The translations under genes and the position numbers were made by a program. The notes under the pieces were generated by a model. That model did not search any database, was not told the DNA's origin, and saw nothing but the letters and a program-made list of their open reading frames with translations. A stretch of 64,000 nt of DNA from Sphingomonas sp. JUb134. Its GTDB lineage: Bacteria; Pseudomonadota; Alphaproteobacteria; Sphingomonadales; Sphingomonadaceae. Of the stretch, positions 1 through 64,000 are shown in pieces. Each line of letters begins with the position of its first letter. Position 1 is the first letter of the stretch. The DNA lies in the NCBI RefSeq assembly GCF_004341505.2, contig NZ_SLYP02000001.1, positions 648,501-712,500 of the forward strand, read 5' to 3'.

Positions 1-331
1 AGAATGAACATCGCGCAAGGCTGCTGGCGGGGTTGCCGACACAAACGGCAGGCATAGCGGAAATCTCATCCCTCGGAGCCGAGCGCCCCGGCGGCCTCTC
101 AATGGCGTGATCTGACCGAGCGACGGCTTCGCCTCGATTGTCTTCGCAACGGCTATGGCCCGCTATTTTCCGCCGCGCGTGCCGCGCTTTGCATCGCGAA
201 CCAAAATAACGGGCCGCCGCCATCCTCCGCTCACGCTGCGGCCGCTTTGCGGTGCGCGGCCAATCGCCCCCGGCCTGCCGATCACCATCGAGGCCGCGAA
301 GGGCGTGGCCCGAAAGAACGGAGATTACGAC
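1..331. other. gene-less leader region at the window edge
   Basis: I see no convincing gene here. Open frames run through the region, but they have no family resemblance and the first credible start is at 332. It probably holds the upstream region of the first DUF736 gene. No tRNA end or terminal repeat is visible, so the left end of the mobile element is not in this window. Confidence 0.5.
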
Positions 332-631
332 ATGGCTACGATCGGCACCTTCACCGCCAACAGCAAGGGCGAGTTCACCGGCGTCATCAAGACGCTCACT
401 CTCAACACCAAGGTCATCTTCCGTCCGGTCGAGAAGGACGGCGAAAAGTCCCCCGACTTCCGCGTCAGCACCGCCGACATGGATATCGGCGCTGCCTGGA
501 AGAAGACCAGCCGCGAAGGCCGCGAATACACCTCGGTCAAGCTGGACGATCCGAGCTTCCCGGCTCCCGTCTACGCCACGCTGTCCGAAACCGACACCGC
601 CGGCCAATACGCCCTCATCTGGTCGCGCTGA
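332..631 (+). CDS. DUF736 family protein
   Basis: A 99-residue protein of the DUF736 family, small single-domain proteins of unknown function that mark proteobacterial plasmids and ICEs. It opens with the family's usual MATIGTF and has the GAAWKKTSREGREY core and a C-terminal YALIWSR. I start at 332 because everything upstream in frame is unlike the family and a GGAG lies a few bases before this ATG. A perfect GC hairpin follows the stop, so it is probably the last gene of its transcript. A second DUF736 gene lies at 9481-9813, and the two copies are clearly divergent. Confidence 0.9.
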   Translation: MATIGTFTANSKGEFTGVIKTLTLNTKVIFRPVEKDGEKSPDFRVSTADMDIGAAWKKTSREGREYTSVKLDDPSFPAPVYATLSETDTAGQYALIWSR

Positions 632-640
632 CCGGACGAC

Positions 641-670
641 GCGCCCCGCCTTTCGGCGGGGCGCCTTCCT
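641..670 (+). terminator. hairpin terminator after DUF736
   Basis: A perfect 10-bp stem, GCGCCCCGCC (641-650) and GGCGGGGCGC (655-664), closes on a TTTC loop and is followed by CTTCCTC. It starts nine bases after the DUF736 stop. The T-tract is weak, but stem strength and position fit a terminator. Confidence 0.7.
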
Positions 671-769
671 CGATCAGACGGTCATTCGCACTTGCCGATG
701 ACACGGCGTCAGGCTAGTTAAGAATCATTCGCAAAAGCGAAAGGGGCCAAGTCTAGGAAGGATCGACAC

Positions 770-1165
770 GTGACCCGCCATTTTTCGCCGCCCACACAGG
801 ATGCGATCGCCGTTCCGGCGATGCTGGTTGATGCGGCGCGGTGCTGGCGGAATGCGCGGGACAGTGGAGCGTCGGTGCAGCCCCGCTTGGCGCACACGCT
901 CGACGCCCATGACTGCACCATGCTCGCGCCGGTGCTCGACAGTCTATGCCTCTTCTATGAAACGGCGCTCGGCCGGCCGATGATCGTCGGCGAAGGACCG
1001 GGCCTGTCCGACGACGAGCATCTGCTGCTCGGCCTGGTCGATGGATCCAGCCCGCGCTGCCTCGACTGCCCTCAGAACGCGGCGAACGCGCTCGACTGCG
1101 CGCTCTGCTCGACACGGATCATGCTGGCGCTCACGCTCGGCCAGCCCGTGCGGACACTGCAATGA
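770..1165 (+). CDS. hypothetical protein with Cys-rich C-terminus
   Basis: A 131-residue soluble protein that I do not recognise. A GTG start is preceded by GGAAGGA at good spacing. The C-terminal third has four cysteines in two CxxC-like pairs (CLDCPQNAANALDCALCS, about residues 97-114), which could bind a metal or zinc. It overlaps the next gene, an FMN-type flavoprotein, by ATGA, so the two are probably translationally coupled. The function is unknown. Confidence 0.6.
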   Translation: MTRHFSPPTQDAIAVPAMLVDAARCWRNARDSGASVQPRLAHTLDAHDCTMLAPVLDSLCLFYETALGRPMIVGEGPGLSDDEHLLLGLVDGSSPRCLDCPQNAANALDCALCSTRIMLALTLGQPVRTLQ

Positions 1166-2013
1166 GCGGCGCGGCGATCACCACCGTCGCCGAGCTGGAA
1201 AGCGTGATCGGCAGGACTCCGCCGCCGATGCACCTCAAGGTGATCGACCATCTCGATGTCGGCGCGCTGCGCTGGATCTCCGCATCGCAATTGATGTTCG
1301 CCGGCTTCGGCGATGGATCGGGCGTCGGCATCACACTGGCCGGCAGCGCGCCGGGCTTCGCCAGCGGCGATGCCCAGGAATTGCGCGTTCCGCTGGCGCT
1401 GCTCGACGATCCCGCTCTCGCGCAGCCGGGCGCGGCGTTCGGCGCGCTGTTCCTCCTCTCCGGCATCGGCGAGACGCTGCGCGTCAACGGCCGGGTCGCC
1501 GGCATCGACGCCGATCATGTCCGTGTCGCCGTGGACGAATGCTACGGTCATTGCGCCAAGGCGCTGATCCGGTCCGAACTATGGGCGGCGCAGCCGGCCC
1601 ACGCTCCTGACGATTCTGCCGCCTTCGTTGCCGCAAGCCGTTTCCTGGCGCTGGCGACGATCGGCGCGGAAGGCCGCGCCGATCTCAGCCCAAAGGGCGA
1701 TCCGGCCGGTTGCATGGCGCAGCTCGATGGGGACGTGCTGTGGTTCGCCGACCGGCCCGGCAACCGCCGCGTGGATAGCTTCCGCAACGTCGTCGAGCAG
1801 CCGAATATCGCGCTGGCGCTGCTGATCCCCGGCGCGAACCGGATCGCCGTCGTGCGGGGGCAAGCCCGTCTTACTACTGACGCGACGGCGCGCGAGCGCT
1901 TCACCGTCAAGGACAAGACTCCGCTGCTGGCGATCGGCGTGGAGATCGAGACGCTCGACCTGCGCGAAAGCCCGGCGCTGGCCCGCGCGCGACTCTTTCC
2001 GTCCCCGGCGTGA
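1162..2013 (+). CDS. pyridoxamine 5'-phosphate oxidase family (MSMEG_1061-like) flavoprotein, C-terminally frameshifted
   Basis: This is a 283-residue member of the PNPOx-like split-barrel flavoprotein family, probably an FMN-dependent oxidoreductase of unknown substrate. The split barrel covers about residues 150-280. It begins with the ASRFLALATIGAEGRADLSPKGDP strand pair, continues with WFADRPGNRRVDSFRNV, and has a later VRGQARL strand. The start overlaps the previous stop. The frame ends at LFPSPA, but the -1 frame continues with the expected family C-terminus (2010-2066), so this copy seems to lack its last 20 or so residues. This is a real frameshift, a sequencing error or a programmed event. 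Confidence 0.75.
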   Translation: MSGAAITTVAELESVIGRTPPPMHLKVIDHLDVGALRWISASQLMFAGFGDGSGVGITLAGSAPGFASGDAQELRVPLALLDDPALAQPGAAFGALFLLSGIGETLRVNGRVAGIDADHVRVAVDECYGHCAKALIRSELWAAQPAHAPDDSAAFVAASRFLALATIGAEGRADLSPKGDPAGCMAQLDGDVLWFADRPGNRRVDSFRNVVEQPNIALALLIPGANRIAVVRGQARLTTDATARERFTVKDKTPLLAIGVEIETLDLRESPALARARLFPSPA

Positions 2014-2066
2014 CCGGCCTGCTCAAGAAGGGCTTGGACAAGGACTATCGCGACAATCTCTATTGA
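2010..2066 (+). pseudogene. displaced C-terminal tail of the PPOX flavoprotein
   Basis: Read in the -1 frame relative to the flavoprotein, this stretch encodes VTGLLKKGLDKDYRDNLY and then a stop. The K-G-x-x-KDYRxNLY pattern is what PNPOx-like proteins of this group carry at the C-terminus. It overlaps the premature TGA at 2011 by two bases. Confidence 0.55.
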
Positions 2067-2123
2067 GCGCCGCGAACTGGAGCTCCACCCGGCGAGCCGG
2101 GCGAAGCGCCATCCCCCATAAAC

Positions 2124-2399
2124 TCAGCCGTTGAGCTTGTCCTTGACCGCTTTGGCGGGCGTGAACACCAGCTTCTTCGACGCCTTGATCTTGATCGTCT
2201 CGCCGGTCGATGGATTGCGGCCGTCGCGCGCTGGGCTGGCCTTCACCTTGAACTTGCCGAAGCCGTTGAGTGAGACTTCCTCGCCCTTGGCGGCTGCGTC
2301 ACCGATCGCGGCGAACACCGCATCGACGAGCTTCTTCGCATCGGTCTTGGTGACGCCGTGGGCGGCAGCCAGTTGTTCGGCCAGGTCGCTGTTGTTCAT
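2124..2399 (-). CDS. hup: HU family DNA-binding protein
   Basis: A 91-residue histone-like DNA-bending protein. It has the full HU fold in sequence: the N-terminal helix pair (MNNSDLAEQLAAAHGVTKTDAKKLVDAVF), the VSLNGFGKFKV beta segment and the GRNPSTGE arm that enters the DNA minor groove, then a lysine-rich C-terminus. AAGGACA precedes the ATG. The gene stands alone on the minus strand between plus-strand genes. HU copies are common on large conjugative elements, where they may assist replication, recombination or silencing (inference). Confidence 0.95.
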   Translation of the reverse strand: MNNSDLAEQLAAAHGVTKTDAKKLVDAVFAAIGDAAAKGEEVSLNGFGKFKVKASPARDGRNPSTGETIKIKASKKLVFTPAKAVKDKLNG

Positions 2400-2757
2400 T
2401 ATTGTCCTTCCAGGTCTTCGGTTCTTGATCCGCGCCCGATTATGGGCGGGGCACTATTTGCGAGTTGCTCGCAGGTATCTCTAATCCAGATGGGCCGATC
2501 AAGCATCCTTGATCGTCGCGCTGGTCGCAGCGCGGCTGGCGCCGCGCGGTTGCTAAGGGCGTTGCCCTCGCGCCGGGCAAGGGAAGTGGAACCGTCCGGG
2601 GCGGTATCCCCAGCCTTCCGCGCTTCGCTTGTGCAGGCCGGGTGATCCCCCTCCGCCCCGGCCGCCCTTGCCCTTTGCTACCCCTGGCTCGCCGCCGGGC
2701 AGGGTTTCAGCGCGGCGCTTCGCTGCGCGAAACCCAGACCCAAGGAAGGACAGACTC
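2400..2757. other. intergenic region between hup and the DUF932 gene
   Basis: A 358-bp region between divergent genes. It must hold the hup promoter (leftward) and the DUF932 promoter (rightward). I see only short GC-rich inverted repeats, such as the CGCCC/GGGCG pair near 2440, and an AAGGAAGGA ribosome-binding site just before 2758. No credible gene is present. Confidence 0.5.
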
Positions 2758-3603
2758 ATGAGCATCCATCATCTCGCTACCCGGTTCGGCCGCAACGCCC
2801 ACCAGATCAGCGGACGTGAACCGCTCGACAACGAGGCGCTGTATCGCCACGTGCCATCCATCTTCGCCCGCGAGGCGCACGACAGCCGTTCCGAGCGCTA
2901 TGTCTATGTCCCCACCATCGACATCGTGGAGGGGCTGCGCCGCGAAGGATGGTTCCCGTTCTTCGCCGTGCAGTCGGTCCCGCGCGACGGCAGCCGCCAC
3001 GGCCACGCCAAGCATATGCTGCGCTTGCGCCGGGATGACGGTATCGGCAAGCCGGAGGCGGCGGAAGTCATCATCGTTAACAGCCATGACGGGACCAGCG
3101 CCTATCAGATGTTCGCTGGGATGCTGCGCTTCGTCTGCACCAACAGCATGATTGCGGGCGAGCGGTTCGAGGAGGTCCGCGTGCCGCACAAGGGCAACAT
3201 TCAGGACGACATTATCGAGGGCGTTTATACCGTGGCGGAAGACTTTCCGCGACTGATCGACGCCAGCGAGACCATGAAGGGTGTGCAGCTTTCGCGAGAC
3301 GAACAGCGCTTGCTTGGCGAGGTAAGCCTTGTCGCCCGCTATGGCGACGATGAAAGCCCGCTTCGCCCCGAGCAGATCATCGAGCCGCGCCGCCGCGAGG
3401 ATGTAGGCAACAGCCTGTGGAGCACGTTCAACGTGATTCAGGAGAACGTCATTCGGGGCGGGTTGCATGGCCGCAAGCGTAACGCTGAGGGCCGTATCCG
3501 CCGCAGCCAGACTCGCGCCATCAATGGCATCGACCAGAATGTGACACTCAATCGCGCGCTCTGGACGCTAGCCGAAGGGATGCAGCGCCTAAAAACGGGT
3601 TGA
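2758..3603 (+). CDS. DUF932 domain-containing protein
   Basis: A 281-residue DUF932 protein, a family found on plasmids, phages and ICEs and distantly linked to phage/plasmid recombination or anti-restriction functions; its biochemical role is not established. Recognisable stretches are YVYVPTIDIVEGLRREGWFPFFAVQS near the N-terminus, HMLRLRR, and the central VIIVNSHDGTSAYQMFAGMLRFVCTNSMI, where the conserved NSHDG motif sits. I choose the ATG at 2758 because AAGGAAGGA lies directly upstream and MSIHHLA resembles family starts. Transcribed alone. Confidence 0.9.
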   Translation: MSIHHLATRFGRNAHQISGREPLDNEALYRHVPSIFAREAHDSRSERYVYVPTIDIVEGLRREGWFPFFAVQSVPRDGSRHGHAKHMLRLRRDDGIGKPEAAEVIIVNSHDGTSAYQMFAGMLRFVCTNSMIAGERFEEVRVPHKGNIQDDIIEGVYTVAEDFPRLIDASETMKGVQLSRDEQRLLGEVSLVARYGDDESPLRPEQIIEPRRREDVGNSLWSTFNVIQENVIRGGLHGRKRNAEGRIRRSQTRAINGIDQNVTLNRALWTLAEGMQRLKTG

Positions 3604-3790
3604 CCGTTTCGAGCCGCAGGGCTGGACCGCCCGGCTCTGCGGCTTCGCTTCCCATCGCCCACACGACGCCGCCGACCCGCTCCCCGGATCGGCGGCGGCC
3701 GCGCATCCCGATGGTCTGCGCGGCCGCTCAAAGGGCGCGCTCGCCGGGTATTCACCCAGCTCGCGATCAGGATATTCCAATTCCCCCAAG

Positions 3791-3807
3791 ACGACTATAA
3801 TAGTCGT
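3791..3807 (+). promoter_or_regulatory. palindromic operator overlapping a -10 box
   Basis: ACGACTAT-A-ATAGTCGT is a perfect 8-bp inverted repeat around one base. It contains TATAAT at 3796-3801, an ideal -10 hexamer, and lies 42 bp before the XRE regulator. A repressor bound here would occlude the -10, so autorepression by the downstream HTH protein is the likely reading (inference). I see no good -35. Confidence 0.65.
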
Positions 3808-3848
3808 TTCCGTAGCGAACGACCCGAAGGTTGTGGAGGTGATCTTGC

Positions 3849-4100
3849 ATGATCACTTCCCGCCAGGTGCGGGCCGCTCGCGCACTTCTTGGCTGGACAC
3901 AGGAGACGCTCGCCGAGAAGGCCATTATTGCTCTGACCGCGCTGAAGCGGCTGGAATCGGAGAGTTATAAGCCGGTGAACGACAATACCCGGCATCAGGT
4001 GATGAAGGCGCTTGAGGCGGCGGGGATTGTCTTCCTCGATTCGGATCGAGGCCGAGGCGTGTTGCTCGTGACCGATTCAAGTCCCGAACAGCGCAAGTAG
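3849..4100 (+). CDS. XRE-type helix-turn-helix regulator
   Basis: An 83-residue single-domain DNA-binding protein. The HTH covers about residues 1-60: QVRAARALLGWTQETLAEKA is the first helix pair, and ALTALKRLESE is the recognition region. A short tail (GIVFLDSDRGRGVLLV) is typical of small plasmid and ICE XRE proteins. GGAGG precedes the ATG. The palindrome over TATAAT at 3791-3807 suggests that it represses its own promoter. Confidence 0.85.
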   Translation: MITSRQVRAARALLGWTQETLAEKAIIALTALKRLESESYKPVNDNTRHQVMKALEAAGIVFLDSDRGRGVLLVTDSSPEQRK

Positions 4101-4239
4101 CCGGCAACGGAGCGGGTCCGACTGTTCGCGCAGTATCAGAGGGCCATAGCAAAGACGGTGCGATTACTTCGATCCATTATGGTGTATAGGCGATGAATCA
4201 GCAGGCGCAGGGGGCTATGGCTGAAAGCGGAACGAGGCG

Positions 4240-4503
4240 ATGGCAATAGCCGCTTTCGAGGATCGCGCCCCGGACGCGCCCCATGTCACCGACTATGATG
4301 AGCATCATCATCGGACCTATTGGCGACTGCTCGATGCGGCCGACGAAAATGCCGACTGGCGCGAAGCCGTTCGCATCATCTTCGGGATCGACCCTGCCGC
4401 CGAACCGGAACGCGCCCGCTCCGTCTATGACTCGCATCTCGCCCGCGCGCGCTGGATGACCGCGACCGGCTATCGCCACTATCTGCGCCCGCCGCCGAAC
4501 TGA
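4240..4503 (+). CDS. small ICE-associated protein upstream of DUF2285 protein
   Basis: An 87-residue acidic protein of a small family that accompanies DUF2285 proteins on alphaproteobacterial ICEs. A HHHRTYWRLLDAADENADW core and a SHLARARWMTATGYRHYL C-terminus are the conserved features I recognise. The function is unknown; a DNA-binding or accessory role is guessed from neighbours only. About 160 bp separate it from the next gene, with a GC hairpin in the gap near 4580-4592. Confidence 0.65.
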   Translation: MAIAAFEDRAPDAPHVTDYDEHHHRTYWRLLDAADENADWREAVRIIFGIDPAAEPERARSVYDSHLARARWMTATGYRHYLRPPPN

Positions 4504-4662
4504 GAGCGGCCCCGGAACACGCGCAGCGGTGCGTATAATCCCTTCAAAATGCTGACTTGAATCCGCTATGCGGCCGCCTGCCCGGCAGGGCTTCTCGGCA
4601 ACGGCGGCGGTGAGAACATCTTCCAACGCGCCCCGCAGAGGGCCATGCTTGGGAGGGTTACG

Positions 4663-5439
4663 ATGCCGCCTGAGAGGGACTGGCGCGCGCCCCTGAACGA
4701 GACCGGGGACGACGCGCTGCAATATACGGACATCGCCATCGGCTATCTCGGCCGCAATACCCGCTATCGCGCCGAATACCAGCGCGCGCTCGGCCGCGTG
4801 AAACGTGGCGCGATCTCCGCCGACGACGCTACCGCCGCCCTGGTGGATCGCTGGGGGATCAGCTACCACGCCGCGCCCGGCGCGGCCTTCGACCGCAAGC
4901 TGGCGGTCGCGCGCCCCGACCTCTCGCCGGCGAGCATCATCCTCGCGCCCGCGGTCGCCGGCATCGGCGCCGGCCCGCTCGACTTGGCGGCGCTGGGCGA
5001 CATTCGCGCCCGGATCAGGATGGGCGACGTCCTGCATGTCATCCTCGCCGATCCCGATGGCGATGAGCATCTGTGCGTGTGCGGATCACGTCACGACGCG
5101 ATGGCCTTGATGGTGCCGATCGAACCCGCCCCCTTCGCGCGCCTCGCATCGGCCGAGCGCCTGTGCCGCCGCCTCAGCGGCATGGCGGCCGGCCCGCCGG
5201 CGCTACGCCCGCCGCCCTTCCGGCGCGAACATCTCCTCACCCTGCTGCAAGTGCTCGACGGTCGCCGCGCGGGCGCCAGCCAGCGAGAGCTGGCCGCCTC
5301 GCTGATCCACCCCAAGGTCCGTCACTACACGCCTACCGAATGGACGGACAGCGCGGAACGCAAGTGCATCAGACGCTGGCTCAAGGAAGCCGTCGAGCTG
5401 CGCGACGGCGGTTACATCCGGTTGCTGCGGGGCGGCTGA
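4663..5439 (+). CDS. DUF6499/DUF2285 domain regulator-like protein
   Basis: A two-part protein of 258 residues. The N-terminus (DWRAPLNETGDDALQYTDIAIGYLGRNTRYRAEY) resembles the DUF6499 transcriptional-regulator-like domain. The C-terminal 75 residues (FRREHLLTLLQVLDGRRAGASQRELAASLI, then ERKCIRRWLKEAVELRDGGYIRLL) match DUF2285, a predicted helix-turn-helix. I prefer the ATG at 4663 over 4645 because GGGAGGG sits at ideal distance from the former and inside the latter's first codons. It probably binds DNA and regulates ICE genes (inference). Confidence 0.8.
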   Translation: MPPERDWRAPLNETGDDALQYTDIAIGYLGRNTRYRAEYQRALGRVKRGAISADDATAALVDRWGISYHAAPGAAFDRKLAVARPDLSPASIILAPAVAGIGAGPLDLAALGDIRARIRMGDVLHVILADPDGDEHLCVCGSRHDAMALMVPIEPAPFARLASAERLCRRLSGMAAGPPALRPPPFRREHLLTLLQVLDGRRAGASQRELAASLIHPKVRHYTPTEWTDSAERKCIRRWLKEAVELRDGGYIRLLRGG

Positions 5440-5559
5440 GGGGGACATTGGCGACCCGGTCGCCCGCGTCCCCTTCTCCACATAGGGGGCATTTCGCCAT
5501 CATTCCCTCCTGTCCGCCGGACCCCTTTTTCGGGGCCGGCCGTCACCAGGAGGATCATC

Positions 5560-5826
5560 ATGGCCGAGCTTGTCGCCGCCACAACGCCACGCTATCTCAA
5601 GACGCCCGACGCGGCGATCCACCTCGGCCTCTCGGCCCGCACGCTGGAAAAGCATCGCTGCTACGGCACCGGCCCCGTGTTCCGCAGGCTCGGCGGTCGG
5701 ATCGTCTATGCGATCGACGATCTCGACGCCTGGGCCGCGCTCGGCACCCGCCGGTCCACGTCCGATCCGGGCAGCGGCGTCGTCCATCCCGCCAAGCGCC
5801 TGCCCACCGATTGCGTGCGCCGCTGA
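5560..5826 (+). CDS. excisionase/AlpA-like helix-turn-helix protein
   Basis: An 88-residue winged-helix protein of the MerR/excisionase superfamily. TPDAAIHLGLSARTLEKHRCYGTGPVFRRLGGRIVYAIDDLDAWAA is the classic AlpA/Xis pattern: HTH, then a conserved R-x-GGR-x-VY-x-xxDLDAW wing. CCAGGAGGATC precedes the ATG. It lies six bases before repA, the common arrangement in this ICE family, and may regulate repA or act in excision (inference). Confidence 0.85.
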   Translation: MAELVAATTPRYLKTPDAAIHLGLSARTLEKHRCYGTGPVFRRLGGRIVYAIDDLDAWAALGTRRSTSDPGSGVVHPAKRLPTDCVRR

Positions 5827-5832
5827 GCACCG

Positions 5833-6726
5833 ATGCCCACCGCACGCTCCCTTTCCGGCCGGTCGAGCGCCGAGCGCACGCAGCTTGAACTGTTCCGCTC
5901 GGTCCCCGGCGACCTTGCGGCCCGCGACGCCCAGAACTTGATGGCCTGGCCGTTCTTCTCGCTCGCCAAGGCCCGCCGCACCGCGCCCATCGACTTCCGC
6001 GTGGGCGCGACATGGATCTCGGTCGAGGCCGTGCCCGAGCACGGCATGGCGACTATTTGGGACGCCGACGTGCTGATCTGGGCGGCGAGCCAGCTCATCG
6101 AGGCGCGCGACGCCGGACGGCCGACCTCGCGCCTGATGGTGACGACGCCGCACGAGATACTGGCGTTCACCCGGCGCGGCACCGGCAAGGCGAGCTACGA
6201 GCGGCTGAAGGCCGCGCTCGACCGCCTGCAATCCACGACCGTCGCCACTTCGATCCGGCAGCAGCACCAGCGCCGCCGCCATCGTTTCTCATGGATCAAC
6301 GAATGGCGCGAGCTGGCGGACAGTAACGGCCGTGCGCTCGGTATCGAGCTGATCCTGCCCGACTGGTTCTATGCCGGCGTGCTCGACCGCGCGCTCGTGC
6401 TGACCATCGACCGCGCCTATTTCGACCTCACGGGCGGGCTTGAACGCTGGCTCTACCGCATCGTGCGCAAGCATGGCGGGCGGCAGGAAGGCGGCTGGAG
6501 CTTCGACGTTCCGCACCTCTACCTGAAATCCGGCGTGCTCTCGCCGCTGCGCCGGTTCGCGTTCGAGCTGCGCGCCATCGTCGCGCGCCAACCGCTCCCC
6601 GGCTACGTCCTCACGCTTGAACATGCGCTCGGCCGCGACCGGCTCAACTTCACCCCTATCCCCGTCGATCCGTTCGACGCGGCCATGCGCCGTGTCGGCC
6701 TCAAGCCTGTGGAGAACTGGCCATGA
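5833..6726 (+). CDS. repA: replication initiator protein A (RepA)
   Basis: A 297-residue plasmid-type replication initiator of the RPA family (Pfam PF10134). Landmarks are LMAWPFFSLAKARR near residue 37, ATIWDADVLIWAASQL, and LILPDWFYAGVLDRALVLTIDRAYFDLTGGLERWLYRIVRKHGG in the second winged-helix half. In Tn4371-like ICEs this protein supports autonomous replication of the excised circle (known for related elements, inferred here). It is probably cotranscribed with the preceding HTH gene. Three iteron-like repeats begin three bases after its stop. Confidence 0.9.
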   Translation: MPTARSLSGRSSAERTQLELFRSVPGDLAARDAQNLMAWPFFSLAKARRTAPIDFRVGATWISVEAVPEHGMATIWDADVLIWAASQLIEARDAGRPTSRLMVTTPHEILAFTRRGTGKASYERLKAALDRLQSTTVATSIRQQHQRRRHRFSWINEWRELADSNGRALGIELILPDWFYAGVLDRALVLTIDRAYFDLTGGLERWLYRIVRKHGGRQEGGWSFDVPHLYLKSGVLSPLRRFAFELRAIVARQPLPGYVLTLEHALGRDRLNFTPIPVDPFDAAMRRVGLKPVENWP

Positions 6727-6728
6727 GG

Positions 6729-6793
6729 CTCGGACTATCGGGAACGGCCGGATTCGGACGATCGGGAACGCGAGACTCGGACTTTCGGGAACG
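6729..6793 (+). repeat. three iteron-like direct repeats after repA (candidate oriV)
   Basis: Three copies of an 18-bp repeat, consensus YTCGGACKWTCGGGAACG, start at 6729, 6753 and 6776. The spacings of 24 and 23 bp, about two helical turns each, place them on one face of the DNA. They immediately follow the repA stop. Tandem sites of this kind next to a Rep gene are usual for iteron origins. The following 150 bp to the next gene contain an AAGAATCC/GGATTCTT hairpin (6859-6877). Confidence 0.65.
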
Positions 6794-6946
6794 CGCGGTC
6801 CTCGCAAACCCGCAGAAATCCTCGCGGAATCGGCCCCCTTCTAACGATGCTAATAGAAAAGAATCCTTCGGATTCTTGCTAACGGCGCGCGCGGCTCTGG
6901 ACGCCGCTGCCAGTCAGCACGCGCGGCACACCCCCGGAGACCTCCC

Positions 6947-7468
6947 ATGATCGATGACCGGCCCCCGGCCGTGCGCGGCAGCGGCGCATTCAGCGCGCTC
7001 GCCCGCGACGGCCTCACCCATGTCGAACTGACCTGGATCGAGAAGAAGCTGGAGCACTGGATACGCTTCGGCCGCATCGCCCAGGACCGCATCCTGACGC
7101 GCCGAACCCGCGTCGTCGGCTTCCGTCCGGGCGCCGTCTTCGCGTTCGTGCGCTGGGCGGCCAACGACTTCGGCACGATCGTCTCGCGCATCGACGTGGT
7201 GCGCGCGGTCGCGGCCAACGAAGCCTACACGACGCTGCCGTTCGTGCGGCCGGGCGGCGACATCCTGCTCAAGATCGAGGGCTGGCCCAAGGTTAGCCAA
7301 GTGCTCGCCGCGATCGACGCGGTGGAAGCGGCCGGCGTCGATCCCTGCGATGCGGCTGCCGACCATTGGCGGCACGTCCACAACCGCATCGCCGCCGGCC
7401 AGCAGCCGCGCCTCTACACGATCGAGCGCCATCACGCCTGGCTCAAGCGCCGGGAGATCGAAGAATGA
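6947..7468 (+). CDS. DUF2840 domain-containing protein
   Basis: A 173-residue DUF2840 protein, restricted in my experience to conjugative elements with this backbone. Conserved stretches are LTHVELTWIEKKLEHWIRFGR near the N-terminus, then FAFVRWAANDFGTIVSRIDVVRA, and VDPCDAAADHWRHVHNRIAAG. There are no membrane segments. The function is not known. GGAGACCTCCC precedes the ATG. It overlaps traF by ATGA, so the two are translated together and may act in the same step of transfer. Confidence 0.9.
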   Translation: MIDDRPPAVRGSGAFSALARDGLTHVELTWIEKKLEHWIRFGRIAQDRILTRRTRVVGFRPGAVFAFVRWAANDFGTIVSRIDVVRAVAANEAYTTLPFVRPGGDILLKIEGWPKVSQVLAAIDAVEAAGVDPCDAAADHWRHVHNRIAAGQQPRLYTIERHHAWLKRREIEE

Positions 7469-8025
7469 CGCGCCGTCGCTATGCCATCGCGACGGCTATC
7501 ACTGCGTCCGCCTTCGCCACGGCCTTCGTCGCCATCGCCGTCGCCGATCCGCTCCCGCGCGTCATCTGGAACGCCAGCGCCAGCGCGCCGATCGGGCTCT
7601 ATCGCATCCATCCCGATCGCGATCCAAAACTGGGCGATCTGGTCGCTGTCGCGCCGCCCGAGCGACTTTCCCGCTGGCTTTCGGCGCGCGGTTATTTGCC
7701 CGAGGGCGTGCCGCTCCTGAAGCATGTCGCCGCGAAGACCGGACAGCGAGTGTGCCGCATTGGTGCTGTGGTGAGCGTCGATGGCCAGTTCGTCGCCAGC
7801 GCCCGCGCGCGTGACGGGCGGGGCCGCCCGCTGCCGGTCTGGCGAGGTTGCCGCACGCTGCAACCGGGCGAGCTGCTGCTGCTCAATCCCGCCCATCCCG
7901 ACAGTCTGGACGGTCGCTACTTCGGCCCGCTGCCGGCCTCCGCCGTCATCGGACGCGCCACGTCGCTCTGGCTGCGCGCGCCCTCCCCAACCCCTTCAAC
8001 CCCCAAAGCCAAGGAGACGGCATGA
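7465..8025 (+). CDS. traF: TraF-like S26 family signal peptidase
   Basis: A 186-residue inner-membrane serine peptidase of family S26. In related Trb systems TraF matures and cyclises the TrbC pilin. One N-terminal membrane anchor (AIATAITASAFATAFVAIAVA) is followed by the catalytic SAPIGLY box (Ser40) and the general-base lysine region PLLKHVAAKTGQRVC (Lys86). The ATG overlaps the DUF2840 stop. The start is set by this overlap and by the membrane anchor that follows it. The prepilin candidate is trbC at 16514. Confidence 0.9.
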   Translation: MTRRRYAIATAITASAFATAFVAIAVADPLPRVIWNASASAPIGLYRIHPDRDPKLGDLVAVAPPERLSRWLSARGYLPEGVPLLKHVAAKTGQRVCRIGAVVSVDGQFVASARARDGRGRPLPVWRGCRTLQPGELLLLNPAHPDSLDGRYFGPLPASAVIGRATSLWLRAPSPTPSTPKAKETA

Positions 8026-8060
8026 AAGCGGTCAGCGCCAATGACGGGATGGAGCGGTGA
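8022..8060 (+). CDS. 12-codon frame after traF, possibly a truncated gene
   Basis: An ATG with AAGGAG in front overlaps the traF stop by four bases and reads MKAVSANDGMER before a TGA. The coupled start looks genuine, but the product is very short. It may be the surviving 5' end of a conjugation gene cut by the IS110 element that starts nearby. Confidence 0.25.
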   Translation: MKAVSANDGMER

Positions 8061-8149
8061 TGATTGCCGTTGCTGTGCAGATGCATCCGTGGATCGTTGG
8101 CGGTTCGTCGGCGGGTCCGGTGACCCTCGACGGTCACGGAGGTGCACTC

Positions 8150-9208
8150 ATGCCATATGATTACCACGTCGGTGTCGACTACCACAAAGCCTACACCCAT
8201 CTGGTCGTGCAGGATGCAGGCGGGCAAACGGTCCGATCGGGCCGGGTCAAGAACGATCCGCGCGCGCTGGCCGGCTTCCTGTCGCCCTATCTCGAGAACA
8301 GCCATGCGGTGATGGAGGCAACCCGCAACTGGACGGTCATGTACGACTGGCTCGACGAGTTGTGCGACGATGTCGTGCTCGCGCATCCGGCCAAGGTGAA
8401 GGCGATCGCGGAAGCGAAGATCAAGACCGATAAGATCGACGCGACCATTCTTGCCCACCTGCTGCGCGCCGATCTGGTGCCGGTGGCCTATGTACCTGGC
8501 GAGGCGGCCCGCACGCTGCGCCAGGCGCTGCGCGAACGGATGTTCTACGTGCGGCTGCGCACGATGGTGAAGAACCGGGTCGTGACCATTTTCGACCGCT
8601 ATCCCGAACAGACCAAGCCATTGCGCGAGGTGACGGACCTGTTTGGCAAGGCGGGCCGGTGCCATCTGGCGCTGCTGAGCGTGTCGGAGGTCGACCGCAT
8701 CGAGATCGATCGTTCGGTTGCGTTCATCGACGACATAAACGGTCATATCAAAGCGTCCGAGGCGACGATCCGCGCATTCAGCAAGGGTAACGCCGACGTC
8801 AAGCGGCTGAAGACCATTCCGGGCCTGGGTGAGTTCTTCGCGCGTCTCGTCGCCGCCGAGATCGATGATATCGGCCGCTTCCGCTCGGCCGCGAAGCTGG
8901 CCTGCTATGCCGGGCTGGTACCGTCGACCTATTCGAGCGGGGGCAAGACCTTCCACGGCCGGATCATCAAGGCGGGCAACAAATGGTTGCGGTGGGCCTT
9001 TGTCGAGGCCGTGGCGCCGGCCGTTGCTGCCGACCCCGTACTCAAGTTCGATTACGAGCGCCTCAAGGCAAGCAAGGGCACTAATCGCGCCAAGGTTGCC
9101 GTGGCGCGCAAGCTTCTGACGATCGCCTACCAGGTGTTGCGCGACCAGCGTGATTACGAGCGCCGCGACCCATGCATGCGATCGTCCAACGAATCTCGGC
9201 TGTCCTGA
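8150..9208 (+). CDS. IS110 family transposase
   Basis: A 352-residue DEDD-type transposase. The N-terminal RuvC-like half starts with DYHVGVDYHKAYTHLVV (first acidic residue in GVDYHK) and includes IKTDKIDATILAHLLR. The C-terminal Transposase_20 domain has LKTIPGLGEFFARLVAAEI near residue 225 and the serine region STYSSGGKTFHGRIIKAGNKWLRWAF. I start at the ATG at 8150, preceded by GGAGGTG. In-frame codons upstream lack family similarity. Full length, no frameshift. Confidence 0.95.
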   Translation: MPYDYHVGVDYHKAYTHLVVQDAGGQTVRSGRVKNDPRALAGFLSPYLENSHAVMEATRNWTVMYDWLDELCDDVVLAHPAKVKAIAEAKIKTDKIDATILAHLLRADLVPVAYVPGEAARTLRQALRERMFYVRLRTMVKNRVVTIFDRYPEQTKPLREVTDLFGKAGRCHLALLSVSEVDRIEIDRSVAFIDDINGHIKASEATIRAFSKGNADVKRLKTIPGLGEFFARLVAAEIDDIGRFRSAAKLACYAGLVPSTYSSGGKTFHGRIIKAGNKWLRWAFVEAVAPAVAADPVLKFDYERLKASKGTNRAKVAVARKLLTIAYQVLRDQRDYERRDPCMRSSNESRLS

Positions 9209-9480
9209 TGGTCAATTAGCGGGCCCCGCAGCGCGGGGTCGCGCTCCCAAGGAGAGTGGGAAGCCGAGGCCGAACGCCGATTTGTGACCGGAACCCCAGC
9301 TGGGGATGCGGGGCACGGATTGGAGATTGGTTGAAGAACCAACGGAGACGGGCGCCCGTCTCCGATCAGAGCAACTCGTCCGTACCGGCGCCGGCGGACC
9401 AACGAAGAAACCGGACCCACGAGGATCTGCGCCTGACAACCGACTCAAACCCTCTTGCGTCCTTTCATTGGAGATCGGCC
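9209..9480 (+). ncRNA. structured 3' flank of the IS110 transposase, candidate bridge RNA region
   Basis: A 272-bp stretch without a convincing gene but rich in inverted repeats: CCCCGC-AGC-GCGGGG just after the transposase stop, CCCCAGCTGGGG near 9295, GGTT-GAAG-AACC near 9330, and a perfect 22-bp palindrome (9343-9364) with arms CGGAGACGGGC and its complement. IS110-group elements encode a guide RNA in a non-coding end. For IS1111-like members it is downstream of the transposase. No sequence match supports the RNA call; it rests on position and structure only. Confidence 0.3.
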
Positions 9481-9813
9481 ATGCAAACCAACATCTTTGA
9501 ATCCACCGCCGACGGCTATGCCGGCCGCGTTCGGCTGTTCGGCATCAACGAAGCGATCGTGCTTGTCGCGCTCGATCCGAGCGACGCCGAAAATGCGCCC
9601 GATTACCGCGTCCACCTCGACGACGAGGACGGCCCCGAAGTCGGCGGCGCGTGGAAACGGGTCGGCGAACGCGCCGGTGACTACATCGCGCTTGAGATCG
9701 ACAGCCCGCTATTTGGATCGCCGTTCCGGCCGGTGCTGTTCCGCGCCGATGATGATGGCCGGACGTTCCGGTTGTCGTGGAAGCGACCCAAGCCGCGCGA
9801 TGATCGGAGTTGA
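9481..9813 (+). CDS. DUF736 family protein, second copy
   Basis: A 110-residue DUF736 protein with an N-terminal variation (MQTNIFESTADGYAGRVRLFGINEAIVLVAL), the conserved DYRVHLDDEDGPEVGGAWKRVGERAGDYIALEIDSPLFGSPFRPVLF and a TFRLSWKR end. It is diverged from the copy at 332-631, so this is not a recent duplication. Its start follows a TTGGAG. It lies next to the lytic transglycosylase and relaxase genes, the position usual for the transfer-region DUF736. Confidence 0.9.
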   Translation: MQTNIFESTADGYAGRVRLFGINEAIVLVALDPSDAENAPDYRVHLDDEDGPEVGGAWKRVGERAGDYIALEIDSPLFGSPFRPVLFRADDDGRTFRLSWKRPKPRDDRS

Positions 9814-9816
9814 TCG

Positions 9817-10719
9817 GTGCTGTCCCCGATCATCCCTTTGTTCGCGGAAAGGCCGTCTCATCCCTCCGTCCCGCTCGGTCACAGGCCGGCCGGCGCGCGC
9901 AGCGAAGGTCAAGGGCGGCCCCCGGCCGGCGCATCGCGCGCACCCTTTGCCGGAGCGAGCACGCTGGCAGGCTGGCGGCGGAGCGGGGGCGGGTCGCCCG
10001 CCATGCTCGCGGTCCTGCTGCTGCTCTTGCCGGGCGCTGCGCCTGTCGCCGCGCTGGCGCAGTATGCGCCCGCCGAACGATCGGCCGCGCGCCATCCCTA
10101 TGCTGTCCATGTCGCCGACGCAGCCCAGCACTTCGGCATCCCCGAGCGCTGGATATGGGCTGTCATGCGCGTCGAGAGCAACGGCGACTCCCGCGCGATA
10201 TCGTCGGCCGGAGCGATGGGCCTGATGCAGATCATGCCCGGCACCTGGGCGGGCCTCCGCGCACGCCACGGGCTGGGGAATGATCCCTATGACGTGCGCG
10301 ACAACATCATGGCGGGCGCGGCCTATCTGCGGGCGATGCACGACCGCTATGGCAATGCGACGGCGATGCTGGCGGCCTACAATGCCGGGCCGGGCCGCTA
10401 CGACGAATATCTGTCGCGCGGTCGCCCGCTGCCCACCGAAACGCTCGCCTATCTCGCAAAGCTGGCGGCGATCATCGGCAGTTCGGGCGACAGTCAGCTT
10501 GCCGCCGCGCCGCCATCCGATCCCTTCGCATGGCGTCGTGCCGCGTTGTTCGCGGTGCGACCGGGGGCGCTTTCGACCGCGCAACCGGCTGCCGACCGGA
10601 CGGGATCCGATGCGCAGCCGGAGCGACCGTCCGCCGACCACGCCGAGCTTGTGCTGGCCGACGCGCCCGCGCCATCCAACGGCCTGTTCGTCCCCCTTTC
10701 CGGGCGTTCTCCGCCATGA
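9817..10719 (+). CDS. lytic transglycosylase (VirB1-like)
   Basis: A periplasmic SLT-fold muramidase that would open peptidoglycan for the conjugation channel. The catalytic glutamate is in AVMRVESNGD (Glu120 counted from 9817), followed by AGAMGLMQIMPGTW, DPYDVRDNIMAGAAYLR and AMLAAYNAGPGRY, the standard SLT motifs. The GTG at 9817 gives 300 residues with an odd, proline-rich N-terminus. The ATG at 10003 precedes a textbook signal peptide (MLAVLLLLLPGAAPVAALAQ) and is probably the real start, giving 238 residues. The C-terminal 70 residues are low complexity. Confidence 0.85.
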   Translation: MLSPIIPLFAERPSHPSVPLGHRPAGARSEGQGRPPAGASRAPFAGASTLAGWRRSGGGSPAMLAVLLLLLPGAAPVAALAQYAPAERSAARHPYAVHVADAAQHFGIPERWIWAVMRVESNGDSRAISSAGAMGLMQIMPGTWAGLRARHGLGNDPYDVRDNIMAGAAYLRAMHDRYGNATAMLAAYNAGPGRYDEYLSRGRPLPTETLAYLAKLAAIIGSSGDSQLAAAPPSDPFAWRRAALFAVRPGALSTAQPAADRTGSDAQPERPSADHAELVLADAPAPSNGLFVPLSGRSPP

Positions 10720-10897
10720 GCAGCTCTTGCGCTCTATGGCGTGTTCCCTCGCAGCCTCTCGCAGCGCCGGACGGGTGCAAGGCTCTGTTTTTGAAGGGGA
10801 AGGCTGGAGGGCAAGATAAAGGGCGGCAATGTGCGGAGCCCTTGCGCCTCGGTTGTGGCCTTGATTCTCAAGGCTTTCGGGCATTGCTGCGCAATGT

Positions 10898-10968
10898 GTG
10901 CGGAAATCCCGCACTGTGCGGCGCAGGGCCGAAGCCCGTCGCCATAAGGGTTTGCCGCACATTGCGGC
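10898..10968. other. inverted-repeat cluster before the relaxase, candidate oriT
   Basis: Three small hairpins are packed into 71 bp: GTGCGG/CCGCAC (10898-10914), GGGC/GCCC (10926-10937) and GCCGCA/TGCGGC (10954-10968). The sequence around 10891-10903 is an imperfect inverted copy of 10955-10965. The cluster sits directly before the relaxase gene, where origins of transfer usually lie. I recognise no known nic site. Confidence 0.35.
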
Positions 10969-10978
10969 CTGTCGCGCC

Positions 10979-12709
10979 ATGAGCGGCGACGACGATTTCC
11001 GTATTCGGCCTGGTCGCATCCGCTCGCGAGGAAGCCAGCGGGCGTTGCCGATCATCGTCCAGGCGCTCGCCGCCGCGCAGAGGGCCGGCGGTCATGTCTC
11101 GCGCCGTGGCCGCATCGTCGCGCCGGGCCGCTCGACCTTCGGCCGGGGCCGCGTGGCGAGCGTGCGCGCCACCCACCGGCTCGGGCACCGATCGCGCCAG
11201 GTTATCGTCAAGGCGCGCGTCGTCCGGCACGGCGGCCGCGCCTCCCTCGCCGCCCATCTCAATTACCTGCAACGCGATGGCGTCACGCGCGACGGCGAAA
11301 AGGGCGTGTTGTTCGGCGCGGAGGCGGACGGCCTCGACCGCAACGAGTTCGCGGCGCGCTGCGAGGACGACCGCCACCATTTCAGGTTCATCGTCTCGCC
11401 TGAGGACGCTGAGCAGATGCGCGACCTCAAGGGCTTCACCCGCGAGCTGATGACGCGGATGGAAAAGGATCTCGGCACCCGCCTGGACTGGCGAGCGGTC
11501 GAGCATTGGAACACCGATAACCCGCACGTCCACATCATCGTGCGCGGCGTCGCCGAGGACGGGCAGAACCTCGTCATCTCGCGCGACTATATCCGCGAGG
11601 GGATGCGGGCGCAGGCGCGCGAGATCGTCACCCAGGAACTCGGCCCGCGCACCGACCTCGAAATCCGGCAATCGCTGGAGCGGCAGGTCGATGCCGAACG
11701 CTGGACCGAGATCGACCGCGACTTGTCGCGGACGATGCAGCGCGACGGCGTGATCGACATGGCGCCCGAACCCGGCGTCCGGCCGGACGGCGACCATGTG
11801 CTGAGGACGGGCCGACTGCGCAAGCTGGAGGGGCTCGGCCTCGCCAACGAGATCGCGCCCGGCCAGTGGACGCTGGCGGACAACGCCCAGGCCGCGCTGC
11901 GCGAGCTGGGCGAGCGCGACGACATCATCAAGCGGATGCACAAGGCGATGAGCGACCGCGGCATCGACCGGGGCGCCGGCAGCTACGTCCTTGACGCCGA
12001 TCCGGCTCAGCCCGTTGTCGGCAGGCTGGTCGATCGCGGCCTGCATGACGAGCTGACCGGCAAAGCCTATGCGATCGTGGACGGGATCGATGGCCGCACC
12101 CACCATGTCCAGCTTCCCGACATCGAGGCGACCGGCGATTGCCGGCCCAGCGCGATCGTCGAGCTGCGCCGCTTCGAGGACCGGAAGGGCCGGCAGCGGG
12201 TGGCGCTGGCCGTGCGCTCCGACATGGACATCGAGGCGCAGGTTCGCGCGCCGGGGGCGACCTGGCTCGACCGGCGCAACCTGTCGAGCGATGGCCATGA
12301 TCTCGGCGGCGGCTTCGGGTCTGAGGTGCGCGCCGCGATGGAGGCCCGCGCCGAGCATCTCGCCGACGAGGGGCTCGCGCGGCGGCAGGGCCAGCGCATC
12401 ATCTTCGCGCGCAACCTACTCGACACGCTCCGCCGCCGCGAGCTGGACGAAGCCGCCAAGGACTTGTCAGCCGAGGTCGGCCTGCCGCACGCGCCGTCCA
12501 CGGCCGGGGAGTATGTCGCGGGCACCGTGCGTCAGCGCATCACGCTCGCCTCGGGCCGCTTCGCCATGATCGACAACGGCCTGAGCTTCCAGCTTGTGCC
12601 CTGGTCTCCCTCGCTCGACCGCCAGATCGGCAAGCACATCTCCGGCGTCATGCGCGCGGGCGGCGGCGTCGATTGGTCGTTCGGTCGCGGGCGGGGGCTG
12701 GGCCTCTAA
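10979..12709 (+). CDS. DUF3363 relaxase / TraI-like mobilization nuclease
   Basis: A 576-residue relaxase that would nick oriT and lead DNA transfer. The nuclease half shows VRHGGRASLAAHLNYLQRDGV with a candidate catalytic tyrosine, HHFRFIVSPEDAEQMRDL, and the metal-binding histidines in WNTDNPHVHIIVRG. The C-terminal half is DUF3363, ending SLDRQIGKHISGVMR and GVDWSFGRGRGLGL. I start at 10979 (MSGDDDFRIRPG, family-like) rather than further upstream. The partner coupling protein TraG follows after a 234-bp regulatory gap. Confidence 0.92.
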   Translation: MSGDDDFRIRPGRIRSRGSQRALPIIVQALAAAQRAGGHVSRRGRIVAPGRSTFGRGRVASVRATHRLGHRSRQVIVKARVVRHGGRASLAAHLNYLQRDGVTRDGEKGVLFGAEADGLDRNEFAARCEDDRHHFRFIVSPEDAEQMRDLKGFTRELMTRMEKDLGTRLDWRAVEHWNTDNPHVHIIVRGVAEDGQNLVISRDYIREGMRAQAREIVTQELGPRTDLEIRQSLERQVDAERWTEIDRDLSRTMQRDGVIDMAPEPGVRPDGDHVLRTGRLRKLEGLGLANEIAPGQWTLADNAQAALRELGERDDIIKRMHKAMSDRGIDRGAGSYVLDADPAQPVVGRLVDRGLHDELTGKAYAIVDGIDGRTHHVQLPDIEATGDCRPSAIVELRRFEDRKGRQRVALAVRSDMDIEAQVRAPGATWLDRRNLSSDGHDLGGGFGSEVRAAMEARAEHLADEGLARRQGQRIIFARNLLDTLRRRELDEAAKDLSAEVGLPHAPSTAGEYVAGTVRQRITLASGRFAMIDNGLSFQLVPWSPSLDRQIGKHISGVMRAGGGVDWSFGRGRGLGL

Positions 12710-12840
12710 GGGCAGATCACACGCGCTGCATCAATCCGATCGTGCAGCGCATCGCCGTTGACCACGAGTGCGCAGAGAGTCGGGCCGTGGTCCGGCTATC
12801 GTGTGAATATTCGTCCAATAACGCCGATCGCGCTCGGAAA

Positions 12841-12886
12841 TATAATGGGCCAAACTACGCTACTCCCTGTCTTTCTACGCTAGACT
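12841..12886 (+). promoter_or_regulatory. traG promoter region with direct-repeat operator
   Basis: TATAAT at 12841-12846 is followed by CTACGCTA at 12855 and CTACGCTAGACT at 12875, a direct repeat with a 20-bp period. The same pair with the same spacing, as CTACGCCA, occurs before trbB at 15396 and 15416. Both sites flank the transcription unit that encodes the CopG-type regulator at 14971, the obvious candidate ligand (inference). Confidence 0.6.
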
Positions 12887-12943
12887 TTCCTCCATAATAA
12901 CGGTGACTTGATTTGGTATCCGACCCGCATCGACTTCGATGCC

Positions 12944-14974
12944 ATGTCGGCAACCAAAATCCTTTGGGGTCAGGTCTTCGCGGTCTTCCTGATCGTGCTC
13001 GCCGCCCTGTGGACCGCGACGCAATGGACGGCCGCGGCGCTCGCCTATCAGCCCGAGCTTGGGGCGCCGTGGTTCATGCTCGGCGATTGGCCGATCTATC
13101 CGCCGCCGGCCTTCTTCTGGTGGTGGTTCTCCTTCGACGCCTATGCGCCGGAGATATTCCAGACCGGCGCGTTCATCGCCGTGTCGGGCGGGTTCGCCGC
13201 GATCGTCGTCGCCATCGGCATGTCGGTCTGGCGTGCGCGCGAGTTGAAGAACGCCGAGACCTATGGCTCGGCGCGCTGGGCGACGCGCGGGGAGATCGCC
13301 GCCGCCGGGCTGACGGGCGGCAGCGGCGTCATGCTCGGTCGGCTTGGGCGCGACTATCTGCGCCACGACGGTCCCGAGCATGTGTTGTGCTTCGCGCCGA
13401 CACGGAGCGGCAAAGGGGTCGGCCTCGTGGTGCCGACGCTGCTCACCTGGCCGGGCTCGGCGATCGTGCATGATATCAAAGGCGAGAACTGGCAGCTCAC
13501 CGCCGGCTTTCGCGCCCAGCACGCGCGGGTGCTGCTGTTCGATCCGACCAATGGCGCGTCGGCCGCCTACAACCCGCTGCTCGAAATCCGCAAGGGCGCC
13601 TGGGAAGTGCGCGACGTGCAGAACGTCGCCGACGTGCTCGTGGACCCGGAAGGATCGCTCGAGAAGCGCAACCATTGGGAAAAGACCTCCCATGCCTTGC
13701 TGGTCGGCACGATCCTCCATGTCCTCTACGCGGAGGCCGACAAGACGCTGGCGGGTGTCGCCGCCTTCCTGTCCGATCCCCGCCGGCCGATCGAAAGCAC
13801 GCTATGGGCGATGATGACGACGCCGCATTTGGGCGAGGCGGGCGTCCATCCCGTCGTCGCCTCGGCCGCGCGCGAGCTGCTCAACAAATCGGCCAACGAG
13901 CGATCGGGCGTGCTCTCGACCGCCATGTCGTTCCTCGGCCTCTATCGCGATCCCGTCGTCGCGCAGGTCACGCGCACCTGCGAGTGGCGCATAAAGGATC
14001 TGGTCGAGGGCGAGCTGCCGGTGACGCTCTACCTCGTCGTGCCACCGTCCGACATCTCGCGCACCAAGCCGCTCATTCGCCTCATCCTCAACCAGATTGG
14101 CCGCCGGCTGACCGAGGACTTGAAGGCGCGGCAGTCGCGCCACCGGCTGCTCCTGATGCTCGACGAGTTTCCCGCGCTGGGGCGGCTCGACTTCTTCGAG
14201 AGCGCGCTGGCGTTCATGGCCGGCTACGGCATCCAGAGCTTCCTCATCGCCCAGAGCCTCAATCAGATTGAGAAGGCTTACGGACCGAACAACGCGATCC
14301 TCGACAATTGCCATGTGCGCGTGTCGTTCGCCACCAACGACGAGCGCACCGCCAAGCGCATATCGGACGCACTCGGCACCGCGACCGAGATGCGGGCGAT
14401 GAAGAATTACGCCGGGCACAGGTTGAGCCCCTGGCTCGGGCATTTGATGGTCTCGCGTTCCGAGACCGCCCGCCAGCTCCTCACCCCCGGCGAGATCATG
14501 CAGCTCCCGCCCGACGACGAGATCGTCATGGTCGCGGGCATCCCGCCGATCCGCGCGAAGAAGGTCCGCTACTTCAAGGACCGGAGGTTCACGCAGCGGG
14601 TGATGTCGCCGCCCGACAGCAATGTCGGAGGCGGCCCGCCGCGCCCCGACGACTGGAGCGGCCTGCCGCCGATCGAGGCGCCACCGATGCCCGAACCGAT
14701 CGAGCATGAATCTCCCAAGAAGCCGAAGAAGAAAAAGGCCGCCAAGAAGGCGGATGCTGAGGACGACGCCGCGAACGCGGACCTGCGCCGCGAGCCGGCG
14801 CTGGAGCGCCATATCGACATTGCGCCCACGCCCAGGCCCGCGCCCGCCAATGAGTTCGAGCTGGACGAGCCCGAGCCCGATAGCGACGCGGCGCGGCAGG
14901 CGACGGTGCGCCGCCAGATGCAGCGCGCGGCCCGGCAGGCGTCGCTCGATCCCGGTGATGGCATCGAGCTATGA
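12944..14974 (+). CDS. traG: type IV coupling protein TraG
   Basis: A 676-residue VirD4/TraG-type ATPase that recruits the relaxosome to the secretion channel. Membrane segments lie near residues 7-30 and about 70-95. Walker A is FAPTRSGKGVG and Walker B is LLLMLDEFPALG; QSFLIAQSLNQI lies downstream. The last 100 residues are charged and lysine/proline-rich. I choose the ATG at 12944 (MSATKILWGQ, the usual TraG opening) over a TTG 36 bases upstream. It overlaps the CopG gene by ATGA. Confidence 0.95.
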   Translation: MSATKILWGQVFAVFLIVLAALWTATQWTAAALAYQPELGAPWFMLGDWPIYPPPAFFWWWFSFDAYAPEIFQTGAFIAVSGGFAAIVVAIGMSVWRARELKNAETYGSARWATRGEIAAAGLTGGSGVMLGRLGRDYLRHDGPEHVLCFAPTRSGKGVGLVVPTLLTWPGSAIVHDIKGENWQLTAGFRAQHARVLLFDPTNGASAAYNPLLEIRKGAWEVRDVQNVADVLVDPEGSLEKRNHWEKTSHALLVGTILHVLYAEADKTLAGVAAFLSDPRRPIESTLWAMMTTPHLGEAGVHPVVASAARELLNKSANERSGVLSTAMSFLGLYRDPVVAQVTRTCEWRIKDLVEGELPVTLYLVVPPSDISRTKPLIRLILNQIGRRLTEDLKARQSRHRLLLMLDEFPALGRLDFFESALAFMAGYGIQSFLIAQSLNQIEKAYGPNNAILDNCHVRVSFATNDERTAKRISDALGTATEMRAMKNYAGHRLSPWLGHLMVSRSETARQLLTPGEIMQLPPDDEIVMVAGIPPIRAKKVRYFKDRRFTQRVMSPPDSNVGGGPPRPDDWSGLPPIEAPPMPEPIEHESPKKPKKKKAAKKADAEDDAANADLRREPALERHIDIAPTPRPAPANEFELDEPEPDSDAARQATVRRQMQRAARQASLDPGDGIEL

Positions 14975-15390
14975 CCACGAAGACGCCGCTGTCGGTCTAT
15001 CTCGACCCGGAGCTGATGCGCGCGCTCGCCGCCTATGCCGATCGGAGGGACAAGTCCCGCTCGCTGATCGCCGAGGCGGCCATCGCATCCTTCCTGTCGC
15101 CCGACGCCGATGAGCAGCGCGAGGCCGCCATCGCCAAGCGGCTCGACAAGCTGGACCGGCGCATCACCCGCCTGGAGCGCGACACGGGTATCAGCGTCGA
15201 GATGATCGCGCTGTTCGTGCGCTTCTGGCTGTCGAACACCCCGCCGCCGCCCGAGAGCGAGCGAGCCGCGATGCGTCGCCAGGGCGGCGACCGCTACGAC
15301 GCCTTCATGGATGCGCTGGGCCGCCGACTCGCGAAAGGCCCGAAGGTCAGACAAGAAATTGGCGAGGACTTTCCGCCTCAAGAAGAATGA
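14971..15390 (+). CDS. CopG family ribbon-helix-helix regulator
   Basis: A 139-residue protein whose first 45 residues (PLSVYLDPELMRALAAYADRRDKSRSLIAEAAIASFL) are a ribbon-helix-helix domain. A short coiled segment (AKRLDKLDRRITRLERDTGIS) and a C-terminal acidic tail follow. CopG-type proteins usually repress their own operon. Paired CTACGCYA repeats upstream of traG and just after this gene, before trbB, are likely operators, which would put coupling protein and pilus operon under one repressor. Confidence 0.85.
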   Translation: MTTKTPLSVYLDPELMRALAAYADRRDKSRSLIAEAAIASFLSPDADEQREAAIAKRLDKLDRRITRLERDTGISVEMIALFVRFWLSNTPPPPESERAAMRRQGGDRYDAFMDALGRRLAKGPKVRQEIGEDFPPQEE

Positions 15391-15427
15391 ACTGACTACG
15401 CCAGTTCTTGTATCTCTACGCCAGACT
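15389..15427 (+). promoter_or_regulatory. direct-repeat operator before trbB
   Basis: CTACGCCA at 15396 and CTACGCCAGACT at 15416 repeat with a 20-bp period, matching the arrangement before traG. A GAACTG/CAGTTC inverted repeat (15389-15394, 15402-15407) surrounds the first copy. It lies between the CopG gene and the trbB terminator-like hairpin. Confidence 0.55.
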
Positions 15428-15480
15428 ACGACGCCCGCATTTACTTGTTGAAGCACGGTCTTTTCTGTCTCTCTTGATGT

Positions 15481-15529
15481 GCCCCTGACGCCGGGCGGCG
15501 GTTCGCCCGGCCCTCATCAGGGGCTTTTT
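15481..15529 (+). terminator. strong intrinsic terminator between copG and trbB
   Basis: Outer stem GCCCCTGA (15481-15488) pairs with TCAGGGGC (15517-15524). An inner stem GCCGGGCG (15490-15497) pairs with CGCCCGGC (15504-15511). TTTTT follows at 15525-15529. This is a complete intrinsic terminator ending one base before the first possible trbB start codon. Confidence 0.8.
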
Positions 15530-15530
15530 C

Positions 15531-16517
15531 TTGACCGTCCACCCAATCCGTTCCGAGGCGAAATCACGCGGCGCGCGGATGCTGCGCACGGCGCTGGGAC
15601 CGTCGATCGCGGCCTGGCTCGACGATGCCGCCGTCATCGAGGTGATGCTGAACCCGGACGGCCGGCTGTGGGTCGATCGGCTTGGCGAAGGCATCAGCGA
15701 TACCGGCATGACGTTGGCCGCCGCTGACGGCGAGCGCATCGTCCGCCTGGTCGCGCACCATGTCGGCGTCGAGGTTCACGCCCGGTCCCCGCGCGTCTCG
15801 GCCGAGTTGCCGGAAGGGGGCGAGCGGTTCGAGGGGCTGCTGCCGCCCGTCGTCGCTGCGCCGGCCTTCGCGATCCGCAAGCCCGCCGTCGCCGTGTTCA
15901 CGCTCGACGACTATGCGGCGGCCGGAATCATGTCGGCGGCCGAGGCGGCGGCGCTGCGCGATGGCGTGCAGACACGCGCCAACATCCTCGTCGCGGGCGG
16001 GACCGGCAGCGGCAAGACCACGCTGGTCAACGCGCTCCTGGCCGAAGTCGCCAAGACCACCGACCGCATCGTCCTGATCGAAGACACCCGCGAGCTGCAA
16101 TGCGCCGCGCCCAACCTCGTCGCCATGCGGACGAAGGACGGCGTGGTGTCGCTGTCCGAGCTGGTGCGCTCGTCGCTGCGCCTACGCCCCGACCGCATCC
16201 CCATTGGCGAGGTGCGCGGCACCGAGGCGCTCGACCTCATCAAAGCCTGGGGCACCGGCCACCCCGGCGGGGTCGGCACGATCCACGCCGGGACCGCGCT
16301 GGGCGCGCTGCGCCGCATGGAGCAGCTCATCCAGGAGGCCGTCGTCACGGTCCCGCGCGCGCTGCTGGCCGAGACCATCGACCTGATCGCCGTGCTGGTT
16401 CGCGACGGGCACGGGCGCCGGCTGACCGAGCTGGCCCGCGTCGCCGGGCTCGACCCCGCGACCGGCGACTACCGCCTCGCCCCGCTCACCACCCCCCAGC
16501 CCGGAGACCTGCCATGA
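15531..16517 (+). CDS. trbB: TrbB, conjugation ATPase (VirB11-like)
   Basis: A hexameric traffic ATPase of the VirB11 family, cytoplasmic, powering pilus assembly. Motifs: [20 protein letters not shown] at the N-terminus, Walker [18 protein letters not shown], the Asp box [10 protein letters not shown], and the [28 protein letters not shown] motif (Walker B and His box). The start is uncertain: TTG at 15531 abuts the terminator T-tract, and ATG at 15579 is the alternative. First gene of the trb operon; its stop overlaps trbC by ATGA. Confidence 0.93.
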
Positions 16518-16882
16518 CCAAGGACATCAAGCCTATCAGCGCTACAAAGCGCCGCCTGCTCGGCGGCACCATGCTCGACCGCATGGGCCACGCCGCGATC
16601 ACCGCCGCCGGCCTGCTCTACGCGCTCCCCGCACATGCGGGCGGTTCGTCGATGCCGTGGGAAGCGCCGCTCCAGTCGATTCTCGAAAGCATCGAAGGGC
16701 CGGTGGCGAAGATTGTCGCGGTCATCATCATCATAGTGACCGGCCTGACGCTGGCGTTCGGCGATACGAGCGGCGGCTTTCGCCGCCTCATCCAGATCGT
16801 CTTCGGCCTGTCGATCGCGTTCGCCGCGTCCAGCTTCTTCCTGTCGTTCTTCTCGTTCGGCGGCGGGGCGCTGATCGCATGA
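16514..16882 (+). CDS. trbC: TrbC pilin precursor (VirB2-like)
   Basis: A 122-residue small membrane protein, the conjugative pilin. It has a signal-peptide-like N-terminus ending at PAHAGGSS near residue 44, followed by two hydrophobic helices (KIVAVIIIIVTGLTLAFG and IQIVFGLSIAFAASSFFLSFF) with a short GGFRRL loop between them. The size and two-helix design match VirB2/TrbC pilins. TraF (7465) is the expected maturation peptidase. The ATG overlaps the trbB stop and the stop overlaps trbD. Confidence 0.9.
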   Translation: MTKDIKPISATKRRLLGGTMLDRMGHAAITAAGLLYALPAHAGGSSMPWEAPLQSILESIEGPVAKIVAVIIIIVTGLTLAFGDTSGGFRRLIQIVFGLSIAFAASSFFLSFFSFGGGALIA

Positions 16883-17160
16883 CCAGCACGGCCGATCCCG
16901 TCGAGCCGATCGCGGGCTTCTTTGCCCCGGTGCATCGGGCGCTGACCGAGCCGATCCTGCTCGGCGGCGCCCCTCGCTCGCTAGCCATCGTCAACGGCAC
17001 GCTGGCGGGCGCGATCGGCCTCGGACTGCGGCTCTGGATCGCCGGTCTCGCCATCTGGGCCATCGGCCATGCGCTCTCGGTATGGGCCGCGCGCCGCGAT
17101 CCGCAGTTCGTGGACGTGGCCCGCCGCCACCTCCGCTATCCGGCGTGGATGCGGCCATGA
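16879..17160 (+). CDS. trbD: TrbD (VirB3-like)
   Basis: A 93-residue inner-membrane protein of the VirB3/TrbD family, which docks with the VirB4/TrbE ATPase. After a GFFAPVHRALTEPILLGGAPR leader it has two adjacent hydrophobic segments (SLAIVNGTLAGAIGLGL and LWIAGLAIWAIGHALSVWAA) and ends with RRDPQFVDVARRHLRYPAWM, the typical TrbD C-terminus. Overlaps on both sides show tight operon coupling. Confidence 0.92.
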   Translation: MTSTADPVEPIAGFFAPVHRALTEPILLGGAPRSLAIVNGTLAGAIGLGLRLWIAGLAIWAIGHALSVWAARRDPQFVDVARRHLRYPAWMRP

Positions 17161-19613
17161 TGAGCCTGCGCGAATACAGGAATCGCGCCTCCCACCTGGC
17201 CGACTTCCTGCCCTGGGCCGCGCTGGTCGGCGAAGGCGTCGTTCTCAACAAGGACGGATCGTTCCAGCGCACAGCGCGCTTTCGCGGCCCCGATCTCGAC
17301 AGCGCCACGCCCGCCGAGCTGGTCGCCACCACGGCGCGGCTCAACAACGCGCTCCGCCGCCTGGGCTCGGGCTGGGCGATCTTCGTCGAGGCGCAGCGCA
17401 CGCCCGCGCTCGACTACCCGGAATCGGAGTTTCCCGATCCGGTCTCGGCGCTCGTGGACATGGAGCGGCGCGAACAGTTCCGCGAGGAGGGCGCGCATTT
17501 CGAGAGCGCCTATTATCTGACGCTGCTGTGGATGCCGCCGGCCGAGGAAGCCGCGCGGGCCGAAGGCTGGCTCTACGAGGGCCGGTCCACCAGCGGCGTC
17601 GATCCGTGGGAGCTGCTCAAGGGCTTCACGGATCGCAGCGACCGCGTTCTCAATCTGGTCGAAGGCTTCGTGCCCGAGGTCCGCTGGCTCGATGACGGCG
17701 AGACGCTGACCTACCTGCACAGCACCATCTCGACCCGGCACCAGCGGGTGCGTGTCCCCGAGACGCCGATGCACCTGGACGCGCTGCTCGCCGACGAGCC
17801 GCTGACCGGCGGGCTCGAACCGCGCCTGGGCGACCATCATCTGCGCACGCTGACGATCACGGGATTCCCGAGCGTCACCTTTCCCGGCCTGCTCGACGAG
17901 CTGAACCGGCTCGCCTTCGAGTATCGCTGGGCGACCCGCGCGATCATGCTCGACAAGACCGACGCGACCAAGCTGCTGACCCGCATCCGCCGCCAGTGGT
18001 TCGCCAAGCGTAAATCGGTCGCGGCGATCCTTAAGGAAGTGATGACCAACGAGGCGTCCACGCTGCTCGACAGCGACGCCTCCAACAAAGCCGCCGACGC
18101 CGACATCGCCCTACAGGAGCTGGGCTCCGACTATGCCGGCATGGCCTACGTCACCGCGACGGTGACGGTATGGGATCGCGATCCCGCCATCGCCGCCGAG
18201 AAGCTGCGGCTGGTCGAGAAGGTCATTCAGGGCCGCGACTTCACCGTCATCCCCGAGGGCATGAACGCGATCGAGGCATGGTTGGGGTCTCTGCCCGGTC
18301 ACACCTACGCCAACGTCCGCCAGCCCCCGATCTCCACGATCAATCTCGCCCACCTGATCCCCCTGTCAGCGGTATGGGCGGGGCCGGAACGGGACGAGCA
18401 CTTCGGACAACCCCCCTTGCTCTACGGCAGGACCGAAGGCTCGACCCCGTTCCGGTTTTCCCTTCACCCTGACGGCAGCGATGTCGGGCACACGCTGATC
18501 GTCGGCCCGACCGGCGCGGGCAAGTCCGTCCTGCTCGCCCTCATGGCGATGCAGTTCCGCCGCTACGAGAAGGCCCAGGTCTTCGCCTTCGACTTCGGCG
18601 GCTCGATTCGCGCCGCCGCGCTGGCGACCGGCGGAGACTGGCAGGATCTCGGCGGCGGGCTCTCCGACGACAGCGACGGCGGCGTCCAGTTGCAGCCGCT
18701 CGCCCGCATCGACGATCCGGCCGAACGCGCCTGGGCCGCCGAATGGCTGGCGGCGATCCTCGCGAGCGAAGGCGTCGCCGTCGATCCCCAGGCCAAGGAG
18801 CATATCTGGTCGGCGCTGGGTTCGCTTGCCAGCGCGCCGATGCCGGAACGCACGCTGACAGGGCTCGCGGTCCTGTTGCAGAGCCAGCAGCTCAAGCAGG
18901 CGCTCGCGCCCTATTGCATCGGCGGGCCGTGGGGTCGGCTGCTCGACGCTGAGGCCGAGCGGCTGGGCGAAGCCGACATGCAGGCGTTCGAGACCGAGGG
19001 GCTGGTCGGGGCCGGCTCGGCGGCCGCGGTGCTCTCCTATCTGTTCCACCGCATCGAGGGCCGGCTGGACGGCTCGCCGACGCTCATCATCATCGACGAA
19101 GGCTGGCTGGTCCTCGACAGTCCGGACTTCGCCGCGCAGCTCCGCGAATGGCTGAAGACCCTGCGCAAGCGCAACGCCAGCGTCGTCTTCGCGACGCAGA
19201 GCCTCGCCGACATCGAGACGTCGAGCATCGCGCCGGCCATCATCGAGAGCTGCCCGACGCGCATCTTCCTGCCGAACGAGCGCGCGGCCGAGCCGCAGAT
19301 CGCGGCCATCTACGAGAGGTTCGGTCTCAACGCCCGGCAGATCGAAATCCTCAGCCGGGCCACGCCCAAGAGGGATTATTACTGTCAAAGCAGGCGCGGC
19401 AATCGCCTGTTCGAGCTGGGGCTGGGTGAGGTCGCGCTGACCTTCGCCGCCGCGTCGTCGAAAACCGACCAGCTCGCCATCGCCGACATCATCGAAACCC
19501 ACGGGGCGCCCGCCTTCGCGGCCGAATGGCTGCGCCATCGCGGCTGCGCCTGGGCTGTCGAGCTTCTTCCCCCCGATCCCCCACGCCAACCCCAGCAGGA
19601 GTTACCTCTATGA
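17157..19613 (+). CDS. trbE: TrbE, VirB4-like conjugation ATPase
   Basis: An 818-residue inner-face ATPase, the largest motor of the T4SS. The N-terminal CagE/VirB4 domain opens MMSLREYRNRASHLADFLPWAALVGEGVVLNKDGSFQRT. Walker A is VGPTGAGKSVLLALM near residue 450, and Walker B is LIIIDEGWLVL near 648, followed by the KTLRKRNASVVFATQSLADIE motif. The first of two adjacent ATGs overlaps the trbD stop. Full length for the family. Confidence 0.95.
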   Translation: MMSLREYRNRASHLADFLPWAALVGEGVVLNKDGSFQRTARFRGPDLDSATPAELVATTARLNNALRRLGSGWAIFVEAQRTPALDYPESEFPDPVSALVDMERREQFREEGAHFESAYYLTLLWMPPAEEAARAEGWLYEGRSTSGVDPWELLKGFTDRSDRVLNLVEGFVPEVRWLDDGETLTYLHSTISTRHQRVRVPETPMHLDALLADEPLTGGLEPRLGDHHLRTLTITGFPSVTFPGLLDELNRLAFEYRWATRAIMLDKTDATKLLTRIRRQWFAKRKSVAAILKEVMTNEASTLLDSDASNKAADADIALQELGSDYAGMAYVTATVTVWDRDPAIAAEKLRLVEKVIQGRDFTVIPEGMNAIEAWLGSLPGHTYANVRQPPISTINLAHLIPLSAVWAGPERDEHFGQPPLLYGRTEGSTPFRFSLHPDGSDVGHTLIVGPTGAGKSVLLALMAMQFRRYEKAQVFAFDFGGSIRAAALATGGDWQDLGGGLSDDSDGGVQLQPLARIDDPAERAWAAEWLAAILASEGVAVDPQAKEHIWSALGSLASAPMPERTLTGLAVLLQSQQLKQALAPYCIGGPWGRLLDAEAERLGEADMQAFETEGLVGAGSAAAVLSYLFHRIEGRLDGSPTLIIIDEGWLVLDSPDFAAQLREWLKTLRKRNASVVFATQSLADIETSSIAPAIIESCPTRIFLPNERAAEPQIAAIYERFGLNARQIEILSRATPKRDYYCQSRRGNRLFELGLGEVALTFAAASSKTDQLAIADIIETHGAPAFAAEWLRHRGCAWAVELLPPDPPRQPQQELPL

Positions 19614-20326
19614 CCCGCTTCCCCCTGCGCCGCGCCATCCTGGCCGGCGTCCTCGCCAGCGCGGCCGTCGTGCCGATGATCGCGCCCATGCCGGCCTACG
19701 CGCAGTTCGGCGGCATCGTCTATGACCCGACCAACTACGCGCAGAACGTGCTGACCGCCGCGCGGTCGCTCCAGCAGATCAACAATCAGATCCAGCAAAT
19801 CCAGAACCAGGCGACGAGCCTCATCAACGAGGCGCGCAACCTGACCTCGCTGCCGTTCAGCTCGCTCCAGCAGCTCCAGCAGCAGGTGCAGCGCACCCAG
19901 CAGCTTCTGAGCGAGGCGCAGCGCATCGCCTACGACGTGCAGGACATCCAGCAGGCGTTCAGCGGCCGCTACAGGGGCGCGGCGCTGACCGGCGATCACG
20001 CGCAGATGGTCGCCAATGCGAACGCCCGCTGGGAGGATAGCGTCGGCGCCTTTCAGGATGCCTTGCAGGTGCAGGCCGGCGTCGTCGGCAACATCGAAGG
20101 CACGCGCACGACGATGGACAGCCTGGTCTCGGCCAGCCAGTCGGCGACGGGCGCGCTCCAGGCGGCGCAGGCGGGCAACCAGCTCCTTGCGCTGCAATCG
20201 CAGCAGCTCGCGGACCTCACCGCCGCCGTCGCGGCGCAGGGCCGGGCGCAGGCGCTGCAATCCGCCCGCCAGGCGGCCGAGGAAGCCGAAGGGCGCGAGC
20301 GGTTCCGCCGCTTCATGGGCAACTGA
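19610..20326 (+). CDS. trbJ: TrbJ (VirB5-like)
   Basis: A 238-residue secreted protein, minor pilus tip component. A signal peptide ends at MPAYAQFGG (about residue 33). Glutamine-rich coiled coils follow (LQQINNQIQQIQNQATSLINEARNL, LQQLQQQVQRTQQLLSEAQRI). The last residues, EEAEGRERFRRFMGN, closely resemble the end of the separate minus-strand gene at 25188. The ATG overlaps the trbE stop. Confidence 0.93.
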   Translation: MTRFPLRRAILAGVLASAAVVPMIAPMPAYAQFGGIVYDPTNYAQNVLTAARSLQQINNQIQQIQNQATSLINEARNLTSLPFSSLQQLQQQVQRTQQLLSEAQRIAYDVQDIQQAFSGRYRGAALTGDHAQMVANANARWEDSVGAFQDALQVQAGVVGNIEGTRTTMDSLVSASQSATGALQAAQAGNQLLALQSQQLADLTAAVAAQGRAQALQSARQAAEEAEGRERFRRFMGN

Positions 20327-20334
20327 GACGCCCG

Positions 20335-20637
20335 ATGTCGCGCACGGCGAAGATCGCAGGGGTGGCGGCGCTGGCCGGGCTGATGATGACGGTGGCGATC
20401 GTCGCCGCCGTCCAGCCCGATGAGCCTGCGCCGGCGCCGCCGCTCGTCCTGCCGGCTGACGAAGGCCAGGCCAGGCTCGCCCGCGAGCTTGATCGCTGCG
20501 CCTCGCTGACCATGCCGGACAGCGGCTGCGAAGCGGCCTGGGCCGCCAACCGCCGCCGCTTCTTCCGCCAGGACGAGTCCACGCCTGCGACGGAACGCGG
20601 CGGCGACATGGCGCCGGATGAAGGCGCCCGGCCATGA
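20335..20637 (+). CDS. trbK: putative entry exclusion protein TrbK-alt
   Basis: A 100-residue protein in the position where RP4 carries trbK, between trbJ and trbL. One N-terminal membrane anchor (IAGVAALAGLMMTVAIVAAVQ) precedes a periplasmic part with two cysteines (LDRCASLTMPDSGCEAAWAANRRRFF), the TrbK-alt signature. It would block redundant entry of a related element from another donor. It overlaps trbL by ATGA. Confidence 0.8.
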   Translation: MSRTAKIAGVAALAGLMMTVAIVAAVQPDEPAPAPPLVLPADEGQARLARELDRCASLTMPDSGCEAAWAANRRRFFRQDESTPATERGGDMAPDEGARP

Positions 20638-22019
20638 ACGACACCGGCGTTATCGACAATTTCCTCAACGTCTTCACCGGCTACATCGACAGCGGATTCG
20701 GGCTGCTCGGCGGCGAGGTCGCGTTCCTCTCGACCACGCTGATCGCCATCGACGTGACGCTCGCCGGCCTGTTCTGGGCCTGGGGCGCGGACGAGGACGT
20801 GCTTCAGCGCCTCGTCAAGAAGACGCTCTACATCGGCACCTTCGCCTTCATCATCGGCAATTTCGCGCTGCTCGCGACCATCGTGTTCGAGAGCTTCGCC
20901 GGGCTCGGCCTCCAGGCCAGCGGCGGCGCCATGACGATCGACGAGTTCATGAAGCCCGGCACGATCGCGGCGAAGGGGCTCGAAGCGGCCAAGCCGCTGC
21001 TCGATGCGGCGGGGCAGTTCTCCAGCCTTTGGGCCGTGTTCTCGAACCTCGCGCTGATCCTCGTGCTGCTGCTCGCCTGGGTGATTGTGGTGCTCGCCTT
21101 CTTCATCATCGCCGTGCAGGTCTTCATCACGCTGATTGAGTTCAAGCTGGTCACGTTGGCTGGGTTCGTCCTGCTGCCGTTCGCCTTCTTCAACAAGACC
21201 GCCTTCATGGCCGAGAAGGTGCTGGGCCATGTCGTCTCGACCGGCATCAAGGTGCTGGTGCTCGCGGTCATCACCGGCATCGGCACCACCCTGTTCAGCC
21301 AGTTCACCGGCGCGGCCCTCGGCCCCGCGCCCGACATCAATCAGGTCATGGCCATCGCGCTCGCCGCGCTGTCGCTCCTGGGCCTGTCGATCTTCGGCCC
21401 TTCGATCGCCAACGGCATCGTCTCGGGCGGCCCGCAACTCGGCGCGGGCGCGGCGGCCGGCACCGCGCTGGCCGCAGGCGGCGCGCTGGTCGGCGGCGCG
21501 GCGGCGGCGCGGCTTGGCGTCGGCGCCGCCGGTTCCGCCCTCGGCGCGGCCGGCCGGATGACCGGCGCCGCCGCGCGTGGCGGCGCTCAGATGGCAGGCG
21601 GTGCGACCAGCGCCTACAGCCTCGGGTCGCTGGGCAAGAGCGGCGCCGGCGCTGTCGCGGGCGGCATGGCCGCTGTCGGCCAAGCGGCGGCGGGAAGCGC
21701 GGCGAGCGCCGTCCTCTCGCCCTTGCGCAAGGCGGCCGCCAAGGGCGGCGCGGCGATGAAGGCCAATTTCCGCTCGGGCGCCCGCGCCGGATTCACCGCC
21801 ACCGGCGGCACGATCACCGGCGGACCCGCATCCGCCACCCCGGCCGCCGCAACCGCTGGCGGTCCCGCGCCGGCCGGCACGTCCGTCCAGCCCGCATGGG
21901 CGGCCGCGATTAAACGCCGCCAGGCCGTCAGCCACGGCGCGACCGTCCTCGCCCACACCATGAAGGCTGGCGACAGCCACGGCGGCGGAGCCGGTCCCGA
22001 CATCAAAGAGAAGGACTGA
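20634..22019 (+). CDS. trbL: TrbL, polytopic channel protein (VirB6-like)
   Basis: A 461-residue inner-membrane protein of the TrbL/VirB6 family. The first 270 residues carry about five membrane helices, including TTLIAIDVTLAGLFWAWG, ALILVLLLAWVIVVLAFFIIAVQVFITLIEFKLVTLAGFVLLPFAFF and MAIALAALSLLGLSIFG. The C-terminal 180 residues are a Gly/Ala-rich low-complexity tail, normal for TrbL. It begins inside the trbK stop. Confidence 0.93.
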   Translation: MNDTGVIDNFLNVFTGYIDSGFGLLGGEVAFLSTTLIAIDVTLAGLFWAWGADEDVLQRLVKKTLYIGTFAFIIGNFALLATIVFESFAGLGLQASGGAMTIDEFMKPGTIAAKGLEAAKPLLDAAGQFSSLWAVFSNLALILVLLLAWVIVVLAFFIIAVQVFITLIEFKLVTLAGFVLLPFAFFNKTAFMAEKVLGHVVSTGIKVLVLAVITGIGTTLFSQFTGAALGPAPDINQVMAIALAALSLLGLSIFGPSIANGIVSGGPQLGAGAAAGTALAAGGALVGGAAAARLGVGAAGSALGAAGRMTGAAARGGAQMAGGATSAYSLGSLGKSGAGAVAGGMAAVGQAAAGSAASAVLSPLRKAAAKGGAAMKANFRSGARAGFTATGGTITGGPASATPAAATAGGPAPAGTSVQPAWAAAIKRRQAVSHGATVLAHTMKAGDSHGGGAGPDIKEKD

Positions 22020-22025
22020 TCCTCC

Positions 22026-22709
22026 ATGTTCCGACGCCCCACCATTCGCTACGGCCAGCCCCCCGAACCCACCACACCCTATCAGCGCGCCGCGCAGGTC
22101 TGGGACGACCGCATCGGCTCGGCGCGCGTGCAGGCGAAGAACTGGCGTCTCGCCTTCTTCGGCGCGCTTGCCCTGTCCGGTGGGCTCTCGGCCGGCCTCG
22201 TCTGGCAATCCGCCCGCGGCCACATCGTCCCCTGGGTTGTCCAGGTCGATCGACTGGGCGAGGCGCAGGCCGTCGCGCCAGCCGAGGCCAGCTATCGCCC
22301 GACCGATCCGCAGATCGCGTTCCATCTCGCCCGCTTCATCGAGCAGGTCAGGGCGATCCCGGCCGATCCGGTCATCGTCCGCCAGAACTGGCTGCGCGCC
22401 TACGACTTCACGACCGATCGGGGCGCGATGGCGCTCAATGACTACGCCCGCGCCAATGATCCCTTCGCCAATGTCGGCCGGGTGCAGGTCGCGGTGGACG
22501 TCTCCAGCGTGATCCGCGCCTCGCCCGACAGCTTCCGCGTCGCCTGGACCGAGCGGCGCTATCAGGACGGGAGCCTCGCCACCACCGAACACTGGTCGGC
22601 GATCCTCACCATCGTCGTGCAACCGCCGCGCACGCCCGACGCGCTGCGCAAGAACCCGCTCGGCGTGTTCGTCAACGCCCTCAACTGGAGCAAGGAGTTG
22701 TCGCAATGA
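22026..22709 (+). CDS. trbF: TrbF (VirB8-like)
   Basis: A 227-residue bitopic inner-membrane assembly factor. A short cytoplasmic part (TPYQRAAQVWDDRIGSARVQAKNWRLAFFG) leads into one membrane helix near residues 45-60. The periplasmic VirB8-like domain follows (ESNP-type core replaced by ANDPFANVGRVQVAVDVSSVIR, then SFRVAWTERRYQDG). It ends KNPLGVFVNALNWSKEL, the usual TrbF tail. It overlaps trbG. Confidence 0.93.
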   Translation: MFRRPTIRYGQPPEPTTPYQRAAQVWDDRIGSARVQAKNWRLAFFGALALSGGLSAGLVWQSARGHIVPWVVQVDRLGEAQAVAPAEASYRPTDPQIAFHLARFIEQVRAIPADPVIVRQNWLRAYDFTTDRGAMALNDYARANDPFANVGRVQVAVDVSSVIRASPDSFRVAWTERRYQDGSLATTEHWSAILTIVVQPPRTPDALRKNPLGVFVNALNWSKELSQ

Positions 22710-23722
22710 CCTGGCAATCCGCCCACCATGCCGCCAGCGCGGCAATGCTGCTTTCCGCAACCGCGCTCGCCGGCTGCGCCACCACGTCCGCAAAGCCGCC
22801 GGCCATCGCCTACGACGATCCGCCGCGCGAGATCGCGGCGACGCCGGCCGCACAGCCGCCGCGCGCCGTCGAGGTGGTGACGATCCCCGAACCCTTGCCG
22901 CTCCCCGGCCAATTGAAGCCGCTCGCGGCCGGGACGGCGACGTCCGAGCCCGCCGATCCGCGCCGCCGCGTCGGGGCCGCGAACGCGGCCGCCCGCGTGC
23001 AGCCCACCCGCGACGGTTATGTGAACGCCATCCAGCAATATCCCTGGACGCAGGGCGCGCTCTATCAGGTCTATACCGCGCCCGGCCAGGTGACGGACAT
23101 CGCCTTGCAGGAAGGGGAGCAGCTTGTGGGGCCGGGGCCGGTCGCGGCCGGCGATACGGTCAGGTGGATCATCGGCGACACGGTGAGCGGCAGCGGGCAG
23201 ACCGCGCGCGTGCATATTCTCGTGAAGCCCACCCGCCCCGACATCGGCACGAATCTGGTCATCAACACCGACCGGCGCACCTATCACATCGAACTGCGCG
23301 CGACAGCTTCGACCTATATGGCCTCCGTCTCCTGGACCTACCCGCAGGACCAGCTCATCGCGCTACGCAGCGCCAATGCCGCCGCTGCCGTCTCGGCCCC
23401 CGTCGCCGCCGGCATCGACCTCGCCGCCCTCAATTTCCGCTACCGGATCGAGGGCGACCGCGTGCCGTGGAAGCCCGTCCGCGCCTTCGACGATTCCGCC
23501 CAGGTGTTCATCGAGTTTCCGGCCGGGATCTCGCAGGGCGAGATCCCGCCGCTGTTCGTGACCGGCGCGGCCGGCGATGCCGAGCTGGTCAATTACCGGG
23601 TGCAGGGCCGCTACATGGTGGTGGACCGGCTGTTCGCCGCCGCCGAGCTGCGCCTGGGCGACCGGCGCAGCGAGCAGCGCGTCCGCATCGTGCGTGACGA
23701 CGGGCGCAGGGGGCGGCCGTGA
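22706..23722 (+). CDS. trbG: TrbG (VirB9-like outer-membrane complex lipoprotein)
   Basis: A 338-residue outer-membrane core component. A lipobox, LAGC (cysteine near residue 24), indicates lipidation. The VirB9-like region includes YPWTQGALYQVYTAPGQVTDIALQEGE and HIELRATASTYMASVSWTYP, then FRYRIEGDRVPWKPVRAFDDSAQVFIEFP near the C-terminus. It overlaps trbF and trbI by ATGA or GTGA junctions. Confidence 0.94.
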   Translation: MTWQSAHHAASAAMLLSATALAGCATTSAKPPAIAYDDPPREIAATPAAQPPRAVEVVTIPEPLPLPGQLKPLAAGTATSEPADPRRRVGAANAAARVQPTRDGYVNAIQQYPWTQGALYQVYTAPGQVTDIALQEGEQLVGPGPVAAGDTVRWIIGDTVSGSGQTARVHILVKPTRPDIGTNLVINTDRRTYHIELRATASTYMASVSWTYPQDQLIALRSANAAAAVSAPVAAGIDLAALNFRYRIEGDRVPWKPVRAFDDSAQVFIEFPAGISQGEIPPLFVTGAAGDAELVNYRVQGRYMVVDRLFAAAELRLGDRRSEQRVRIVRDDGRRGRP

Positions 23723-24951
23723 CCGATCCCGCCGGCAATACCCCGCCCGAAGGGGCCGCACCGCAAGCGCCGCGCGCCGACCCTCAAGCCTTCCAGCTTC
23801 GGGGCGACCCGCCCCGCGTCATGCGGCTTTCGCGCAAGGCGCTGGCCCTCATGGGCGTTGCCGCCGGCCTCGGCATCGGCGGCTCGCTGATCTACGCGCT
23901 CAAGCCGCCGGGCGAGAAGGAGGCCAAGGAACTCTACAGCACCGACAGCCGCGCCACGTCCGAGACCATCACCTCCGGGCCGCGCGACTACAGCCAGGCG
24001 CCGAAACTCGGCCCGCCGCTTCCCGGCGATCTCGGCGGCCCAATCGTCTCCGCCCAGCAGCGCGGGGAGAATGTCCCGGTCCCGCCGGTCGGTGCCCGGC
24101 CCGATCCGCGCGCCCAGGCCGAGGAAGCCGCCCGCCAGCGCGCCCAGCAGGAACGCGACGCCGCGCGCATGAGCGGCGTGTTCCTCGGCGGCAGCAGCGC
24201 CGGGGCCGCTGCGATGCCGTCCCTGCCGAACTTCGCAATGGCAGCGCCGGACGCCGCCGCTCCGCGGCCCCCAGGACAACCAGATGGCTCGGCCGCGCAG
24301 GGCGACCAAGCCGCCAAGCGGGCCTTCATGGCCCAGGCGCCCAATGCGCGCACGGTGAGCGTCGAGCGCCTGGCCGCGCCAGCCTCGCCCAACATCGTGC
24401 AGGCCGGCAGCATCATCCCGGCGGCGCTCATCACCGGCATCCGTTCGGACCTTCCGGGGCAGATCACCGCCCAGGTGACGGCCAACGTCTATGACAGCCC
24501 TACGGGCCGCATCCTGCTCATCCCGCAAGGCGCCCGGCTGATCGGCGAATATGACAGCGAGATCGCCGCCGGACAGACCCGCGCGCTGCTCGCCTGGGAT
24601 CGGCTTATCATGCCGGACGGCCGCTCGATCGTTCTCGAGCGCCAGCCCGGTGCCGACGCGGCCGGCTATGCTGGCCTACAGGACCGCGTGAACCAGCATT
24701 GGGGCAATCTCCTGAAAGCCGCCGCCGTCTCGACGCTGCTCGGCGTCGGCGCCGAGCTGGGCGCGGACAGCGAGGACGACCTGACTCGCGCGCTCAGGCG
24801 CGGCTCGCAGGACACCATCAACCAGACCGGCCAGCAGATCGTGCGGCGGCAATTGAATGTGCAGCCGACGCTCACCATCCGGCCGGGGCATCCGCTGCGC
24901 GTGGTCCTGACCCGCGACCTCGTATTGGAGCCGGTTGGAGGCGCACGATGA
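23719..24951 (+). CDS. trbI: TrbI (VirB10-like)
   Basis: A 410-residue scaffold that spans inner and outer membranes. One N-terminal membrane helix (ALALMGVAAGLGIGGSLIYAL, about residues 42-62) is followed by a proline- and glutamine-rich spacer. The VirB10 beta-barrel domain follows (IQAGSIIPAALITGIRSDLPG-type segment, NVYDSPTGRILLIPQGARLIGEYDS, LIMPDGRSIVLERQPGADAAGYAGLQD). It starts with GTG overlapping the trbG stop and overlaps the DUF2274 gene by ATGA. Confidence 0.94.
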   Translation: MTDPAGNTPPEGAAPQAPRADPQAFQLRGDPPRVMRLSRKALALMGVAAGLGIGGSLIYALKPPGEKEAKELYSTDSRATSETITSGPRDYSQAPKLGPPLPGDLGGPIVSAQQRGENVPVPPVGARPDPRAQAEEAARQRAQQERDAARMSGVFLGGSSAGAAAMPSLPNFAMAAPDAAAPRPPGQPDGSAAQGDQAAKRAFMAQAPNARTVSVERLAAPASPNIVQAGSIIPAALITGIRSDLPGQITAQVTANVYDSPTGRILLIPQGARLIGEYDSEIAAGQTRALLAWDRLIMPDGRSIVLERQPGADAAGYAGLQDRVNQHWGNLLKAAAVSTLLGVGAELGADSEDDLTRALRRGSQDTINQTGQQIVRRQLNVQPTLTIRPGHPLRVVLTRDLVLEPVGGAR

Positions 24952-25169
24952 GCAAATTGAAGCTGGGGCCGCTGGCCGACGATCGGCCGGTCAAGCTCTC
25001 TGTGGAGCTGCCCGCCGCCGTGCATCGCGACTTGCAAGCCTATGCCGCCGCGCTCGCGGCCGAGACCGGGGGATCGCCGGTCCCGCCCGACAAGCTGGTC
25101 GCGCCGATGCTCACCCGGTTCATGGAAACCGACCGGGCCTTTCGCCGGCACCGCGCGCAGGGGAAATGA
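24948..25169 (+). CDS. DUF2274 domain-containing protein
   Basis: A 73-residue protein that always closes this type of trb operon. The sequence (KLKLGPLADDRPVKLSVELPAAVHRDLQAYAAALAAETG, then PPDKLVAPMLTRFMETDRAF) is compatible with a ribbon-helix-helix fold, so a regulatory role is possible but unproven. It is coupled to trbI by an ATGA overlap. It ends 18 bp before the stop of a convergent gene. Confidence 0.9.
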   Translation: MSKLKLGPLADDRPVKLSVELPAAVHRDLQAYAAALAAETGGSPVPPDKLVAPMLTRFMETDRAFRRHRAQGK

Positions 25170-25187
25170 GGGCCGCGTTCGCTCGCC

Positions 25188-25496
25188 TCAATTCCCCATG
25201 AACTTCTTGAAACGCTCCCGGCCTTCCGCCTCGATCACGGCCTGCTCGGCGTTGGCACACTCGTCGCCGCGCGCCGTTCCTTCCGCGCATTGCGCCACGA
25301 CCTGCCGCGCTTCATCGAGATGCGCCGCGAAATACTGCATCCCGCGCGGCTCAGCCGGCGCCGGGACGGCGGCAGGCGGGCCGGCGACGATCGCCGTCCG
25401 CTCGACGGGGACGATGATCGGGCGGAGGACGAAGCCCGCCCCGAACCCGATGATGAGCGTGACCAGCACGATGATGAGTGTCTTTCCTTGCGTCAT
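25188..25496 (-). CDS. small membrane-anchored TrbK-like protein
   Basis: A 102-residue protein with one N-terminal membrane helix (LIIVLVTLIIGFGAGFVLRP) and a periplasmic part with two cysteines (CAEGTARGDECANAEQAV). It ends EAEGRERFKKFMGN, almost identical to the end of TrbJ. The layout of anchor, paired cysteines and basic/aromatic C-terminus resembles entry exclusion proteins, so it may be a second exclusion factor (inference). It is convergent to the trb operon, and its start overlaps the LysR stop region by four bases. Confidence 0.6.
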   Translation of the reverse strand: MTQGKTLIIVLVTLIIGFGAGFVLRPIIVPVERTAIVAGPPAAVPAPAEPRGMQYFAAHLDEARQVVAQCAEGTARGDECANAEQAVIEAEGRERFKKFMGN

Positions 25497-26440
25497 GACG
25501 GCTCCTTTCCCGGTTGCTGAGAAGATGGCTGTGGCCTAGGCACCGACGGCATCGAATAGCGGGCGGTGACGAACTCAAGAAACCGGCGCAGCACCGGATT
25601 TTCATTGTCCTCACGCCAATAGCCGGAGAAGCCGATCCGCGTGTGGCCGTTGGTCTCGTGGACCTCGCGGAAGATCACGCCGGGAACGTGAATACCGAGC
25701 GCAGATTCCGCGACGATCGAGATATGCACACCAAGCCCGACAACACTTAGAACAGTATCGCGCCCAATATCCTCCATGTCGATCTCGGGTGAATGGCTTG
25801 GTATCCCGAGCTTACTCAAGATCATGTTGCGGCTTTCTGGACCGGGATCTCGCTGCGTCAGCAGGAAGCGTTCACCGATAAGGTCGGCCCAGTGGATGTT
25901 TTCACGGGCGGCAAGGCGATGGTCTTCTCGCATGGCCACCATTATTCGTTCGCTCCAGAACGAGCGGTTCACCAGCCCTGGGCAACGGGACTCGCCAATC
26001 ATAATCGCGATGTCGAGCACCCCGTTTTCGATCCCGGCCAGCAACATTTTCCGGTCGCGCTCGAACCCGCGCAGCTTCACGTTTGGATTGCGTTCGCCGA
26101 ACTCGCTGAGTGTGGCGCGCAAATTCCCGGCTGAAAACGATGTGTAAAAGCCCACCGCCAGCCTGCCGGCCTCACCATTACGCGTCGAGCGAACCCAGGC
26201 GTTTAATTCTTCCCACTCGCCCACAATTCGCTGCGCCGTGTAAAGATACGTCTCGCCGTCTTTTGTGAGCGTGGCGCCACGCGTCCTGCGGTCGAACAGT
26301 GCCATGCCTAGCCGTTTCTCGACATCGAGAATGTGCCGGCTAAGTGTCGCTTGTTTAATATTGAGGTTGCGTGCCGCGCGGCTGAAGCTGCCCGCTTCGG
26401 CGGCCGCTATCAGATAGCGGAGCTGGCGTAGTTCAATCAC
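25493..26440 (-). CDS. LysR family transcriptional regulator
   Basis: A 315-residue LTTR. The winged HTH is at the N-terminus (IELRQLRYLIAAAEAGSFSRAARNLNIKQATLSRHILDVEKRLGMALFDRRTRG), and the effector domain follows from about residue 90. I take the GTG at 26440 as start because LTTRs usually begin one or two residues before ELRQLRYL. A longer TTG start would run into the preceding dsbA-like gene. It follows that gene by 34 bp on the same strand, so it may belong to the thioredoxin-like operon. The inducer is unknown. Confidence 0.88.
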   Translation of the reverse strand: MIELRQLRYLIAAAEAGSFSRAARNLNIKQATLSRHILDVEKRLGMALFDRRTRGATLTKDGETYLYTAQRIVGEWEELNAWVRSTRNGEAGRLAVGFYTSFSAGNLRATLSEFGERNPNVKLRGFERDRKMLLAGIENGVLDIAIMIGESRCPGLVNRSFWSERIMVAMREDHRLAARENIHWADLIGERFLLTQRDPGPESRNMILSKLGIPSHSPEIDMEDIGRDTVLSVVGLGVHISIVAESALGIHVPGVIFREVHETNGHTRIGFSGYWREDNENPVLRRFLEFVTARYSMPSVPRPQPSSQQPGKEPS

Positions 26441-26474
26441 AACCTTGCACGGCTTTGCGACATTTGTTGACCGC

Positions 26475-27149
26475 CTAATCGCCCTCCCGAGCAAGTGCGA
26501 CCGCTTGCCGAAGGGTCGCTAGATCGACCGCGCCCGGCAGCAGATAAGGTCCCACCATCAAGCCGGGCGTGCCGGAAAGACCGGCCATCGCTGCGAAGCG
26601 GCTCGTGCGGCCGAGCGCCTGACCAATCTCGGACCCATGTTGATCCAGATCGGCTTGGAGCCGGTTCCAATCTACACCGGCTCGATCCGCCGCCGCCCGG
26701 ATGTTCTGGGATGACAGGCGGCCTTCGGTCTGCATAAGGGCAGCATTGAACTCAGCGTGCTTGCCCTGATACTGCGCCGCGATCGCCGCGCGAGCCGCCT
26801 CGGTGCTGGCGGCGCCGAAGATCGGCCAGTCGCGATAGACGAGCCGGACCTTGTTGTCCTCTCGCATCAGCGCGTCGAGCACGGGGTGCATTCGGCGACA
26901 ATAGGGACATTGGTAATCGGTGAAGAAAACGATGGTCACGTCGTAACCTTCGGGTGCGACCGTTGGCGCGACAGGATCGTTCTGAATCTCCTCGCGGATG
27001 CGCAGCGCCTCGGCGGAAGGAGTGGTGCCGCCAGCTTCCGCGATCGACTGAGCCCGCGCATCGGCGCCGTTGCCGCCACGCATCGCGAGCAGGCCCACCA
27101 GAACCAGCGCCGCAACCAGCACGGCTGCGATCGACATCTTCTTTTTCAT
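26475..27149 (-). CDS. DsbA-family thioredoxin-like protein (ScsC-like)
   Basis: A 224-residue exported thiol oxidoreductase or disulfide isomerase. An N-terminal signal anchor (IAAVLVAALVLVGLLAM) precedes a DsbA-type fold with VVFFTDYQCPYCRRMHPVL (active site CPYC), the cis-Pro loop GTPGLMVGPYLLPGAV and a helical insert. It overlaps the TlpA-like gene by four bases. Together the pair resembles ScsC/ScsD, envelope thiol proteins that protect against copper and other soft metals. Probably controlled from the boxed promoter at 27976-28015. Confidence 0.88.
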   Translation of the reverse strand: MKKKMSIAAVLVAALVLVGLLAMRGGNGADARAQSIAEAGGTTPSAEALRIREEIQNDPVAPTVAPEGYDVTIVFFTDYQCPYCRRMHPVLDALMREDNKVRLVYRDWPIFGAASTEAARAAIAAQYQGKHAEFNAALMQTEGRLSSQNIRAAADRAGVDWNRLQADLDQHGSEIGQALGRTSRFAAMAGLSGTPGLMVGPYLLPGAVDLATLRQAVALAREGD

Positions 27150-27952
27150 GACGTCATCCTCTCAAGGTCTCGAAGCGCCGCCAGCAAGGCTGCGCGGGAT
27201 ATCTCGCCGGTGTGCGTGCGCCGGATGCGCCCGTCGGCGTCGATGAACAGGGTGGTGGGCATCGCCCGCGTTCCGATCGCCTCGCCCAGAGCGCCGAGCG
27301 GATCGAGCCGGATTGAGGTATCCGCCAAGCCCTCCCGCGCGAGATAGTCGCGCACCCGGCTCACATCCTCGCCCTGGTTGACGAGGAGAATGGGAATATC
27401 CGAGCCGGCGGCCACGTCGATCATCATCGGCATTTCGCGCCGGCAGGGCGGGCACCAGGTCGCCCATAGATTGACGACAAAGGGTTGTCCGCGCAGGCTC
27501 TCGATCGGGATTGGGCGCTGCGCCATGTCTGCTAGGATCGGGCCGCTCGGCAATGGTCGCGGCTGCGGAGCCAGCAGCGCGGTTGCGGCAATCTGCGCGG
27601 AGACCAGCACGGCCAGGGATGCGACCAGCCCGGCGGTTGCGCGCTGACGGCCGAGCAGCATGACGATCACCACAGCGGTTGCAAGGACGCCGGGCCACAG
27701 CGAGAAACCGCCCTGCCATAGCGCGAGCACGGTCCAGGGCTCGATCGCGAAGGCAGGGGCGTTCTCGGCGACATAACCGACGCGCGCCGCTACAATGCCG
27801 ACCGCAGCCGCGATCCAGGCAACACGCCCGGCCCGGCTTTCGGTTCGCGCGGCGATAAATCCTCCGACGCCGAGGAACGCCCAAAGCAGCGCGACCGCGA
27901 TCATGCGGTCGGTCGCGATCATGAGCGGACCCAGTTGCAGCACGCCTTCCAT
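27146..27952 (-). CDS. membrane protein with TlpA-like thioredoxin domain
   Basis: A 268-residue protein. The first 130 residues carry about four membrane helices (MIAVALLWAFLGVGGFIAA, VAWIAAAVGIVAARVGYV, SLWPGVLATAVVIVMLLG, AGLVASLAVLVSAQIAATALL). A periplasmic TlpA/redoxin domain follows with FVVNLWATWCPPCRREMPMM (CPPC active site) and AMPTTLFIDADG. The polytopic anchor is unusual; ScsD/TlpA proteins normally have a single helix. The start faces the two-component promoter. Confidence 0.85.
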   Translation of the reverse strand: MEGVLQLGPLMIATDRMIAVALLWAFLGVGGFIAARTESRAGRVAWIAAAVGIVAARVGYVAENAPAFAIEPWTVLALWQGGFSLWPGVLATAVVIVMLLGRQRATAGLVASLAVLVSAQIAATALLAPQPRPLPSGPILADMAQRPIPIESLRGQPFVVNLWATWCPPCRREMPMMIDVAAGSDIPILLVNQGEDVSRVRDYLAREGLADTSIRLDPLGALGEAIGTRAMPTTLFIDADGRIRRTHTGEISRAALLAALRDLERMTS

Positions 27953-27975
27953 GCTGGATGTCGTGTGCAGCGAAC

Positions 27976-28015
27976 CTTAAGGCAGGCTTAGGGTCACGCT
28001 TAAGGCTGGGATAAG
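27976..28015 (+). promoter_or_regulatory. tandem PmrA/QseB-like boxes in the divergent tlpA / two-component promoter
   Basis: Box 1 is CTTAAG-GCAGG-CTTAGG (27976-27992) and box 2 is CTTAAG-GCTGG-GATAAG (27999-28015). They are 23 bp apart, about two helical turns. The CTTAAG-N5-CTTAAG arrangement is the classic PmrA-type OmpR-family site. Matching boxes occur before the dsbD-like gene and the RND operon. Confidence 0.75.
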
Positions 28016-28037
28016 TTCGTGCGGTAAGGACGGCGGG

Positions 28038-28697
28038 ATGCGAATATTGGTAATCGAAGACGACGAGATCCTGCGCGACGGCCTTGCCGCCGGGCTGGGC
28101 CTCGAAGGGTTCGAGGTGGACAGCGTGGTGAACTGCACCGACGCGCGCGCCGCCGTCGCGACGCAGGATCATGCGGCCATCGTCCTCGATATCGGCTTGC
28201 CGGATGGCTCGGGCCTCGAACTCCTGACGGAGTGGCGGCGCGACGGGGTGAAGACGCCCATCCTTCTTCTGACCGCGCGCAACCTCATCGGCGACCGCAT
28301 CGACGGGCTCGATGGCGGGGCGGACGACTATCTTGGCAAGCCGTTCGATCTTGGCGAGCTATCGGCACGCCTGCGGGCACTTCTGCGGCGCTCGAGCGGC
28401 CGGGCCGAGAACGGGATCAGCCTGGGCGACCTGACGATCGACGAAGCCTGCCGCACCGTCGCCGTCGCCGGCGAGGAGGTGGCGCTGTCGCGGCGCGAAT
28501 ATGCGATCCTGCATGCACTCGCGAGCCATCCCGGCCACGTTCTCTCGCGCGGCCAATTGGAGGATCGCATCTACGGGTGGCAGGACGAGGTAGAGAGCAA
28601 CGCCGTGGAGGTCCATATCCACAAGCTGCGCGCCAAGCTCGGCCGCGAGCGGATCGAGACCGTTCGCGGCGAAGGCTATCGGATCGCCCGCCAATGA
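28038..28697 (+). CDS. OmpR-family response regulator
   Basis: A 219-residue PmrA/QseB/TctD-like regulator. The receiver has the acidic pair EDDE (residues 7-10), the phosphoacceptor in IVLDIGLPDGSGLELL and the conserved lysine in DDYLGKPFDLGEL. The C-terminal winged helix includes ALSRREYAILHALASHPGHVLSRGQLEDRIYGW and VEVHIHKLRAKLG, with the recognition helix that would read CTTAAG half sites. The ATG is overlapped downstream by the kinase start. Confidence 0.93.
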   Translation: MRILVIEDDEILRDGLAAGLGLEGFEVDSVVNCTDARAAVATQDHAAIVLDIGLPDGSGLELLTEWRRDGVKTPILLLTARNLIGDRIDGLDGGADDYLGKPFDLGELSARLRALLRRSSGRAENGISLGDLTIDEACRTVAVAGEEVALSRREYAILHALASHPGHVLSRGQLEDRIYGWQDEVESNAVEVHIHKLRAKLGRERIETVRGEGYRIARQ

Positions 28698-30016
28698 TGT
28701 CGCTGCGTATCCGCCTTTTCGCGTTGGTGGCGGCGATCACCATGATCGTCTGGGCGGGCGCGGCCACCTGGACCGCGCTGTCCACGCGCGCGGAGGTGCA
28801 ACGCGTCCTGGATGGACGTCTTATCGAGGCCGCCCGCATGGTGGCGGCGCTCGACGTGCCGATGGTCGATGAACCGAGGCGGCTCCCGCCCACGGCCTAC
28901 ACGCGCCAGCTCTCGTGCCAAATCTGGTCGATGGGTGGTGAATTGATCGGCCAGTCCGCCGGCGCGCCTGATCTGCCGCTCGCACAGGGGCAACCCGGAT
29001 TTTCCGAGCGTCAGATCGGGGACCAGCATTGGCGGGTCTATACCCATGTCGATGCGCAACGCGGCCTGCGGGTGATGGTGGGCGACAATCTCAGTGTGCG
29101 CCAACGGCTCGTGACGGGCATGATGATCGGCCTGCTCCTGCCGGCGCTGGTGGGCCTGGCCGGGCTCGGCGTCCTCCTTTGGCTCGGGGTTGGGCGCGGG
29201 CTTCGGCCGCTCGATGCCTTGGCCCGGTCGATCGCGGCGCGCTCGCCGAGCAGCCTTACGCCCCTGGATGAGACCGTCGGCCCTAGCGAATTGCGGCCCG
29301 TCGTGCAGGAAATGAACGGCCTGCTGCGGCGGCTTGAAGCGGCCCGCCAGGCCGAACGCGATTTTGTCGCCAATGCCGCGCATGAAATGCAGACGCCTTT
29401 GGCCGGGCTCAAGACGCAAGCGGAGGTCGCCCGGCGGGCAACGGACCCAGCCATGCGCGACCATGCGCTGGAGCAGATCACGCGATCGGTGAACCGCACC
29501 AGTCGCATGGTGCGCCAGCTTCTCAGCCTCGCAGGTGAGGAGGGACGAGCGCGCGAGCCGCAGATTCAACCGGTCGTCCTCGACCCCGTGCTGGCCGAGG
29601 TGATCGACGACTATCGTGCGGTCGCGACAGCGCGTGATATGCGGATCGTCGTGGCGCCGTCATGCGAAGGAGCCGCGGCGCCGATGGCGCCCGAGGCTTT
29701 GCGCCAGGCGATCGGGAATCTTGTCGAGAACGCCCTTCATCACGCCGGTCCGGGCGGCGAAGTCGTCATCGCCTGCGAGACCAACGGCAAAGCAATGGAA
29801 ATCTTGGTCATGGATCGCGGATCGGGCATCGCGCCGCAGGATCGGGATCGACTGCGCCGCCGCTTCGAGCGCGGGGCCGGTGTGCAGAATAGCGGGAGCG
29901 GCTTGGGGTTATCGATCGTCGAGGCAGCGGTGGAGAGTTGCGGCGCGCGCCTCGATCTGCGCGAACGGCCATCGGGCGGCTTGATCGCGGCAATCCGGTT
30001 CGATCGATCGATCTAG
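28694..30016 (+). CDS. sensor histidine kinase
   Basis: A 440-residue two-membrane-helix kinase, partner of the upstream regulator (ATGA overlap). Helix 1 is LFALVAAITMIVWAGAATW. A periplasmic sensor of about 125 residues contains one cysteine (QLSCQIW). Helix 2 (GMMIGLLLPALVGLAGLGVLLWL) leads into a HAMP-like region. The H-box is ANAAHEMQTPLAGL, the N-box NLVENALHH, and the G-boxes DRGSGI and GSGLGLSIVEAA. The signal is unknown; the regulon suggests metal or thiol stress. Its stop shares a CTAG with the convergent arsR-type gene. Confidence 0.93.
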   Translation: MMSLRIRLFALVAAITMIVWAGAATWTALSTRAEVQRVLDGRLIEAARMVAALDVPMVDEPRRLPPTAYTRQLSCQIWSMGGELIGQSAGAPDLPLAQGQPGFSERQIGDQHWRVYTHVDAQRGLRVMVGDNLSVRQRLVTGMMIGLLLPALVGLAGLGVLLWLGVGRGLRPLDALARSIAARSPSSLTPLDETVGPSELRPVVQEMNGLLRRLEAARQAERDFVANAAHEMQTPLAGLKTQAEVARRATDPAMRDHALEQITRSVNRTSRMVRQLLSLAGEEGRAREPQIQPVVLDPVLAEVIDDYRAVATARDMRIVVAPSCEGAAAPMAPEALRQAIGNLVENALHHAGPGGEVVIACETNGKAMEILVMDRGSGIAPQDRDRLRRRFERGAGVQNSGSGLGLSIVEAAVESCGARLDLRERPSGGLIAAIRFDRSI

Positions 30017-30408
30017 ACGTTGAGAATGCGCGCGAAGGCGGCAGCGCCCTTCACGGACCTAGCGCGATCACCCACTACGCCCGAGCCGGGCGCGATCATA
30101 GCAGGATTGCCCGAGCCAAACACCGCCTCGATGCTGCGCACGCACAGCTCGGTCGCATCGTCGGCGAGGCTGTAATAGACCTGCTTGGCCTGCCGCCGCG
30201 TCGAAACCATGCCCGATTTGCGCAACTCCCCAAGTTGCTGGCTGAGCGCGGGCTGGCCGATGCCGGTGGCCTCGTCGATCGCCGACACCGATTGCTCGCC
30301 GCGCGACAGCAGCAGCGACAGCACCATGAGGCGCTGCGGCTGGGCGAACGCCTTCAGCTTCTCCGTGGCCATGTCGGCCTGCGAACGGCTCTCCCACAAC
30401 TCGGTCAT
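30013..30408 (-). CDS. ArsR family repressor (BigR/SqrR-like)
   Basis: A 131-residue winged-helix repressor. GIGQPALSQQLGELRKSGMVSTRRQAKQVYYSL is the DNA-binding core and closely follows the BigR/SqrR persulfide-sensor pattern. Those sensors use two cysteines; here only Cys89 (ATELCVRSIE) is present, and the earlier one seems replaced by serine in MVLSLLLSRGEQSV. It overlaps the peroxiredoxin gene by four bases. The likely target is the divergent promoter at 31029-31113, controlling the sulfide module. Confidence 0.87.
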   Translation of the reverse strand: MTELWESRSQADMATEKLKAFAQPQRLMVLSLLLSRGEQSVSAIDEATGIGQPALSQQLGELRKSGMVSTRRQAKQVYYSLADDATELCVRSIEAVFGSGNPAMIAPGSGVVGDRARSVKGAAAFARILNV

Positions 30409-31025
30409 GGCGCGGCCCGGCAGAACCAGTCATCGCCCTCGGCGTCGCTCGAAGGGGGCAGCAGCATCGGTTCCCCCGGACGCCATCCCTCCGGCGTCAG
30501 CCTGTCGCCTGACGCGGCCGCCTGGAGCGCGGCGACCATCCGGACCATTTCGTCGACCGATCGCCCGACCGACATGGGATAGTGGGTGATCGCCTGAATG
30601 ACGCCTTCGGGGTCGATGAAATAGGCCGCGCGCACCGCCGAGCTGTCCTGGGCGGCCTCGTCCAGCATCCCATAGGCGCGCGCGATAGCCATCGACGGGT
30701 CTTCGACGATGGGAAAGCCGATCTCGACATCGAACTGGTCCCGAATCGCCTTGGCCCAGGCGGCGTGGGCATAGAGGCTGTCGACCGACAGTCCGAGCAA
30801 GGCGCAGTCCATCGCCTCGAATCGATCCTGCGCCTTCGCCAGCCCCACAAATTCCGTGGTGCAGACAGGCGTGAAGTCGGCCGGGTGTGAAAAGAACACG
30901 ATCCAGCGCCCGCGATAGGAGGATAGCCGCACCATCCCTCTGGTGGTCCTCGCCTCGAAATCCGGGGCGGTGTCGCCCATCCGCAATGAGCGGCTCGGGC
31001 CGCTCGTCAAAACCTCGTTCGTCAT
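30405..31025 (-). CDS. 1-Cys peroxiredoxin (Prx6 type)
   Basis: A 206-residue AhpC/TSA peroxiredoxin of the Prx6 subfamily. The peroxidatic cysteine is in FSHPADFTPVCTTEF (near residue 56), and the ITHYPMSVGRSVDEMVR and GWRPGEPMLLPP stretches are Prx6-typical. The only other cysteines lie outside a resolving position. It would reduce peroxides or persulfide-derived oxidants. First gene of a two-gene operon with the ArsR repressor, divergent from the sulfur genes. A homologue lies at 35289. Confidence 0.92.
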   Translation of the reverse strand: MTNEVLTSGPSRSLRMGDTAPDFEARTTRGMVRLSSYRGRWIVFFSHPADFTPVCTTEFVGLAKAQDRFEAMDCALLGLSVDSLYAHAAWAKAIRDQFDVEIGFPIVEDPSMAIARAYGMLDEAAQDSSAVRAAYFIDPEGVIQAITHYPMSVGRSVDEMVRMVAALQAAASGDRLTPEGWRPGEPMLLPPSSDAEGDDWFCRAAP

Positions 31026-31069
31026 CAATCCCGTCTCTCACTCCAAGCGCATTGACGCAACTCACTTAC

Positions 31070-31093
31070 ATGATTACATAGATGTTAAATCAT
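31070..31093. promoter_or_regulatory. dyad in the divergent peroxiredoxin / MBL promoter
   Basis: ATGATT (31070-31075) and AATCAT (31088-31093) form an inverted repeat around an AT-rich centre. The 88-bp divergent intergenic region is unusually AT-rich for this DNA. It is a plausible operator for the ArsR-type repressor. The call is from symmetry only. Confidence 0.45.
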
Positions 31094-31113
31094 GAAAGCG
31101 AAAGGCTGTAATC

Positions 31114-32028
31114 ATGGACGAGACAGTTCAAAAGGCAGCGGCTCAGATCGCGAACGCGCGCAACGGCGTGCCGCAGATCAAGGCGTTCTTCGACGAGCCC
31201 ACCTTCACCGCCAGCTATGTGGTGCATGACCCCGAGACTCGGGCGGCAGCAATCATCGATAGCGTGCTCGACTACGACGCGGCATCGGGAAGGACCTCGT
31301 TCGCTTCGGCCGATGCGATCATCGCCTATGTTCACGAGCATGACCTTGCGGTCGAATGGTTGCTGGAAACCCATGCTCATGCCGACCATCTTTCGGCCGC
31401 GCCCTATATTCAGGGAAAGGTCGGCGGAAAGCTCTCTATCGGCCGGGCAATCCTTCAGGTGCAGGAGATCTTCGGCAAGATCTTCAACGAAGGCACCGAG
31501 TTCGCGCGCGACGGATCGCAATTCGATCGCCTGTTCGAGGATGGCGACCAGTTCACCATCGGCAATCTCCAAGCGACCGTGCTGCATGTGCCTGGCCATA
31601 CGCCGGCGGACCTTGCCTACGTGATCGGCGACGCGGCGTTTGTCGGCGACACGCTGTTCATGCCCGACTACGGCACCGCGCGCGCGGACTTTCCGGGCGG
31701 CGACGCACGCACGCTGTTCCGCTCGATCCGACGGCTGCTGACCCTTCCTCCCGAAACACGCCTGTTCCTGTGTCATGACTATAAGGCGCCAGGCCGCGAT
31801 CGCTTCGCCTGGGAAACGACCGTTGCCGCCCAGCGGGCCGGTAACGTCCACGTTCATGACGGGGCCGAGGAAGAGGCGTTCGTCGCCATGCGCGAGGCGC
31901 GCGACGCCACGCTCGACATGCCCAAGCTCATCCTGCCGTCGATCCAGGTGAACATGCGCGGTGGCAGACTGCCCGAGCCTGAGGACAACGGCACGCGCTA
32001 CCTCAAGATTCCGCTGGATGCCGTTTGA
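31114..32028 (+). CDS. MBL-fold hydrolase, ETHE1/Blh-like persulfide dioxygenase
   Basis: A 304-residue metallo-beta-lactamase-fold protein. The metal motif is LLETHAHADHLSAAPYI. Further ligands are in VLHVPGHTPADLAYVIGDAAFVGDTLF and in LFLCHDYKAPGRDRFAWETTV. The pattern fits the Blh/ETHE1 branch, non-heme iron persulfide dioxygenases that turn glutathione persulfide into sulfite. The downstream YeeE pair, SQR and TauE support that role: sulfide to persulfide to sulfite to export. Confidence 0.9.
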   Translation: MDETVQKAAAQIANARNGVPQIKAFFDEPTFTASYVVHDPETRAAAIIDSVLDYDAASGRTSFASADAIIAYVHEHDLAVEWLLETHAHADHLSAAPYIQGKVGGKLSIGRAILQVQEIFGKIFNEGTEFARDGSQFDRLFEDGDQFTIGNLQATVLHVPGHTPADLAYVIGDAAFVGDTLFMPDYGTARADFPGGDARTLFRSIRRLLTLPPETRLFLCHDYKAPGRDRFAWETTVAAQRAGNVHVHDGAEEEAFVAMREARDATLDMPKLILPSIQVNMRGGRLPEPEDNGTRYLKIPLDAV

Positions 32029-32465
32029 TGGGCACGCTGTTTCCCGACGCCATGCCGCTGACGGGTTTCCTCGGCGGGCTGATGATCGGCGTCGCCGGGG
32101 CGATCATGCTGCTCGGGCTTGGCAGGATCGCTGGGGTCAGCGGTATGGCTGCGACCTCTATCGGGGTTGGTGAGCGAGGGTCGGATCGCAAGCTGGCGCT
32201 GGCCTTCATTATCGGCCTTCCGCTCGGCGCGGCGCTGATCTCGCTCACCGGTCCCTTGCGGATCGCCTTCCCGGACTCGACCGCGCTTTTGATAGCCGGC
32301 GGGCTTCTTGTGGGGTTCGGCACACGGCTCGGCAGCGGCTGCACCAGCGGACATGGGGTCTGCGGGTTGTCGCGCCTGTCGCCGCGCTCGCTCGTGGCGA
32401 CCGGCCTGTTCATGACGGCGGGCTTCGCCACGGTGGCCATCATGCGCGCATCGGGGACGCTCTGA
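32028..32465 (+). CDS. YeeE/YedE family membrane protein, first of a pair
   Basis: A 145-residue protein with about four membrane helices. The family signature is GTRLGSGCTSGHGVCGLSRLSPRSLVAT, with two conserved cysteines that are thought to guide thiosulfate or another reduced sulfur species through the membrane in YeeE. It starts directly at the MBL stop (TGATG). Its partner follows after two bases. Such half-size pairs (PmpA/PmpB-like) occur next to persulfide dioxygenases. Confidence 0.88.
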   Translation: MGTLFPDAMPLTGFLGGLMIGVAGAIMLLGLGRIAGVSGMAATSIGVGERGSDRKLALAFIIGLPLGAALISLTGPLRIAFPDSTALLIAGGLLVGFGTRLGSGCTSGHGVCGLSRLSPRSLVATGLFMTAGFATVAIMRASGTL

Positions 32466-32467
32466 CC

Positions 32468-32902
32468 ATGCGGATGCTCATCGCACTTGCCGCCGGCCTC
32501 CTGTTCGGCGCCGGCCTCGCCATATCCGGATTGGCGGACCCGTCCCGCGTAACTGCCTTCCTCGACCTGTTCGGTGCATGGGACCCGACCCTCGCTTTCG
32601 TCATGGCCGGCGCGATCCTGCCGATGGCCGTTGCATGGCAGGTCCAGCGCCGCGCGCGGCGGGCCTTGTCGGGCGATGCCTTCTGCGTGCCGGAAACGAC
32701 CAGACTCGACGCACGACTTGCGATCGGGGCGCTGCTCTTTGGCGTGGGGTGGGGGCTTACCGGCATCTGCCCCGGCCCGGCCGTCGCCAATTTGGGGCTC
32801 GCGCCGGTCGCGGTGCTTCCGTTCCTGATCGCAATGGCAGGCGGGATGCTTCTCCACCGGCTCTGGGCGAACCGTCGACCATCCTCGAAGGCCGGCAACT
32901 GA
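32468..32902 (+). CDS. DUF6691 / YeeE-like membrane protein, second of a pair
   Basis: A 144-residue polytopic protein, second half of the YeeE/YedE-like pair. It starts LIALAAGLLFGAGLAISGLADPSRVTAFLDLFGAWDPTLAFVMAGA, the usual DUF6691 opening. It carries a cysteine in the GVGWGLTGICPGPAVANLG signature. It probably forms a sulfur-compound channel with the preceding gene (inference from pairing and from YeeE structures). Confidence 0.88.
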   Translation: MRMLIALAAGLLFGAGLAISGLADPSRVTAFLDLFGAWDPTLAFVMAGAILPMAVAWQVQRRARRALSGDAFCVPETTRLDARLAIGALLFGVGWGLTGICPGPAVANLGLAPVAVLPFLIAMAGGMLLHRLWANRRPSSKAGN

Positions 32903-32914
32903 AAGGCGCGTCTG

Positions 32915-34492
32915 ATGGAAAAGGTCATTCCGATCGGCGAAGGCTTCGCGATCACAAGCCAACTCGACCCTGAGGATCTGAGGGCGGCGGCCGCGGCGGG
33001 ATTTCGCTCCGTCATCTCCAATCGGCCAGACGATGAGGAGCCCGGCCAACCGAGCGCCGCCGAAATCGAGCAAGCGGCCGCGGCGGCGGGCCTCGCCTTC
33101 GCTCACCTGCCAGTCTCAAGCCGCGACATCGCGCTTGAGGATGCGCGCGCGATGCGCGGTGCGCTGGATCGGCTCCCCGGCCCCATTCTCGCCTATTGCC
33201 GCACGGGCGCACGCTCCCAGGCCATGCACACGGCCGCGACGTCATTGAATAGTCAGGCGAAGCGCTATGACGTGGTGATCGTTGGCGGCGGCAGCGCGGG
33301 GATCGCTTGCGCCGCCAGCATCCTCAAGCGGAGGCCGGACATCTCGCTCGCCATCATAGAGCCGTCCGAAACCCATTACTATCAACCAGGCTGGACGCTC
33401 GTGGGCGCCGGCGTGTTTCAACCCGAGGCGACGCGCCGTCCGATGGCGAGCGTGATCCCCAAGGGGGCCGAATGGCTGCGTCAGGAAGCGCTCGCGCTTC
33501 ATCCTGATGAGCAAGCGGTCGAATTGGCCGACGGTTCGCGCATCGCCTATCGCGGGCTAGTCGTCGCGGCCGGCATCAAGCTCGACTGGAACGCCATCCC
33601 CGGCCTCGCCGGGACGCTCGGCGAACATGGCGTGACCTCCAACTATCGCTACGATCTCGCGCCCTATACGCGCGATCTTGTTCAAACACTGAGGAACGGC
33701 GTTGCGCTGTTCACGCAGCCGCCCATGCCGATCAAATGCGCGGGCGCACCGCAAAAGGCCATGTATCTCTCCTGCCATGCCTGGGAGCGCGAAGATTGCC
33801 TCGGCGCGATCGACGTCGAGTTCCACAACGCCGGCGCGGCGTTGTTCGGTGTCGCCGACTATGTGCCGGCACTCATGCGCTACATCGAGCGTTACGGCAT
33901 CGATCTTCGACTCGGCTCGACGCTGATTGAGGTTGATGGACCCGGACGCCGCGCGGTCTTTCGGCAAGGGGCCGGCGAACGATCACAAACCTGCGAACGC
34001 CGCTTCGACATGCTTCACGCGGTGCCACCGCAAGTCGCGCCGGACTTCATTGCGAACAGCGCCCTCGCCGACGCCACCGGCTTCGTGGCGGTCGATCCCG
34101 CGACGCTTGCCCATCCGCGCTGGCCCAACGTGTTTGCGCTGGGCGATGTCGCCGGCACAAGCAATGCCAAGACCGCCGCCGCCGCGCGCAAGCAGGCCCC
34201 CGTCGTCGCGGTCAATCTCCTGGCCGTGCTCGATAGCACGCTGCCCTGGGCGACCTATGACGGCTATGGCTCCTGCCCTCTGACCGTCGAGCGGGGCAGG
34301 ATCGTGCTGGCGGAGTTCGGCTATGGCGGCAAGCTCCTGCCGAGCTTCCCGTCCTGGCTGCTCGACGGACGCAGGCCGACCCGCCGGGCTTGGTTCCTCA
34401 AGGACCGTCTGCTCCCGCCCATCTATTGGCGCGGCATGCTCAAGGGCCGCGAATGGCTGGCGGCGCCCGGTCGCCGCGACGACGAGCAATGA
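32915..34492 (+). CDS. fusion of DSP-type phosphatase-like domain and sulfide:quinone oxidoreductase
   Basis: A 525-residue two-domain protein. Residues 1-108 form a TIGR01244/DSP-like domain with the CxxxxxR signature YCRTGARSQ (Cys95 to Arg100). From residue 117 a FAD oxidoreductase begins (DVVIVGGGSAGIACAASILKR). SQR features are THYYQPGWTLVGAG, the cysteine stretches PIKCAGAPQKAMYLSCHAWEREDC and GYGSCPLTVERG, and an amphipathic C-terminus (RAWFLKDRLLPPIYWRGMLKG) suited to membrane binding. The phosphatase-like cysteine may accept persulfide sulfur (inference). Confidence 0.9.
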   Translation: MEKVIPIGEGFAITSQLDPEDLRAAAAAGFRSVISNRPDDEEPGQPSAAEIEQAAAAAGLAFAHLPVSSRDIALEDARAMRGALDRLPGPILAYCRTGARSQAMHTAATSLNSQAKRYDVVIVGGGSAGIACAASILKRRPDISLAIIEPSETHYYQPGWTLVGAGVFQPEATRRPMASVIPKGAEWLRQEALALHPDEQAVELADGSRIAYRGLVVAAGIKLDWNAIPGLAGTLGEHGVTSNYRYDLAPYTRDLVQTLRNGVALFTQPPMPIKCAGAPQKAMYLSCHAWEREDCLGAIDVEFHNAGAALFGVADYVPALMRYIERYGIDLRLGSTLIEVDGPGRRAVFRQGAGERSQTCERRFDMLHAVPPQVAPDFIANSALADATGFVAVDPATLAHPRWPNVFALGDVAGTSNAKTAAAARKQAPVVAVNLLAVLDSTLPWATYDGYGSCPLTVERGRIVLAEFGYGGKLLPSFPSWLLDGRRPTRRAWFLKDRLLPPIYWRGMLKGREWLAAPGRRDDEQ

Positions 34493-35277
34493 CCCTCGAG
34501 CCCGTTCAATATGTCCTGGGGCTCGTCTCGGGCGGGCTGGTGGGCTTGAGCCTCGGCCTGGTCGGCGGCGGCGGCTCGATCCTCGCCGTTCCCCTGATGG
34601 TCTATCTGGTCGGCGTGCCAAGCCCTCATGTCGCGATCGGAACCAGCGCACTCGCGGTCGCCGCCAATGCGGCCACCGGCCTCGCCAACCATGCCTGGGC
34701 GCGCAACGTCAAATGGCGCTGCGGCGGCATGTTCGCTGGCGGTGGCATCGCGGGCGCGCTCGCCGGCTCAACGCTCGGCAAGATGGTCGATGGCGAAAAG
34801 CTGCTGTTCCTGTTCGCGCTGGTCATGCTGCTGGTCGGCGGGTTTATGCTCAAAGGGCGCGGCAATCCCGGCGATCCGGGTGCCGAATGCAACCGTGAGA
34901 AGGCCCCGAAAGTGATCGGCTACGGCCTGGGCTCCGGGCTGTTCTCCGGCTTTTTCGGCATCGGCGGTGGCTTCCTGATCGTGCCGGGCCTGGTCGCCTC
35001 CACCGGCATGCCGATCCTGCTTGCGGTCGGCACGTCGCTGGTCGCGGTTACGGCCTTCGGCCTCACCACGGCCGCCAACTACGCCTTTTCCGGGCTCATC
35101 GACTGGCCGCTCGCGGCTCTTTTCATCGCCGGCGGCGCGGTCGGCAGCTTCGCCGGCACGCTCTTCGCCCGGCGTCTCGGTGCCACCACGGGCCGCCTCA
35201 CCACCGTCTTTGCAACCCTGATCTTCGCCGTCGCCGCCTACATGCTGTGGCGGAGCGGCGCGGCCCTTTTCACCTGA
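34489..35277 (+). CDS. TauE/SafE family sulfite exporter
   Basis: A 262-residue polytopic inner-membrane exporter. The two internal repeats are visible: GGLVGLSLGLVGGGGSILAVPLMVYLVG and GLFSGFFGIGGGFLIVPGLVAS. About eight helices are predicted by eye. It overlaps the SQR stop by ATGA. In this context it most likely exports sulfite made by the persulfide dioxygenase. A second, truncated TauE is at 59957 and is not a copy of this one. Confidence 0.92.
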   Translation: MTLEPVQYVLGLVSGGLVGLSLGLVGGGGSILAVPLMVYLVGVPSPHVAIGTSALAVAANAATGLANHAWARNVKWRCGGMFAGGGIAGALAGSTLGKMVDGEKLLFLFALVMLLVGGFMLKGRGNPGDPGAECNREKAPKVIGYGLGSGLFSGFFGIGGGFLIVPGLVASTGMPILLAVGTSLVAVTAFGLTTAANYAFSGLIDWPLAALFIAGGAVGSFAGTLFARRLGATTGRLTTVFATLIFAVAAYMLWRSGAALFT

Positions 35278-35288
35278 AAGGAACCACA

Positions 35289-35918
35289 ATGACCCTGCAT
35301 ATTGGCGACACCGCTCCCGACTTCACCGTCGATACCCAGGTCGGCCCGATCAGCTTCCATGAATGGGCCGGCGATAGCTGGGTGTTCTTCTTCAGCCACC
35401 CGGCCGACTTCACGCCGGTCTGCACGACCGAGATGGGCCGCACCGCCCAACTCGCCCAGGCGTTCGAGAGCCGCAATACCAAGCCGCTCGGCCTTTCGAC
35501 CGATACAGCGGAAGAACATCGCAAATGGATCGACGACGTTAACGACACGCAGAAGACCGATCTGCGCTTCCCGATCGTCGCGGATGCCAACCTCGCCATC
35601 GCGCGTATGTATGACATGATCCACCCGGAGCAGAGCGAGACCGCAGCGGTGCGCTCGGTCTTCATCATCGATCCGGCCAAGAAAATCCGGCTCACGATGA
35701 CCTACCCGATGAGCGTCGGCCGCAACTTCGATGAGGTCCTCCGGGTGATCGACGCGCTCCAGCTCGGCGACGCGCGCCGCATCGCGACGCCGGCCGACTG
35801 GATGCCCGGTAAAGAGGTCATCATCCCGCCGTCGATCAGCGACGAGGAAGCACGCGGCCTGTTTCCCCAAGGCTGGACCGAGCACCGTGCCTATCTGCGG
35901 ACCACGATGGTCGATTGA
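35289..35918 (+). CDS. 1-Cys peroxiredoxin (Prx6 type), second copy
   Basis: A 209-residue Prx6-type peroxiredoxin. The peroxidatic cysteine is in FSHPADFTPVCTTEMGRTAQLAQAFE, with TMTYPMSVGRNFDEVLRVIDALQ and DWMPGKEVIIPPSISDEEA following. It is clearly related to but distinct from the copy at 30405. I start at 35289 because GAAAGGAACC precedes it. It ends the sulfide module. A strong dyad (35953-35981) separates it from the oxidase operon. Confidence 0.93.
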   Translation: MTLHIGDTAPDFTVDTQVGPISFHEWAGDSWVFFFSHPADFTPVCTTEMGRTAQLAQAFESRNTKPLGLSTDTAEEHRKWIDDVNDTQKTDLRFPIVADANLAIARMYDMIHPEQSETAAVRSVFIIDPAKKIRLTMTYPMSVGRNFDEVLRVIDALQLGDARRIATPADWMPGKEVIIPPSISDEEARGLFPQGWTEHRAYLRTTMVD

Positions 35919-35952
35919 CGAGCGTGCAAACGCCGCGTGTCTGCGCGCCGGT

Positions 35953-35981
35953 GGGACGCTTTGCCTAATGTAAAGCGTCCC
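35953..35981 (+). terminator. perfect hairpin between peroxiredoxin and oxidase genes
   Basis: GGGACGCTTT and AAAGCGTCCC form a perfect 10-bp stem around a nine-base loop. In RNA, a G-U pair and two G-C pairs could extend it. No T-tract follows, so it could instead be an attenuator or a regulator-binding site for the cydA promoter. Confidence 0.45.
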
Positions 35982-36019
35982 GCCCACGCATCAGGAGCAG
36001 GCGGAGGAGACAGTTTCCG

Positions 36020-37426
36020 ATGTTCGAGTCGTTCGACGCCCTGCTGTTGGCGCGGTTGCAATTTGCGTTCACCGTCAGCTTTCACTTCATCTTCCCGGCT
36101 TTCTCGATCGGTCTGGCCAGCTTCCTGATGGTGCTGGAGGCGTTGTGGCTGAAAACCGGCAAAGGCGTTTATGCCAACCTCTACCGCTACTGGCTGAAAA
36201 TCTTCGCCATCACCTTTGCGATGGGCGTCGTGTCCGGGATCGTCATGTCCTACCAGTTCGGCACCAACTGGTCGGTCTTCTCGGACAAGGCCGGGCCGGT
36301 GATCGGACCCTTGATGGCCTATGAGGTCCTGACCGCCTTCTTCCTCGAAGCCGGCTTCCTCGGCGTCATGCTGTTCGGCATCAACAAGGTGGGGCGCAAG
36401 CTGCACTTCGCGGCGACCTGCATGGTCGCGCTCGGCACGTTCATCTCGGCCTTCTGGATTCTCTCGGTCAATAGCTGGATGCAGACCCCGACCGGCTTCG
36501 AGATGGGCGCGAACGGCCAGTTCCTCCCCGGCCCGAGCTGGTGGGCGATCGTCTTCAACCCAAGCTTTCCCTATCGGCTCGTCCACACCGTCATCGCCGC
36601 CTATCTAACCACCGCCTTCGTGGTCGGCGCGGTAGGCGCGTGGCATCTGCTCCGCGACCGCGCCAATCCCGGCGCTCGCAAGATGTTCTCGATGGCGATG
36701 TGGATGGCGGCGATCGTTGCGCCGATCCAGATTTTCGTCGGCGACCTTCATGGTCTAAATACGCTGGAGCATCAGCCGGCCAAGGTCATGGCGATGGAGG
36801 GCCACTATCAAAGCCATCCCGACGGCGCGCCGCTGATCCTGTTCGGTATTCCCAATAGCGCCGAGCGGCGGGTGGACTACGCGGTCGAGATTCCCAAGGC
36901 TTCCTCGCTGATCCTCAAGCACGATCCCGACGCCCCGCTCGACGGGCTCGACACGATTGCCGAGGAAGACAGGCCGCCAGTCGGCATCGTCTTCTGGGCG
37001 TTCCGCATCATGGTCGCGATGGGGCTTGCGATGCTCGGCCTCGGCCTGTGGAGCCTCGCCGCGCGGGTGCGCCGCCGGCTTTACGACTGGACTTGCCTGC
37101 ACCGCGCCGCGGTCGTGATGGGACCGTCGGGTTTCGTCGCGGTCCTGGCGGGATGGATTACCACCGAGGTCGGACGCCAGCCCTGGACGATCTATGGCCT
37201 GTTGCGCACCGCCGAATCCGCCGCGCCGCTCGATGCGCCCGCGGTCGCGGCGTCGCTCATCGCCTTCATCATCGTCTATTTCGCGGTCTTTGGAGCAGGC
37301 ACGCTGTATATCCTCAAGCTCATGGCCAAGCCGCCCGAGCCGCACGAGGACCCCGTGCCGGTCCACGGGCCGGTGCGGACCGCCGGCATCACGCCCGCGC
37401 CCGCGATCGATGGTGGGGATCAATGA
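36020..37426 (+). CDS. cydA: cytochrome bd-type quinol oxidase subunit I (CIO type)
   Basis: A 468-residue heme-binding subunit. The N-terminus has ARLQFAFTVSFHFIFPAFSIGLASFL with the heme-ligand histidine. VVSGIVMSYQFGTNWSVFSDKAGPVIGPLMAYEVLTAFFLEAGFLGVML holds the conserved glutamates, and GWITTEVGRQPWTIYGLLRTAES the GRQPW motif. The quinol loop is short, as in cyanide-insensitive CioA. Such oxidases tolerate sulfide, which fits the upstream module. GGAGGAGA precedes the ATG; it overlaps subunit II. Confidence 0.95.
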   Translation: MFESFDALLLARLQFAFTVSFHFIFPAFSIGLASFLMVLEALWLKTGKGVYANLYRYWLKIFAITFAMGVVSGIVMSYQFGTNWSVFSDKAGPVIGPLMAYEVLTAFFLEAGFLGVMLFGINKVGRKLHFAATCMVALGTFISAFWILSVNSWMQTPTGFEMGANGQFLPGPSWWAIVFNPSFPYRLVHTVIAAYLTTAFVVGAVGAWHLLRDRANPGARKMFSMAMWMAAIVAPIQIFVGDLHGLNTLEHQPAKVMAMEGHYQSHPDGAPLILFGIPNSAERRVDYAVEIPKASSLILKHDPDAPLDGLDTIAEEDRPPVGIVFWAFRIMVAMGLAMLGLGLWSLAARVRRRLYDWTCLHRAAVVMGPSGFVAVLAGWITTEVGRQPWTIYGLLRTAESAAPLDAPAVAASLIAFIIVYFAVFGAGTLYILKLMAKPPEPHEDPVPVHGPVRTAGITPAPAIDGGDQ

Positions 37427-38421
37427 TCGACCTCACCATCATCTGGGCCTTCATCATCGCCTTCGCGGTCTCCGCTTATGTGGTGATGGACGGGTTCGAT
37501 CTCGGCATCGGCATCCTGTTCCCCCGCTTCAAGGTGGGCAGGGAGCGCGACATGGCGATGAACAGCATCGCGCCGGTGTGGGACGGCAACGAGACCTGGC
37601 TGGTCATGGGCGGGGGCGGCTTGCTCGCTGCCTTTCCGCTGGCCTATGCGATCGTGCTGCCGGCGCTCTACGCCCCGCTGATCGCGATGCTGCTCGGTCT
37701 GGTGTTTCGCGGTGTCGCCTTCGAGTTCCGCTGGCGTGACCCGGCGCATCGCCACTTCTGGGATGTATCCTTCTGCGCGGGATCGATCATTGCCGCCCTG
37801 TCGCAGGGGATCGTGCTCGGCGCGCTGCTCCAGGGGATCGCCGTCGAGGGACGCGCCTATGCCGGCGGATGGTGGGATTGGCTCACCCCCTTTTCGCTGG
37901 CGACAGGAGCGAGCGTGGTGGTCGGCTACGCCTTGCTCGGCGCAAGCTGGCTGATCTGGAAAACCGACGGGCCGCTGCATGAACAGGCGCGGCGCATGGC
38001 GCGGCCTCTCTTGCTCGGCCTGCTCCTCGCCATCGCGCTCGTCAGCGCCTGGACGCCGTTTCTCGAAGCGCAATATTACCGGCGCTGGTTCGAGTGGCCC
38101 GGCGTGCTGGCGGCCGCGCAGATGCCGCTGATGGTCACGGTCGTTGCGATCTTCACCTGGCGAGCGATCGGAAAGGGGCGCGACTGGTTGCCCTTCCTGC
38201 TCGCGCTCGCGCTGTTCGGCCTTACGATGATCGGGCTCGGCATCTCGATCTGGCCGGACGTCGTGCCGGGCGCCGTCACCATCTGGGAGGCCGCCGCGCC
38301 GGAACGCAGCCAAGTCTTCATGCTGATCGGCGCCGGCATCCTCATTCCGATCATCCTCGCCTACACGGTGTGGGCCTATTGGGTATTCCGGGGAAAGATC
38401 GATGAAGCTGGATACCACTGA
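37423..38421 (+). CDS. cydB: cytochrome bd-type quinol oxidase subunit II
   Basis: A 332-residue polytopic subunit. It begins MIDLTIIWAFIIAFAVSAYVVMDGFDLGIGILFP, the CydB/CioB opening, followed by PVWDGNETWLVMGGGGLLAAFPLAYA. About eight further helices follow. It ends AYTVWAYWVFRGKIDEAGYH. The ATG overlaps the subunit I stop. The small DUF2474 gene begins inside its 3' end. Confidence 0.95.
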   Translation: MIDLTIIWAFIIAFAVSAYVVMDGFDLGIGILFPRFKVGRERDMAMNSIAPVWDGNETWLVMGGGGLLAAFPLAYAIVLPALYAPLIAMLLGLVFRGVAFEFRWRDPAHRHFWDVSFCAGSIIAALSQGIVLGALLQGIAVEGRAYAGGWWDWLTPFSLATGASVVVGYALLGASWLIWKTDGPLHEQARRMARPLLLGLLLAIALVSAWTPFLEAQYYRRWFEWPGVLAAAQMPLMVTVVAIFTWRAIGKGRDWLPFLLALALFGLTMIGLGISIWPDVVPGAVTIWEAAAPERSQVFMLIGAGILIPIILAYTVWAYWVFRGKIDEAGYH

Positions 38422-38533
38422 CAAGGGCGGCCCCCTGTGGCGGCGGCTGCTCTGGTTCGCCGCCATCTGGCTCGGCAGCGTAACCGTCCTTGCGGCGGCC
38501 GCCTTCGCCATCCGGCTGGTGCTCAAACAGTAA
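38402..38533 (+). CDS. DUF2474 family small subunit of the bd-type oxidase
   Basis: A 43-residue single-helix protein starting 20 bases before the subunit II stop, in another frame. PLWRRLLWFAAIWLGSVTVLAAAAFAIRLVLK is one membrane helix with the W-R-x-x-x-W-F-x-x-IW pattern of DUF2474, the CydX-like third subunit of CIO-type oxidases. The overlap with cydB suggests translational coupling. It is too short for default gene finders, but position and sequence agree. Confidence 0.85.
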   Translation: MKLDTTDKGGPLWRRLLWFAAIWLGSVTVLAAAAFAIRLVLKQ

Positions 38534-38549
38534 GCGTAAGGAGAGCGAT

Positions 38550-39431
38550 ATGAAGGACGACTTGACAAGCGCATCTGACGACGGCGCATTGACCGCCTCG
38601 GATTGGGCCGGCGCCTCGGGCGAACGCTGGCTGGCCAATCTCGATAGTCTGGAGCGGATGATCGAGCCGATAGGGACCGCGCTGCTTTCCCATGCCGGCT
38701 ACAGGCAAGGCGAGAGCGTCGTCGATATTGGCTGCGGCGGCGGATGGACAACGCGGCAGATCGCCAGGGCGGTCGGCCCGGAGGGCGGGGTCGTAGGGGT
38801 CGATATCTCGCCGGTTCTCATCGGAGCGGCGCGCGAGCGCGCGCGGGACGAGGAAATCGCGAACATCGCCTTTGAGGTCGCCGACGCCGCGAGCGTTATG
38901 CCGGCCGGGGCGCCATTCGACCGGCTGTTCTCTCGCTTCGGCTCGATGTTCTTCGCCGTTCCCTATGCCGCTTTCGCCAATCTGCGCCGCATGCTGGTGA
39001 ACGGCGGCCGGCTCGATATCGCCGTCTGGGCGCCGCCGGGCGAGAACCCCTGGTTCACCGCCATGATGAGCGTGCTCGCGCGGCACGTCGAGCTTCCGCC
39101 GCCAGTGCCGCGCGCGCCCGGCCCCTTTGCGCTTGGCGAAACCGACTATGTGCGCGACCTGCTGGGCAATGCCGGCTTCGATGAGCCCGATATCATCGCG
39201 TGGGAAGGAACCCAATATATCGGCGGGCGGGGGAACGGGGCGGAGGAAGCCGCGTCCTTCACGCTGGAGTCCCTGCATATCGGCGATCTCATCAAGAATC
39301 TCGATCCTTCCGGACAGGCGGCCGTCCGGGACGATCTGATCCGCATGTTCGCAGGGCGGGAAACGCCCGAGGGCGTCGGCTTGCCGTCGAAAGCCCTGTT
39401 CGTCACAGCCTATGCCGGGAGGACGGCGTGA
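38550..39431 (+). CDS. class I SAM-dependent methyltransferase
   Basis: A 293-residue methyltransferase. Motif I is VVDIGCGGGWTTRQIARAVGPEG with the acidic strand end GVVGVDISPVLIGAARERA, and FDRLFSRFGSMFF follows as motif II/III. It begins ASDWAGASGERWLANLDSLERMIEPI, as in UbiE-like enzymes of unknown substrate. GTAAGGAGAG precedes the ATG. It lies between the oxidase and dsrE genes; a role in thiol or quinone methylation would fit but is a guess. Confidence 0.88.
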   Translation: MKDDLTSASDDGALTASDWAGASGERWLANLDSLERMIEPIGTALLSHAGYRQGESVVDIGCGGGWTTRQIARAVGPEGGVVGVDISPVLIGAARERARDEEIANIAFEVADAASVMPAGAPFDRLFSRFGSMFFAVPYAAFANLRRMLVNGGRLDIAVWAPPGENPWFTAMMSVLARHVELPPPVPRAPGPFALGETDYVRDLLGNAGFDEPDIIAWEGTQYIGGRGNGAEEAASFTLESLHIGDLIKNLDPSGQAAVRDDLIRMFAGRETPEGVGLPSKALFVTAYAGRTA

Positions 39432-39988
39432 TGACCCGGCGCGAGACGAGGATCGCCCTGGTCGCCGCCGCGCTGGCGGCCGCCGGGACGACGAGCGCCA
39501 GCGCGCAATCGGCGCCGGACCCCCGCCATCCGGTGATCGCCGGGTTCGGGACCATCACGCCGATGCCGGGAACGGCCGGCCAACCCGACCCCTCTCTTGC
39601 TTACAGGGTCGTGTTCGACGTGACGGAAGGAGCAGAAAAGCCGGACCAATCCAATCCCGGCCTCGATAAGGTTGCGCGGTTCGTGAACTTGCTTGGTTCC
39701 GCCGGCATCCGCACGGAGCGCGGAGACTTGGTAGCGGTGGTGCATGGGCCGGCAACCATGTCCGTCCTGGGCGACGCGGCCTATCGAGCGCGCTACGGGC
39801 ATGACAATCCGAATACGCCGTTGATCGCGGCCCTGGCGGAGGCGGGCGTGGACATCCGCGTTTGTGGCCAGGCACTGGCGCGGCAGGGCATCGAGCGGCA
39901 GTCGGTATCGCGGCAAGTGACCGTCGATCTTTCCGCGATGACCACGCTAGCGACGTTGCAGCTCAAGGGATGGTCGCTGATCCGTTGA
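39431..39988 (+). CDS. exported DsrE family protein
   Basis: A 185-residue protein with a signal peptide (RIALVAAALAAAGTTSASAQS) and a DsrE/DsrF-like domain: RVVFDVTEGAEKPDQSNPGLDKVARFVNLLGSAG, DLVAVVHGPAT, and the single cysteine in GVDIRVCGQALARQGI. DsrE-type cysteines carry sulfur as persulfide. Export suggests periplasmic sulfur handling. The start touches the methyltransferase stop. Last gene before the boxed promoter of the dsbD-like gene. Confidence 0.87.
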   Translation: MTRRETRIALVAAALAAAGTTSASAQSAPDPRHPVIAGFGTITPMPGTAGQPDPSLAYRVVFDVTEGAEKPDQSNPGLDKVARFVNLLGSAGIRTERGDLVAVVHGPATMSVLGDAAYRARYGHDNPNTPLIAALAEAGVDIRVCGQALARQGIERQSVSRQVTVDLSAMTTLATLQLKGWSLIR

Positions 39989-40021
39989 GGAATGGGCGCC
40001 TGCTGCATCGCGGGCGTCGCT

Positions 40022-40038
40022 GCTAAGCCAGCCTTAAG
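40022..40038 (-). promoter_or_regulatory. PmrA/QseB-like box before the dsbD-like gene
   Basis: Read on the minus strand, the site is CTTAAG-GCTGG-CTTAGC. The plus-strand 18-mer TAAGCCAGCCTTAAGCTG (40024-40041) recurs exactly at 50599-50616 before the RND operon. It lies 20 bp before the double ATG at 40058. Confidence 0.75.
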
Positions 40039-40057
40039 CTGCGCGGCCGATGGCGCC

Positions 40058-42265
40058 ATGATGCACGGCTCCATGAACATCGTCGGCCCGGCGCCGGCCA
40101 CGCCCACGTTGTCGCTCGGATCGCTCAAGGCCCTCGCGCTCGGGGTGATTCTGGCGATCCTGCTCATTGCTGTCCCATCGACGGCCGCGCAAGGCAGCCA
40201 GCATATCGACGCATCCATTCATGCCTCGACCGAGACGCCCAGGCCGGGGGCGACGAGTCGCATCGCCATCCGCATGACGCCCGAGTCCGGCTGGCACGGA
40301 TACTGGATCAATCCGGGCGATTCCGGCCTGCCGGTGGAGGCGGTATGGCGCGCACCCCAAGGCGTGCGGATCGGGGAGCTGCAACACCCCGCACCGACTC
40401 TGCTCGAACTGGCCGGGCTTGCCAGCTACGTCCATAAGGGCGCCTTCACCCTGCTCGCCGATCTCGACGTGCCGCCATCGATCCCACGAGGGACGCGGCT
40501 TCCGATCGAAGTCGATCTCAACTGGCTCGCTTGCTCGGACACGCTGTGCGTGCCCGAGCGCGCCACGCTCCGGCTCGACCTTGCTACAGGCGACGGCGCG
40601 GCAGGCAGCAGTCGCGCGCTGGTTTCCGCCGCCGAGGCCGCATTGCCGCGTCCGGGCGCGGCGCGCATCGCGATCGCGCGGCAGGGGGCGAACTGGACTT
40701 TCGACGTGACTGGCGCGCAAGGACTCGATCCATCCAGCGCGCGCCTCTTTCCGGGTGACGCGGGATGGTTCGATGCCGCCACGCCTCAACGCGCGACGAG
40801 AGGGCAAGGCGGCGCGATCCAGATCACCGTTCCGGCGTCGGGCTCCGCGCCGCCCGGCGACTTTTCCGGCGTCGTGACCGATGGGCGCAGAAGCTTTGTC
40901 CTGGGCGGTTCACCGACACCTGCACCGGCCTCGGCGAGTGGTCCAGTCGCCGAGGCCGAAGAAGCGCCTGCGCCCATTCCCGGTCCGACGGCGAAGGTCG
41001 AGACGATCGATCCATTGATCGACACCGCGTCGTCCACGCCTTCACAAGAACCCGGCAACGGCTCGCCGCTGCGGTTCGCGCTGATCGGCGCGATCCTTGG
41101 CGGCCTTTTGCTCAACCTGATGCCGTGCGTGTTCCCGATCCTCTCGCTGAAAGCGCTCAGTCTGGCCAAGTCGGGGATCGATCGACGCACGGCCAAGGTG
41201 GAGGGTGTCGCCTACTTCGCGGGCAGCGTCGCCACGACCACGCTTCTGGGTGCGATCCTGATCGGCGCGCGGGCGCTGGGCCACGACATCGGCTGGTCGT
41301 TCCAGTTACAGGACCCCCGCATCATCTTGGTTCTGATGCTGCTGTCGCTCGCCATCGCTCTCAACCTTGCGGGCCTGTTTGAAATCCGCGGCATTTCGCT
41401 CGCCGGTGGGCGGTTGGCACAGCCGGGCTGGAGCGGCGCGTTCGGCACCGGCGCGCTCGCGGCAATCATCGCCACCCCTTGCAGCGGGCCGTTCCTGGGC
41501 GTTGCGCTCGGCGCCGCGCTCGTGCTGCCGGCACCCGCCACGCTGGCGGTTTTCGCCGGGCTTGGCATCGGCATGGCGCTGCCCTTCCTGGCGATCGCCT
41601 TCGTTCCCGCCTTGCAGCGCATTTTGCCCCGACCTGGAAAATGGATGGAAACGTTTCGCCGCGTGCTGGCCATTCCCATGCTGCTCACCGCGATCGGCCT
41701 CGCCTGGGTGCTTGGCCGTCAGAGCGGCGTGGACGGCATGGGCTTCGGCCTCCTGCTCGCGGGCCTCGCGGGCATCGGGCTATGGTGGACGGGCCAGCGT
41801 CAGGCAGGCGGCCGCACGGCGGGGCCGGCGCTGATCCCGGTGTTGGCGTCGGTTCTTGTCGTCTTCGCCATCCAGATGTCCGTTCCCTCGACCGCCGGCA
41901 GTCAGGCCGCCGCCACGGTTTCGGCGGGCCGGGCGGAACCGTTCAGCGAAGCACGGCTGGCCGAACTGCGAACGGCGGGAACGCCGGTATTCGTCGACAT
42001 GACCGCCGATTGGTGCCTGATCTGCCAAGTCAACAAGCGCGTCGCCATCGACCGTGATGACACCCAAGCCGCCTTCGCCCAGGCCGGCGTCGTCACCCTG
42101 GTCGGCGACTGGACGCGCGGCGATCCCGCCATCACGCGCTTCCTGGCCTCGCGGGGCCGAAACTCCGTTCCCTATTATCTGTTCGTCACGCGCGGCGGCA
42201 AGGAGCGCGAGCTGCCGCAGATACTGTCAAGCGGGCTGCTGGTCGAACAGGCGTCGACCTCGTGA
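40058..42265 (+). CDS. DsbD/ScsB-like thiol:disulfide interchange protein
   Basis: A 735-residue transmembrane electron carrier. The periplasmic N-terminal domain (GWHGYWINPGDSGLPVEAVW, then LNWLACSDTLCVPERATL) is ScsB-like. The central helices carry the redox cysteines LNLMPCVFPILSLKALSL and IIATPCSGPFLGVALG. The C-terminal thioredoxin domain has VDMTADWCLICQVNKRVAID. I start at the ATG pair at 40058, since the next upstream ATG (39992) would put the regulator box inside the gene. It would feed electrons to the DsbA/TlpA-like partners. The Tn3 element inserted at its last codon. Confidence 0.92.
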   Translation: MMHGSMNIVGPAPATPTLSLGSLKALALGVILAILLIAVPSTAAQGSQHIDASIHASTETPRPGATSRIAIRMTPESGWHGYWINPGDSGLPVEAVWRAPQGVRIGELQHPAPTLLELAGLASYVHKGAFTLLADLDVPPSIPRGTRLPIEVDLNWLACSDTLCVPERATLRLDLATGDGAAGSSRALVSAAEAALPRPGAARIAIARQGANWTFDVTGAQGLDPSSARLFPGDAGWFDAATPQRATRGQGGAIQITVPASGSAPPGDFSGVVTDGRRSFVLGGSPTPAPASASGPVAEAEEAPAPIPGPTAKVETIDPLIDTASSTPSQEPGNGSPLRFALIGAILGGLLLNLMPCVFPILSLKALSLAKSGIDRRTAKVEGVAYFAGSVATTTLLGAILIGARALGHDIGWSFQLQDPRIILVLMLLSLAIALNLAGLFEIRGISLAGGRLAQPGWSGAFGTGALAAIIATPCSGPFLGVALGAALVLPAPATLAVFAGLGIGMALPFLAIAFVPALQRILPRPGKWMETFRRVLAIPMLLTAIGLAWVLGRQSGVDGMGFGLLLAGLAGIGLWWTGQRQAGGRTAGPALIPVLASVLVVFAIQMSVPSTAGSQAAATVSAGRAEPFSEARLAELRTAGTPVFVDMTADWCLICQVNKRVAIDRDDTQAAFAQAGVVTLVGDWTRGDPAITRFLASRGRNSVPYYLFVTRGGKERELPQILSSGLLVEQASTS

Positions 42266-42267
42266 TC

Positions 42268-42315
42268 GGCGTCACCTCAAGCTTTGTACGCTGAACAACG
42301 ATTTTCCGGACATAA
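42268..42315 (+). repeat. left terminal inverted repeat of the Tn3-family transposon
   Basis: Forty-eight bases from GGCGTCACCTCAAG to CGGACATAA, matching the complement of 48827-48874 at 41 positions. It follows the target duplication TGATC. Confidence 0.95.
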
Positions 42316-42329
42316 TGTGAACATTGGTG

Positions 42330-42890
42330 TCAGGCAGCGGCGCGAAGGTACTGGTAGAGGGTTTCGCGGCTGATGCCCATGTCGCGCGCGATGGTCGCCT
42401 TGCGTTCACCGGCGGCAACGCGGCGGTGCAGATCGGCAATCATCTCATCCGAGAGCGACCGTTTCCGCCCCCGATAGGCGCCGCGCTGCCGAGCGATCGC
42501 AATGCCTTCGCGTTGCCGTTCGCGGATCAGGGCGCGCTCGAACTCAGCAAACGCACCCATGACCGAGAGCATCAGATTGGCCATCGGGGAGTCCTCCCCC
42601 GAGAAGGACAGGCTTTCCTTCTCAAACTCGATCCGGATACCTCGCTTGGTGAGGCCCTGGACCAGCTTGCGCAGGTCATCCAGATTGCGGGCCAACCGAT
42701 CCATGCTGTGGACGACGACGGTATCGCCTTCGCGGGCGAAAGTGAGCAGAGCCTCAAGCTGGGGGCGGTTGACGTCCTTGCCCGATGCCTTGTCGGTGAA
42801 GGTCCGATCGAGCGACTGACCTTCCAATTGGCGATCCACATTCTGATCGAACGTGCTGACCCGGACATAGCCGATCCGTTGCCCCTTCAC
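42330..42890 (-). CDS. tnpR: TnpR serine resolvase
   Basis: A 186-residue resolvase that resolves cointegrates at res. The catalytic serine is in RIGYVRVSTFDQNVDRQLEG (Ser12). VVVHSMDRLARNLDDLRKLV, the arginine cluster FERALIRERQREGI and the C-terminal HTH (GERKATIARDMGISRETLYQYL) follow. Complete. It runs outward toward the left inverted repeat; its promoter and res lie between it and merR. Confidence 0.95.
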   Translation of the reverse strand: MKGQRIGYVRVSTFDQNVDRQLEGQSLDRTFTDKASGKDVNRPQLEALLTFAREGDTVVVHSMDRLARNLDDLRKLVQGLTKRGIRIEFEKESLSFSGEDSPMANLMLSVMGAFAEFERALIRERQREGIAIARQRGAYRGRKRSLSDEMIADLHRRVAAGERKATIARDMGISRETLYQYLRAAA

Positions 42891-43060
42891 TGCGCACTCT
42901 CTCCATCAAAATGTCAGGTTGAAATCTATGATACGCAACGACATTCGTCAACAAATTCCGTTTAGTACCCTAATCTGACAGAAACCGCGGTAGCGCCCTG
43001 ACGTCCGGTTAGGCTATACTCCAAGCTGACATCACAAAATCAAATCCCTCAAAGATGGCG
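42891..43060. other. res site region between tnpR and merR
   Basis: A 170-bp AT-richer gap upstream of tnpR, the normal place for the three-subsite res. TGTCAG-type words recur here (near 42912 and 42976), but I cannot delimit the subsites by eye. Confidence 0.5.
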
Positions 43061-43483
43061 TCAATTGCCTTGATGGGGTAAAAACTGGAGTGCTTCCAGG
43101 ATGGGACATTCGGCAACGTCATCTCCAGTGCATCTGGCTAACGTGGTCGCCAGCGTCACCTCTATCTTCTGCAAATCTGCAATGCGGCGGCGGACATCTT
43201 CAAGGTGGAGTTCGGTTCTCGCCATAACCTCCGCGCAGGTTTGTGCACCGGTATCGGTGAGCGACAACAATGACCGTATCTCATCCATTGCATAGCCAAG
43301 GTCGCGCGCGCGCAGGATGAACTGCAACCTTTGCACCAGTTCCGGCGAATAGACGCGGTAGCCGTTGGAACTGCGAGGCGGCCCCGGCAGCAATCCCACC
43401 TTCTCGTAATAGCGGATGGTTTCGAGATTGCAGCCTGTTTTCCGGGCAAGCTGGGCACGCAAGATGCCGACCTGTTGCTCCAT
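43061..43483 (-). CDS. merR: MerR, mercury-responsive regulator
   Basis: A 140-residue MerR. The HTH is ARKTGCNLETIRYYEKVGLLPGPPRSSNGYRVY. A long dimer helix follows. The three Hg-binding cysteines are visible: TGAQTCAEVMART and, near the end, LARCTGDDVAECPILEAL. I start at 43483 (MEQQVGILRAQLA); the longer frame would run into the mer operator. It is divergent from merTPA and would sit on the 43495-43525 promoter. Confidence 0.95.
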   Translation of the reverse strand: MEQQVGILRAQLARKTGCNLETIRYYEKVGLLPGPPRSSNGYRVYSPELVQRLQFILRARDLGYAMDEIRSLLSLTDTGAQTCAEVMARTELHLEDVRRRIADLQKIEVTLATTLARCTGDDVAECPILEALQFLPHQGN

Positions 43484-43494
43484 GAAAATACCTC

Positions 43495-43525
43495 TTGAGT
43501 CTGTAGTGGCTACAGAGCCTACACT
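43495..43525 (+). promoter_or_regulatory. mer operator-promoter
   Basis: TTGAGT (-35, 43495-43500) and TACACT (-10, 43520-43525) are separated by 19 bp. The spacer begins with the perfect dyad CTGTAG-TGG-CTACAG (43501-43515). The overlong spacer with a central dyad is the hallmark of MerR-activated promoters. Confidence 0.92.
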
Positions 43526-43559
43526 GCGAATCACTCAGTTGGAACAAGGGATTCAAGCC

Positions 43560-43955
43560 ATGGTCTCAACGCCGGAAGCGGGACAGCCAGCCCTCACCGA
43601 AAACCACGAGCCGAAGCAGGCAAACTGGGTTGCGGCGGGCGCATTGATCGGCGCGGGGCTCGCCTCGGCTTGCTGCGTCGTCCCGCTACTGTTGGTTATG
43701 CTCGGAATTTCCGGCGCGTGGATCGCCAACCTGACGGCGCTCGAACCTTACAAGCCCTATGTCGCAGGCGTAACGCTCGCGCTGCTCGGCTACGGCTTCT
43801 GGCATGTCTATTTCAAGCCGAAACCGCCCTGTGAAGACGGTTCCTACTGCGCTCGTCCACAATCGGCTTGGACCACCAAGGCGGTGCTGTGGCTGGGCCT
43901 TGCCGTCGCCATCCTGGCGCTCACCATCGACTGGTGGGCACCCTGGTTCTATTGA
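43560..43955 (+). CDS. merT: MerT mercuric ion transporter
   Basis: A 131-residue inner-membrane protein with three helices. The paired cysteines in the first helix (GAGLASACCVVPLLLVMLGISGAWI) and the cytoplasmic pair in CEDGSYCARP pass Hg(II) from MerP to MerA. I start at 43560 because AAGGGA precedes it and the promoter lies upstream. The sequence is longer at the N-terminus than classical MerT (116 residues). Confidence 0.93.
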   Translation: MVSTPEAGQPALTENHEPKQANWVAAGALIGAGLASACCVVPLLLVMLGISGAWIANLTALEPYKPYVAGVTLALLGYGFWHVYFKPKPPCEDGSYCARPQSAWTTKAVLWLGLAVAILALTIDWWAPWFY

Positions 43956-43967
43956 AAGGAAATACCC

Positions 43968-44297
43968 ATGAAAAAGACAGTATGTATCGCTATGGCCGTG
44001 CTGGCTATGGCTGGCGGCGGGGTCGCCTATGCAGTTAGTGGCACGGCGCAAGATCGCCCCGCGGCTACCGCAACCGCTCAGAAGCAAACCACCTTTGCCA
44101 TAGAGAACATGACCTGCGCCACCTGCCCGATCACCGTGAAGAAGGCGATGGAAGGCGTCGCCGGGGTAACGGCGGTCACGGTCGATTTCGCAGCCAAGAC
44201 CGCGCGCGCAACCTATAACCCGCGCCGCACCAATGCTGCTGCGATTGCCGCTGCATCAACCAACGCGGGTTATCCGGCGCGCGCTATTCAAAACTGA
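43968..44297 (+). CDS. merP: MerP periplasmic mercury-binding protein
   Basis: A 109-residue protein: signal peptide (IAMAVLAMAGGGVAYA), a short linker, then a heavy-metal-associated domain with the motif IENMTCATCPITVKKAMEGVAGV. It binds Hg(II) in the periplasm and passes it to MerT. Twelve bases after merT, same operon. Confidence 0.94.
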   Translation: MKKTVCIAMAVLAMAGGGVAYAVSGTAQDRPAATATAQKQTTFAIENMTCATCPITVKKAMEGVAGVTAVTVDFAAKTARATYNPRRTNAAAIAAASTNAGYPARAIQN

Positions 44298-44334
44298 GCG
44301 GGGCGCCGCCAGCGCCTCAAGAAAGCGATAAGCA

Positions 44335-45753
44335 ATGAACGACTGTTGCAACCGCCCCGGGCAGGAAGGATTTGACGTGGCCGTCATCGGCGCGGGTTCT
44401 GCCGGGTTCTCCGCCGCGATCGCCGCTGCCGATCTGGGCGCGAAAGTGGCGCTCGTCGGTCACGGCACGATTGGCGGCACCTGTGTCAATGTTGGCTGCG
44501 TTCCTTCCAAGACGCTGATCCGCGCCGCCGAAGCGGTGCATGGTGGGCTTGCCGCCGCGCGCTTTCCCGGCCTTGGGGGCGCTGTCCAGATGGATGACTG
44601 GTCCGTATTGGCGGCGTCGAAGGACGATCTTGTCACGACGCTGCGCCAAAAAAAATATGTCGATCTGCTGCCCGCCTATGACGGTGTGAGCTATATCGAG
44701 GGCAAGGCACGCTTTGCCGATGGTGCGCTGATTGTCGGCGATGCGCCCATGAAGGTCGGCAAGGTCATATTGGCGATGGGTGCGCACGCCGCCGTGCCGC
44801 CGATTCCGGGGATGGACAGCGTGCCCTACCTAACCAGCACATCGGCGCTGGCGCTGGATCGCTTGCCCAAATCGCTGCTGGTGATCGGTGGCGGGGTGAT
44901 CGGGGTAGAACTGGGACAGATGTTTTCGCGTCTGGGCGTTGATGTCACCATCTGCTGCCGAAGCCGCCTGCTCCCCGAAATGGACCCGGAAGTGAGTGCC
45001 GCGCTGAAAAACTATTTGGAAGCCGAGGGCGTGCGGGTTTGCGCAGGTGTCGGCTATCAGCGTATCGCCCAAACACAGAGCGGGGTCGAATTGACCTGCG
45101 AGGGGCATTGTGACACCGTCGCGGCGGAACAGGTGCTCATCGCCACCGGACGCCGACCCAATAGCGACGGGCTTGGGCTGGAGGAGCGCGGCATAGTGCT
45201 TGCCCGTAATGGTGGAATCGTCGTCGATGACCACCTCGAAACGTCGGTTCCAGGCATTTACGCGGCGGGCGATGTAACGGGACGGGACCAGTTCGTCTAC
45301 ATGGCCGCCTATGGCGCAAAACTGGCCGCGCGCAACGCGGTGACGGGCAACCAATACCGCTACGACAATTCCTCCATGCCATCCGTCGTCTTCACCGACC
45401 CGCAAGTCGCCAGCGCCGGCCTCACTGAAACGACAGCACGGGCGCAAGGCCTGGACATCAAGGTTTCGCTGCTCCCGCTCGATGCTGTGCCAAGGGCACT
45501 GGCAGCACGCGATACGCGGGGTCTCATCAAACTGATTGCCGACAAGGCGAACGACCGTTTGCTGGGCGGCCAGATCATGGCACCCGAAGGCGCGGATTCG
45601 ATCCAGACACTGGTGCTGGCGATCAAACACGGCATGACCACCCTGGAATTGGGTGCAACGATATTTCCTTACCTGACCACTGTGGAAGGCCTCAAACTGG
45701 CGGCCCAAACGTTTGATAAGGATGTCGCCAAACTGTCTTGCTGCGCCGGGTGA
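44335..45753 (+). CDS. merA: MerA mercuric reductase
   Basis: A 472-residue FAD/NADPH enzyme reducing Hg(II) to Hg(0). The FAD site is DVAVIGAGSAGFSAAIAAA, the redox pair is in GGTCVNVGCVPSKTLIRA, the NADPH site is LLVIGGGVIGVELGQMF, and the C-terminal vicinal pair that takes up mercury is LSCCAG. The N-terminal HMA domain of long MerA forms is absent; only MNDCCNRPGQEG precedes the core. Last mer gene, 91 bp before tnpA. Confidence 0.95.
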   Translation: MNDCCNRPGQEGFDVAVIGAGSAGFSAAIAAADLGAKVALVGHGTIGGTCVNVGCVPSKTLIRAAEAVHGGLAAARFPGLGGAVQMDDWSVLAASKDDLVTTLRQKKYVDLLPAYDGVSYIEGKARFADGALIVGDAPMKVGKVILAMGAHAAVPPIPGMDSVPYLTSTSALALDRLPKSLLVIGGGVIGVELGQMFSRLGVDVTICCRSRLLPEMDPEVSAALKNYLEAEGVRVCAGVGYQRIAQTQSGVELTCEGHCDTVAAEQVLIATGRRPNSDGLGLEERGIVLARNGGIVVDDHLETSVPGIYAAGDVTGRDQFVYMAAYGAKLAARNAVTGNQYRYDNSSMPSVVFTDPQVASAGLTETTARAQGLDIKVSLLPLDAVPRALAARDTRGLIKLIADKANDRLLGGQIMAPEGADSIQTLVLAIKHGMTTLELGATIFPYLTTVEGLKLAAQTFDKDVAKLSCCAG

Positions 45754-45844
45754 TTGCTCGGGGATCAACCGGCAACGAATGGCCTCCCTCCAGTGCAAGC
45801 CGCTTTGGTGTCAATTTTGTTATTCGCCTCAGCGGGAGAGCAAA

Positions 45845-48814
45845 ATGGCACGACGCCGACTTCTGACCGGAGACGAGCGCCGGCGCCTGTTCGATCCTCC
45901 TGTCCAAGAAACCGCGATCATTGGGCATTATACCCTTTCTGCGGAAGATGTTGAATTGGTTGGGCGCCGCTATGGTCCAGCAAATCGCCTCGGTCTGGCT
46001 GCACAAATCGCTTTGATGCGACATCCCGGCTTTGGTCTGCAACCCGAGATCGGGCTTCCCGACGTCATTCTTCAGTACCTCGCGGCACAGTTATTCGTCG
46101 ATCCTTCCTCCTTCTCTGCATATGGTCAGCGCGCGCAAACCCGTACCGATCATGCCGATCTCGTGGCGCGTTATCTTGGCATACGCCCGTTTCGACGCGG
46201 CGACCTGGCACTTGCCCTGAATCTTGCCGCGCAAGCCGCCGAGTATACAGACAGAGGTGAACCGATTGTTCGCGCCCTCATGGTTGGCCTGAAGGGTGAG
46301 CGGTTCATTCTTCCGTCAGGCGACACACTGGAACGCGCCGGTCTTGCTGGCCGGGCACGCGCACGCAAAGCTGCCGCAGCCGCAATCGTCGAAGGCCTCA
46401 GCTCTGCTGAACTGACACGGCTAGACGAACTCGTAATCAACAACCCGGATTTCGGCATGACACCGCTGGCGTGGTTGCGTAATTTCGAAGAAGCCCCGAC
46501 TGCGGCCAATATCAATGGCTTGCTTGAGCGCCTGCGCTATGTTCGCGGCATAGGTATCCACCCGGTAGTTGGGGGCGCCATTCCGGAATTCCGCTTTGCC
46601 CAATTTGTCCGCGAGGGCGGCGTGGCACCGGCATTCCTGCTTTCGGATTACAGCGTCAATCGCAGGCGGGCGACGTTGACGGCCGCAGTGATCGACCTTG
46701 AGGCCAGACTTGCCGATGCCGCGATCCAAATGTTTGACCGACTTATCGGCGGCATGTTCACGCGCGCGCGGCGTGGGCGCGAGCGTCGCTACCAAGATAG
46801 TATTCAGTCGGTGGGGCAACTCATGCGGCTGTTTGGCGCCACGATTACAGCACTTGATGAGGCTGTCCAGAATGGCGGCGATCCGCTCGAATTGATTGAC
46901 GAAGCGGTGGGCTGGCACCGGCTTGTTGCGGCAAAGGCCCAAGTAGATGCCCTTGCTGATCTTGCCGGCGAGGACGCACTGGTAACGGCAACCGAGCGTT
47001 ACGCCACGCTACGGCGTTTCAGCCCGGCATTTCTGGACGCCTTCACCTTCAAGGCGTCTGGAACAGGGACGGCACTGATCAAAGCCATCGATGTCATTCG
47101 CGATGCGAACACACGAAAGTCGCGCGACCTTCCCGATGGCGTTCCACTGCCATTCCCCAATCGGCAGTGGAAGCGTCTCATCACCGAAAGCGGCCGTATC
47201 GACCGCCGACGTTATGAAATTGCGATCATGGCAACCTTGCGTGATCGTTTGCGCGCCGGTGATGTATGGATCGAGGGAACCCGCAACTATCAGCGCTTCG
47301 ATGCCTATTTGCTGGGTCGGCGCGACGCCGCCAAAGTGGCGGATGTGCTTCCGTTCGATTCAAATGCTGCATCCTACCTCGCTGACCGGGCACGAAATCT
47401 TGACTGGCGGCTGCGCCGATTTGCCAAGCAGTTGAAAACAAACAAGCTTGAGGGAGTGTCGCTCGAACGAGACCGGCTCAAGCTTCAGCAAATGCCGCCT
47501 GTCACCCCACCGGAAGCTGAAGCCCTCGATCGCAAGCTCGATACCCTGCTTCCCCGCGTGCGCATCACCGAGCTGCTGCTTGAAGTCGCCGAACGCACTG
47601 GTTTTTTGAACGCATTCCGTGACCTGCGCTCAGGCAAGGAGCACGACAACCCCAGCACGGTACTCGCCGCAATTCTGGCTGATGGCACCAACCTCGGGCT
47701 GGAGCGGATGGCCAATGCCAGCGAAGGCGTCAGCTATGCCCAACTCGCATGGACCCACAACTGGTATCTTTCACCCGAGAACTATCAGGCCGCGCTGGCC
47801 ATGATCATCTCAGCCCATCACGAATTACCCTTCGCGCGGCATTGGGGCGCTGGCACCAGTTCGTCGTCCGATGGCCAGTTCTTCCGGTCGGGGCGGAGCC
47901 GTTCAGGGGCGGCGGACGTCAATGCCAAATATGGCGCCGAACCTGGCGTGAAAATCTATTCTCACCTTTCCGATCACTTCGCATCATTCGGATCACGGAT
48001 CATGTCCGCGACGGCAGGTGAAGCGCCTTACGTGCTCGACGGGCTTGTCCTGGGCGCCGGCAACCTTCCGTTGCATGAGCACTATACCGATACCGGCGGC
48101 GCCACCGATCATGTTTTCGCACTCTGCCACCTACTCGGGTTCCGCTTCGCGCCACGGCTGCGCGATATTGGCGACCGCAAGCTGGGTTCGATCGCTGCGC
48201 CATCGACATACAAGGGCATCGAAAATCTGATGGGCCGCACCATCAAAACGGCAGCGATCGAGGCCGATTGGGATGACATCGTCAGGATTGTCGCCTCAAT
48301 CAAGGATGGCACGGTGGCGCCGTCAGTAATCTTGCGAAAACTTGCCGCCTACAAACGCCAGAACAGGCTGGATTTTGCATTGGCTGAACTGGGCCGTATC
48401 GAGCGCACTTTGTTCACGCTCGATTGGCTTGAACAACCGGAACTGCGACGTGCCTGTCAGGCCGGTCTCAACAAAGGCGAGGCGAGGCACACGCTTGCCG
48501 CCGCCATCTATACCAACCGGCAGGGTCGGTTCACCGATCGCTCGCTGGAAAATCAGGAATTTCGCGCATCTGGGCTGAACCTGCTGATTGCGGCGATTTC
48601 CTACTGGAACACGGTCTATCTCGACCGGGCCGCCCAGCACCTCAACGCTGTCGGCACGACGTTCGATGCGGCACTGCTTGCGCACCTTTCTCCGATGGGC
48701 TGGGCGCACATCAGTCTGACCGGCGATTACCTCTGGGAGCAGGCCAGGCGACTTCCAGCAGGTGAATTCCACCCACTCAACGAGCCAATGGCGCGGTTGA
48801 AGCGTGTAGCGTAG
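45845..48814 (+). CDS. tnpA: Tn3 family transposase TnpA
   Basis: A 989-residue DDE transposase. The N-terminal DUF4158 region (LTGDERRRLFDPP, GPANRLGLAAQIALMRHPGF) recognises the inverted repeats. The catalytic domain includes AAILADGTNLGLERMANAS (first Asp), VKIYSHLSDHFASFGSRIM and YVLDGLVLGAGNLPLHEHYTDTGGATDHVFALCHLLG. Near the C-terminus are ISYWNTVYLDRA and LSPMGWAHISLTGDYLW. Full length and intact. It ends 60 bp from the right end of the element. Confidence 0.96.
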   Translation: MARRRLLTGDERRRLFDPPVQETAIIGHYTLSAEDVELVGRRYGPANRLGLAAQIALMRHPGFGLQPEIGLPDVILQYLAAQLFVDPSSFSAYGQRAQTRTDHADLVARYLGIRPFRRGDLALALNLAAQAAEYTDRGEPIVRALMVGLKGERFILPSGDTLERAGLAGRARARKAAAAAIVEGLSSAELTRLDELVINNPDFGMTPLAWLRNFEEAPTAANINGLLERLRYVRGIGIHPVVGGAIPEFRFAQFVREGGVAPAFLLSDYSVNRRRATLTAAVIDLEARLADAAIQMFDRLIGGMFTRARRGRERRYQDSIQSVGQLMRLFGATITALDEAVQNGGDPLELIDEAVGWHRLVAAKAQVDALADLAGEDALVTATERYATLRRFSPAFLDAFTFKASGTGTALIKAIDVIRDANTRKSRDLPDGVPLPFPNRQWKRLITESGRIDRRRYEIAIMATLRDRLRAGDVWIEGTRNYQRFDAYLLGRRDAAKVADVLPFDSNAASYLADRARNLDWRLRRFAKQLKTNKLEGVSLERDRLKLQQMPPVTPPEAEALDRKLDTLLPRVRITELLLEVAERTGFLNAFRDLRSGKEHDNPSTVLAAILADGTNLGLERMANASEGVSYAQLAWTHNWYLSPENYQAALAMIISAHHELPFARHWGAGTSSSSDGQFFRSGRSRSGAADVNAKYGAEPGVKIYSHLSDHFASFGSRIMSATAGEAPYVLDGLVLGAGNLPLHEHYTDTGGATDHVFALCHLLGFRFAPRLRDIGDRKLGSIAAPSTYKGIENLMGRTIKTAAIEADWDDIVRIVASIKDGTVAPSVILRKLAAYKRQNRLDFALAELGRIERTLFTLDWLEQPELRRACQAGLNKGEARHTLAAAIYTNRQGRFTDRSLENQEFRASGLNLLIAAISYWNTVYLDRAAQHLNAVGTTFDAALLAHLSPMGWAHISLTGDYLWEQARRLPAGEFHPLNEPMARLKRVA

Positions 48815-48826
48815 CCCATGTTCCGC

Positions 48827-48874
48827 TTATGTCCGAGAAATCGTTGTCTGGCGAACAAACCTTGAGGTGACGCC
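48827..48874 (-). repeat. right terminal inverted repeat of the Tn3-family transposon
   Basis: Complement of the left repeat with seven mismatches. Its last bases, GAGGTGACGC, lie immediately before the displaced lnt start and happen to form a good Shine-Dalgarno sequence. Confidence 0.95.
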
Positions 48875-48960
48875 TGATCCGCATCCGAGCGGCGATCTTC
48901 GCCCTCGGCGCGATCTCGGCACTCGGCTTTGAACCCTGGTCGCTCTGGCCGGTTACGCTG

Positions 48961-50370
48961 GTGAGCCTGACTCTGCTGCTCCGCCACGCGGGCGGCGCGC
49001 GATCGTGGCGGCAGGCGGCAGGCGCCGGATGGTGGTTCGGCCTTGGCCTGGGCTGCGCCAGCCTGACCTGGCTGGCGCATGCCTTCACCTTTCAGGCAGC
49101 GATGCCTCAATGGCTTGGATGGCCCGCGGTGGCGTTGCTGGCGGCCTACACCGCCGGCTATTGGGCGCTGTCGCTCGGCGCGGCTTCTGCTGTCTCGCGA
49201 ACCAGCGGACCGGCCGGCTTCGCCCTTGCCAGCGCCGCCACCTTCATCCTGGCCGAATGGCTACGCGGCGTCCTGTTAACCGGCTTCCCGTGGAATCCGC
49301 TGGGCGTCATCTGGCTACCGCTCGGTGAGATGGCTCGAAGCGCGGCGGTGATCGGCGCGCTCGGGCTATCGGGCGTGACCATAGCGATCGCGAGGCTGCT
49401 CGCGGCCATCACGCGGCGCGATGGTGTGACTGCGATGCTTCTGGCGCCCGCGGTAGTCGTCCTCACGCTCGCATTGGCTGGTCCCCGATCCGCACCCGAC
49501 ACGGATGTGCCAATCCGTCTCGTGCAGGGGAATATCGATCAGGCCGACAAATGGCGGCCGGGTCAAGCGATGGCGCAGGTCGAACGCTATCGCAGCCTCA
49601 GCGGTCCGCCTGGAACGACAGCAACACCGCGGCTCGTATTCTGGCCGGAAGCGGCGATCATCGAGCCGCTCGATGCCGATCCCGTGCTGCGATCGCGAGC
49701 GGCATCGGTTCTGGGTCCTCGAGACCTGCTGTTCACCGGCGCGACCGGCGAAGCTGGAGACGGCCGCTATACCAACAGTGTCTTCGTCCTCGACGCCGCC
49801 GGACGCCTTCTCGGCCGTTACGACAAGGCGCAGCTCGTGCCCTTCGGCGAATATCTGCCGTTCGCAGGGTTGCTGGAGCGGCTCGGTGCCGCCCGACTAG
49901 TGCCGGGCGAGGCGGACTTCGTTCCAGGACCTGGCCCGCAAACGCTCGATATCGACGGCCTCAGGCTGGGCATATCCATCTGCTACGAGATCGTATTCCC
50001 ATCAACCGTGATTGATCGATCGCACCGGCCGGCGTTCCTTTTCAATCCGTCCAACGACGCCTGGTTCGGCAAGGGGGGTCCCGAACAGCATCTCGCCCAG
50101 GCGCGCATGCGTGCGATCGAGCAAGGATTGCCGGTCATTCGCGCCACATCGACGGGCCGCACGGCTGTCATTCGCGCTGATGGCACTATCGCGGCCAGCC
50201 TGCCGGCGCATGAAGCCGCGCGGCTCGATACCGTCCTGCCAGCGTCCAACCCGGCCACCATTTTCAGCCGTTGGGGTTCGGTCCCGCAGATGGGCGCGGC
50301 CATCGTCATGCTCGCCACGCTGCTTCTCCGGCGTCAGCAGCACGGCCGAGCGAGTCGTCGTCGCCTGTGA
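48961..50370 (+). CDS. lnt: apolipoprotein N-acyltransferase, start codon disrupted by Tn3
   Basis: A polytopic membrane acyltransferase that adds the third acyl chain to lipoproteins. The nitrilase-like triad is visible: Glu in LVFWPEAAIIEP, Lys in GRYDKAQLVPFGEYLPF and Cys in LGISICYEIVFPS. In-frame coding continues upstream to 48877 (IRIRAAIFALGAISALGFEPWSLWPVTL, the family's first helix), but the original GTG was cut by the transposon and now reads CTG (48874). From the GTG at 48961 the product is 469 residues and lacks about 29. Confidence 0.88.
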   Translation: MSLTLLLRHAGGARSWRQAAGAGWWFGLGLGCASLTWLAHAFTFQAAMPQWLGWPAVALLAAYTAGYWALSLGAASAVSRTSGPAGFALASAATFILAEWLRGVLLTGFPWNPLGVIWLPLGEMARSAAVIGALGLSGVTIAIARLLAAITRRDGVTAMLLAPAVVVLTLALAGPRSAPDTDVPIRLVQGNIDQADKWRPGQAMAQVERYRSLSGPPGTTATPRLVFWPEAAIIEPLDADPVLRSRAASVLGPRDLLFTGATGEAGDGRYTNSVFVLDAAGRLLGRYDKAQLVPFGEYLPFAGLLERLGAARLVPGEADFVPGPGPQTLDIDGLRLGISICYEIVFPSTVIDRSHRPAFLFNPSNDAWFGKGGPEQHLAQARMRAIEQGLPVIRATSTGRTAVIRADGTIAASLPAHEAARLDTVLPASNPATIFSRWGSVPQMGAAIVMLATLLLRRQQHGRASRRRL

Positions 50371-50689
50371 CGACGCCTGAATCGCGTTCGCCCAGGCCGG
50401 CATCCTTATCGTGTTTGCCGATCCCGTCGAGTTTGAGTGGCGTCTGGGTGGTCGAACGTATGCTGCGCGGATCGAACGGCTTCGATCAGGTGCTGGCGGG
50501 ACTTCGCAAAACCCTGTCTGCGCCACAGCGCAGCCGGGCTGAGGATGGCGCGCCTTGGCGAACAAGTGGCGGATATTTTTTCGCGGTGCAGCATCTCATA
50601 AGCCAGCCTTAAGCTGAGCCGTCTTTTCCCGATCTCGCGGGAGGACGAACGATGCTCACCAATTCACCTCTGTTTGGGAACCAAGCCCG
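50371..50689 (+). other. intergenic region before the RND operon
   Basis: A 319-bp region without a credible long gene. The first 220 bp look like ordinary GC-rich DNA with short open frames on both strands that I do not recognise. The last 100 bp hold the regulator box (50597-50613) and a 13-codon leader (50652). Confidence 0.5.
50597..50613 (-). promoter_or_regulatory. PmrA/QseB-like box before the RND operon
   Basis: On the minus strand the site is CTTAAG-GCTGG-CTTATG. The surrounding 18-mer at 50599-50616 is identical to that before the dsbD-like gene. It lies 93 bp before the RND start and 55 bp before the leader start. Confidence 0.75.
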
Positions 50690-50693
50690 ATGA
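50652..50693 (+). CDS. 13-residue leader peptide coupled to the RND gene
   Basis: ATG at 50652, preceded by GGGAGGA, reads MLTNSPLFGNQAR and stops in an ATGA overlap with the RND start. The RND gene itself has no good ribosome-binding site, so translation of the leader may feed it. The peptide has no regulatory codon run that I can see. Confidence 0.45.
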   Translation: MLTNSPLFGNQAR

Positions 50694-53600
50694 TGGCGCT
50701 CGTGCGCGTCGCTCTGACGCGACCGCTGACCTTCATCGTCATGGCCGTGCTCATTTTCGGCCTGGGAATCCTGTCCGTTCTTCGGATGCCGGTCGATATC
50801 TTCCCGCGCATCGGGGTGCCGGTGATCGCGACCGCATGGACATATAATGGGCTGTCCCCCGAGGACATGGCCGGGAGGATCATCAATCCTTTTGAACGCG
50901 TGCTGACCACGACCGTCAACGACATCGACCGGATTGAAAGCCAGTCGATGAACGGCGTCGGCGTCGTGCGAATCTACTTTCAGCCCGGCGCGGATATCCG
51001 CACCGCGACCGCGCAGGTGACGTCGATCTCGCAGACGGTTTTGCGTCAGCTCCCGCCGGGCATCACGCCGCCCCTGATCGTGAACTACGACGCATCGACC
51101 GTGCCGATCGTGCAGCTCGCACTATCGGGCGAAGGACTGAGCGAACAGCAGCTCTACGATCTCGGCGTCAACCAGATCCGCCCGCAACTCATCACCGTTC
51201 CCGGCGTCGCCATGCCTTTCCCATTCGGCGGGAAGCAGCGCCAGATTCAGATCGACATCGATCCCGAGGCGCTGCGGGCTCGCGGCTTGTCCGCTGGCGA
51301 CGTCGCGGCCGCGATTGCCGCGCAAACCCAGATCGCCCCGGCCGGTTTCGCCAAGGTCGGCGGTCTGCAATATACCGTCAGGCTCAACAACGCGCCGGGC
51401 TCGGTCGAACAGTTGAACAATCTGCCGGTTCGCGTGGTGGACGGCGCAACCATCACCATGCGCGACATCGCTCAAGTCCGCGACGGCGCCCCGCCGCAAA
51501 TGAACATCGTCCAAGTCGAAGGTCAGCGCTCGGTCCTGATGACCGTCCTGAAAAGCGGCGCGGCTTCGACCATCGATATCGTCGATACGGTTCGCGGCCG
51601 TATCCCCCAGATACTCGAAGGTCTTCCCGAAACCCTGCGGGTCCAGCTTATCGGCGACCAGTCGGTTCTCGTGAAGGCCGCCGTCTCCACCGTGGCCCAC
51701 GAGGGCATCCTGGCAGCGGTGCTGACGTCGTTGATGATCCTCCTGTTCCTGGGATCGTGGCGATCGACGATCATCATCGTGACCACGATTCCCCTGGCCA
51801 TCCTCGCCGCATTGCTGGCTCTCGGCGCGACAGGCCAAACGATCAACATCATGACGCTGAGCGGGCTGGCCCTGGCCATCGGCATATTGGTCGACGACGC
51901 GATGGTCACGATCGAGAACATCAACTGGCATCTGGAGAAAGGAAAGCCGGTGCTGCGCTCGATCATGGACGGCGCCGCGCAGATCGTGACGCCGGCCTTC
52001 GTGATCGTGACCTGCATCTGTATCGTGTTCGTGCCGATGTTCTTCCTGCCGGGCGTCGCGGGCTATCTGTTCGTGCCGCTGGCGCTGGCGGTCATCTTCT
52101 CCATGATCGCCTCGTTCATCCTGTCTCGCACGCTCATTCCGACGATGGCGATGTATCTGTTGCGTCCGCACCGGGAAGGCGAGGAGGCGGAGCGGGCTCG
52201 CTCGCGCAATCCGCTTGTCCGGTTCCAGCACCGATTTTCGGCGGGCTTCGACCGGCAGAAGGACCGCTTCGAGCAAATGCTGGCCCGCGTAATGTCCGCG
52301 CGCCGCATCTTCATCCCGGCCTTCCTCGGCGCGATGGTGGCGTCGCTGCTGCTGATTCCCACGCTTGGCCGCGATTTCTTTCCCACGGTCGATTCGGGTC
52401 AAATCACCCTGCATGTGCGTGCGCCGGCAGGCACGCGTATCGAGGACAGCACGGCGCTGATATCGCGGGTGCAGGCGCGCGTGCGTGAATTGATTCCCGC
52501 CGAGCAGGTCGAATCGATGGTCGCCAATGTCGGCCTGTCTTCCGCGCCGCTCAACATCATCTACAACAATTCCGGCACGGTGGGTCCGAACGAAGGGGAC
52601 ATCCTTATCTCGCTCGGCCGGGATCGCACCGCGACCGGCGCGCATGTGGCGACCTTGCGGCGCGAACTGCCCTTGAGCTTTCCGGGTGTCGACTTCTCCT
52701 TTCTGCCCGCCGATATCACCAGCCAGATTCTCAATTTCGGCTCGCCTGCGCCGATCGACATCCAGGTGCGCGGCCGCAATCTCGCGGCCAACGAGACTTA
52801 CGCGCAGGAGCTTCTTAAGCGCATCCGCGCTGTCCCCGGCCTGGCTGACGCCCGCATCCAGCAGTCCTCGCGCGCGCCGCAGCTCAACATTGACATCGAT
52901 CGTTCGCGGATCGCGCAATATGGCCTCAACCAGCGGGACGTCACCACCAGCGTCGCAACGGCCCTGGCGGGCACGCAGCAGTCAGCACCCGTCTATTGGC
53001 TCAATCCCGAGAACGGAATCTCCTATCCCGTCGTGGCGCAGGTTCCCGAGCTGGACGTCAGCACCATCTCCGCCTTGGAAGCGCTGCCGGTTTCACCGAC
53101 AGGCGCGAGCGAAGCGCAAACGCTTGGCGGCTTGGGCGCAATCACCCGCGATACGACCGTCAACGTGGCGAGCCGGTGGAACATCCAGCCCGTCGTCAAC
53201 ATCTATGCTACGCCTCAGGCGCGCGATCTGGGTGCCGTGGCCGGCGACATCCAGCGTATCATCGCAGAGATGGACGCCGAGCGTCCGGCAGGCGTGACCG
53301 TCACGCTCGCTGGGCAATATGAGACGATGAACCACGCCTTCTCCGGGCTCGCGTTCGGGCTCATCGGCGCAATCATCCTCATCTACCTCGTGATCGTCGT
53401 GAACTTCCAGAGTTGGATCGACCCGCTGGTCATCATCGGCGCTCTACCGGCCGCCTTCGCGGGCATCGTCTGGATGCTGTTCGTCACGGGGACGACCATC
53501 TCCGTGCCCGCCCTGACCGGCGCGATCATGTGCATGGGCGTCGCGACGGCGAACTCGATCCTCGTCGTCAGCTTTGCGCGAGAACGACTGGCCGAGACCG

Positions 53601-53872
53601 GCGACGCGACCCGTGCCGCAATCGAAGCGGCGGTGGTCCGCTTCCGCCCCGTGCTGATGACCGCGCTTGCGATCATCATCGGCATGACCCCCATAGCGCT
53701 CGGCATCGGCGAAGGCGCCGAGCAGAACGCCCCGCTCGGCCGCGCCGTCATCGGTGGCCTGTTCTTCGCGACGGTGGCGACGCTGCTGCTCGTGCCCGCC
53801 CTGTTCAGCATCGCCCATCGCAAGGGCGCACCGTCCTCACCTGCAAGGGAGCTTGAACTCCAGCATGTCTGA
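50690..53872 (+). CDS. RND efflux transporter permease
   Basis: A 1,060-residue AcrB/HAE1-like proton-driven pump subunit. Twelve helices in two repeats and two large periplasmic loops are evident. It starts VRVALTRPLTFIVMAVLIFGLGILSVLRMPVDIFP. The proton-relay aspartates are in LAIGILVDDAMVTIENI of helix 4. The second repeat has GALPAAFAGIVWMLFVTG and MCMGVATANSILVVSFARERL. The substrate is not predictable from sequence, and the heavy-metal HME charge motif is absent. First gene of a four-gene operon. Confidence 0.94.
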   Translation: MMALVRVALTRPLTFIVMAVLIFGLGILSVLRMPVDIFPRIGVPVIATAWTYNGLSPEDMAGRIINPFERVLTTTVNDIDRIESQSMNGVGVVRIYFQPGADIRTATAQVTSISQTVLRQLPPGITPPLIVNYDASTVPIVQLALSGEGLSEQQLYDLGVNQIRPQLITVPGVAMPFPFGGKQRQIQIDIDPEALRARGLSAGDVAAAIAAQTQIAPAGFAKVGGLQYTVRLNNAPGSVEQLNNLPVRVVDGATITMRDIAQVRDGAPPQMNIVQVEGQRSVLMTVLKSGAASTIDIVDTVRGRIPQILEGLPETLRVQLIGDQSVLVKAAVSTVAHEGILAAVLTSLMILLFLGSWRSTIIIVTTIPLAILAALLALGATGQTINIMTLSGLALAIGILVDDAMVTIENINWHLEKGKPVLRSIMDGAAQIVTPAFVIVTCICIVFVPMFFLPGVAGYLFVPLALAVIFSMIASFILSRTLIPTMAMYLLRPHREGEEAERARSRNPLVRFQHRFSAGFDRQKDRFEQMLARVMSARRIFIPAFLGAMVASLLLIPTLGRDFFPTVDSGQITLHVRAPAGTRIEDSTALISRVQARVRELIPAEQVESMVANVGLSSAPLNIIYNNSGTVGPNEGDILISLGRDRTATGAHVATLRRELPLSFPGVDFSFLPADITSQILNFGSPAPIDIQVRGRNLAANETYAQELLKRIRAVPGLADARIQQSSRAPQLNIDIDRSRIAQYGLNQRDVTTSVATALAGTQQSAPVYWLNPENGISYPVVAQVPELDVSTISALEALPVSPTGASEAQTLGGLGAITRDTTVNVASRWNIQPVVNIYATPQARDLGAVAGDIQRIIAEMDAERPAGVTVTLAGQYETMNHAFSGLAFGLIGAIILIYLVIVVNFQSWIDPLVIIGALPAAFAGIVWMLFVTGTTISVPALTGAIMCMGVATANSILVVSFARERLAETGDATRAAIEAAVVRFRPVLMTALAIIIGMTPIALGIGEGAEQNAPLGRAVIGGLFFATVATLLLVPALFSIAHRKGAPSSPARELELQHV

Positions 53873-55028
53873 TCCAACCCCAAGGAAACGAACCGGCCTT
53901 TACCTCGGCGCGGCCGGTCTCGTAATCGCCGCTCTCGTTGGCGGGGGCCTCGCCTCTCGTAGCATGGCCGAACGCGAACAGGCCGCCATCGCGGCGGAGA
54001 ACGCGCTGCCGACCGTCAGCGTGATCCAGCCCCGCGCCTCCGAGGCGGGAGAGATCGTTCTGCCAGGCAGCCTCGACCCATATAATCGCGCGGCGATCAA
54101 TGCCCGCGTGAGCGGCTATGTGCGTGAATGGCGCGCGGATATCGGCGACCGGGTGCGGCGCGGACAAACGCTCGCCATTCTCGATGCGCCGGAGATCGAC
54201 CAACAGCTCGCGCAGGCCCAGGCGACCTATCAGACCGCGGCCGCCGATCGCGGGTTGGCCGAGACGACAGCGGCGCGCTGGAACAACCTGCTCGAAAAGG
54301 ATGCTGTGTCCCGGCAGGAAGCCGATGAGCGCCAAGGGCAGTTCGCCGCTGCCGATGCGCGCGCGCGTGCCGCTCGGGCGGATGTCGGCCGGCTGAGGGC
54401 GCTGACCGGATTCACGCGGCTGACAGCTCCCTTTGATGGCGTCGTCACCAGCCGTTCGGCCCAGCTCGGCGCCCTGGTGCAGACGGGCGCACCGGGAGCG
54501 GAACCGTTGTTCACCGTCGCCGACGTCAGCCGTCTGCGCCTCTATGTGCGCGTGCCGCAGGCCCTGTCCGGACGGCTGGCGCGCGGCATGCGAGCGACAT
54601 TCACCGTGCCTGAAAGACCGGGAGAGGTGTTCGAGGCCACCTTGTCCCGTCTCGCCGATGCGGTGGACCGCCAGTCCGGCGCCATGCTGGTCGAGTTTCT
54701 GGTCGACAACAGCGATCGGCGCCTCAGGCCCGGCGGCTACGCGGAGGTGCGGGTGTCCATGCCCGGCGGCGCTGGAACGTTCCAGGTGCCGGCAAGCGCC
54801 CTCATTCTCGGTTCCGACGGCGCGCGCGTCGCCGTGGTCGATGGTCAGGGCCAGGTCGCGCTTCGCGAGGTCGCGGTGGGTCGCGACCAGGGAGCGACCA
54901 TCGAAATTCTGTCAGGGTTGCGCCCAACCGACCGTATCGTCCAGACGCCGCCCGATGCGCTGGCAACCGGCGACAGGGTTCGCGTCGTCCCCGCACGGCA
55001 ACCGGCGGCTCCGAATGCGCAGCGCTAG
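53865..55028 (+). CDS. RND periplasmic adaptor (membrane fusion protein)
   Basis: A 387-residue HlyD/AcrA-like adaptor. An N-terminal anchor (LYLGAAGLVIAALVGGGLA) precedes the lipoyl halves (RAAINARVSGYVREWRADIGDRVRRGQTLAILDAPEIDQQ and LTAPFDGVVTSRSAQLGALVQ), an alpha-hairpin between them, and beta-barrel/proximal domains. It overlaps the permease by eight bases and the next gene by 14. Confidence 0.93.
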   Translation: MSDPTPRKRTGLYLGAAGLVIAALVGGGLASRSMAEREQAAIAAENALPTVSVIQPRASEAGEIVLPGSLDPYNRAAINARVSGYVREWRADIGDRVRRGQTLAILDAPEIDQQLAQAQATYQTAAADRGLAETTAARWNNLLEKDAVSRQEADERQGQFAAADARARAARADVGRLRALTGFTRLTAPFDGVVTSRSAQLGALVQTGAPGAEPLFTVADVSRLRLYVRVPQALSGRLARGMRATFTVPERPGEVFEATLSRLADAVDRQSGAMLVEFLVDNSDRRLRPGGYAEVRVSMPGGAGTFQVPASALILGSDGARVAVVDGQGQVALREVAVGRDQGATIEILSGLRPTDRIVQTPPDALATGDRVRVVPARQPAAPNAQR

Positions 55029-56418
55029 GATCGTCCTCGTCGCCGCTTTCGGCCTCGGCGGTTGCGCCACCCTGCCGCCGATGCAGACGCCGGCGATCGA
55101 GACCCCCGCGAGTTTTCGCCATATGGACGGATGGACGACGGCCACGCCCGGCGATCATCTCGATCGCGGTGAATGGTGGCGCGGTTTCGCGGACCCGGTG
55201 CTCGATGAACTGATCGCGCGGGTGGATGAACGGACCCCGACGCTCGCCGCTGCGCTTGCGCGTTACGACCGGGCGCTGGCAGCGGCTCGGCTCGACCGAT
55301 CCGACCAGTTGCCCAACGTGGACCTGGCAGGCAGCGCCTCGCGCGAACGGCTTTCAGCCGGGCGTCCCATCGGACCTGGCGAGCCCATAATCGCGAACCA
55401 GATTATCTTCGGTGTCGGCCTCGACTATGAGCTGGACCTGTGGGGCCGGGTCCGTAACAGCGTGCGCGCGAGCACGGCGGACGCCCAAGCGCAGGAGGCC
55501 GCATTGCGTTCGGCGCGGCTCAGCCTTCAAGCATCGGTTGCCGACCTGTATGTTCGACTTCGCGCCGTCGATGCGGAGCAGATGCTGCTGACCCGCACCG
55601 TGGCCGCCTATGCGCGCGCCGATGAACTGATACGCACGCGCCACGAAGGCGGCATTGCCTCAGGAGTGGACCGAAGCCGATCGATGGCCCAACTCGCCGA
55701 TGCCCGCGCGCGCTCTGAAGCGTTACGGGCGCAGCGCGCGGCGATCGAGCACCGGATTGCCGCACTGGTGGGTGAGAGCGCGTCCAGTTTCGCCATAGCC
55801 CCCGCGCAACAGAACTTGGCGCTACCTGACCTGCCGCCGTCCTTGCCGTCCGAACTGCTTCAGCGTCGTCCCGACATCGCCGAGGCGCAGCGACGCCTGG
55901 TCGCCGCCAATGCGAGGATCGGCGTCGCTCGGGCCGCCTTTTATCCGCGCATAAGCCTCGGCCTCGGGGCGGGCTATCAGGCCGTCGAGGCACCGATCAT
56001 CAGCGCGGATACCGGCTTCTGGGCGCTTGGGCCGATCAGCACGATCTTCAATCTGTTCGATGGTGGCGGACGCCGAGCGCGTCTCGCCATCAGCCGGGCG
56101 AACTATGAAGAACTCGCGGCGGACTATCGCCAGACCGTGCTGGACGCCTTTCAGGAGGTGGAGGATGGCCTGTCCCGCATGGATGCCCTGGCCGGTCAGA
56201 ATCGCGAGCAGCGCATCGCCGCCGAAGCGGCGGCCCGCGCGGAGAATCTTGCGCTCGAACGGTATCGTGATGGCGCGGCGGACTATCTGGAAGTGACGAC
56301 CGCGCAAACGGCTGCACTCGCCGCACAGCGCGCCAGCATCACGGTCGACTATGATCGCGCCCGAACGGCGATAGCCTTGATCCGTGCCCTGGGAGGTGCA
56401 ACCCCAGACGATACATGA
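55015..56418 (+). CDS. NodT-family outer membrane efflux lipoprotein
   Basis: A 467-residue TolC-like outer-membrane factor. The lipobox is FGLGGCATLPP (cysteine near residue 17). The paired OEP repeats include ELDLWGRVRNSVRASTADAQAQEAALRSARLSLQASVADLYVRLR and LLQRRPDIAEAQRRLVAANARIGVARAAFYPRISL. It completes the tripartite pump. The start lies inside the adaptor gene; the stop overlaps the DsbA-like gene. Confidence 0.93.
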   Translation: MRSARIVLVAAFGLGGCATLPPMQTPAIETPASFRHMDGWTTATPGDHLDRGEWWRGFADPVLDELIARVDERTPTLAAALARYDRALAAARLDRSDQLPNVDLAGSASRERLSAGRPIGPGEPIIANQIIFGVGLDYELDLWGRVRNSVRASTADAQAQEAALRSARLSLQASVADLYVRLRAVDAEQMLLTRTVAAYARADELIRTRHEGGIASGVDRSRSMAQLADARARSEALRAQRAAIEHRIAALVGESASSFAIAPAQQNLALPDLPPSLPSELLQRRPDIAEAQRRLVAANARIGVARAAFYPRISLGLGAGYQAVEAPIISADTGFWALGPISTIFNLFDGGGRRARLAISRANYEELAADYRQTVLDAFQEVEDGLSRMDALAGQNREQRIAAEAAARAENLALERYRDGAADYLEVTTAQTAALAAQRASITVDYDRARTAIALIRALGGATPDDT

Positions 56419-57074
56419 CAGAAAAGCGCCGCCTTTCACGACGAGAGCTGCTGCAAATCGGCGGCGTGGTCGCCATCGGTTATGGTGTCAGCGTTGTTCT
56501 GAGCGCCACCGCACCCCTCGGAATCGATGTCTCGACAAACGCTATCGCTCAGGGTCTCGTGCTTGATCCCGGTGGCCCCATCGAAGGCCCTGAACACGCG
56601 GATCTGCGCGTCGTGGTATTTACCGACTATCAATGCCCGGCCTGTCGCCGGGCGGCGCCGGAACTCGATGGCGCGATGCGTGACGACGGCCGCACCCAGG
56701 TAGCCTACAAGGACTGGCCGATCTTCGGCGACGTGTCCGAGCAGGCGGCGCAGGTGGCGCTAGCAAGCGAACCTCAAGGACTCTACTTCAAAATTCATCA
56801 TGCGCTCATGCGCGAGCATCGGGCGCTCACAGAGCCGGTGCTGCGTGCGATTGTCGAGCGCGAGGGCGGCGATTGGACTCGCCTCGCTAGCGACCTTCAA
56901 GCAGGGCAGACCAGAATCCAGACCGCCTTGGCGCGAACCGCTACCCAAGCCTTCGCTCTTGGCATCTCTGGCACGCCCGCATTTCTGATCGGGCCATTGC
57001 TGGTGAAGGGCGCGCTAAGCCGTTCCGAGTTTGCAAAGGCGTTTTCGGATGCCAGAGCCAAACTCTCCCGCTGA
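56415..57074 (+). CDS. DsbA-family protein with Tat-like signal
   Basis: A 219-residue exported thioredoxin-fold protein translationally coupled to the efflux operon. A twin-arginine-like signal (RRLSRRELLQIGGVVAIGYGVSVVLSA) precedes the DsbA domain with VVFTDYQCPACRRAAPEL (CPAC active site) and GISGTPAFLIGPLLVKGAL (cis-Pro). It resembles the DsbA-like protein at 26475 in design. Encoding a thiol oxidoreductase with an RND pump links efflux to envelope redox control. Confidence 0.88.
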   Translation: MTEKRRLSRRELLQIGGVVAIGYGVSVVLSATAPLGIDVSTNAIAQGLVLDPGGPIEGPEHADLRVVVFTDYQCPACRRAAPELDGAMRDDGRTQVAYKDWPIFGDVSEQAAQVALASEPQGLYFKIHHALMREHRALTEPVLRAIVEREGGDWTRLASDLQAGQTRIQTALARTATQAFALGISGTPAFLIGPLLVKGALSRSEFAKAFSDARAKLSR

Positions 57075-57161
57075 TACAAGGCTCCTAGCAGAGCGGAGTA
57101 AATGTCCGCGATAACGGGATCGCTGGCTACCTCGTCATGCCGTCCTTTCCCGTTCTGTGGT

Positions 57162-57284
57162 TCACCAGCGTCCCCATTGAGAGGCAATCCTTCCGCGCGG
57201 CGCATAAATGTTCCAGCCGAGGGCTCCGGCTAGACCGGCCACGCCGATCCCGCCGAATGGCCGGATCAGCGCGGCCGGATGCAT
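57162..57284 (-). CDS. 40-residue membrane peptide frame, unrecognised
   Basis: A short frame, MHPAALIRPFGGIGVAGLAGALGWNIYAPRGR, with one possible membrane helix, between the DsbA-like gene and the integrase. It could be a small gene or the remnant of a longer one. I see no strong ribosome-binding site. Confidence 0.2.
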   Translation of the reverse strand: MHPAALIRPFGGIGVAGLAGALGWNIYAPRGRIASQWGRW

Positions 57285-57288
57285 CGGA

Positions 57289-58650
57289 TCAAGCTGCAAG
57301 CGCCATATCGGCGTTTTCGGCCTCGCCCGCGCCGGCAAGGAAGCGCGCAAGCGCCGCCTTCCGTGACCGTCGATCGAGAGCGTAGTGCGTGTGCGATAGC
57401 TCCGCGCCGTCTAAGAGCGCTTGGATGTAGCCTGACACCGTATCTGCCGCCATGACCAGCGCAGCATCTAGCGTGTGGATATAGCGGCTTGTGATCGAAC
57501 CTGAGGCATGGCCGAGCAGCGCCGCAATGGTGATCTCGGTGAAGCCGAGATCGTTGGCGATGCTGGCGAAGCTATGGCGCAAGACGTGGGCGGTGACGCT
57601 CTCCAACTCAGTATCGGCGAAGATTTTCTCCCAGTGCCGTGGAAAGCTTCCGAACGGCCCGTCCGGGTTTCTCTCGCCCGGAAACACATAAGGGCTGTCG
57701 CCGTCCATGTTCCGCTCGTCGAAATACTCGACGATCGGTAGACCCATCGGGCGAACGGACTGACCTTCCTTTGTATCCTCGAACCGGAAGGCACTCCCCA
57801 TCGTATCGATTTCCGTTTTCTTCGCTTCGATAATCTCGCCGCGACGGCACCCCGACATTGCAATCAGTCGAATCATGTCGACGGTTCGCGTATAGCGTTC
57901 GTCCTCAGCAGCTTTGGCGAGGATGCGGCCCAGCGTCCGATACTCGTCCTCGTTCAGTCGTCGCTTCCGCACCACATCCTTCGGCTTGCGAACACCATGC
58001 GCGGGATTGATCTCGATGATGCCCAGCTCATCCCGCGCATAGCTGAAAATGCCGCCCAGCAGCCCGACCGTCCGGCTCGCGGCACCGAGGCCACCCCGGA
58101 CGATCGACTTGCCACGCAACTTCTTGGTCTTCTCCGTAGCGCGGGTCTTGCCGGCCATGATGTCCTTCATCATCGCCGTCACGTCCGCCTTCGTGACATG
58201 CGTGACGCGCTTCGAGCCGAGGAGCGGAATGATATGGCGCGTAATCCGGCCGAGATCGGTGATCTTGGTGCTGGCCTTCTTGGGGCGACCGCCCTTGCCG
58301 AGAATCCGGCCGGCTTCAAGTTCCGCCGTATATAACTCGCAAAGCTCCTTCACCGAGATCGCCTTGCGAACGCTGTTCCGATCTTCGAGCGGATCGTTGC
58401 CCTTGGCGACTTCGGCCAGCGCCTGAATCGCCAGCGTCCGCGCCTGTTCGGCGGTGACGGTGCCGTGGCGACCGAGTTTCATCCGACGCCGAACATTGTT
58501 AGCGTTTCGGTAATCGACGAAGTAGGTTCGTGTTCCTGAGGGCAGCACGAACACGCCAAAGCCTTTCAAATCGCTGCACCAAACGGTATATTGCCGGTCC
58601 CGTTGCTCGGCCTTGTCGACGACGGTTTTCGTCAGTTTTGGCATATGCAC
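57289..58650 (-). CDS. int: tyrosine site-specific integrase
   Basis: A 453-residue phage-type integrase. It has an N-terminal arm/DUF4102-like region (MPKLTKTVVDKAEQRDRQYTVWCSDLKGFGVFV) and a core-binding domain from residue about 100. The catalytic domain carries Arg in SGCRRGEIIE, HVLRHSFAS (His-x-x-Arg), LLGHASGSITSRYIHT (His and nucleophilic Tyr) and MSGY. Its 5' end points at the tRNA fragment 170 bp away, so it is the recombinase of this ICE. Confidence 0.95.
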   Translation of the reverse strand: MHMPKLTKTVVDKAEQRDRQYTVWCSDLKGFGVFVLPSGTRTYFVDYRNANNVRRRMKLGRHGTVTAEQARTLAIQALAEVAKGNDPLEDRNSVRKAISVKELCELYTAELEAGRILGKGGRPKKASTKITDLGRITRHIIPLLGSKRVTHVTKADVTAMMKDIMAGKTRATEKTKKLRGKSIVRGGLGAASRTVGLLGGIFSYARDELGIIEINPAHGVRKPKDVVRKRRLNEDEYRTLGRILAKAAEDERYTRTVDMIRLIAMSGCRRGEIIEAKKTEIDTMGSAFRFEDTKEGQSVRPMGLPIVEYFDERNMDGDSPYVFPGERNPDGPFGSFPRHWEKIFADTELESVTAHVLRHSFASIANDLGFTEITIAALLGHASGSITSRYIHTLDAALVMAADTVSGYIQALLDGAELSHTHYALDRRSRKAALARFLAGAGEAENADMALAA

Positions 58651-58822
58651 CTCGCTAGAGCGGGCTCAGAAAACTCACCAAAAACTCACCAGCAGATCGA
58701 AAACTGTGGGGGTTTTTTGCGTAGTCTGGAATACCCTTCGTGTCAAGAAAACACTGTATAAACAGTGAGTTATCGTGCTCTAGCGTTGACTTGAAAAGCC
58801 TAGCGTAGCGTTGTAGTTCTAG

Positions 58823-58867
58823 CTCCGAAGGCGAAGGCCACAGGTTCGAATCTTGTCGGGTGCGCCA
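58823..58867 (+). other. attachment site: 3' end of a tRNA-Arg gene
   Basis: Forty-five bases match the 3' part of tRNA-Arg(CCG): CTCCGAAG anticodon loop, T-arm ACAGG-TTCGAAT-CTTGT with one wobble pair, acceptor strand CGGGTGC and GCCA. The sequence upstream does not complete a cloverleaf, so this is a recombinant junction. Element DNA lies to the left (integrase side) and target DNA to the right. Confidence 0.85.
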
Positions 58868-59044
58868 AAAATCTCCAATAAAATCAGGCTCTTGAGAGGA
58901 AATCGATCTCTCCCATTCGCAGCCTCGCTGATCGCAAAACTCACCAGCTTGGGCCGTGAGGTCAGCAAAACACTCGGGTTTTCCTCGCAAAAATCGCCGA
59001 AGCAAACTCACCACTTCCAAGAACCGTCTGGCAGAAGGTGCAAA
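58868..59044. other. gap after the attachment site
   Basis: About 180 bp to the right of the junction with no gene, repeat or promoter that I recognise. With the 170 bp between integrase and tRNA fragment, this forms a nearly 400-bp non-coding att region, where recombinase arm sites would be expected. Confidence 0.4.
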
Positions 59045-59731
59045 ATGACGACCACCCTGCACACCGGTGCCGTGCTGAGCCATCCCAGCGGCGACTACAT
59101 GGGCAATTTGCTCTGGCCCGGCGTGCTGCCCGCGGACCAGCGCGAGGCGCTGCCCGCGGCGATCGCCGCCATCTCCGCTCAGGGCTATTGGGCAAGCCCC
59201 TTTCCGGAAGGCGATGGCGTCGCCTTCCAGCGCTATGACGAGACGCCCTACGATCCCGACGCCGCGCTTGCCGATTTCCAGGCCGCGTTCGGATTTCTGA
59301 AACTGGACGTGCTCGACCCCGACGAAGGACAGGGGCGCGCCCTGGCACGGCTCGCCGGAGACCGGTCGATCAGTTGCATCTGCCTCGTGCCGGTCGAGGG
59401 CCTGCGCTTGGAAGCGCCGTTCGATCTCGGGGAAACGCGCTTCCATGCGCCGGTTGACGGCACGGAGATCGTCGCCGATCATGTAGCGGACCGTCAGGCT
59501 GTTGCCGTGTTGCACCAGATATTGACGGTTGATGACTCGCGCAGCGTCCGCAGGCATGGCCGAGTTGGTAAACTCGGGCGGCCCACCTGCGACGATAAAG
59601 GCGCCGCAATGACGGTCGAGCGTCAGCCACCAAGTCCGCAGATTGTTGAAGAAGTCGCCGAAGATGGACTGCCGTCCGGGCACCGAAATCATGAGCGTCG
59701 GGTTGGTCGAGGTGCGGAGTGGTATAGGTGA
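59045..59731 (+). pseudogene. truncated hypothetical gene with chimeric 3' part
   Basis: The first 97 or so codons (MTTTLHTGAVLSHPSGDYMGNLLWPG, DGVAFQRYDETPYDPDAALADFQAAFGFLKL) show strong third-position GC and look like a real gene of unknown function. From about 59335 the frame stays open, but composition and amino acids degrade while the minus strand becomes coding-like. I read this as a gene whose 3' end was replaced by a foreign fragment. Confidence 0.45.
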
Positions 59732-59743
59732 ATGGCAGACCAT
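59330..59743 (-). pseudogene. minus-strand gene fragment, unrecognised
   Basis: An open minus-strand stretch with natural composition: TLMISVPGRQSIFGDFFNNLRTWWLTLDRHCGAF, VINRQYLVQHGNSLTVRYMIGDDLRAVNRRMEARFPEIERRF. It is rich in W, F, N and H, unlike shadow frames of GC-rich genes. It has no proper start or stop of its own. I cannot name the family. Confidence 0.35.
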
Positions 59744-59754
59744 CACGTTGATAG

Positions 59755-59901
59755 CGGCCGCGTCCGCCGGGATATTCGTCCTATGATGAGATACCCGAGG
59801 ATGTGGCGGCAAAGCTGGAGGCGATTTCCGATGAGATCGACGCCATCTCCGAGAAGCGCCACGCCTACGATGCCAACGTGATCGCGCACGGCGGAGCATG
59901 A
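59755..59901 (+). pseudogene. ParB-family partition protein fragment
   Basis: In frame up to a TGA at 59899, the stretch reads YDEIPEDVAAKLEAISDEIDAISEKRHAYDANVIAHGGA. This resembles the central linker of plasmid-type ParB-like proteins of sphingomonads. Both the N-terminal ParB nuclease-like domain and the C-terminus are missing. The next fragment begins inside its stop codon. Confidence 0.5.
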
Positions 59902-60323
59902 TCGGCCATCTCCAGACCAACAAGGTCAAGGACGTGCTGGATTTTGCCGTTGAGATTCAGTCGCTCGACAGGCTCCGGCTGGCGGCCGCGCTCGATCGCC
60001 GCCTCCAGCAGCTTGGCCGCGGGCTTGACGTGCTGGTGCAGGTGAACACGTCGGGCGAAGCCACCAAATACGGCCTCGCGCCCCAGGATGTGCCAGCCTT
60101 CCTCACCGAGCTGCCGGCTTTCACCGGCCTTCGCGTCCGGGGTTTCATGACGCTCGCGCGGTTCACGTCCGATCTGGACGAAGTGCGCCGATGTTTCCGC
60201 CTCCTGCGCGAAATCCGGGATCGCGCGCGGCAGGAGTCACTGCAACGGCTGCCGATAAAGGCTCCGAGCGAACCGCCAACAGCGACGGCGATAAGCCACC
60301 CGGGTAGCGGGCTCGGAATCTGA
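59898..60323 (+). pseudogene. YggS/PROSC-family PLP-binding protein fragment
   Basis: Residues 1-115 match the middle of YggS-type pyridoxal phosphate homeostasis proteins: MIGHLQTNKVKDVLDFAVEIQSLDR, LDVLVQVNTSGEATKYGLAPQDVPAFL and LRVRGFMTLARFTSD. The N-terminal third with the PLP lysine and the C-terminal third are absent. After about 60240 the frame reads into the antisense of the TauE gene. Confidence 0.7.
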
Positions 60324-60913
60324 TCCCAGTAGGCACAGGCTCCGAGCAACGCCGCAGCCGAATTTAGAAGGTTATAAACGGCGGTTATCGCGGCAGTCTG
60401 GCGCGCTGTGCCCCAGTTCATTGCCAGGATAACCGGCGCGAGAAATACGCCGCCTCCAGTCCCTGTTGCTCCGGATATGAAGCCGATGATCGCGCCCGTG
60501 GCCAGCGCCGGAATGAAGGGCGGATCGATCGACAGGTCCGAAGACGATCCAGATCTACGAAACGCCGTCCGCGCCATCTGGGCGGCCGACAGGACCAGAA
60601 GCACCCCGACGACCGGATAATAGATATCCGCCGTTAGCTGGACAACGCCGCCGGCTAGAGAAAACGGGAAGCCCAAGATCGCAAAAGGCCAGACGCTTCG
60701 CCATGACAGCCTTCCAGCCTTCAGGAACATGGCTGTCCCGATTCCCGCAACCAGGAGATTGAGGGCGAGCGCAGTCGTCTTCATGGCCAGCGGCGCAAAG
60801 CCGAGCAGCGCCATGATCGCGATGTAGCCAGATGCGCCAGCCTGGCCGACCGACGCATAGATCAGTGCGATGAGGAAGAAGGCTACCGCGAGCCAGGGCG
60901 CGTCTAATTCCAC
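59957..60913 (-). CDS. TauE/SafE family membrane protein, C-terminus replaced
   Basis: Residues 1-222 are a typical TauE/SafE permease: LIALIYASVGQAGASGYIAIMALLGF and GAIIGFISGATGTGGGVFLAPVILAMNWG are the two repeat signatures. After GGSLGAFIGSR (about 60250) the frame continues only as antisense of the yggS fragment, giving a basic, serine-rich tail. The last helix or two are lost. Probably non-functional, though the start and most helices remain. Confidence 0.7.
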   Translation of the reverse strand: MELDAPWLAVAFFLIALIYASVGQAGASGYIAIMALLGFAPLAMKTTALALNLLVAGIGTAMFLKAGRLSWRSVWPFAILGFPFSLAGGVVQLTADIYYPVVGVLLVLSAAQMARTAFRRSGSSSDLSIDPPFIPALATGAIIGFISGATGTGGGVFLAPVILAMNWGTARQTAAITAVYNLLNSAAALLGACAYWDQIPSPLPGWLIAVAVGGSLGAFIGSRCSDSCRARSRISRRRRKHRRTSSRSDVNRASVMKPRTRRPVKAGSSVRKAGTSWGARPYLVASPDVFTCTSTSSPRPSCWRRRSSAAASRSLSSD

Positions 60914-61162
60914 CTTGCCTAAACCTCGTCATGGTTCGCATCCCGAGCGTGTGCCGGCCAGCGTTGCCCCAAGCTCCCTTGACTATCACCAGACTGGTGT
61001 GAGCAATACGGTAGCACTCACCGATGACGATCGCGCTTGTCGGATGTCCCCGATCTGTCTTGCCGCACCAGAACCGCATTGGCGGGACAGTGAGGTGACA
61101 GGCCAAGAAACCGGGGCCGAGCTGGATGGTGATACCCTCGACGCCGTTCCCATGTTCGGAAT
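60914..61162. other. intergenic region before the sirB2-norB locus
   Basis: About 250 bp between the start of the truncated tauE gene and the end of the convergently placed sirB2-like gene. I see no gene, terminator with T-tract or repeat worth naming. Confidence 0.4.
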
Positions 61163-61552
61163 TCAGGCAAATGGGCCAAGGGGATGATGCGCGCGGGCGA
61201 CCGCGTAGATGCCATAGAAGACGAACGCCGCCCCAGCCAGGCTAAGCCACCGGCCGGCAGGCGTTCCGGCCCGCAGCGCCCGGTAGGCGAGGAAGATGTA
61301 GGGTGGCAGTAGCAGGACTTTCACCGTCAGCCAGCTATCGGCGAAGGGCCCCTGATTGACGATCGTGACGAGCATCAGCGCGGCAGTCAGAAGGGTGGTG
61401 TCGATCGACCAGGACAGGCAGCGCAGCGGGAGGGCGAGCGGCCATCGCGCCCCAAGGAGATTGCGCGCGAGGCTGCGGATGAGGAACAAGGAGAAGCCGG
61501 TCAGCGCCGCCCAGATGTGGACGGCGCGGATCTCCAGATAATAATGCTCCAT
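61163..61552 (-). CDS. SirB2 family membrane protein
   Basis: A 129-residue protein with four membrane helices. HYYLEIRAVHIWAALTGFSLFLIRSLARNLLGARW and SIDTTLLTAALMLVTIVNQGPFADSWLTVKVLLLPPYIFLAYRALR match SirB2 proteins, which have no firm biochemical role. It follows norB by nine bases on the same strand and is probably cotranscribed. A role with the nitric oxide reductase is possible but unproven. Confidence 0.85.
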   Translation of the reverse strand: MEHYYLEIRAVHIWAALTGFSLFLIRSLARNLLGARWPLALPLRCLSWSIDTTLLTAALMLVTIVNQGPFADSWLTVKVLLLPPYIFLAYRALRAGTPAGRWLSLAGAAFVFYGIYAVARAHHPLGPFA

Positions 61553-61561
61553 CCCGGCGCG

Positions 61562-63865
61562 TCAGGTCGCCCGCGCCGCGTGCGTTTCTATGGCTTCCTC
61601 ATGCGCCGTCGGCACTACATCCGGTTCGCGCCGCGGCCGCAGCCAGAGGCTCGCCACGAACCAGGCCAGGGCCAGCGCGCCGATCGAGAACACCACGTCG
61701 CCGGGGACGCGCATCCAGACCAGCAGATCGACCAGCGGCTGCTGCATGAACTCGGCGGAGCGCGCATACCAATAGCCTTCGTCGATCGCGGCGATAAGCT
61801 GGATGGTCCCCAGCGGCAGAAGCGTCAGTAGCGCCATCAGAGCAAGCCCGATGTTGAAGCACCAGAAGCTGATCCGCAGCGCCCGTTCGTCCCAGACAAG
61901 ATTGGGCATCATGCCGCGCAGGCAGAAGAGCACCAGGCCGACCCCGAGCATTCCGTAGACGCCGAACAGCGCCGTATGGCCATGCAGCGGGGTGAGGTTG
62001 AGACCCTGCATGTAGTAGAGCGATAGCGGCGGGTTGATAAGGAAGCCGAACAGGCCGGCGCCGACCAGGTTCCAGAAGGACACGGCCAGGAAGAACATGA
62101 CCGGCCATTTGTAGCGCTGCATCCAGGGCGTCGCGCTGCTCAGCTTCCAGTGCTCATAGGCCTCGTAGCCGATATAGGCGAGCGGCACGACCTCGAGCGC
62201 CGAGAAGCTGGCGCCAAGCGCGAGCACCGAGATCGACGTGCCCGCGAAGTAGAGGTGATGGAGCGTGCCCAGCACGCCGCCGGCCATGAAGATGATCGTG
62301 GCGAACAGCACCGCGACCGTCGCGGTCGGGATCGGAATGAGGCCGAGACGCGTGAACAGGAAGGCGATCACCGCGGTCGCGAAGACCTCGAAGAAGCCCT
62401 CGACCCACAGATGGACCACCCACCAGCGCCAATATTCGATCATCGATAGCGAACTGTGTTCGTTCCACAGGAGCGCCGCCCCGTAGAACAGCCCAATGGC
62501 GACGGTCGAGAGGAAGAACAGCATGGTGATGTGCTTGGATTCGGAGTTCGTCCGCAGTGCGGGCCAGAGCGCTCGTCCAACCAGCACCAGCCAGAGCATC
62601 AGGCCGATGAACAGGAACCACTGCCAGAAACGACCCATGTCGACATATTCATAGCCCTGGTGTCCGAACCAGAAGTTCTGTTCGAGACCGAGCGTCTGCA
62701 TCACCGCCAGCCACTGCCCCGCGAAGGAACCGATGACGATGATGAGGAGGCAGACCCAGAGGATATTGACGCCGAGCGCCTGGAACCGGGGTTCATGGCC
62801 GGAAATGGCCGGAGCGATGTAGAGGCCCGTTCCCAGCCAAGCGGTCGCGATCCACAGGACGGCGAGTTGCGTGTGCCAGGTCCGGGTGATCGAATAGGGG
62901 AGGATTTCCGCGGCTTCATAGCCGTAAACGAGCTGACCCTCGACCTGATAGTGCGCGGTCATCGCGCCGAGCAAGATCTGGACCAGGAACAGGGCGAGGA
63001 CGACCCAGAAATATTTCGCGGTCGCGCGCATCGAGGGCGTCACCACGACCTTGCGCAGCGGGTCGCTGGCCGGAAGATCGTGCTCGCGCTCCCGGCGGCC
63101 GTGGGTCACCGCATGATGCCAGCCCAGAAGCGCGATCCCGGCGAGCAAAAAGGTGACGCTGAACGCCGACCAGATGAAGGTTGTCGCAGGGGGGCGGTTG
63201 CCGACCAGCGGTTCGCTTGGCCAGTTGTTGGTGTAAGTGGTCTCGCGTCCGGGCCGCTCGGTGGTCGCCGCCCAGGCGGTCCACCAGAAGAAGCGGGTCA
63301 TCGCGGTGCGGTAGGCCTCGTTCGGCACCGTGTTGTTCTTCATCGCATAGTTTTCGCGCAGCTCGGCGGTCGCCGGGTCGTTGCCGAACAGGCTGACATA
63401 GTGGCTGGCGACCGTCTCGATCGCCGCCGCGCGGTCGTCGCTGATCGTGATCGTTTCGCTGCGCGGGTCGTAGCTGTTGGTGCGCATTTCGGTCTGGAGG
63501 CGTCGCTGGAGACCCGACTGCTGCTCCTGGGTGAGGCTGTCATAGCCCTGGCCGAAATCGCGGCGTGCCCACAGGTCGAGAAGCGCGATGGACTCGCGGT
63601 GCAGCCAGTCGGCCGACCAGTCCGGAGCGACATAGCCGCCGTGGCCCCAGATCGAGCCGAGCTGCATGCCGCCCATCGATTGCCAGACTTGCCGGCCGCG
63701 CTGCAAGTCGGCCCGCGTAAACAGGGTCTGCCCGCTTTGGGTGACCACGCGCTCGGGCAAGGGGGGCGCCTGGATGCTGATGTCGCGCCCGACCAGCAGC
63801 AGAACGGCAAACGACGTTGCAAGCAATGCGAAGAGCCAGATCCACAGTTTGCGCGTACTGCTCAT
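61562..63865 (-). CDS. norB: quinol-dependent nitric oxide reductase (qNorB)
   Basis: A 767-residue single-subunit reductase that turns NO into N2O using quinol. A first helix and a periplasmic N-terminal domain (VWQSMGGMQLGSIWGHGGYVAPDWSADWLHRESIALLDLWA) distinguish qNor from cytochrome-c-dependent NorB. The 12-helix core has the conserved histidines and glutamates in YWRWWVVHLWVEGFFEVFATAVIAFL, GGVLGTLHHLYFAGTS and LNLTPLHGHTALFGVYGMLGVGLVLF. No norC or norQD is visible. It detoxifies NO or takes part in denitrification. Confidence 0.95.
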   Translation of the reverse strand: MSSTRKLWIWLFALLATSFAVLLLVGRDISIQAPPLPERVVTQSGQTLFTRADLQRGRQVWQSMGGMQLGSIWGHGGYVAPDWSADWLHRESIALLDLWARRDFGQGYDSLTQEQQSGLQRRLQTEMRTNSYDPRSETITISDDRAAAIETVASHYVSLFGNDPATAELRENYAMKNNTVPNEAYRTAMTRFFWWTAWAATTERPGRETTYTNNWPSEPLVGNRPPATTFIWSAFSVTFLLAGIALLGWHHAVTHGRREREHDLPASDPLRKVVVTPSMRATAKYFWVVLALFLVQILLGAMTAHYQVEGQLVYGYEAAEILPYSITRTWHTQLAVLWIATAWLGTGLYIAPAISGHEPRFQALGVNILWVCLLIIVIGSFAGQWLAVMQTLGLEQNFWFGHQGYEYVDMGRFWQWFLFIGLMLWLVLVGRALWPALRTNSESKHITMLFFLSTVAIGLFYGAALLWNEHSSLSMIEYWRWWVVHLWVEGFFEVFATAVIAFLFTRLGLIPIPTATVAVLFATIIFMAGGVLGTLHHLYFAGTSISVLALGASFSALEVVPLAYIGYEAYEHWKLSSATPWMQRYKWPVMFFLAVSFWNLVGAGLFGFLINPPLSLYYMQGLNLTPLHGHTALFGVYGMLGVGLVLFCLRGMMPNLVWDERALRISFWCFNIGLALMALLTLLPLGTIQLIAAIDEGYWYARSAEFMQQPLVDLLVWMRVPGDVVFSIGALALAWFVASLWLRPRREPDVVPTAHEEAIETHAARAT

Positions 63866-64000
63866 GATATTTCCCCCTTGTCGGCTATCCTATTCGAGGC
63901 GATGCGACTTTGTCCGGCGACCTGTCCTTCAATCCGCTGACCAGGACGCATCGTGCTGCTTGCGCGCTTTCAAGCCTAACGAGGCTATGTTGCGAGCCGA
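63866..64000. other. norB upstream region at the window edge
   Basis: The norB promoter must lie here, reading leftward. A GGGGGAA ribosome-binding site precedes the start codon. I do not see a clear FNR/NNR-type dyad in these 135 bases. Confidence 0.4.

Follow-up and report, generated by a model that had tools for sequence, protein, structure and literature searches.

A probable DsbRS-type regulon, enlarged with an RND operon, on a conjugative element of Sphingomonas sp. JUb134

Gene content of the locus

The window, by which we mean the whole 64-kb stretch (64,000 nucleotides) of the Sphingomonas sp. JUb134 genome that was analysed, carries disulfide, sulfur and efflux genes between a conjugation module and an integrase. 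In order along the window, the features are:

5833..24951 (+), conjugation and replication module: RepA, S26 peptidase, IS110-type transposase, SLT, relaxase, TraG, TrbB-like ATPase, TrbC, TrbE-like ATPase, TrbL, VirB8, CagX/TrbG, TrbI
26475..27149 (-), dsbA-like thioredoxin-fold protein (Pfam DSBA)
27146..27952 (-), tlpA/dsbE-like protein with a partial Lgt-like N-terminal membrane part (Pfam Redoxin and partial LGT)
27976..27990 (-), box 1, lying between the tlpA and regulator genes and reading TAAG-N5-CTTAAG in the tlpA-dsbA direction; matrix score 33.7
27999..28015 (-), box 2, degenerate copy 23 bp away, CTTATC-N5-CTTAAG on the minus strand; matrix score 14.0
28038..28697 (+), response regulator of PmrA/QseB type, DsbR-like (profile matches)
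28694..30016 (+), sensor histidine kinase of QseC type, sensor-domain cysteine in LSCQIW, DsbS-like (profiles, alignment, tree)
31114..39988 (+), unboxed block: MBL-fold protein, sulfur-transferase/SQR-like fusion, TauE, cydA, cydB, methyltransferase, DsrE; several starts nominal
39992..42265 (+), dsbD, longest ORF (Pfam DsbD_N, DsbD_TM, Thioredoxin_7)
40024..40038 (+), box 3, before dsbD; matrix score 28.0; conserved in the related locus L130
42268..48874 (+), mer/Tn3-family transposon: merT, HMA-domain protein, merA-like reductase, tnpA
48961..50370 (+), second apolipoprotein N-acyltransferase, lnt (TIGR00546, 269 bits; CYE motif kept; start nominal)
50599..50613 (+), box 4, before the RND operon; matrix score 28.2; the RND gene of L005 and L130 is also boxed
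50690..53872 (+), RND permease, not Cus-type (profile and structure-relative comparisons)
53754..55028 (+), membrane-fusion protein (profile matches; start nominal)
54433..56418 (+), outer-membrane factor, NodT family (profile matches; start nominal)
56415..57074 (+), DsbA-like protein at the end of the RND operon (profile match)
57289..58650 (-), tyrosine integrase on the far side of the cargo (profile match)

In its integrase, RepA, relaxase, TraG and trb genes, which enclose the cargo, the element resembles the ICEs of the Tn4371 family. It differs from them in its cargo, which would be a regulon of the DsbRS type. No attachment sites were found: the regions 1-5000 and 56900-64000 have no 18-mer in common, and the window contains no tRNA gene, although the element may continue outside it. 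The integrase and the conjugation module, by which an ICE is recognised, are both present and flank the cargo, in agreement with the original prediction of a single-locus regulon on a conjugative element. Our search found no literature on sphingomonad ICEs carrying this content.

The tlpA-dsbA pair is divergent from the regulator gene, and dsbD lies 12 kb away with a box of its own. Box 3 falls within the longest dsbD ORF, and the true start is therefore probably downstream of the box; homology to one relative begins later. The transposon between dsbD and lnt is 6.6 kb long, with 38-bp terminal inverted repeats (32/38) and a TGATC target duplication, and is missing from the S. cupriresistens locus; in the closest relative, lnt adjoins dsbD. 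Another lnt copy is found elsewhere in the genome (G000:C1:182549). The original reading joined a lipoprotein acyltransferase to the regulon. The lnt of the window has no box of its own and could be reached only through dsbD, from which the transposon now separates it.

A shared direct-repeat box

The motif CTTAAG-N5-CTTA occurs exactly three times in the window, at 27976 (+), 40024 (-) and 50599 (-). Many equal matches elsewhere in the genome would have spoken against the boxes; the whole 4.1 Mb contains no further exact match, all three being within the cluster. With up to one mismatch there are 5 matches in the window, including overlapping readings of the same three sites, against 0.28 expected, and at least 5 were reached in 0 of 100 shuffles. 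The boxes proposed originally are real, one of the four copies being degenerate. The matrix scan suggested with them was also carried out, using a matrix built without the window's sequence, and it recovers boxes 1, 3 and 4; in a control of 60 random 64-kb sequences the maximum score was 17.4, with a 95th percentile of the maxima of 13.8. Box 2 alone is not significant, because its score lies within the range of these random maxima.

Two box copies, 23 bp apart, had been claimed before the regulator. The first is exact, while the second, at 27999, reads CTTAAG-N5-GATAAG on the plus strand and thus breaks the CTTAnn half that it should have. On the minus strand, box 2 is a perfect TTA-N8-TTAA, which we take to be the type of the DsbR box; boxes 1, 3 and 4 are each one base off this pattern, which is short enough that single matches are weak evidence.

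Boxes 1, 3 and 4 have the common orientation TAAG-N5-CTTAAG, read towards tlpA, dsbD and the RND gene respectively. A shared operator and a connection between disulfide enzymes and RND efflux, as originally supposed, are supported. Boxes 3 and 4 also share the exact 18-mer TAAGCCAGCCTTAAGCTG (40024-40041 and 50599-50616), the two copies being 10,575 bp apart, as described originally. We reject the idea that this 18-mer is what is conserved: in S. cupriresistens the box before the RND gene has another spacer, with the half-sites and the spacing kept. The distance of 10.6 kb is secondary, the transposon sitting in between here and being absent there. A promoter scan of 27900-31200 found 0 promoters, and the window has no boxed L,D-transpeptidase.

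Boxes in related loci

Among related loci, a spacing of exactly 5 gives 227 matches (both strands counted, palindromic sites twice) in 79 of 83 loci, against 0-3 at other spacings, except for 31 at a spacing of 17, which are tandem boxes. Most of the homologous clusters thus carry boxes, whose absence there would have spoken against a regulon. A box is found within 300 bp upstream of the regulator (78/89), dsbD (38/69), L,D-transpeptidase (38/92), dsbA (25/93), tlpA (23/55), RND (7/18), dsbC/G-like (4/6) and lnt (2/5) genes, and also of a few kinase (5/90) and LysR (1/8) genes. Within the same distance there is none upstream of the neighbours in the sulfide block (MBL 0/41, SQR 0/24, TauE 0/23, DsrE 0/13, CydA 0/9). 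Many dsb and L,D-transpeptidase genes of related loci are not themselves preceded by an exact box, and some of these may lie inside operons. In the relatives, dsbG and dsbC/G genes are so labelled from their similarity and their place in the operon; one member has a Thioredoxin_2 match.

In three loci from other classes of the phylum (L125, L126 and L127), a histidine kinase and response regulator pair faces a dsbD-tlpA operon, with an exact TTA-N8-TTAA between regulator and dsbD in each; in L128, tlpA, dsbA and dsbD lie together. The tlpA/dsbE-like protein of the window matches its L125 counterpart at 37%. For a locus on a Methylosinus plasmid, the annotation of the 18 kb viewed includes no Dsb gene.

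One search across the relatives covered 29 of 30 entries, with L025 left out. It would be extraordinary if the box repeats had arisen by chance or belonged to a mobile repeat with no role in regulation. One genome (G037) does have an isolated match without cluster genes, the palindromic form is found in 19 of 240 class genomes, with this kinase (E <= 1e-60) in none of those 19, and in 12 genomes a reversed control pattern gave 64 matches against 42 for the box. However, 41 of these 42 box matches are on one contig per genome, and the spacing is fixed, and in many genera it is the same genes that the box precedes. A chance origin is rejected by the shuffles and the spacing spectrum.

The regulator and its cysteine kinase

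The best NCBIfam models for the regulator are PmrA (244 bits, cut-off 330) and QseB (212 bits), which agrees with the original assignment to the PmrA/QseB type, although both scores are under the cut-offs; the kinase scores 223 bits with the QseC model, against a cut-off of 475. These are the models that an ordinary PmrAB- or QseBC-type system, sitting by chance beside redox and efflux genes, would match best, but the scores are under the curated cut-offs, and together with the features of the kinase this makes such a system very unlikely. In a tree of 47 kinases, the sensor cysteine is aligned in 33, which form one clade (support 100/99), and the window kinase falls outside the QseC group, in this separate clade. 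The 14 non-cysteine kinases have F, Y or L at that position, and the ten best matches after the window (L088-L097) all have the cysteine. Of 30 loci fetched without peptide bias, 25 were examined (L106, L113, L114, L115 and L116 being left out): Dsb or L,D-transpeptidase genes are near 14/14 cysteine-kinase loci and 0/11 loci without the cysteine, a comparison in which diverged Dsb genes near non-cysteine kinases could be missed, because the queries for both kinds of gene were taken from loci whose kinase has the cysteine. Cysteine conservation in L007-L086, the best 80 of 304, is biased, since these loci were chosen by the peptides RQLSCQIW and AA[VI]TM[LI]VW. The separate clade and its neighbourhoods lead us to reject a plain PmrAB or QseBC system, with which the cluster shares protein families and CTTAAG-type half sites.

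The sensor cysteine is common to the window kinase and the kinases of DsbRS-layout loci in other classes. In the L125 kinase it is residue 82, presumably the number of the sensor cysteine at the copper site of DsbS (Cys82). The proposed likeness to DsbS is drawn from aligned relatives and this residue number. PmrA/QseB-type regulators in general bind CTTAAG-like repeats, and therefore the box alone does not prove that the regulator is DsbR.

Comparison with known systems

The original reading knew of no system of this composition, but similar ones exist: the cluster most closely resembles DsbRS-dsbDEG of Pseudomonas aeruginosa, whose original study is reportedly that of Yu et al. 2022, and PFLU4380-4384 of P. 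fluorescens. The features in common with DsbRS are a PmrA/QseB-like regulator and a cysteine-bearing QseC-like kinase facing dsb genes, a box of the TTA-N8-TTAA type, and targets of the DsbD, TlpA/DsbE and DsbA/G types. The window cluster differs in being on an ICE, in having dsbD 12 kb off with its own box, and in the added RND-MFP-OMF-DsbA operon and second lnt; its relatives have boxed L,D-transpeptidases. DsbRS of Pseudomonas is described as a copper-responsive pair that induces dsb genes and controls dsbDEG (PMC10141476, PMC11195947), and PFLU4380-4384 as a system of DsbRS type (PMC13101516).

Scs (suppressor of copper sensitivity) proteins, set beside the window by description, are reported to be thioredoxin-fold disulfide isomerases tied to copper. 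Scs is not known to include two-component control, Lnt or RND.

CusRS-CusCFBA also combines a two-component system with an RND operon. The tie to a copper-sensing family would suit a reading of the RND operon as a Cus-like copper/silver exporter and of the regulon as metal efflux with Dsb accessories, as would the partial similarity of the permease to CusA (274 bits), with CusA M391 and M486 aligned with methionine. This we consider improbable. The identity to CusA is 26%, and CusA M573, M623 and M672, which we take to be the periplasmic methionine triad, align with H, I and a gap, while M403 and M1009 align with L and N. The best solved relative is MdtB (313.7 bits), the score of 457.7 is below the CusA/CzcA model cut-off of 701.45, and CusB is found in 0 of 96 loci. 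A Cus-type pump is rejected on the absent triad and the low identity.

The proposed regulon and its signal

We put at roughly 80% the probability that the cluster is an enlarged regulon of the DsbRS type carried by an ICE, with a thiol-stress kinase, direct-repeat boxes, and dsb and RND targets. The DsbRS type is favoured because the sensor cysteine is common with DsbRS-layout loci and the 33 sampled cysteine kinases form one clade; the box, the architecture, their conservation and this common clade are results of computation. From them we infer the signal, binding, activation and physiological purpose as follows. The kinase would sense periplasmic thiol-reactive stress via its sensor-domain cysteine. 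By homology the signal would be copper, and reactive sulfur species may act alongside or in place of it. Once phosphorylated, the regulator would bind the direct-repeat boxes TAAG-N5-CTTAAG, with their 11-bp period, and activate tlpA-dsbA, dsbD and the RND-MFP-OMF-DsbA operon. This would restore reducing and isomerising power and supplement cysteine-dependent envelope enzymes poisoned by the stress, and the pump would export a substrate.

Three envelope processes, namely disulfide formation, lipoprotein acylation and the action of L,D-transpeptidases, are reported to be inhibited by copper. The copper block in lipoprotein maturation is reported to fall at the Lgt step, not Lnt, and an extra Lnt is therefore not an obvious cure. 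Copper genes are rare in the 96 loci (CopA-type ATPase 5, CueO 1, CusB 0), CusA-type matches being found in 15, the best at 26% identity.

The signal may instead be reactive sulfur (sulfide, persulfide or polysulfide), with the kinase cysteine persulfidated or oxidised, the regulon guarding envelope thiols, and the MBL, SQR-like, TauE and cytochrome bd neighbours detoxifying sulfide; this differs from the preferred explanation only in the signal, and we regard it as a serious contender, though we would not bet on it. The window itself has the sulfur block between kinase and dsbD. Clustering beside related loci is seen more for sulfide-oxidation genes than for copper genes: an MBL gene of the window's kind is present in 36/96 loci and TauE in 23/96. 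These counts are favoured over those for copper, because copper genes were sought with E. coli proteins and sulfur genes with proteins from the window itself. The 34 genomes with boxes have 59 such MBL genes, of which 30 are no more than 20 kb from a box, against 0.84 expected. Moreover, polysulfides are described as making DsbA disulfides in vitro and promoting periplasmic disulfide formation in E. coli (PMC11921322). Against this, the sulfur genes are unboxed both in the window and in the relatives, and the best studied relative answers to copper. The label of persulfide dioxygenase for the MBL-fold protein is suggested by its neighbours, Pfam giving only the metallo-beta-lactamase fold.

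Extending the DsbRS-type reading, we offer the more speculative and rather doubtful view that the DsbRS family controls, in Alphaproteobacteria, a dedicated programme for the rescue of envelope cysteines. The boxed targets (Dsb enzymes, L,D-transpeptidases, some Lnt and the sphingomonad pump) would point to the thiol enzymes of the periplasm that soft electrophiles damage most. Reactive sulfur would be a natural signal in addition to copper, and ICEs would spread the package. If the proposed explanation holds, the regulon shows which envelope enzymes have to be replaced under attack on cysteines by copper or reactive sulfur, and it links this replacement to efflux in a transferable package. 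Two questions become directly testable: what signal the cysteine kinase answers to in hosts other than Pseudomonas, and which thiol enzymes of the periplasm are limiting for survival. It is worth adding that in the class draw the kinase was found in just two genomes, both of the window's genus.

Boxes in the window and the genome

The motif CTTAAG-N5-CTTA has three exact matches in the window, one between tlpA and the regulator gene (box 1), one before dsbD (box 3) and one before the RND operon (box 4):
27976 (+), box 1
40024 (-), box 3
50599 (-), box 4

Allowing up to one mismatch gives five matches against 0.28 expected, all of them readings of the same three sites. In the whole genome (4,115,562 bases, four contigs) exact matches are confined to these sites, and the expectation of few equally good matches outside the cluster therefore held. 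The three boxes share one orientation, TAAG-N5-CTTAAG, read toward tlpA, dsbD and the RND gene. The 18-mer that the original prediction described as common to the dsbD and RND boxes was verified. It had also described a second copy beside box 1; this box 2 is present, but its distal half is degenerate. On the minus strand it reads as a perfect TTA-N8-TTAA.

A position matrix was built from 32 distinct sites, mostly from sphingomonad loci, with the window and its closest relative left out. Scanning the window recovered boxes 1, 3 and 4, with scores of 33.7, 28.0 and 28.2, in agreement with the predicted sites. Box 2 scored 14.0, and nothing else in the window exceeded 6.1, reverse readings of the same boxes aside. 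The best scores in 60 random 64-kb sequences had a mean of 9.8 and a maximum of 17.4, so that box 2 alone is not significant.

Layout of the locus

The dsbA and tlpA genes are on the minus strand, divergent from a PmrA/QseB-type regulator and a QseC-type kinase; the TlpA protein has a partial Lgt-like membrane part. After the kinase, the order is a sulfide-oxidation-like block, dsbD, a mer transposon, a second lnt and the tripartite pump operon RND-MFP-OMF-dsbA. The block and the transposon are as follows:
31114-39988, sulfide-oxidation-like block: MBL-fold protein, sulfur-transferase/SQR-like fusion, TauE, cytochrome bd, DsrE
42268-48874, mer/Tn3-family transposon: 38-bp terminal repeats matching at 32 positions, TGATC target duplication

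An AhpC/TSA peroxiredoxin gene (30405-31028, minus strand) separates the kinase from the sulfide block. The cluster is flanked by RepA, relaxase, TraG and Trb genes on one side and by an integrase on the other, which implies that it is cargo of a conjugative element (ICE), presumably of the Tn4371 type; attachment sites were looked for in the window and none was found. Past the integrase there is a NorB-type nitric oxide reductase gene (61562-63865, minus strand). The kinase is found at E <= 1e-80 in 1 of 60 other genomes of the genus.

The transposon is inserted exactly at the dsbD/lnt junction, and probably cuts lnt off from its original translation start. In S. cupriresistens, the closest relative fetched, dsbD, lnt and RND are adjacent with no transposon, and boxes precede dsbD and RND (L130 is the relative locus without the mer transposon). 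The 10.6 kb predicted between the two copies of the 18-mer is thus real but secondary, the window lnt having been displaced from behind dsbD.

Conservation of the box

Named genomes were scanned with the kinase alignment, giving 304 relatives, and box spacing was surveyed in 83 loci (the best 80 of the 304, two plasmid loci and the window; 1.65 Mb). With a spacer of five, CTTAAG-Nk-CTTA has 227 matches in 79 of these 83 loci (both strands, palindromes counted twice), showing that the boxes are kept in most homologous clusters. In the same set, other spacers from 0 to 17 give 0 to 3 matches each, except k=17 (31 matches, 16 loci), which is the tandem-box spacing. The regulator promoter is boxed in most of the 83, the usual distance to the start being 50 to 65 bp.

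Twelve genomes, most of them Sphingomonadales, have 42 exact matches; 41 of these lie within about 31 kb of one another on a single contig in each genome, the exception being on a 4.7-kb contig. The reversed control pattern gives 64 matches against these 42, so the evidence here is location, not number. For the palindromic form, 26 of 29 kinase-selected genomes (one in common with the 12) are positive, with 70 sites in all compared with 4 for the control. It occurs in 19 of 240 genomes of a class-wide draw; in an equal-size class draw, the window's genome and one congener were the sole carriers of the kinase, and both lack the palindromic form. A lone exact CTTAAGGCTGGCTTA in locus L129 (genome G037), with no cluster gene found in 17 kb, is probably a chance match.

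Genes that carry a box

Genes with a box within 300 bp upstream (duplicate upstream sequences removed; operon-internal genes count as unboxed)
Regulator, 78/89
dsbD, 38/69
L,D-transpeptidases, 38/92
dsbA, 25/93
tlpA, 23/55
RND, 7/18
dsbC/G-like, 4/6
COX1-type oxidase, 3/4
lnt, 2/5
Kinase, 5/90
LysR, 1/8
MBL, 0/41; SQR, 0/24; TauE, 0/23; DsrE, 0/13
CydA, 0/9; CydB, 0/8; OMF, 0/11; MFP, 0/11

The seven boxed RND genes are that of the window, five at 72 to 85% identity and one at 40%; nine of the 11 unboxed ones are at 23 to 40%, the remaining two being in L200 and L206. Among the products of remote boxed genes, fetched separately, are again Lnt, oxidase subunits, Dsb proteins and L,D-transpeptidases of more than one kind, together with an esterase-like, a solute-binding and a 5'-nucleotidase-like protein. 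Boxes before COX1-type genes (L190:9390-10958, L207:6402-7997) suggest that the regulon of some genomes may extend to terminal oxidases. In three loci (L213, L214, L216) the regulator faces an L,D-transpeptidase gene across a gap that holds the box; no other target-type gene was found next to it, and about 15.5 kb yielded no Dsb gene. The regulon may be in an ancestral or reduced state here.

Relationship to DsbRS

A kinase search of 398 genomes of the phylum was run without selection for the sensor cysteine, and the ten best matches after the window all have LSCQIW or a close variant. In a tree of 47 kinases, the 33 with the cysteine, 17 of them drawn from a cysteine-biased scan, form one clade (support 100/99); the other 14 carry F, Y or L in its place. 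The clade takes in three loci from other classes of the phylum (two of family f49, one of f85), in which kinase and regulator face an operon of dsbD, a tlpA-like gene and a third gene, named dsbG from its position. TTA-N8-TTAA lies between regulator and dsbD in all three, although the gap is about 1.1 kb in L126 and the motif is on one strand only in L127. The sensor cysteine is residue 84 in L127 and residue 82 in L125, the latter matching in number what we take to be the copper-binding cysteine of DsbS (Cys82). Dsb or L,D-transpeptidase genes are nearby for 14/14 cysteine kinases and 0/11 others (25 neighbourhoods), a comparison that favours the former because several queries came from their loci.

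In P. fluorescens the genes are likewise divergent, and a DsbR site is predicted in the dsbR-dsbD gap (PMC13101516). DsbRS is described as a copper-responsive inducer of dsb genes in PMC10141476 and PMC11195947. The regulator, the box logic and the Dsb targets are of a known kind, although the original prediction knew of no described system with this composition. Judged by the accessible literature, the carriage on an ICE appears new, as do the box before the RND-MFP-OMF-DsbA operon and, among relatives, the boxes before L,D-transpeptidase genes and lnt. That literature takes in neither the original DsbRS paper nor most subscription papers and is hence no proof that these features are unpublished.

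Possible signal and mechanism

We propose that periplasmic thiol-reactive stress would act on the sensor cysteine of the kinase, and that the phosphorylated regulator would bind the boxes, raising the Dsb proteins and the pump. The ICE lnt, a second copy in the genome, retains in alignment the CYE motif, which presumably holds the catalytic cysteine. Copper inhibits L,D-transpeptidases, disulfide formation and lipoprotein maturation, according to a commentary (PMC6593411), and impairs lipoprotein acylation according to the primary paper (PMC6538781); the boxed genes for Dsb proteins, L,D-transpeptidases and Lnt act in just these processes. However, the commentary places the block in maturation at the Lgt step, ahead of Lnt, which weakens a simple replacement story.

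Alternatively, the kinase could sense reactive sulfur. Genes resembling those of sulfide oxidation (for MBL, SQR-like, TauE and cytochrome bd proteins) are repeatedly found next to this two-component family. In 34 boxed genomes there are 59 MBL genes similar to that of the window, and 30 of them have a box within 20 kb, where 0.84 would be expected. In vitro, polysulfides form disulfides in DsbA, and they promote disulfide formation in the periplasm of E. coli (PMC11921322). Copper genes are few in 96 loci (CopA-type ATPase 5, CueO 1, CusB 0; CusA-type matches in 15, at best 26% identity), an uneven contrast since the copper queries were E. coli proteins. Against this, the sulfide genes are unboxed in all cases examined, which makes them neighbours but no obvious direct targets.

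The pump

The closest solved relative of the window RND permease by sequence is MdtB. The window permease shares 26% identity with CusA, whose methionine triad it does not have, although two other methionines of CusA (391 and 486) align with Met; judging from the sequence, Cus-like copper export by this pump is unlikely. S. cupriresistens also has an RND-MFP-OMF paralogue (L132), 67% identical, without a box or two-component genes in 19 kb.
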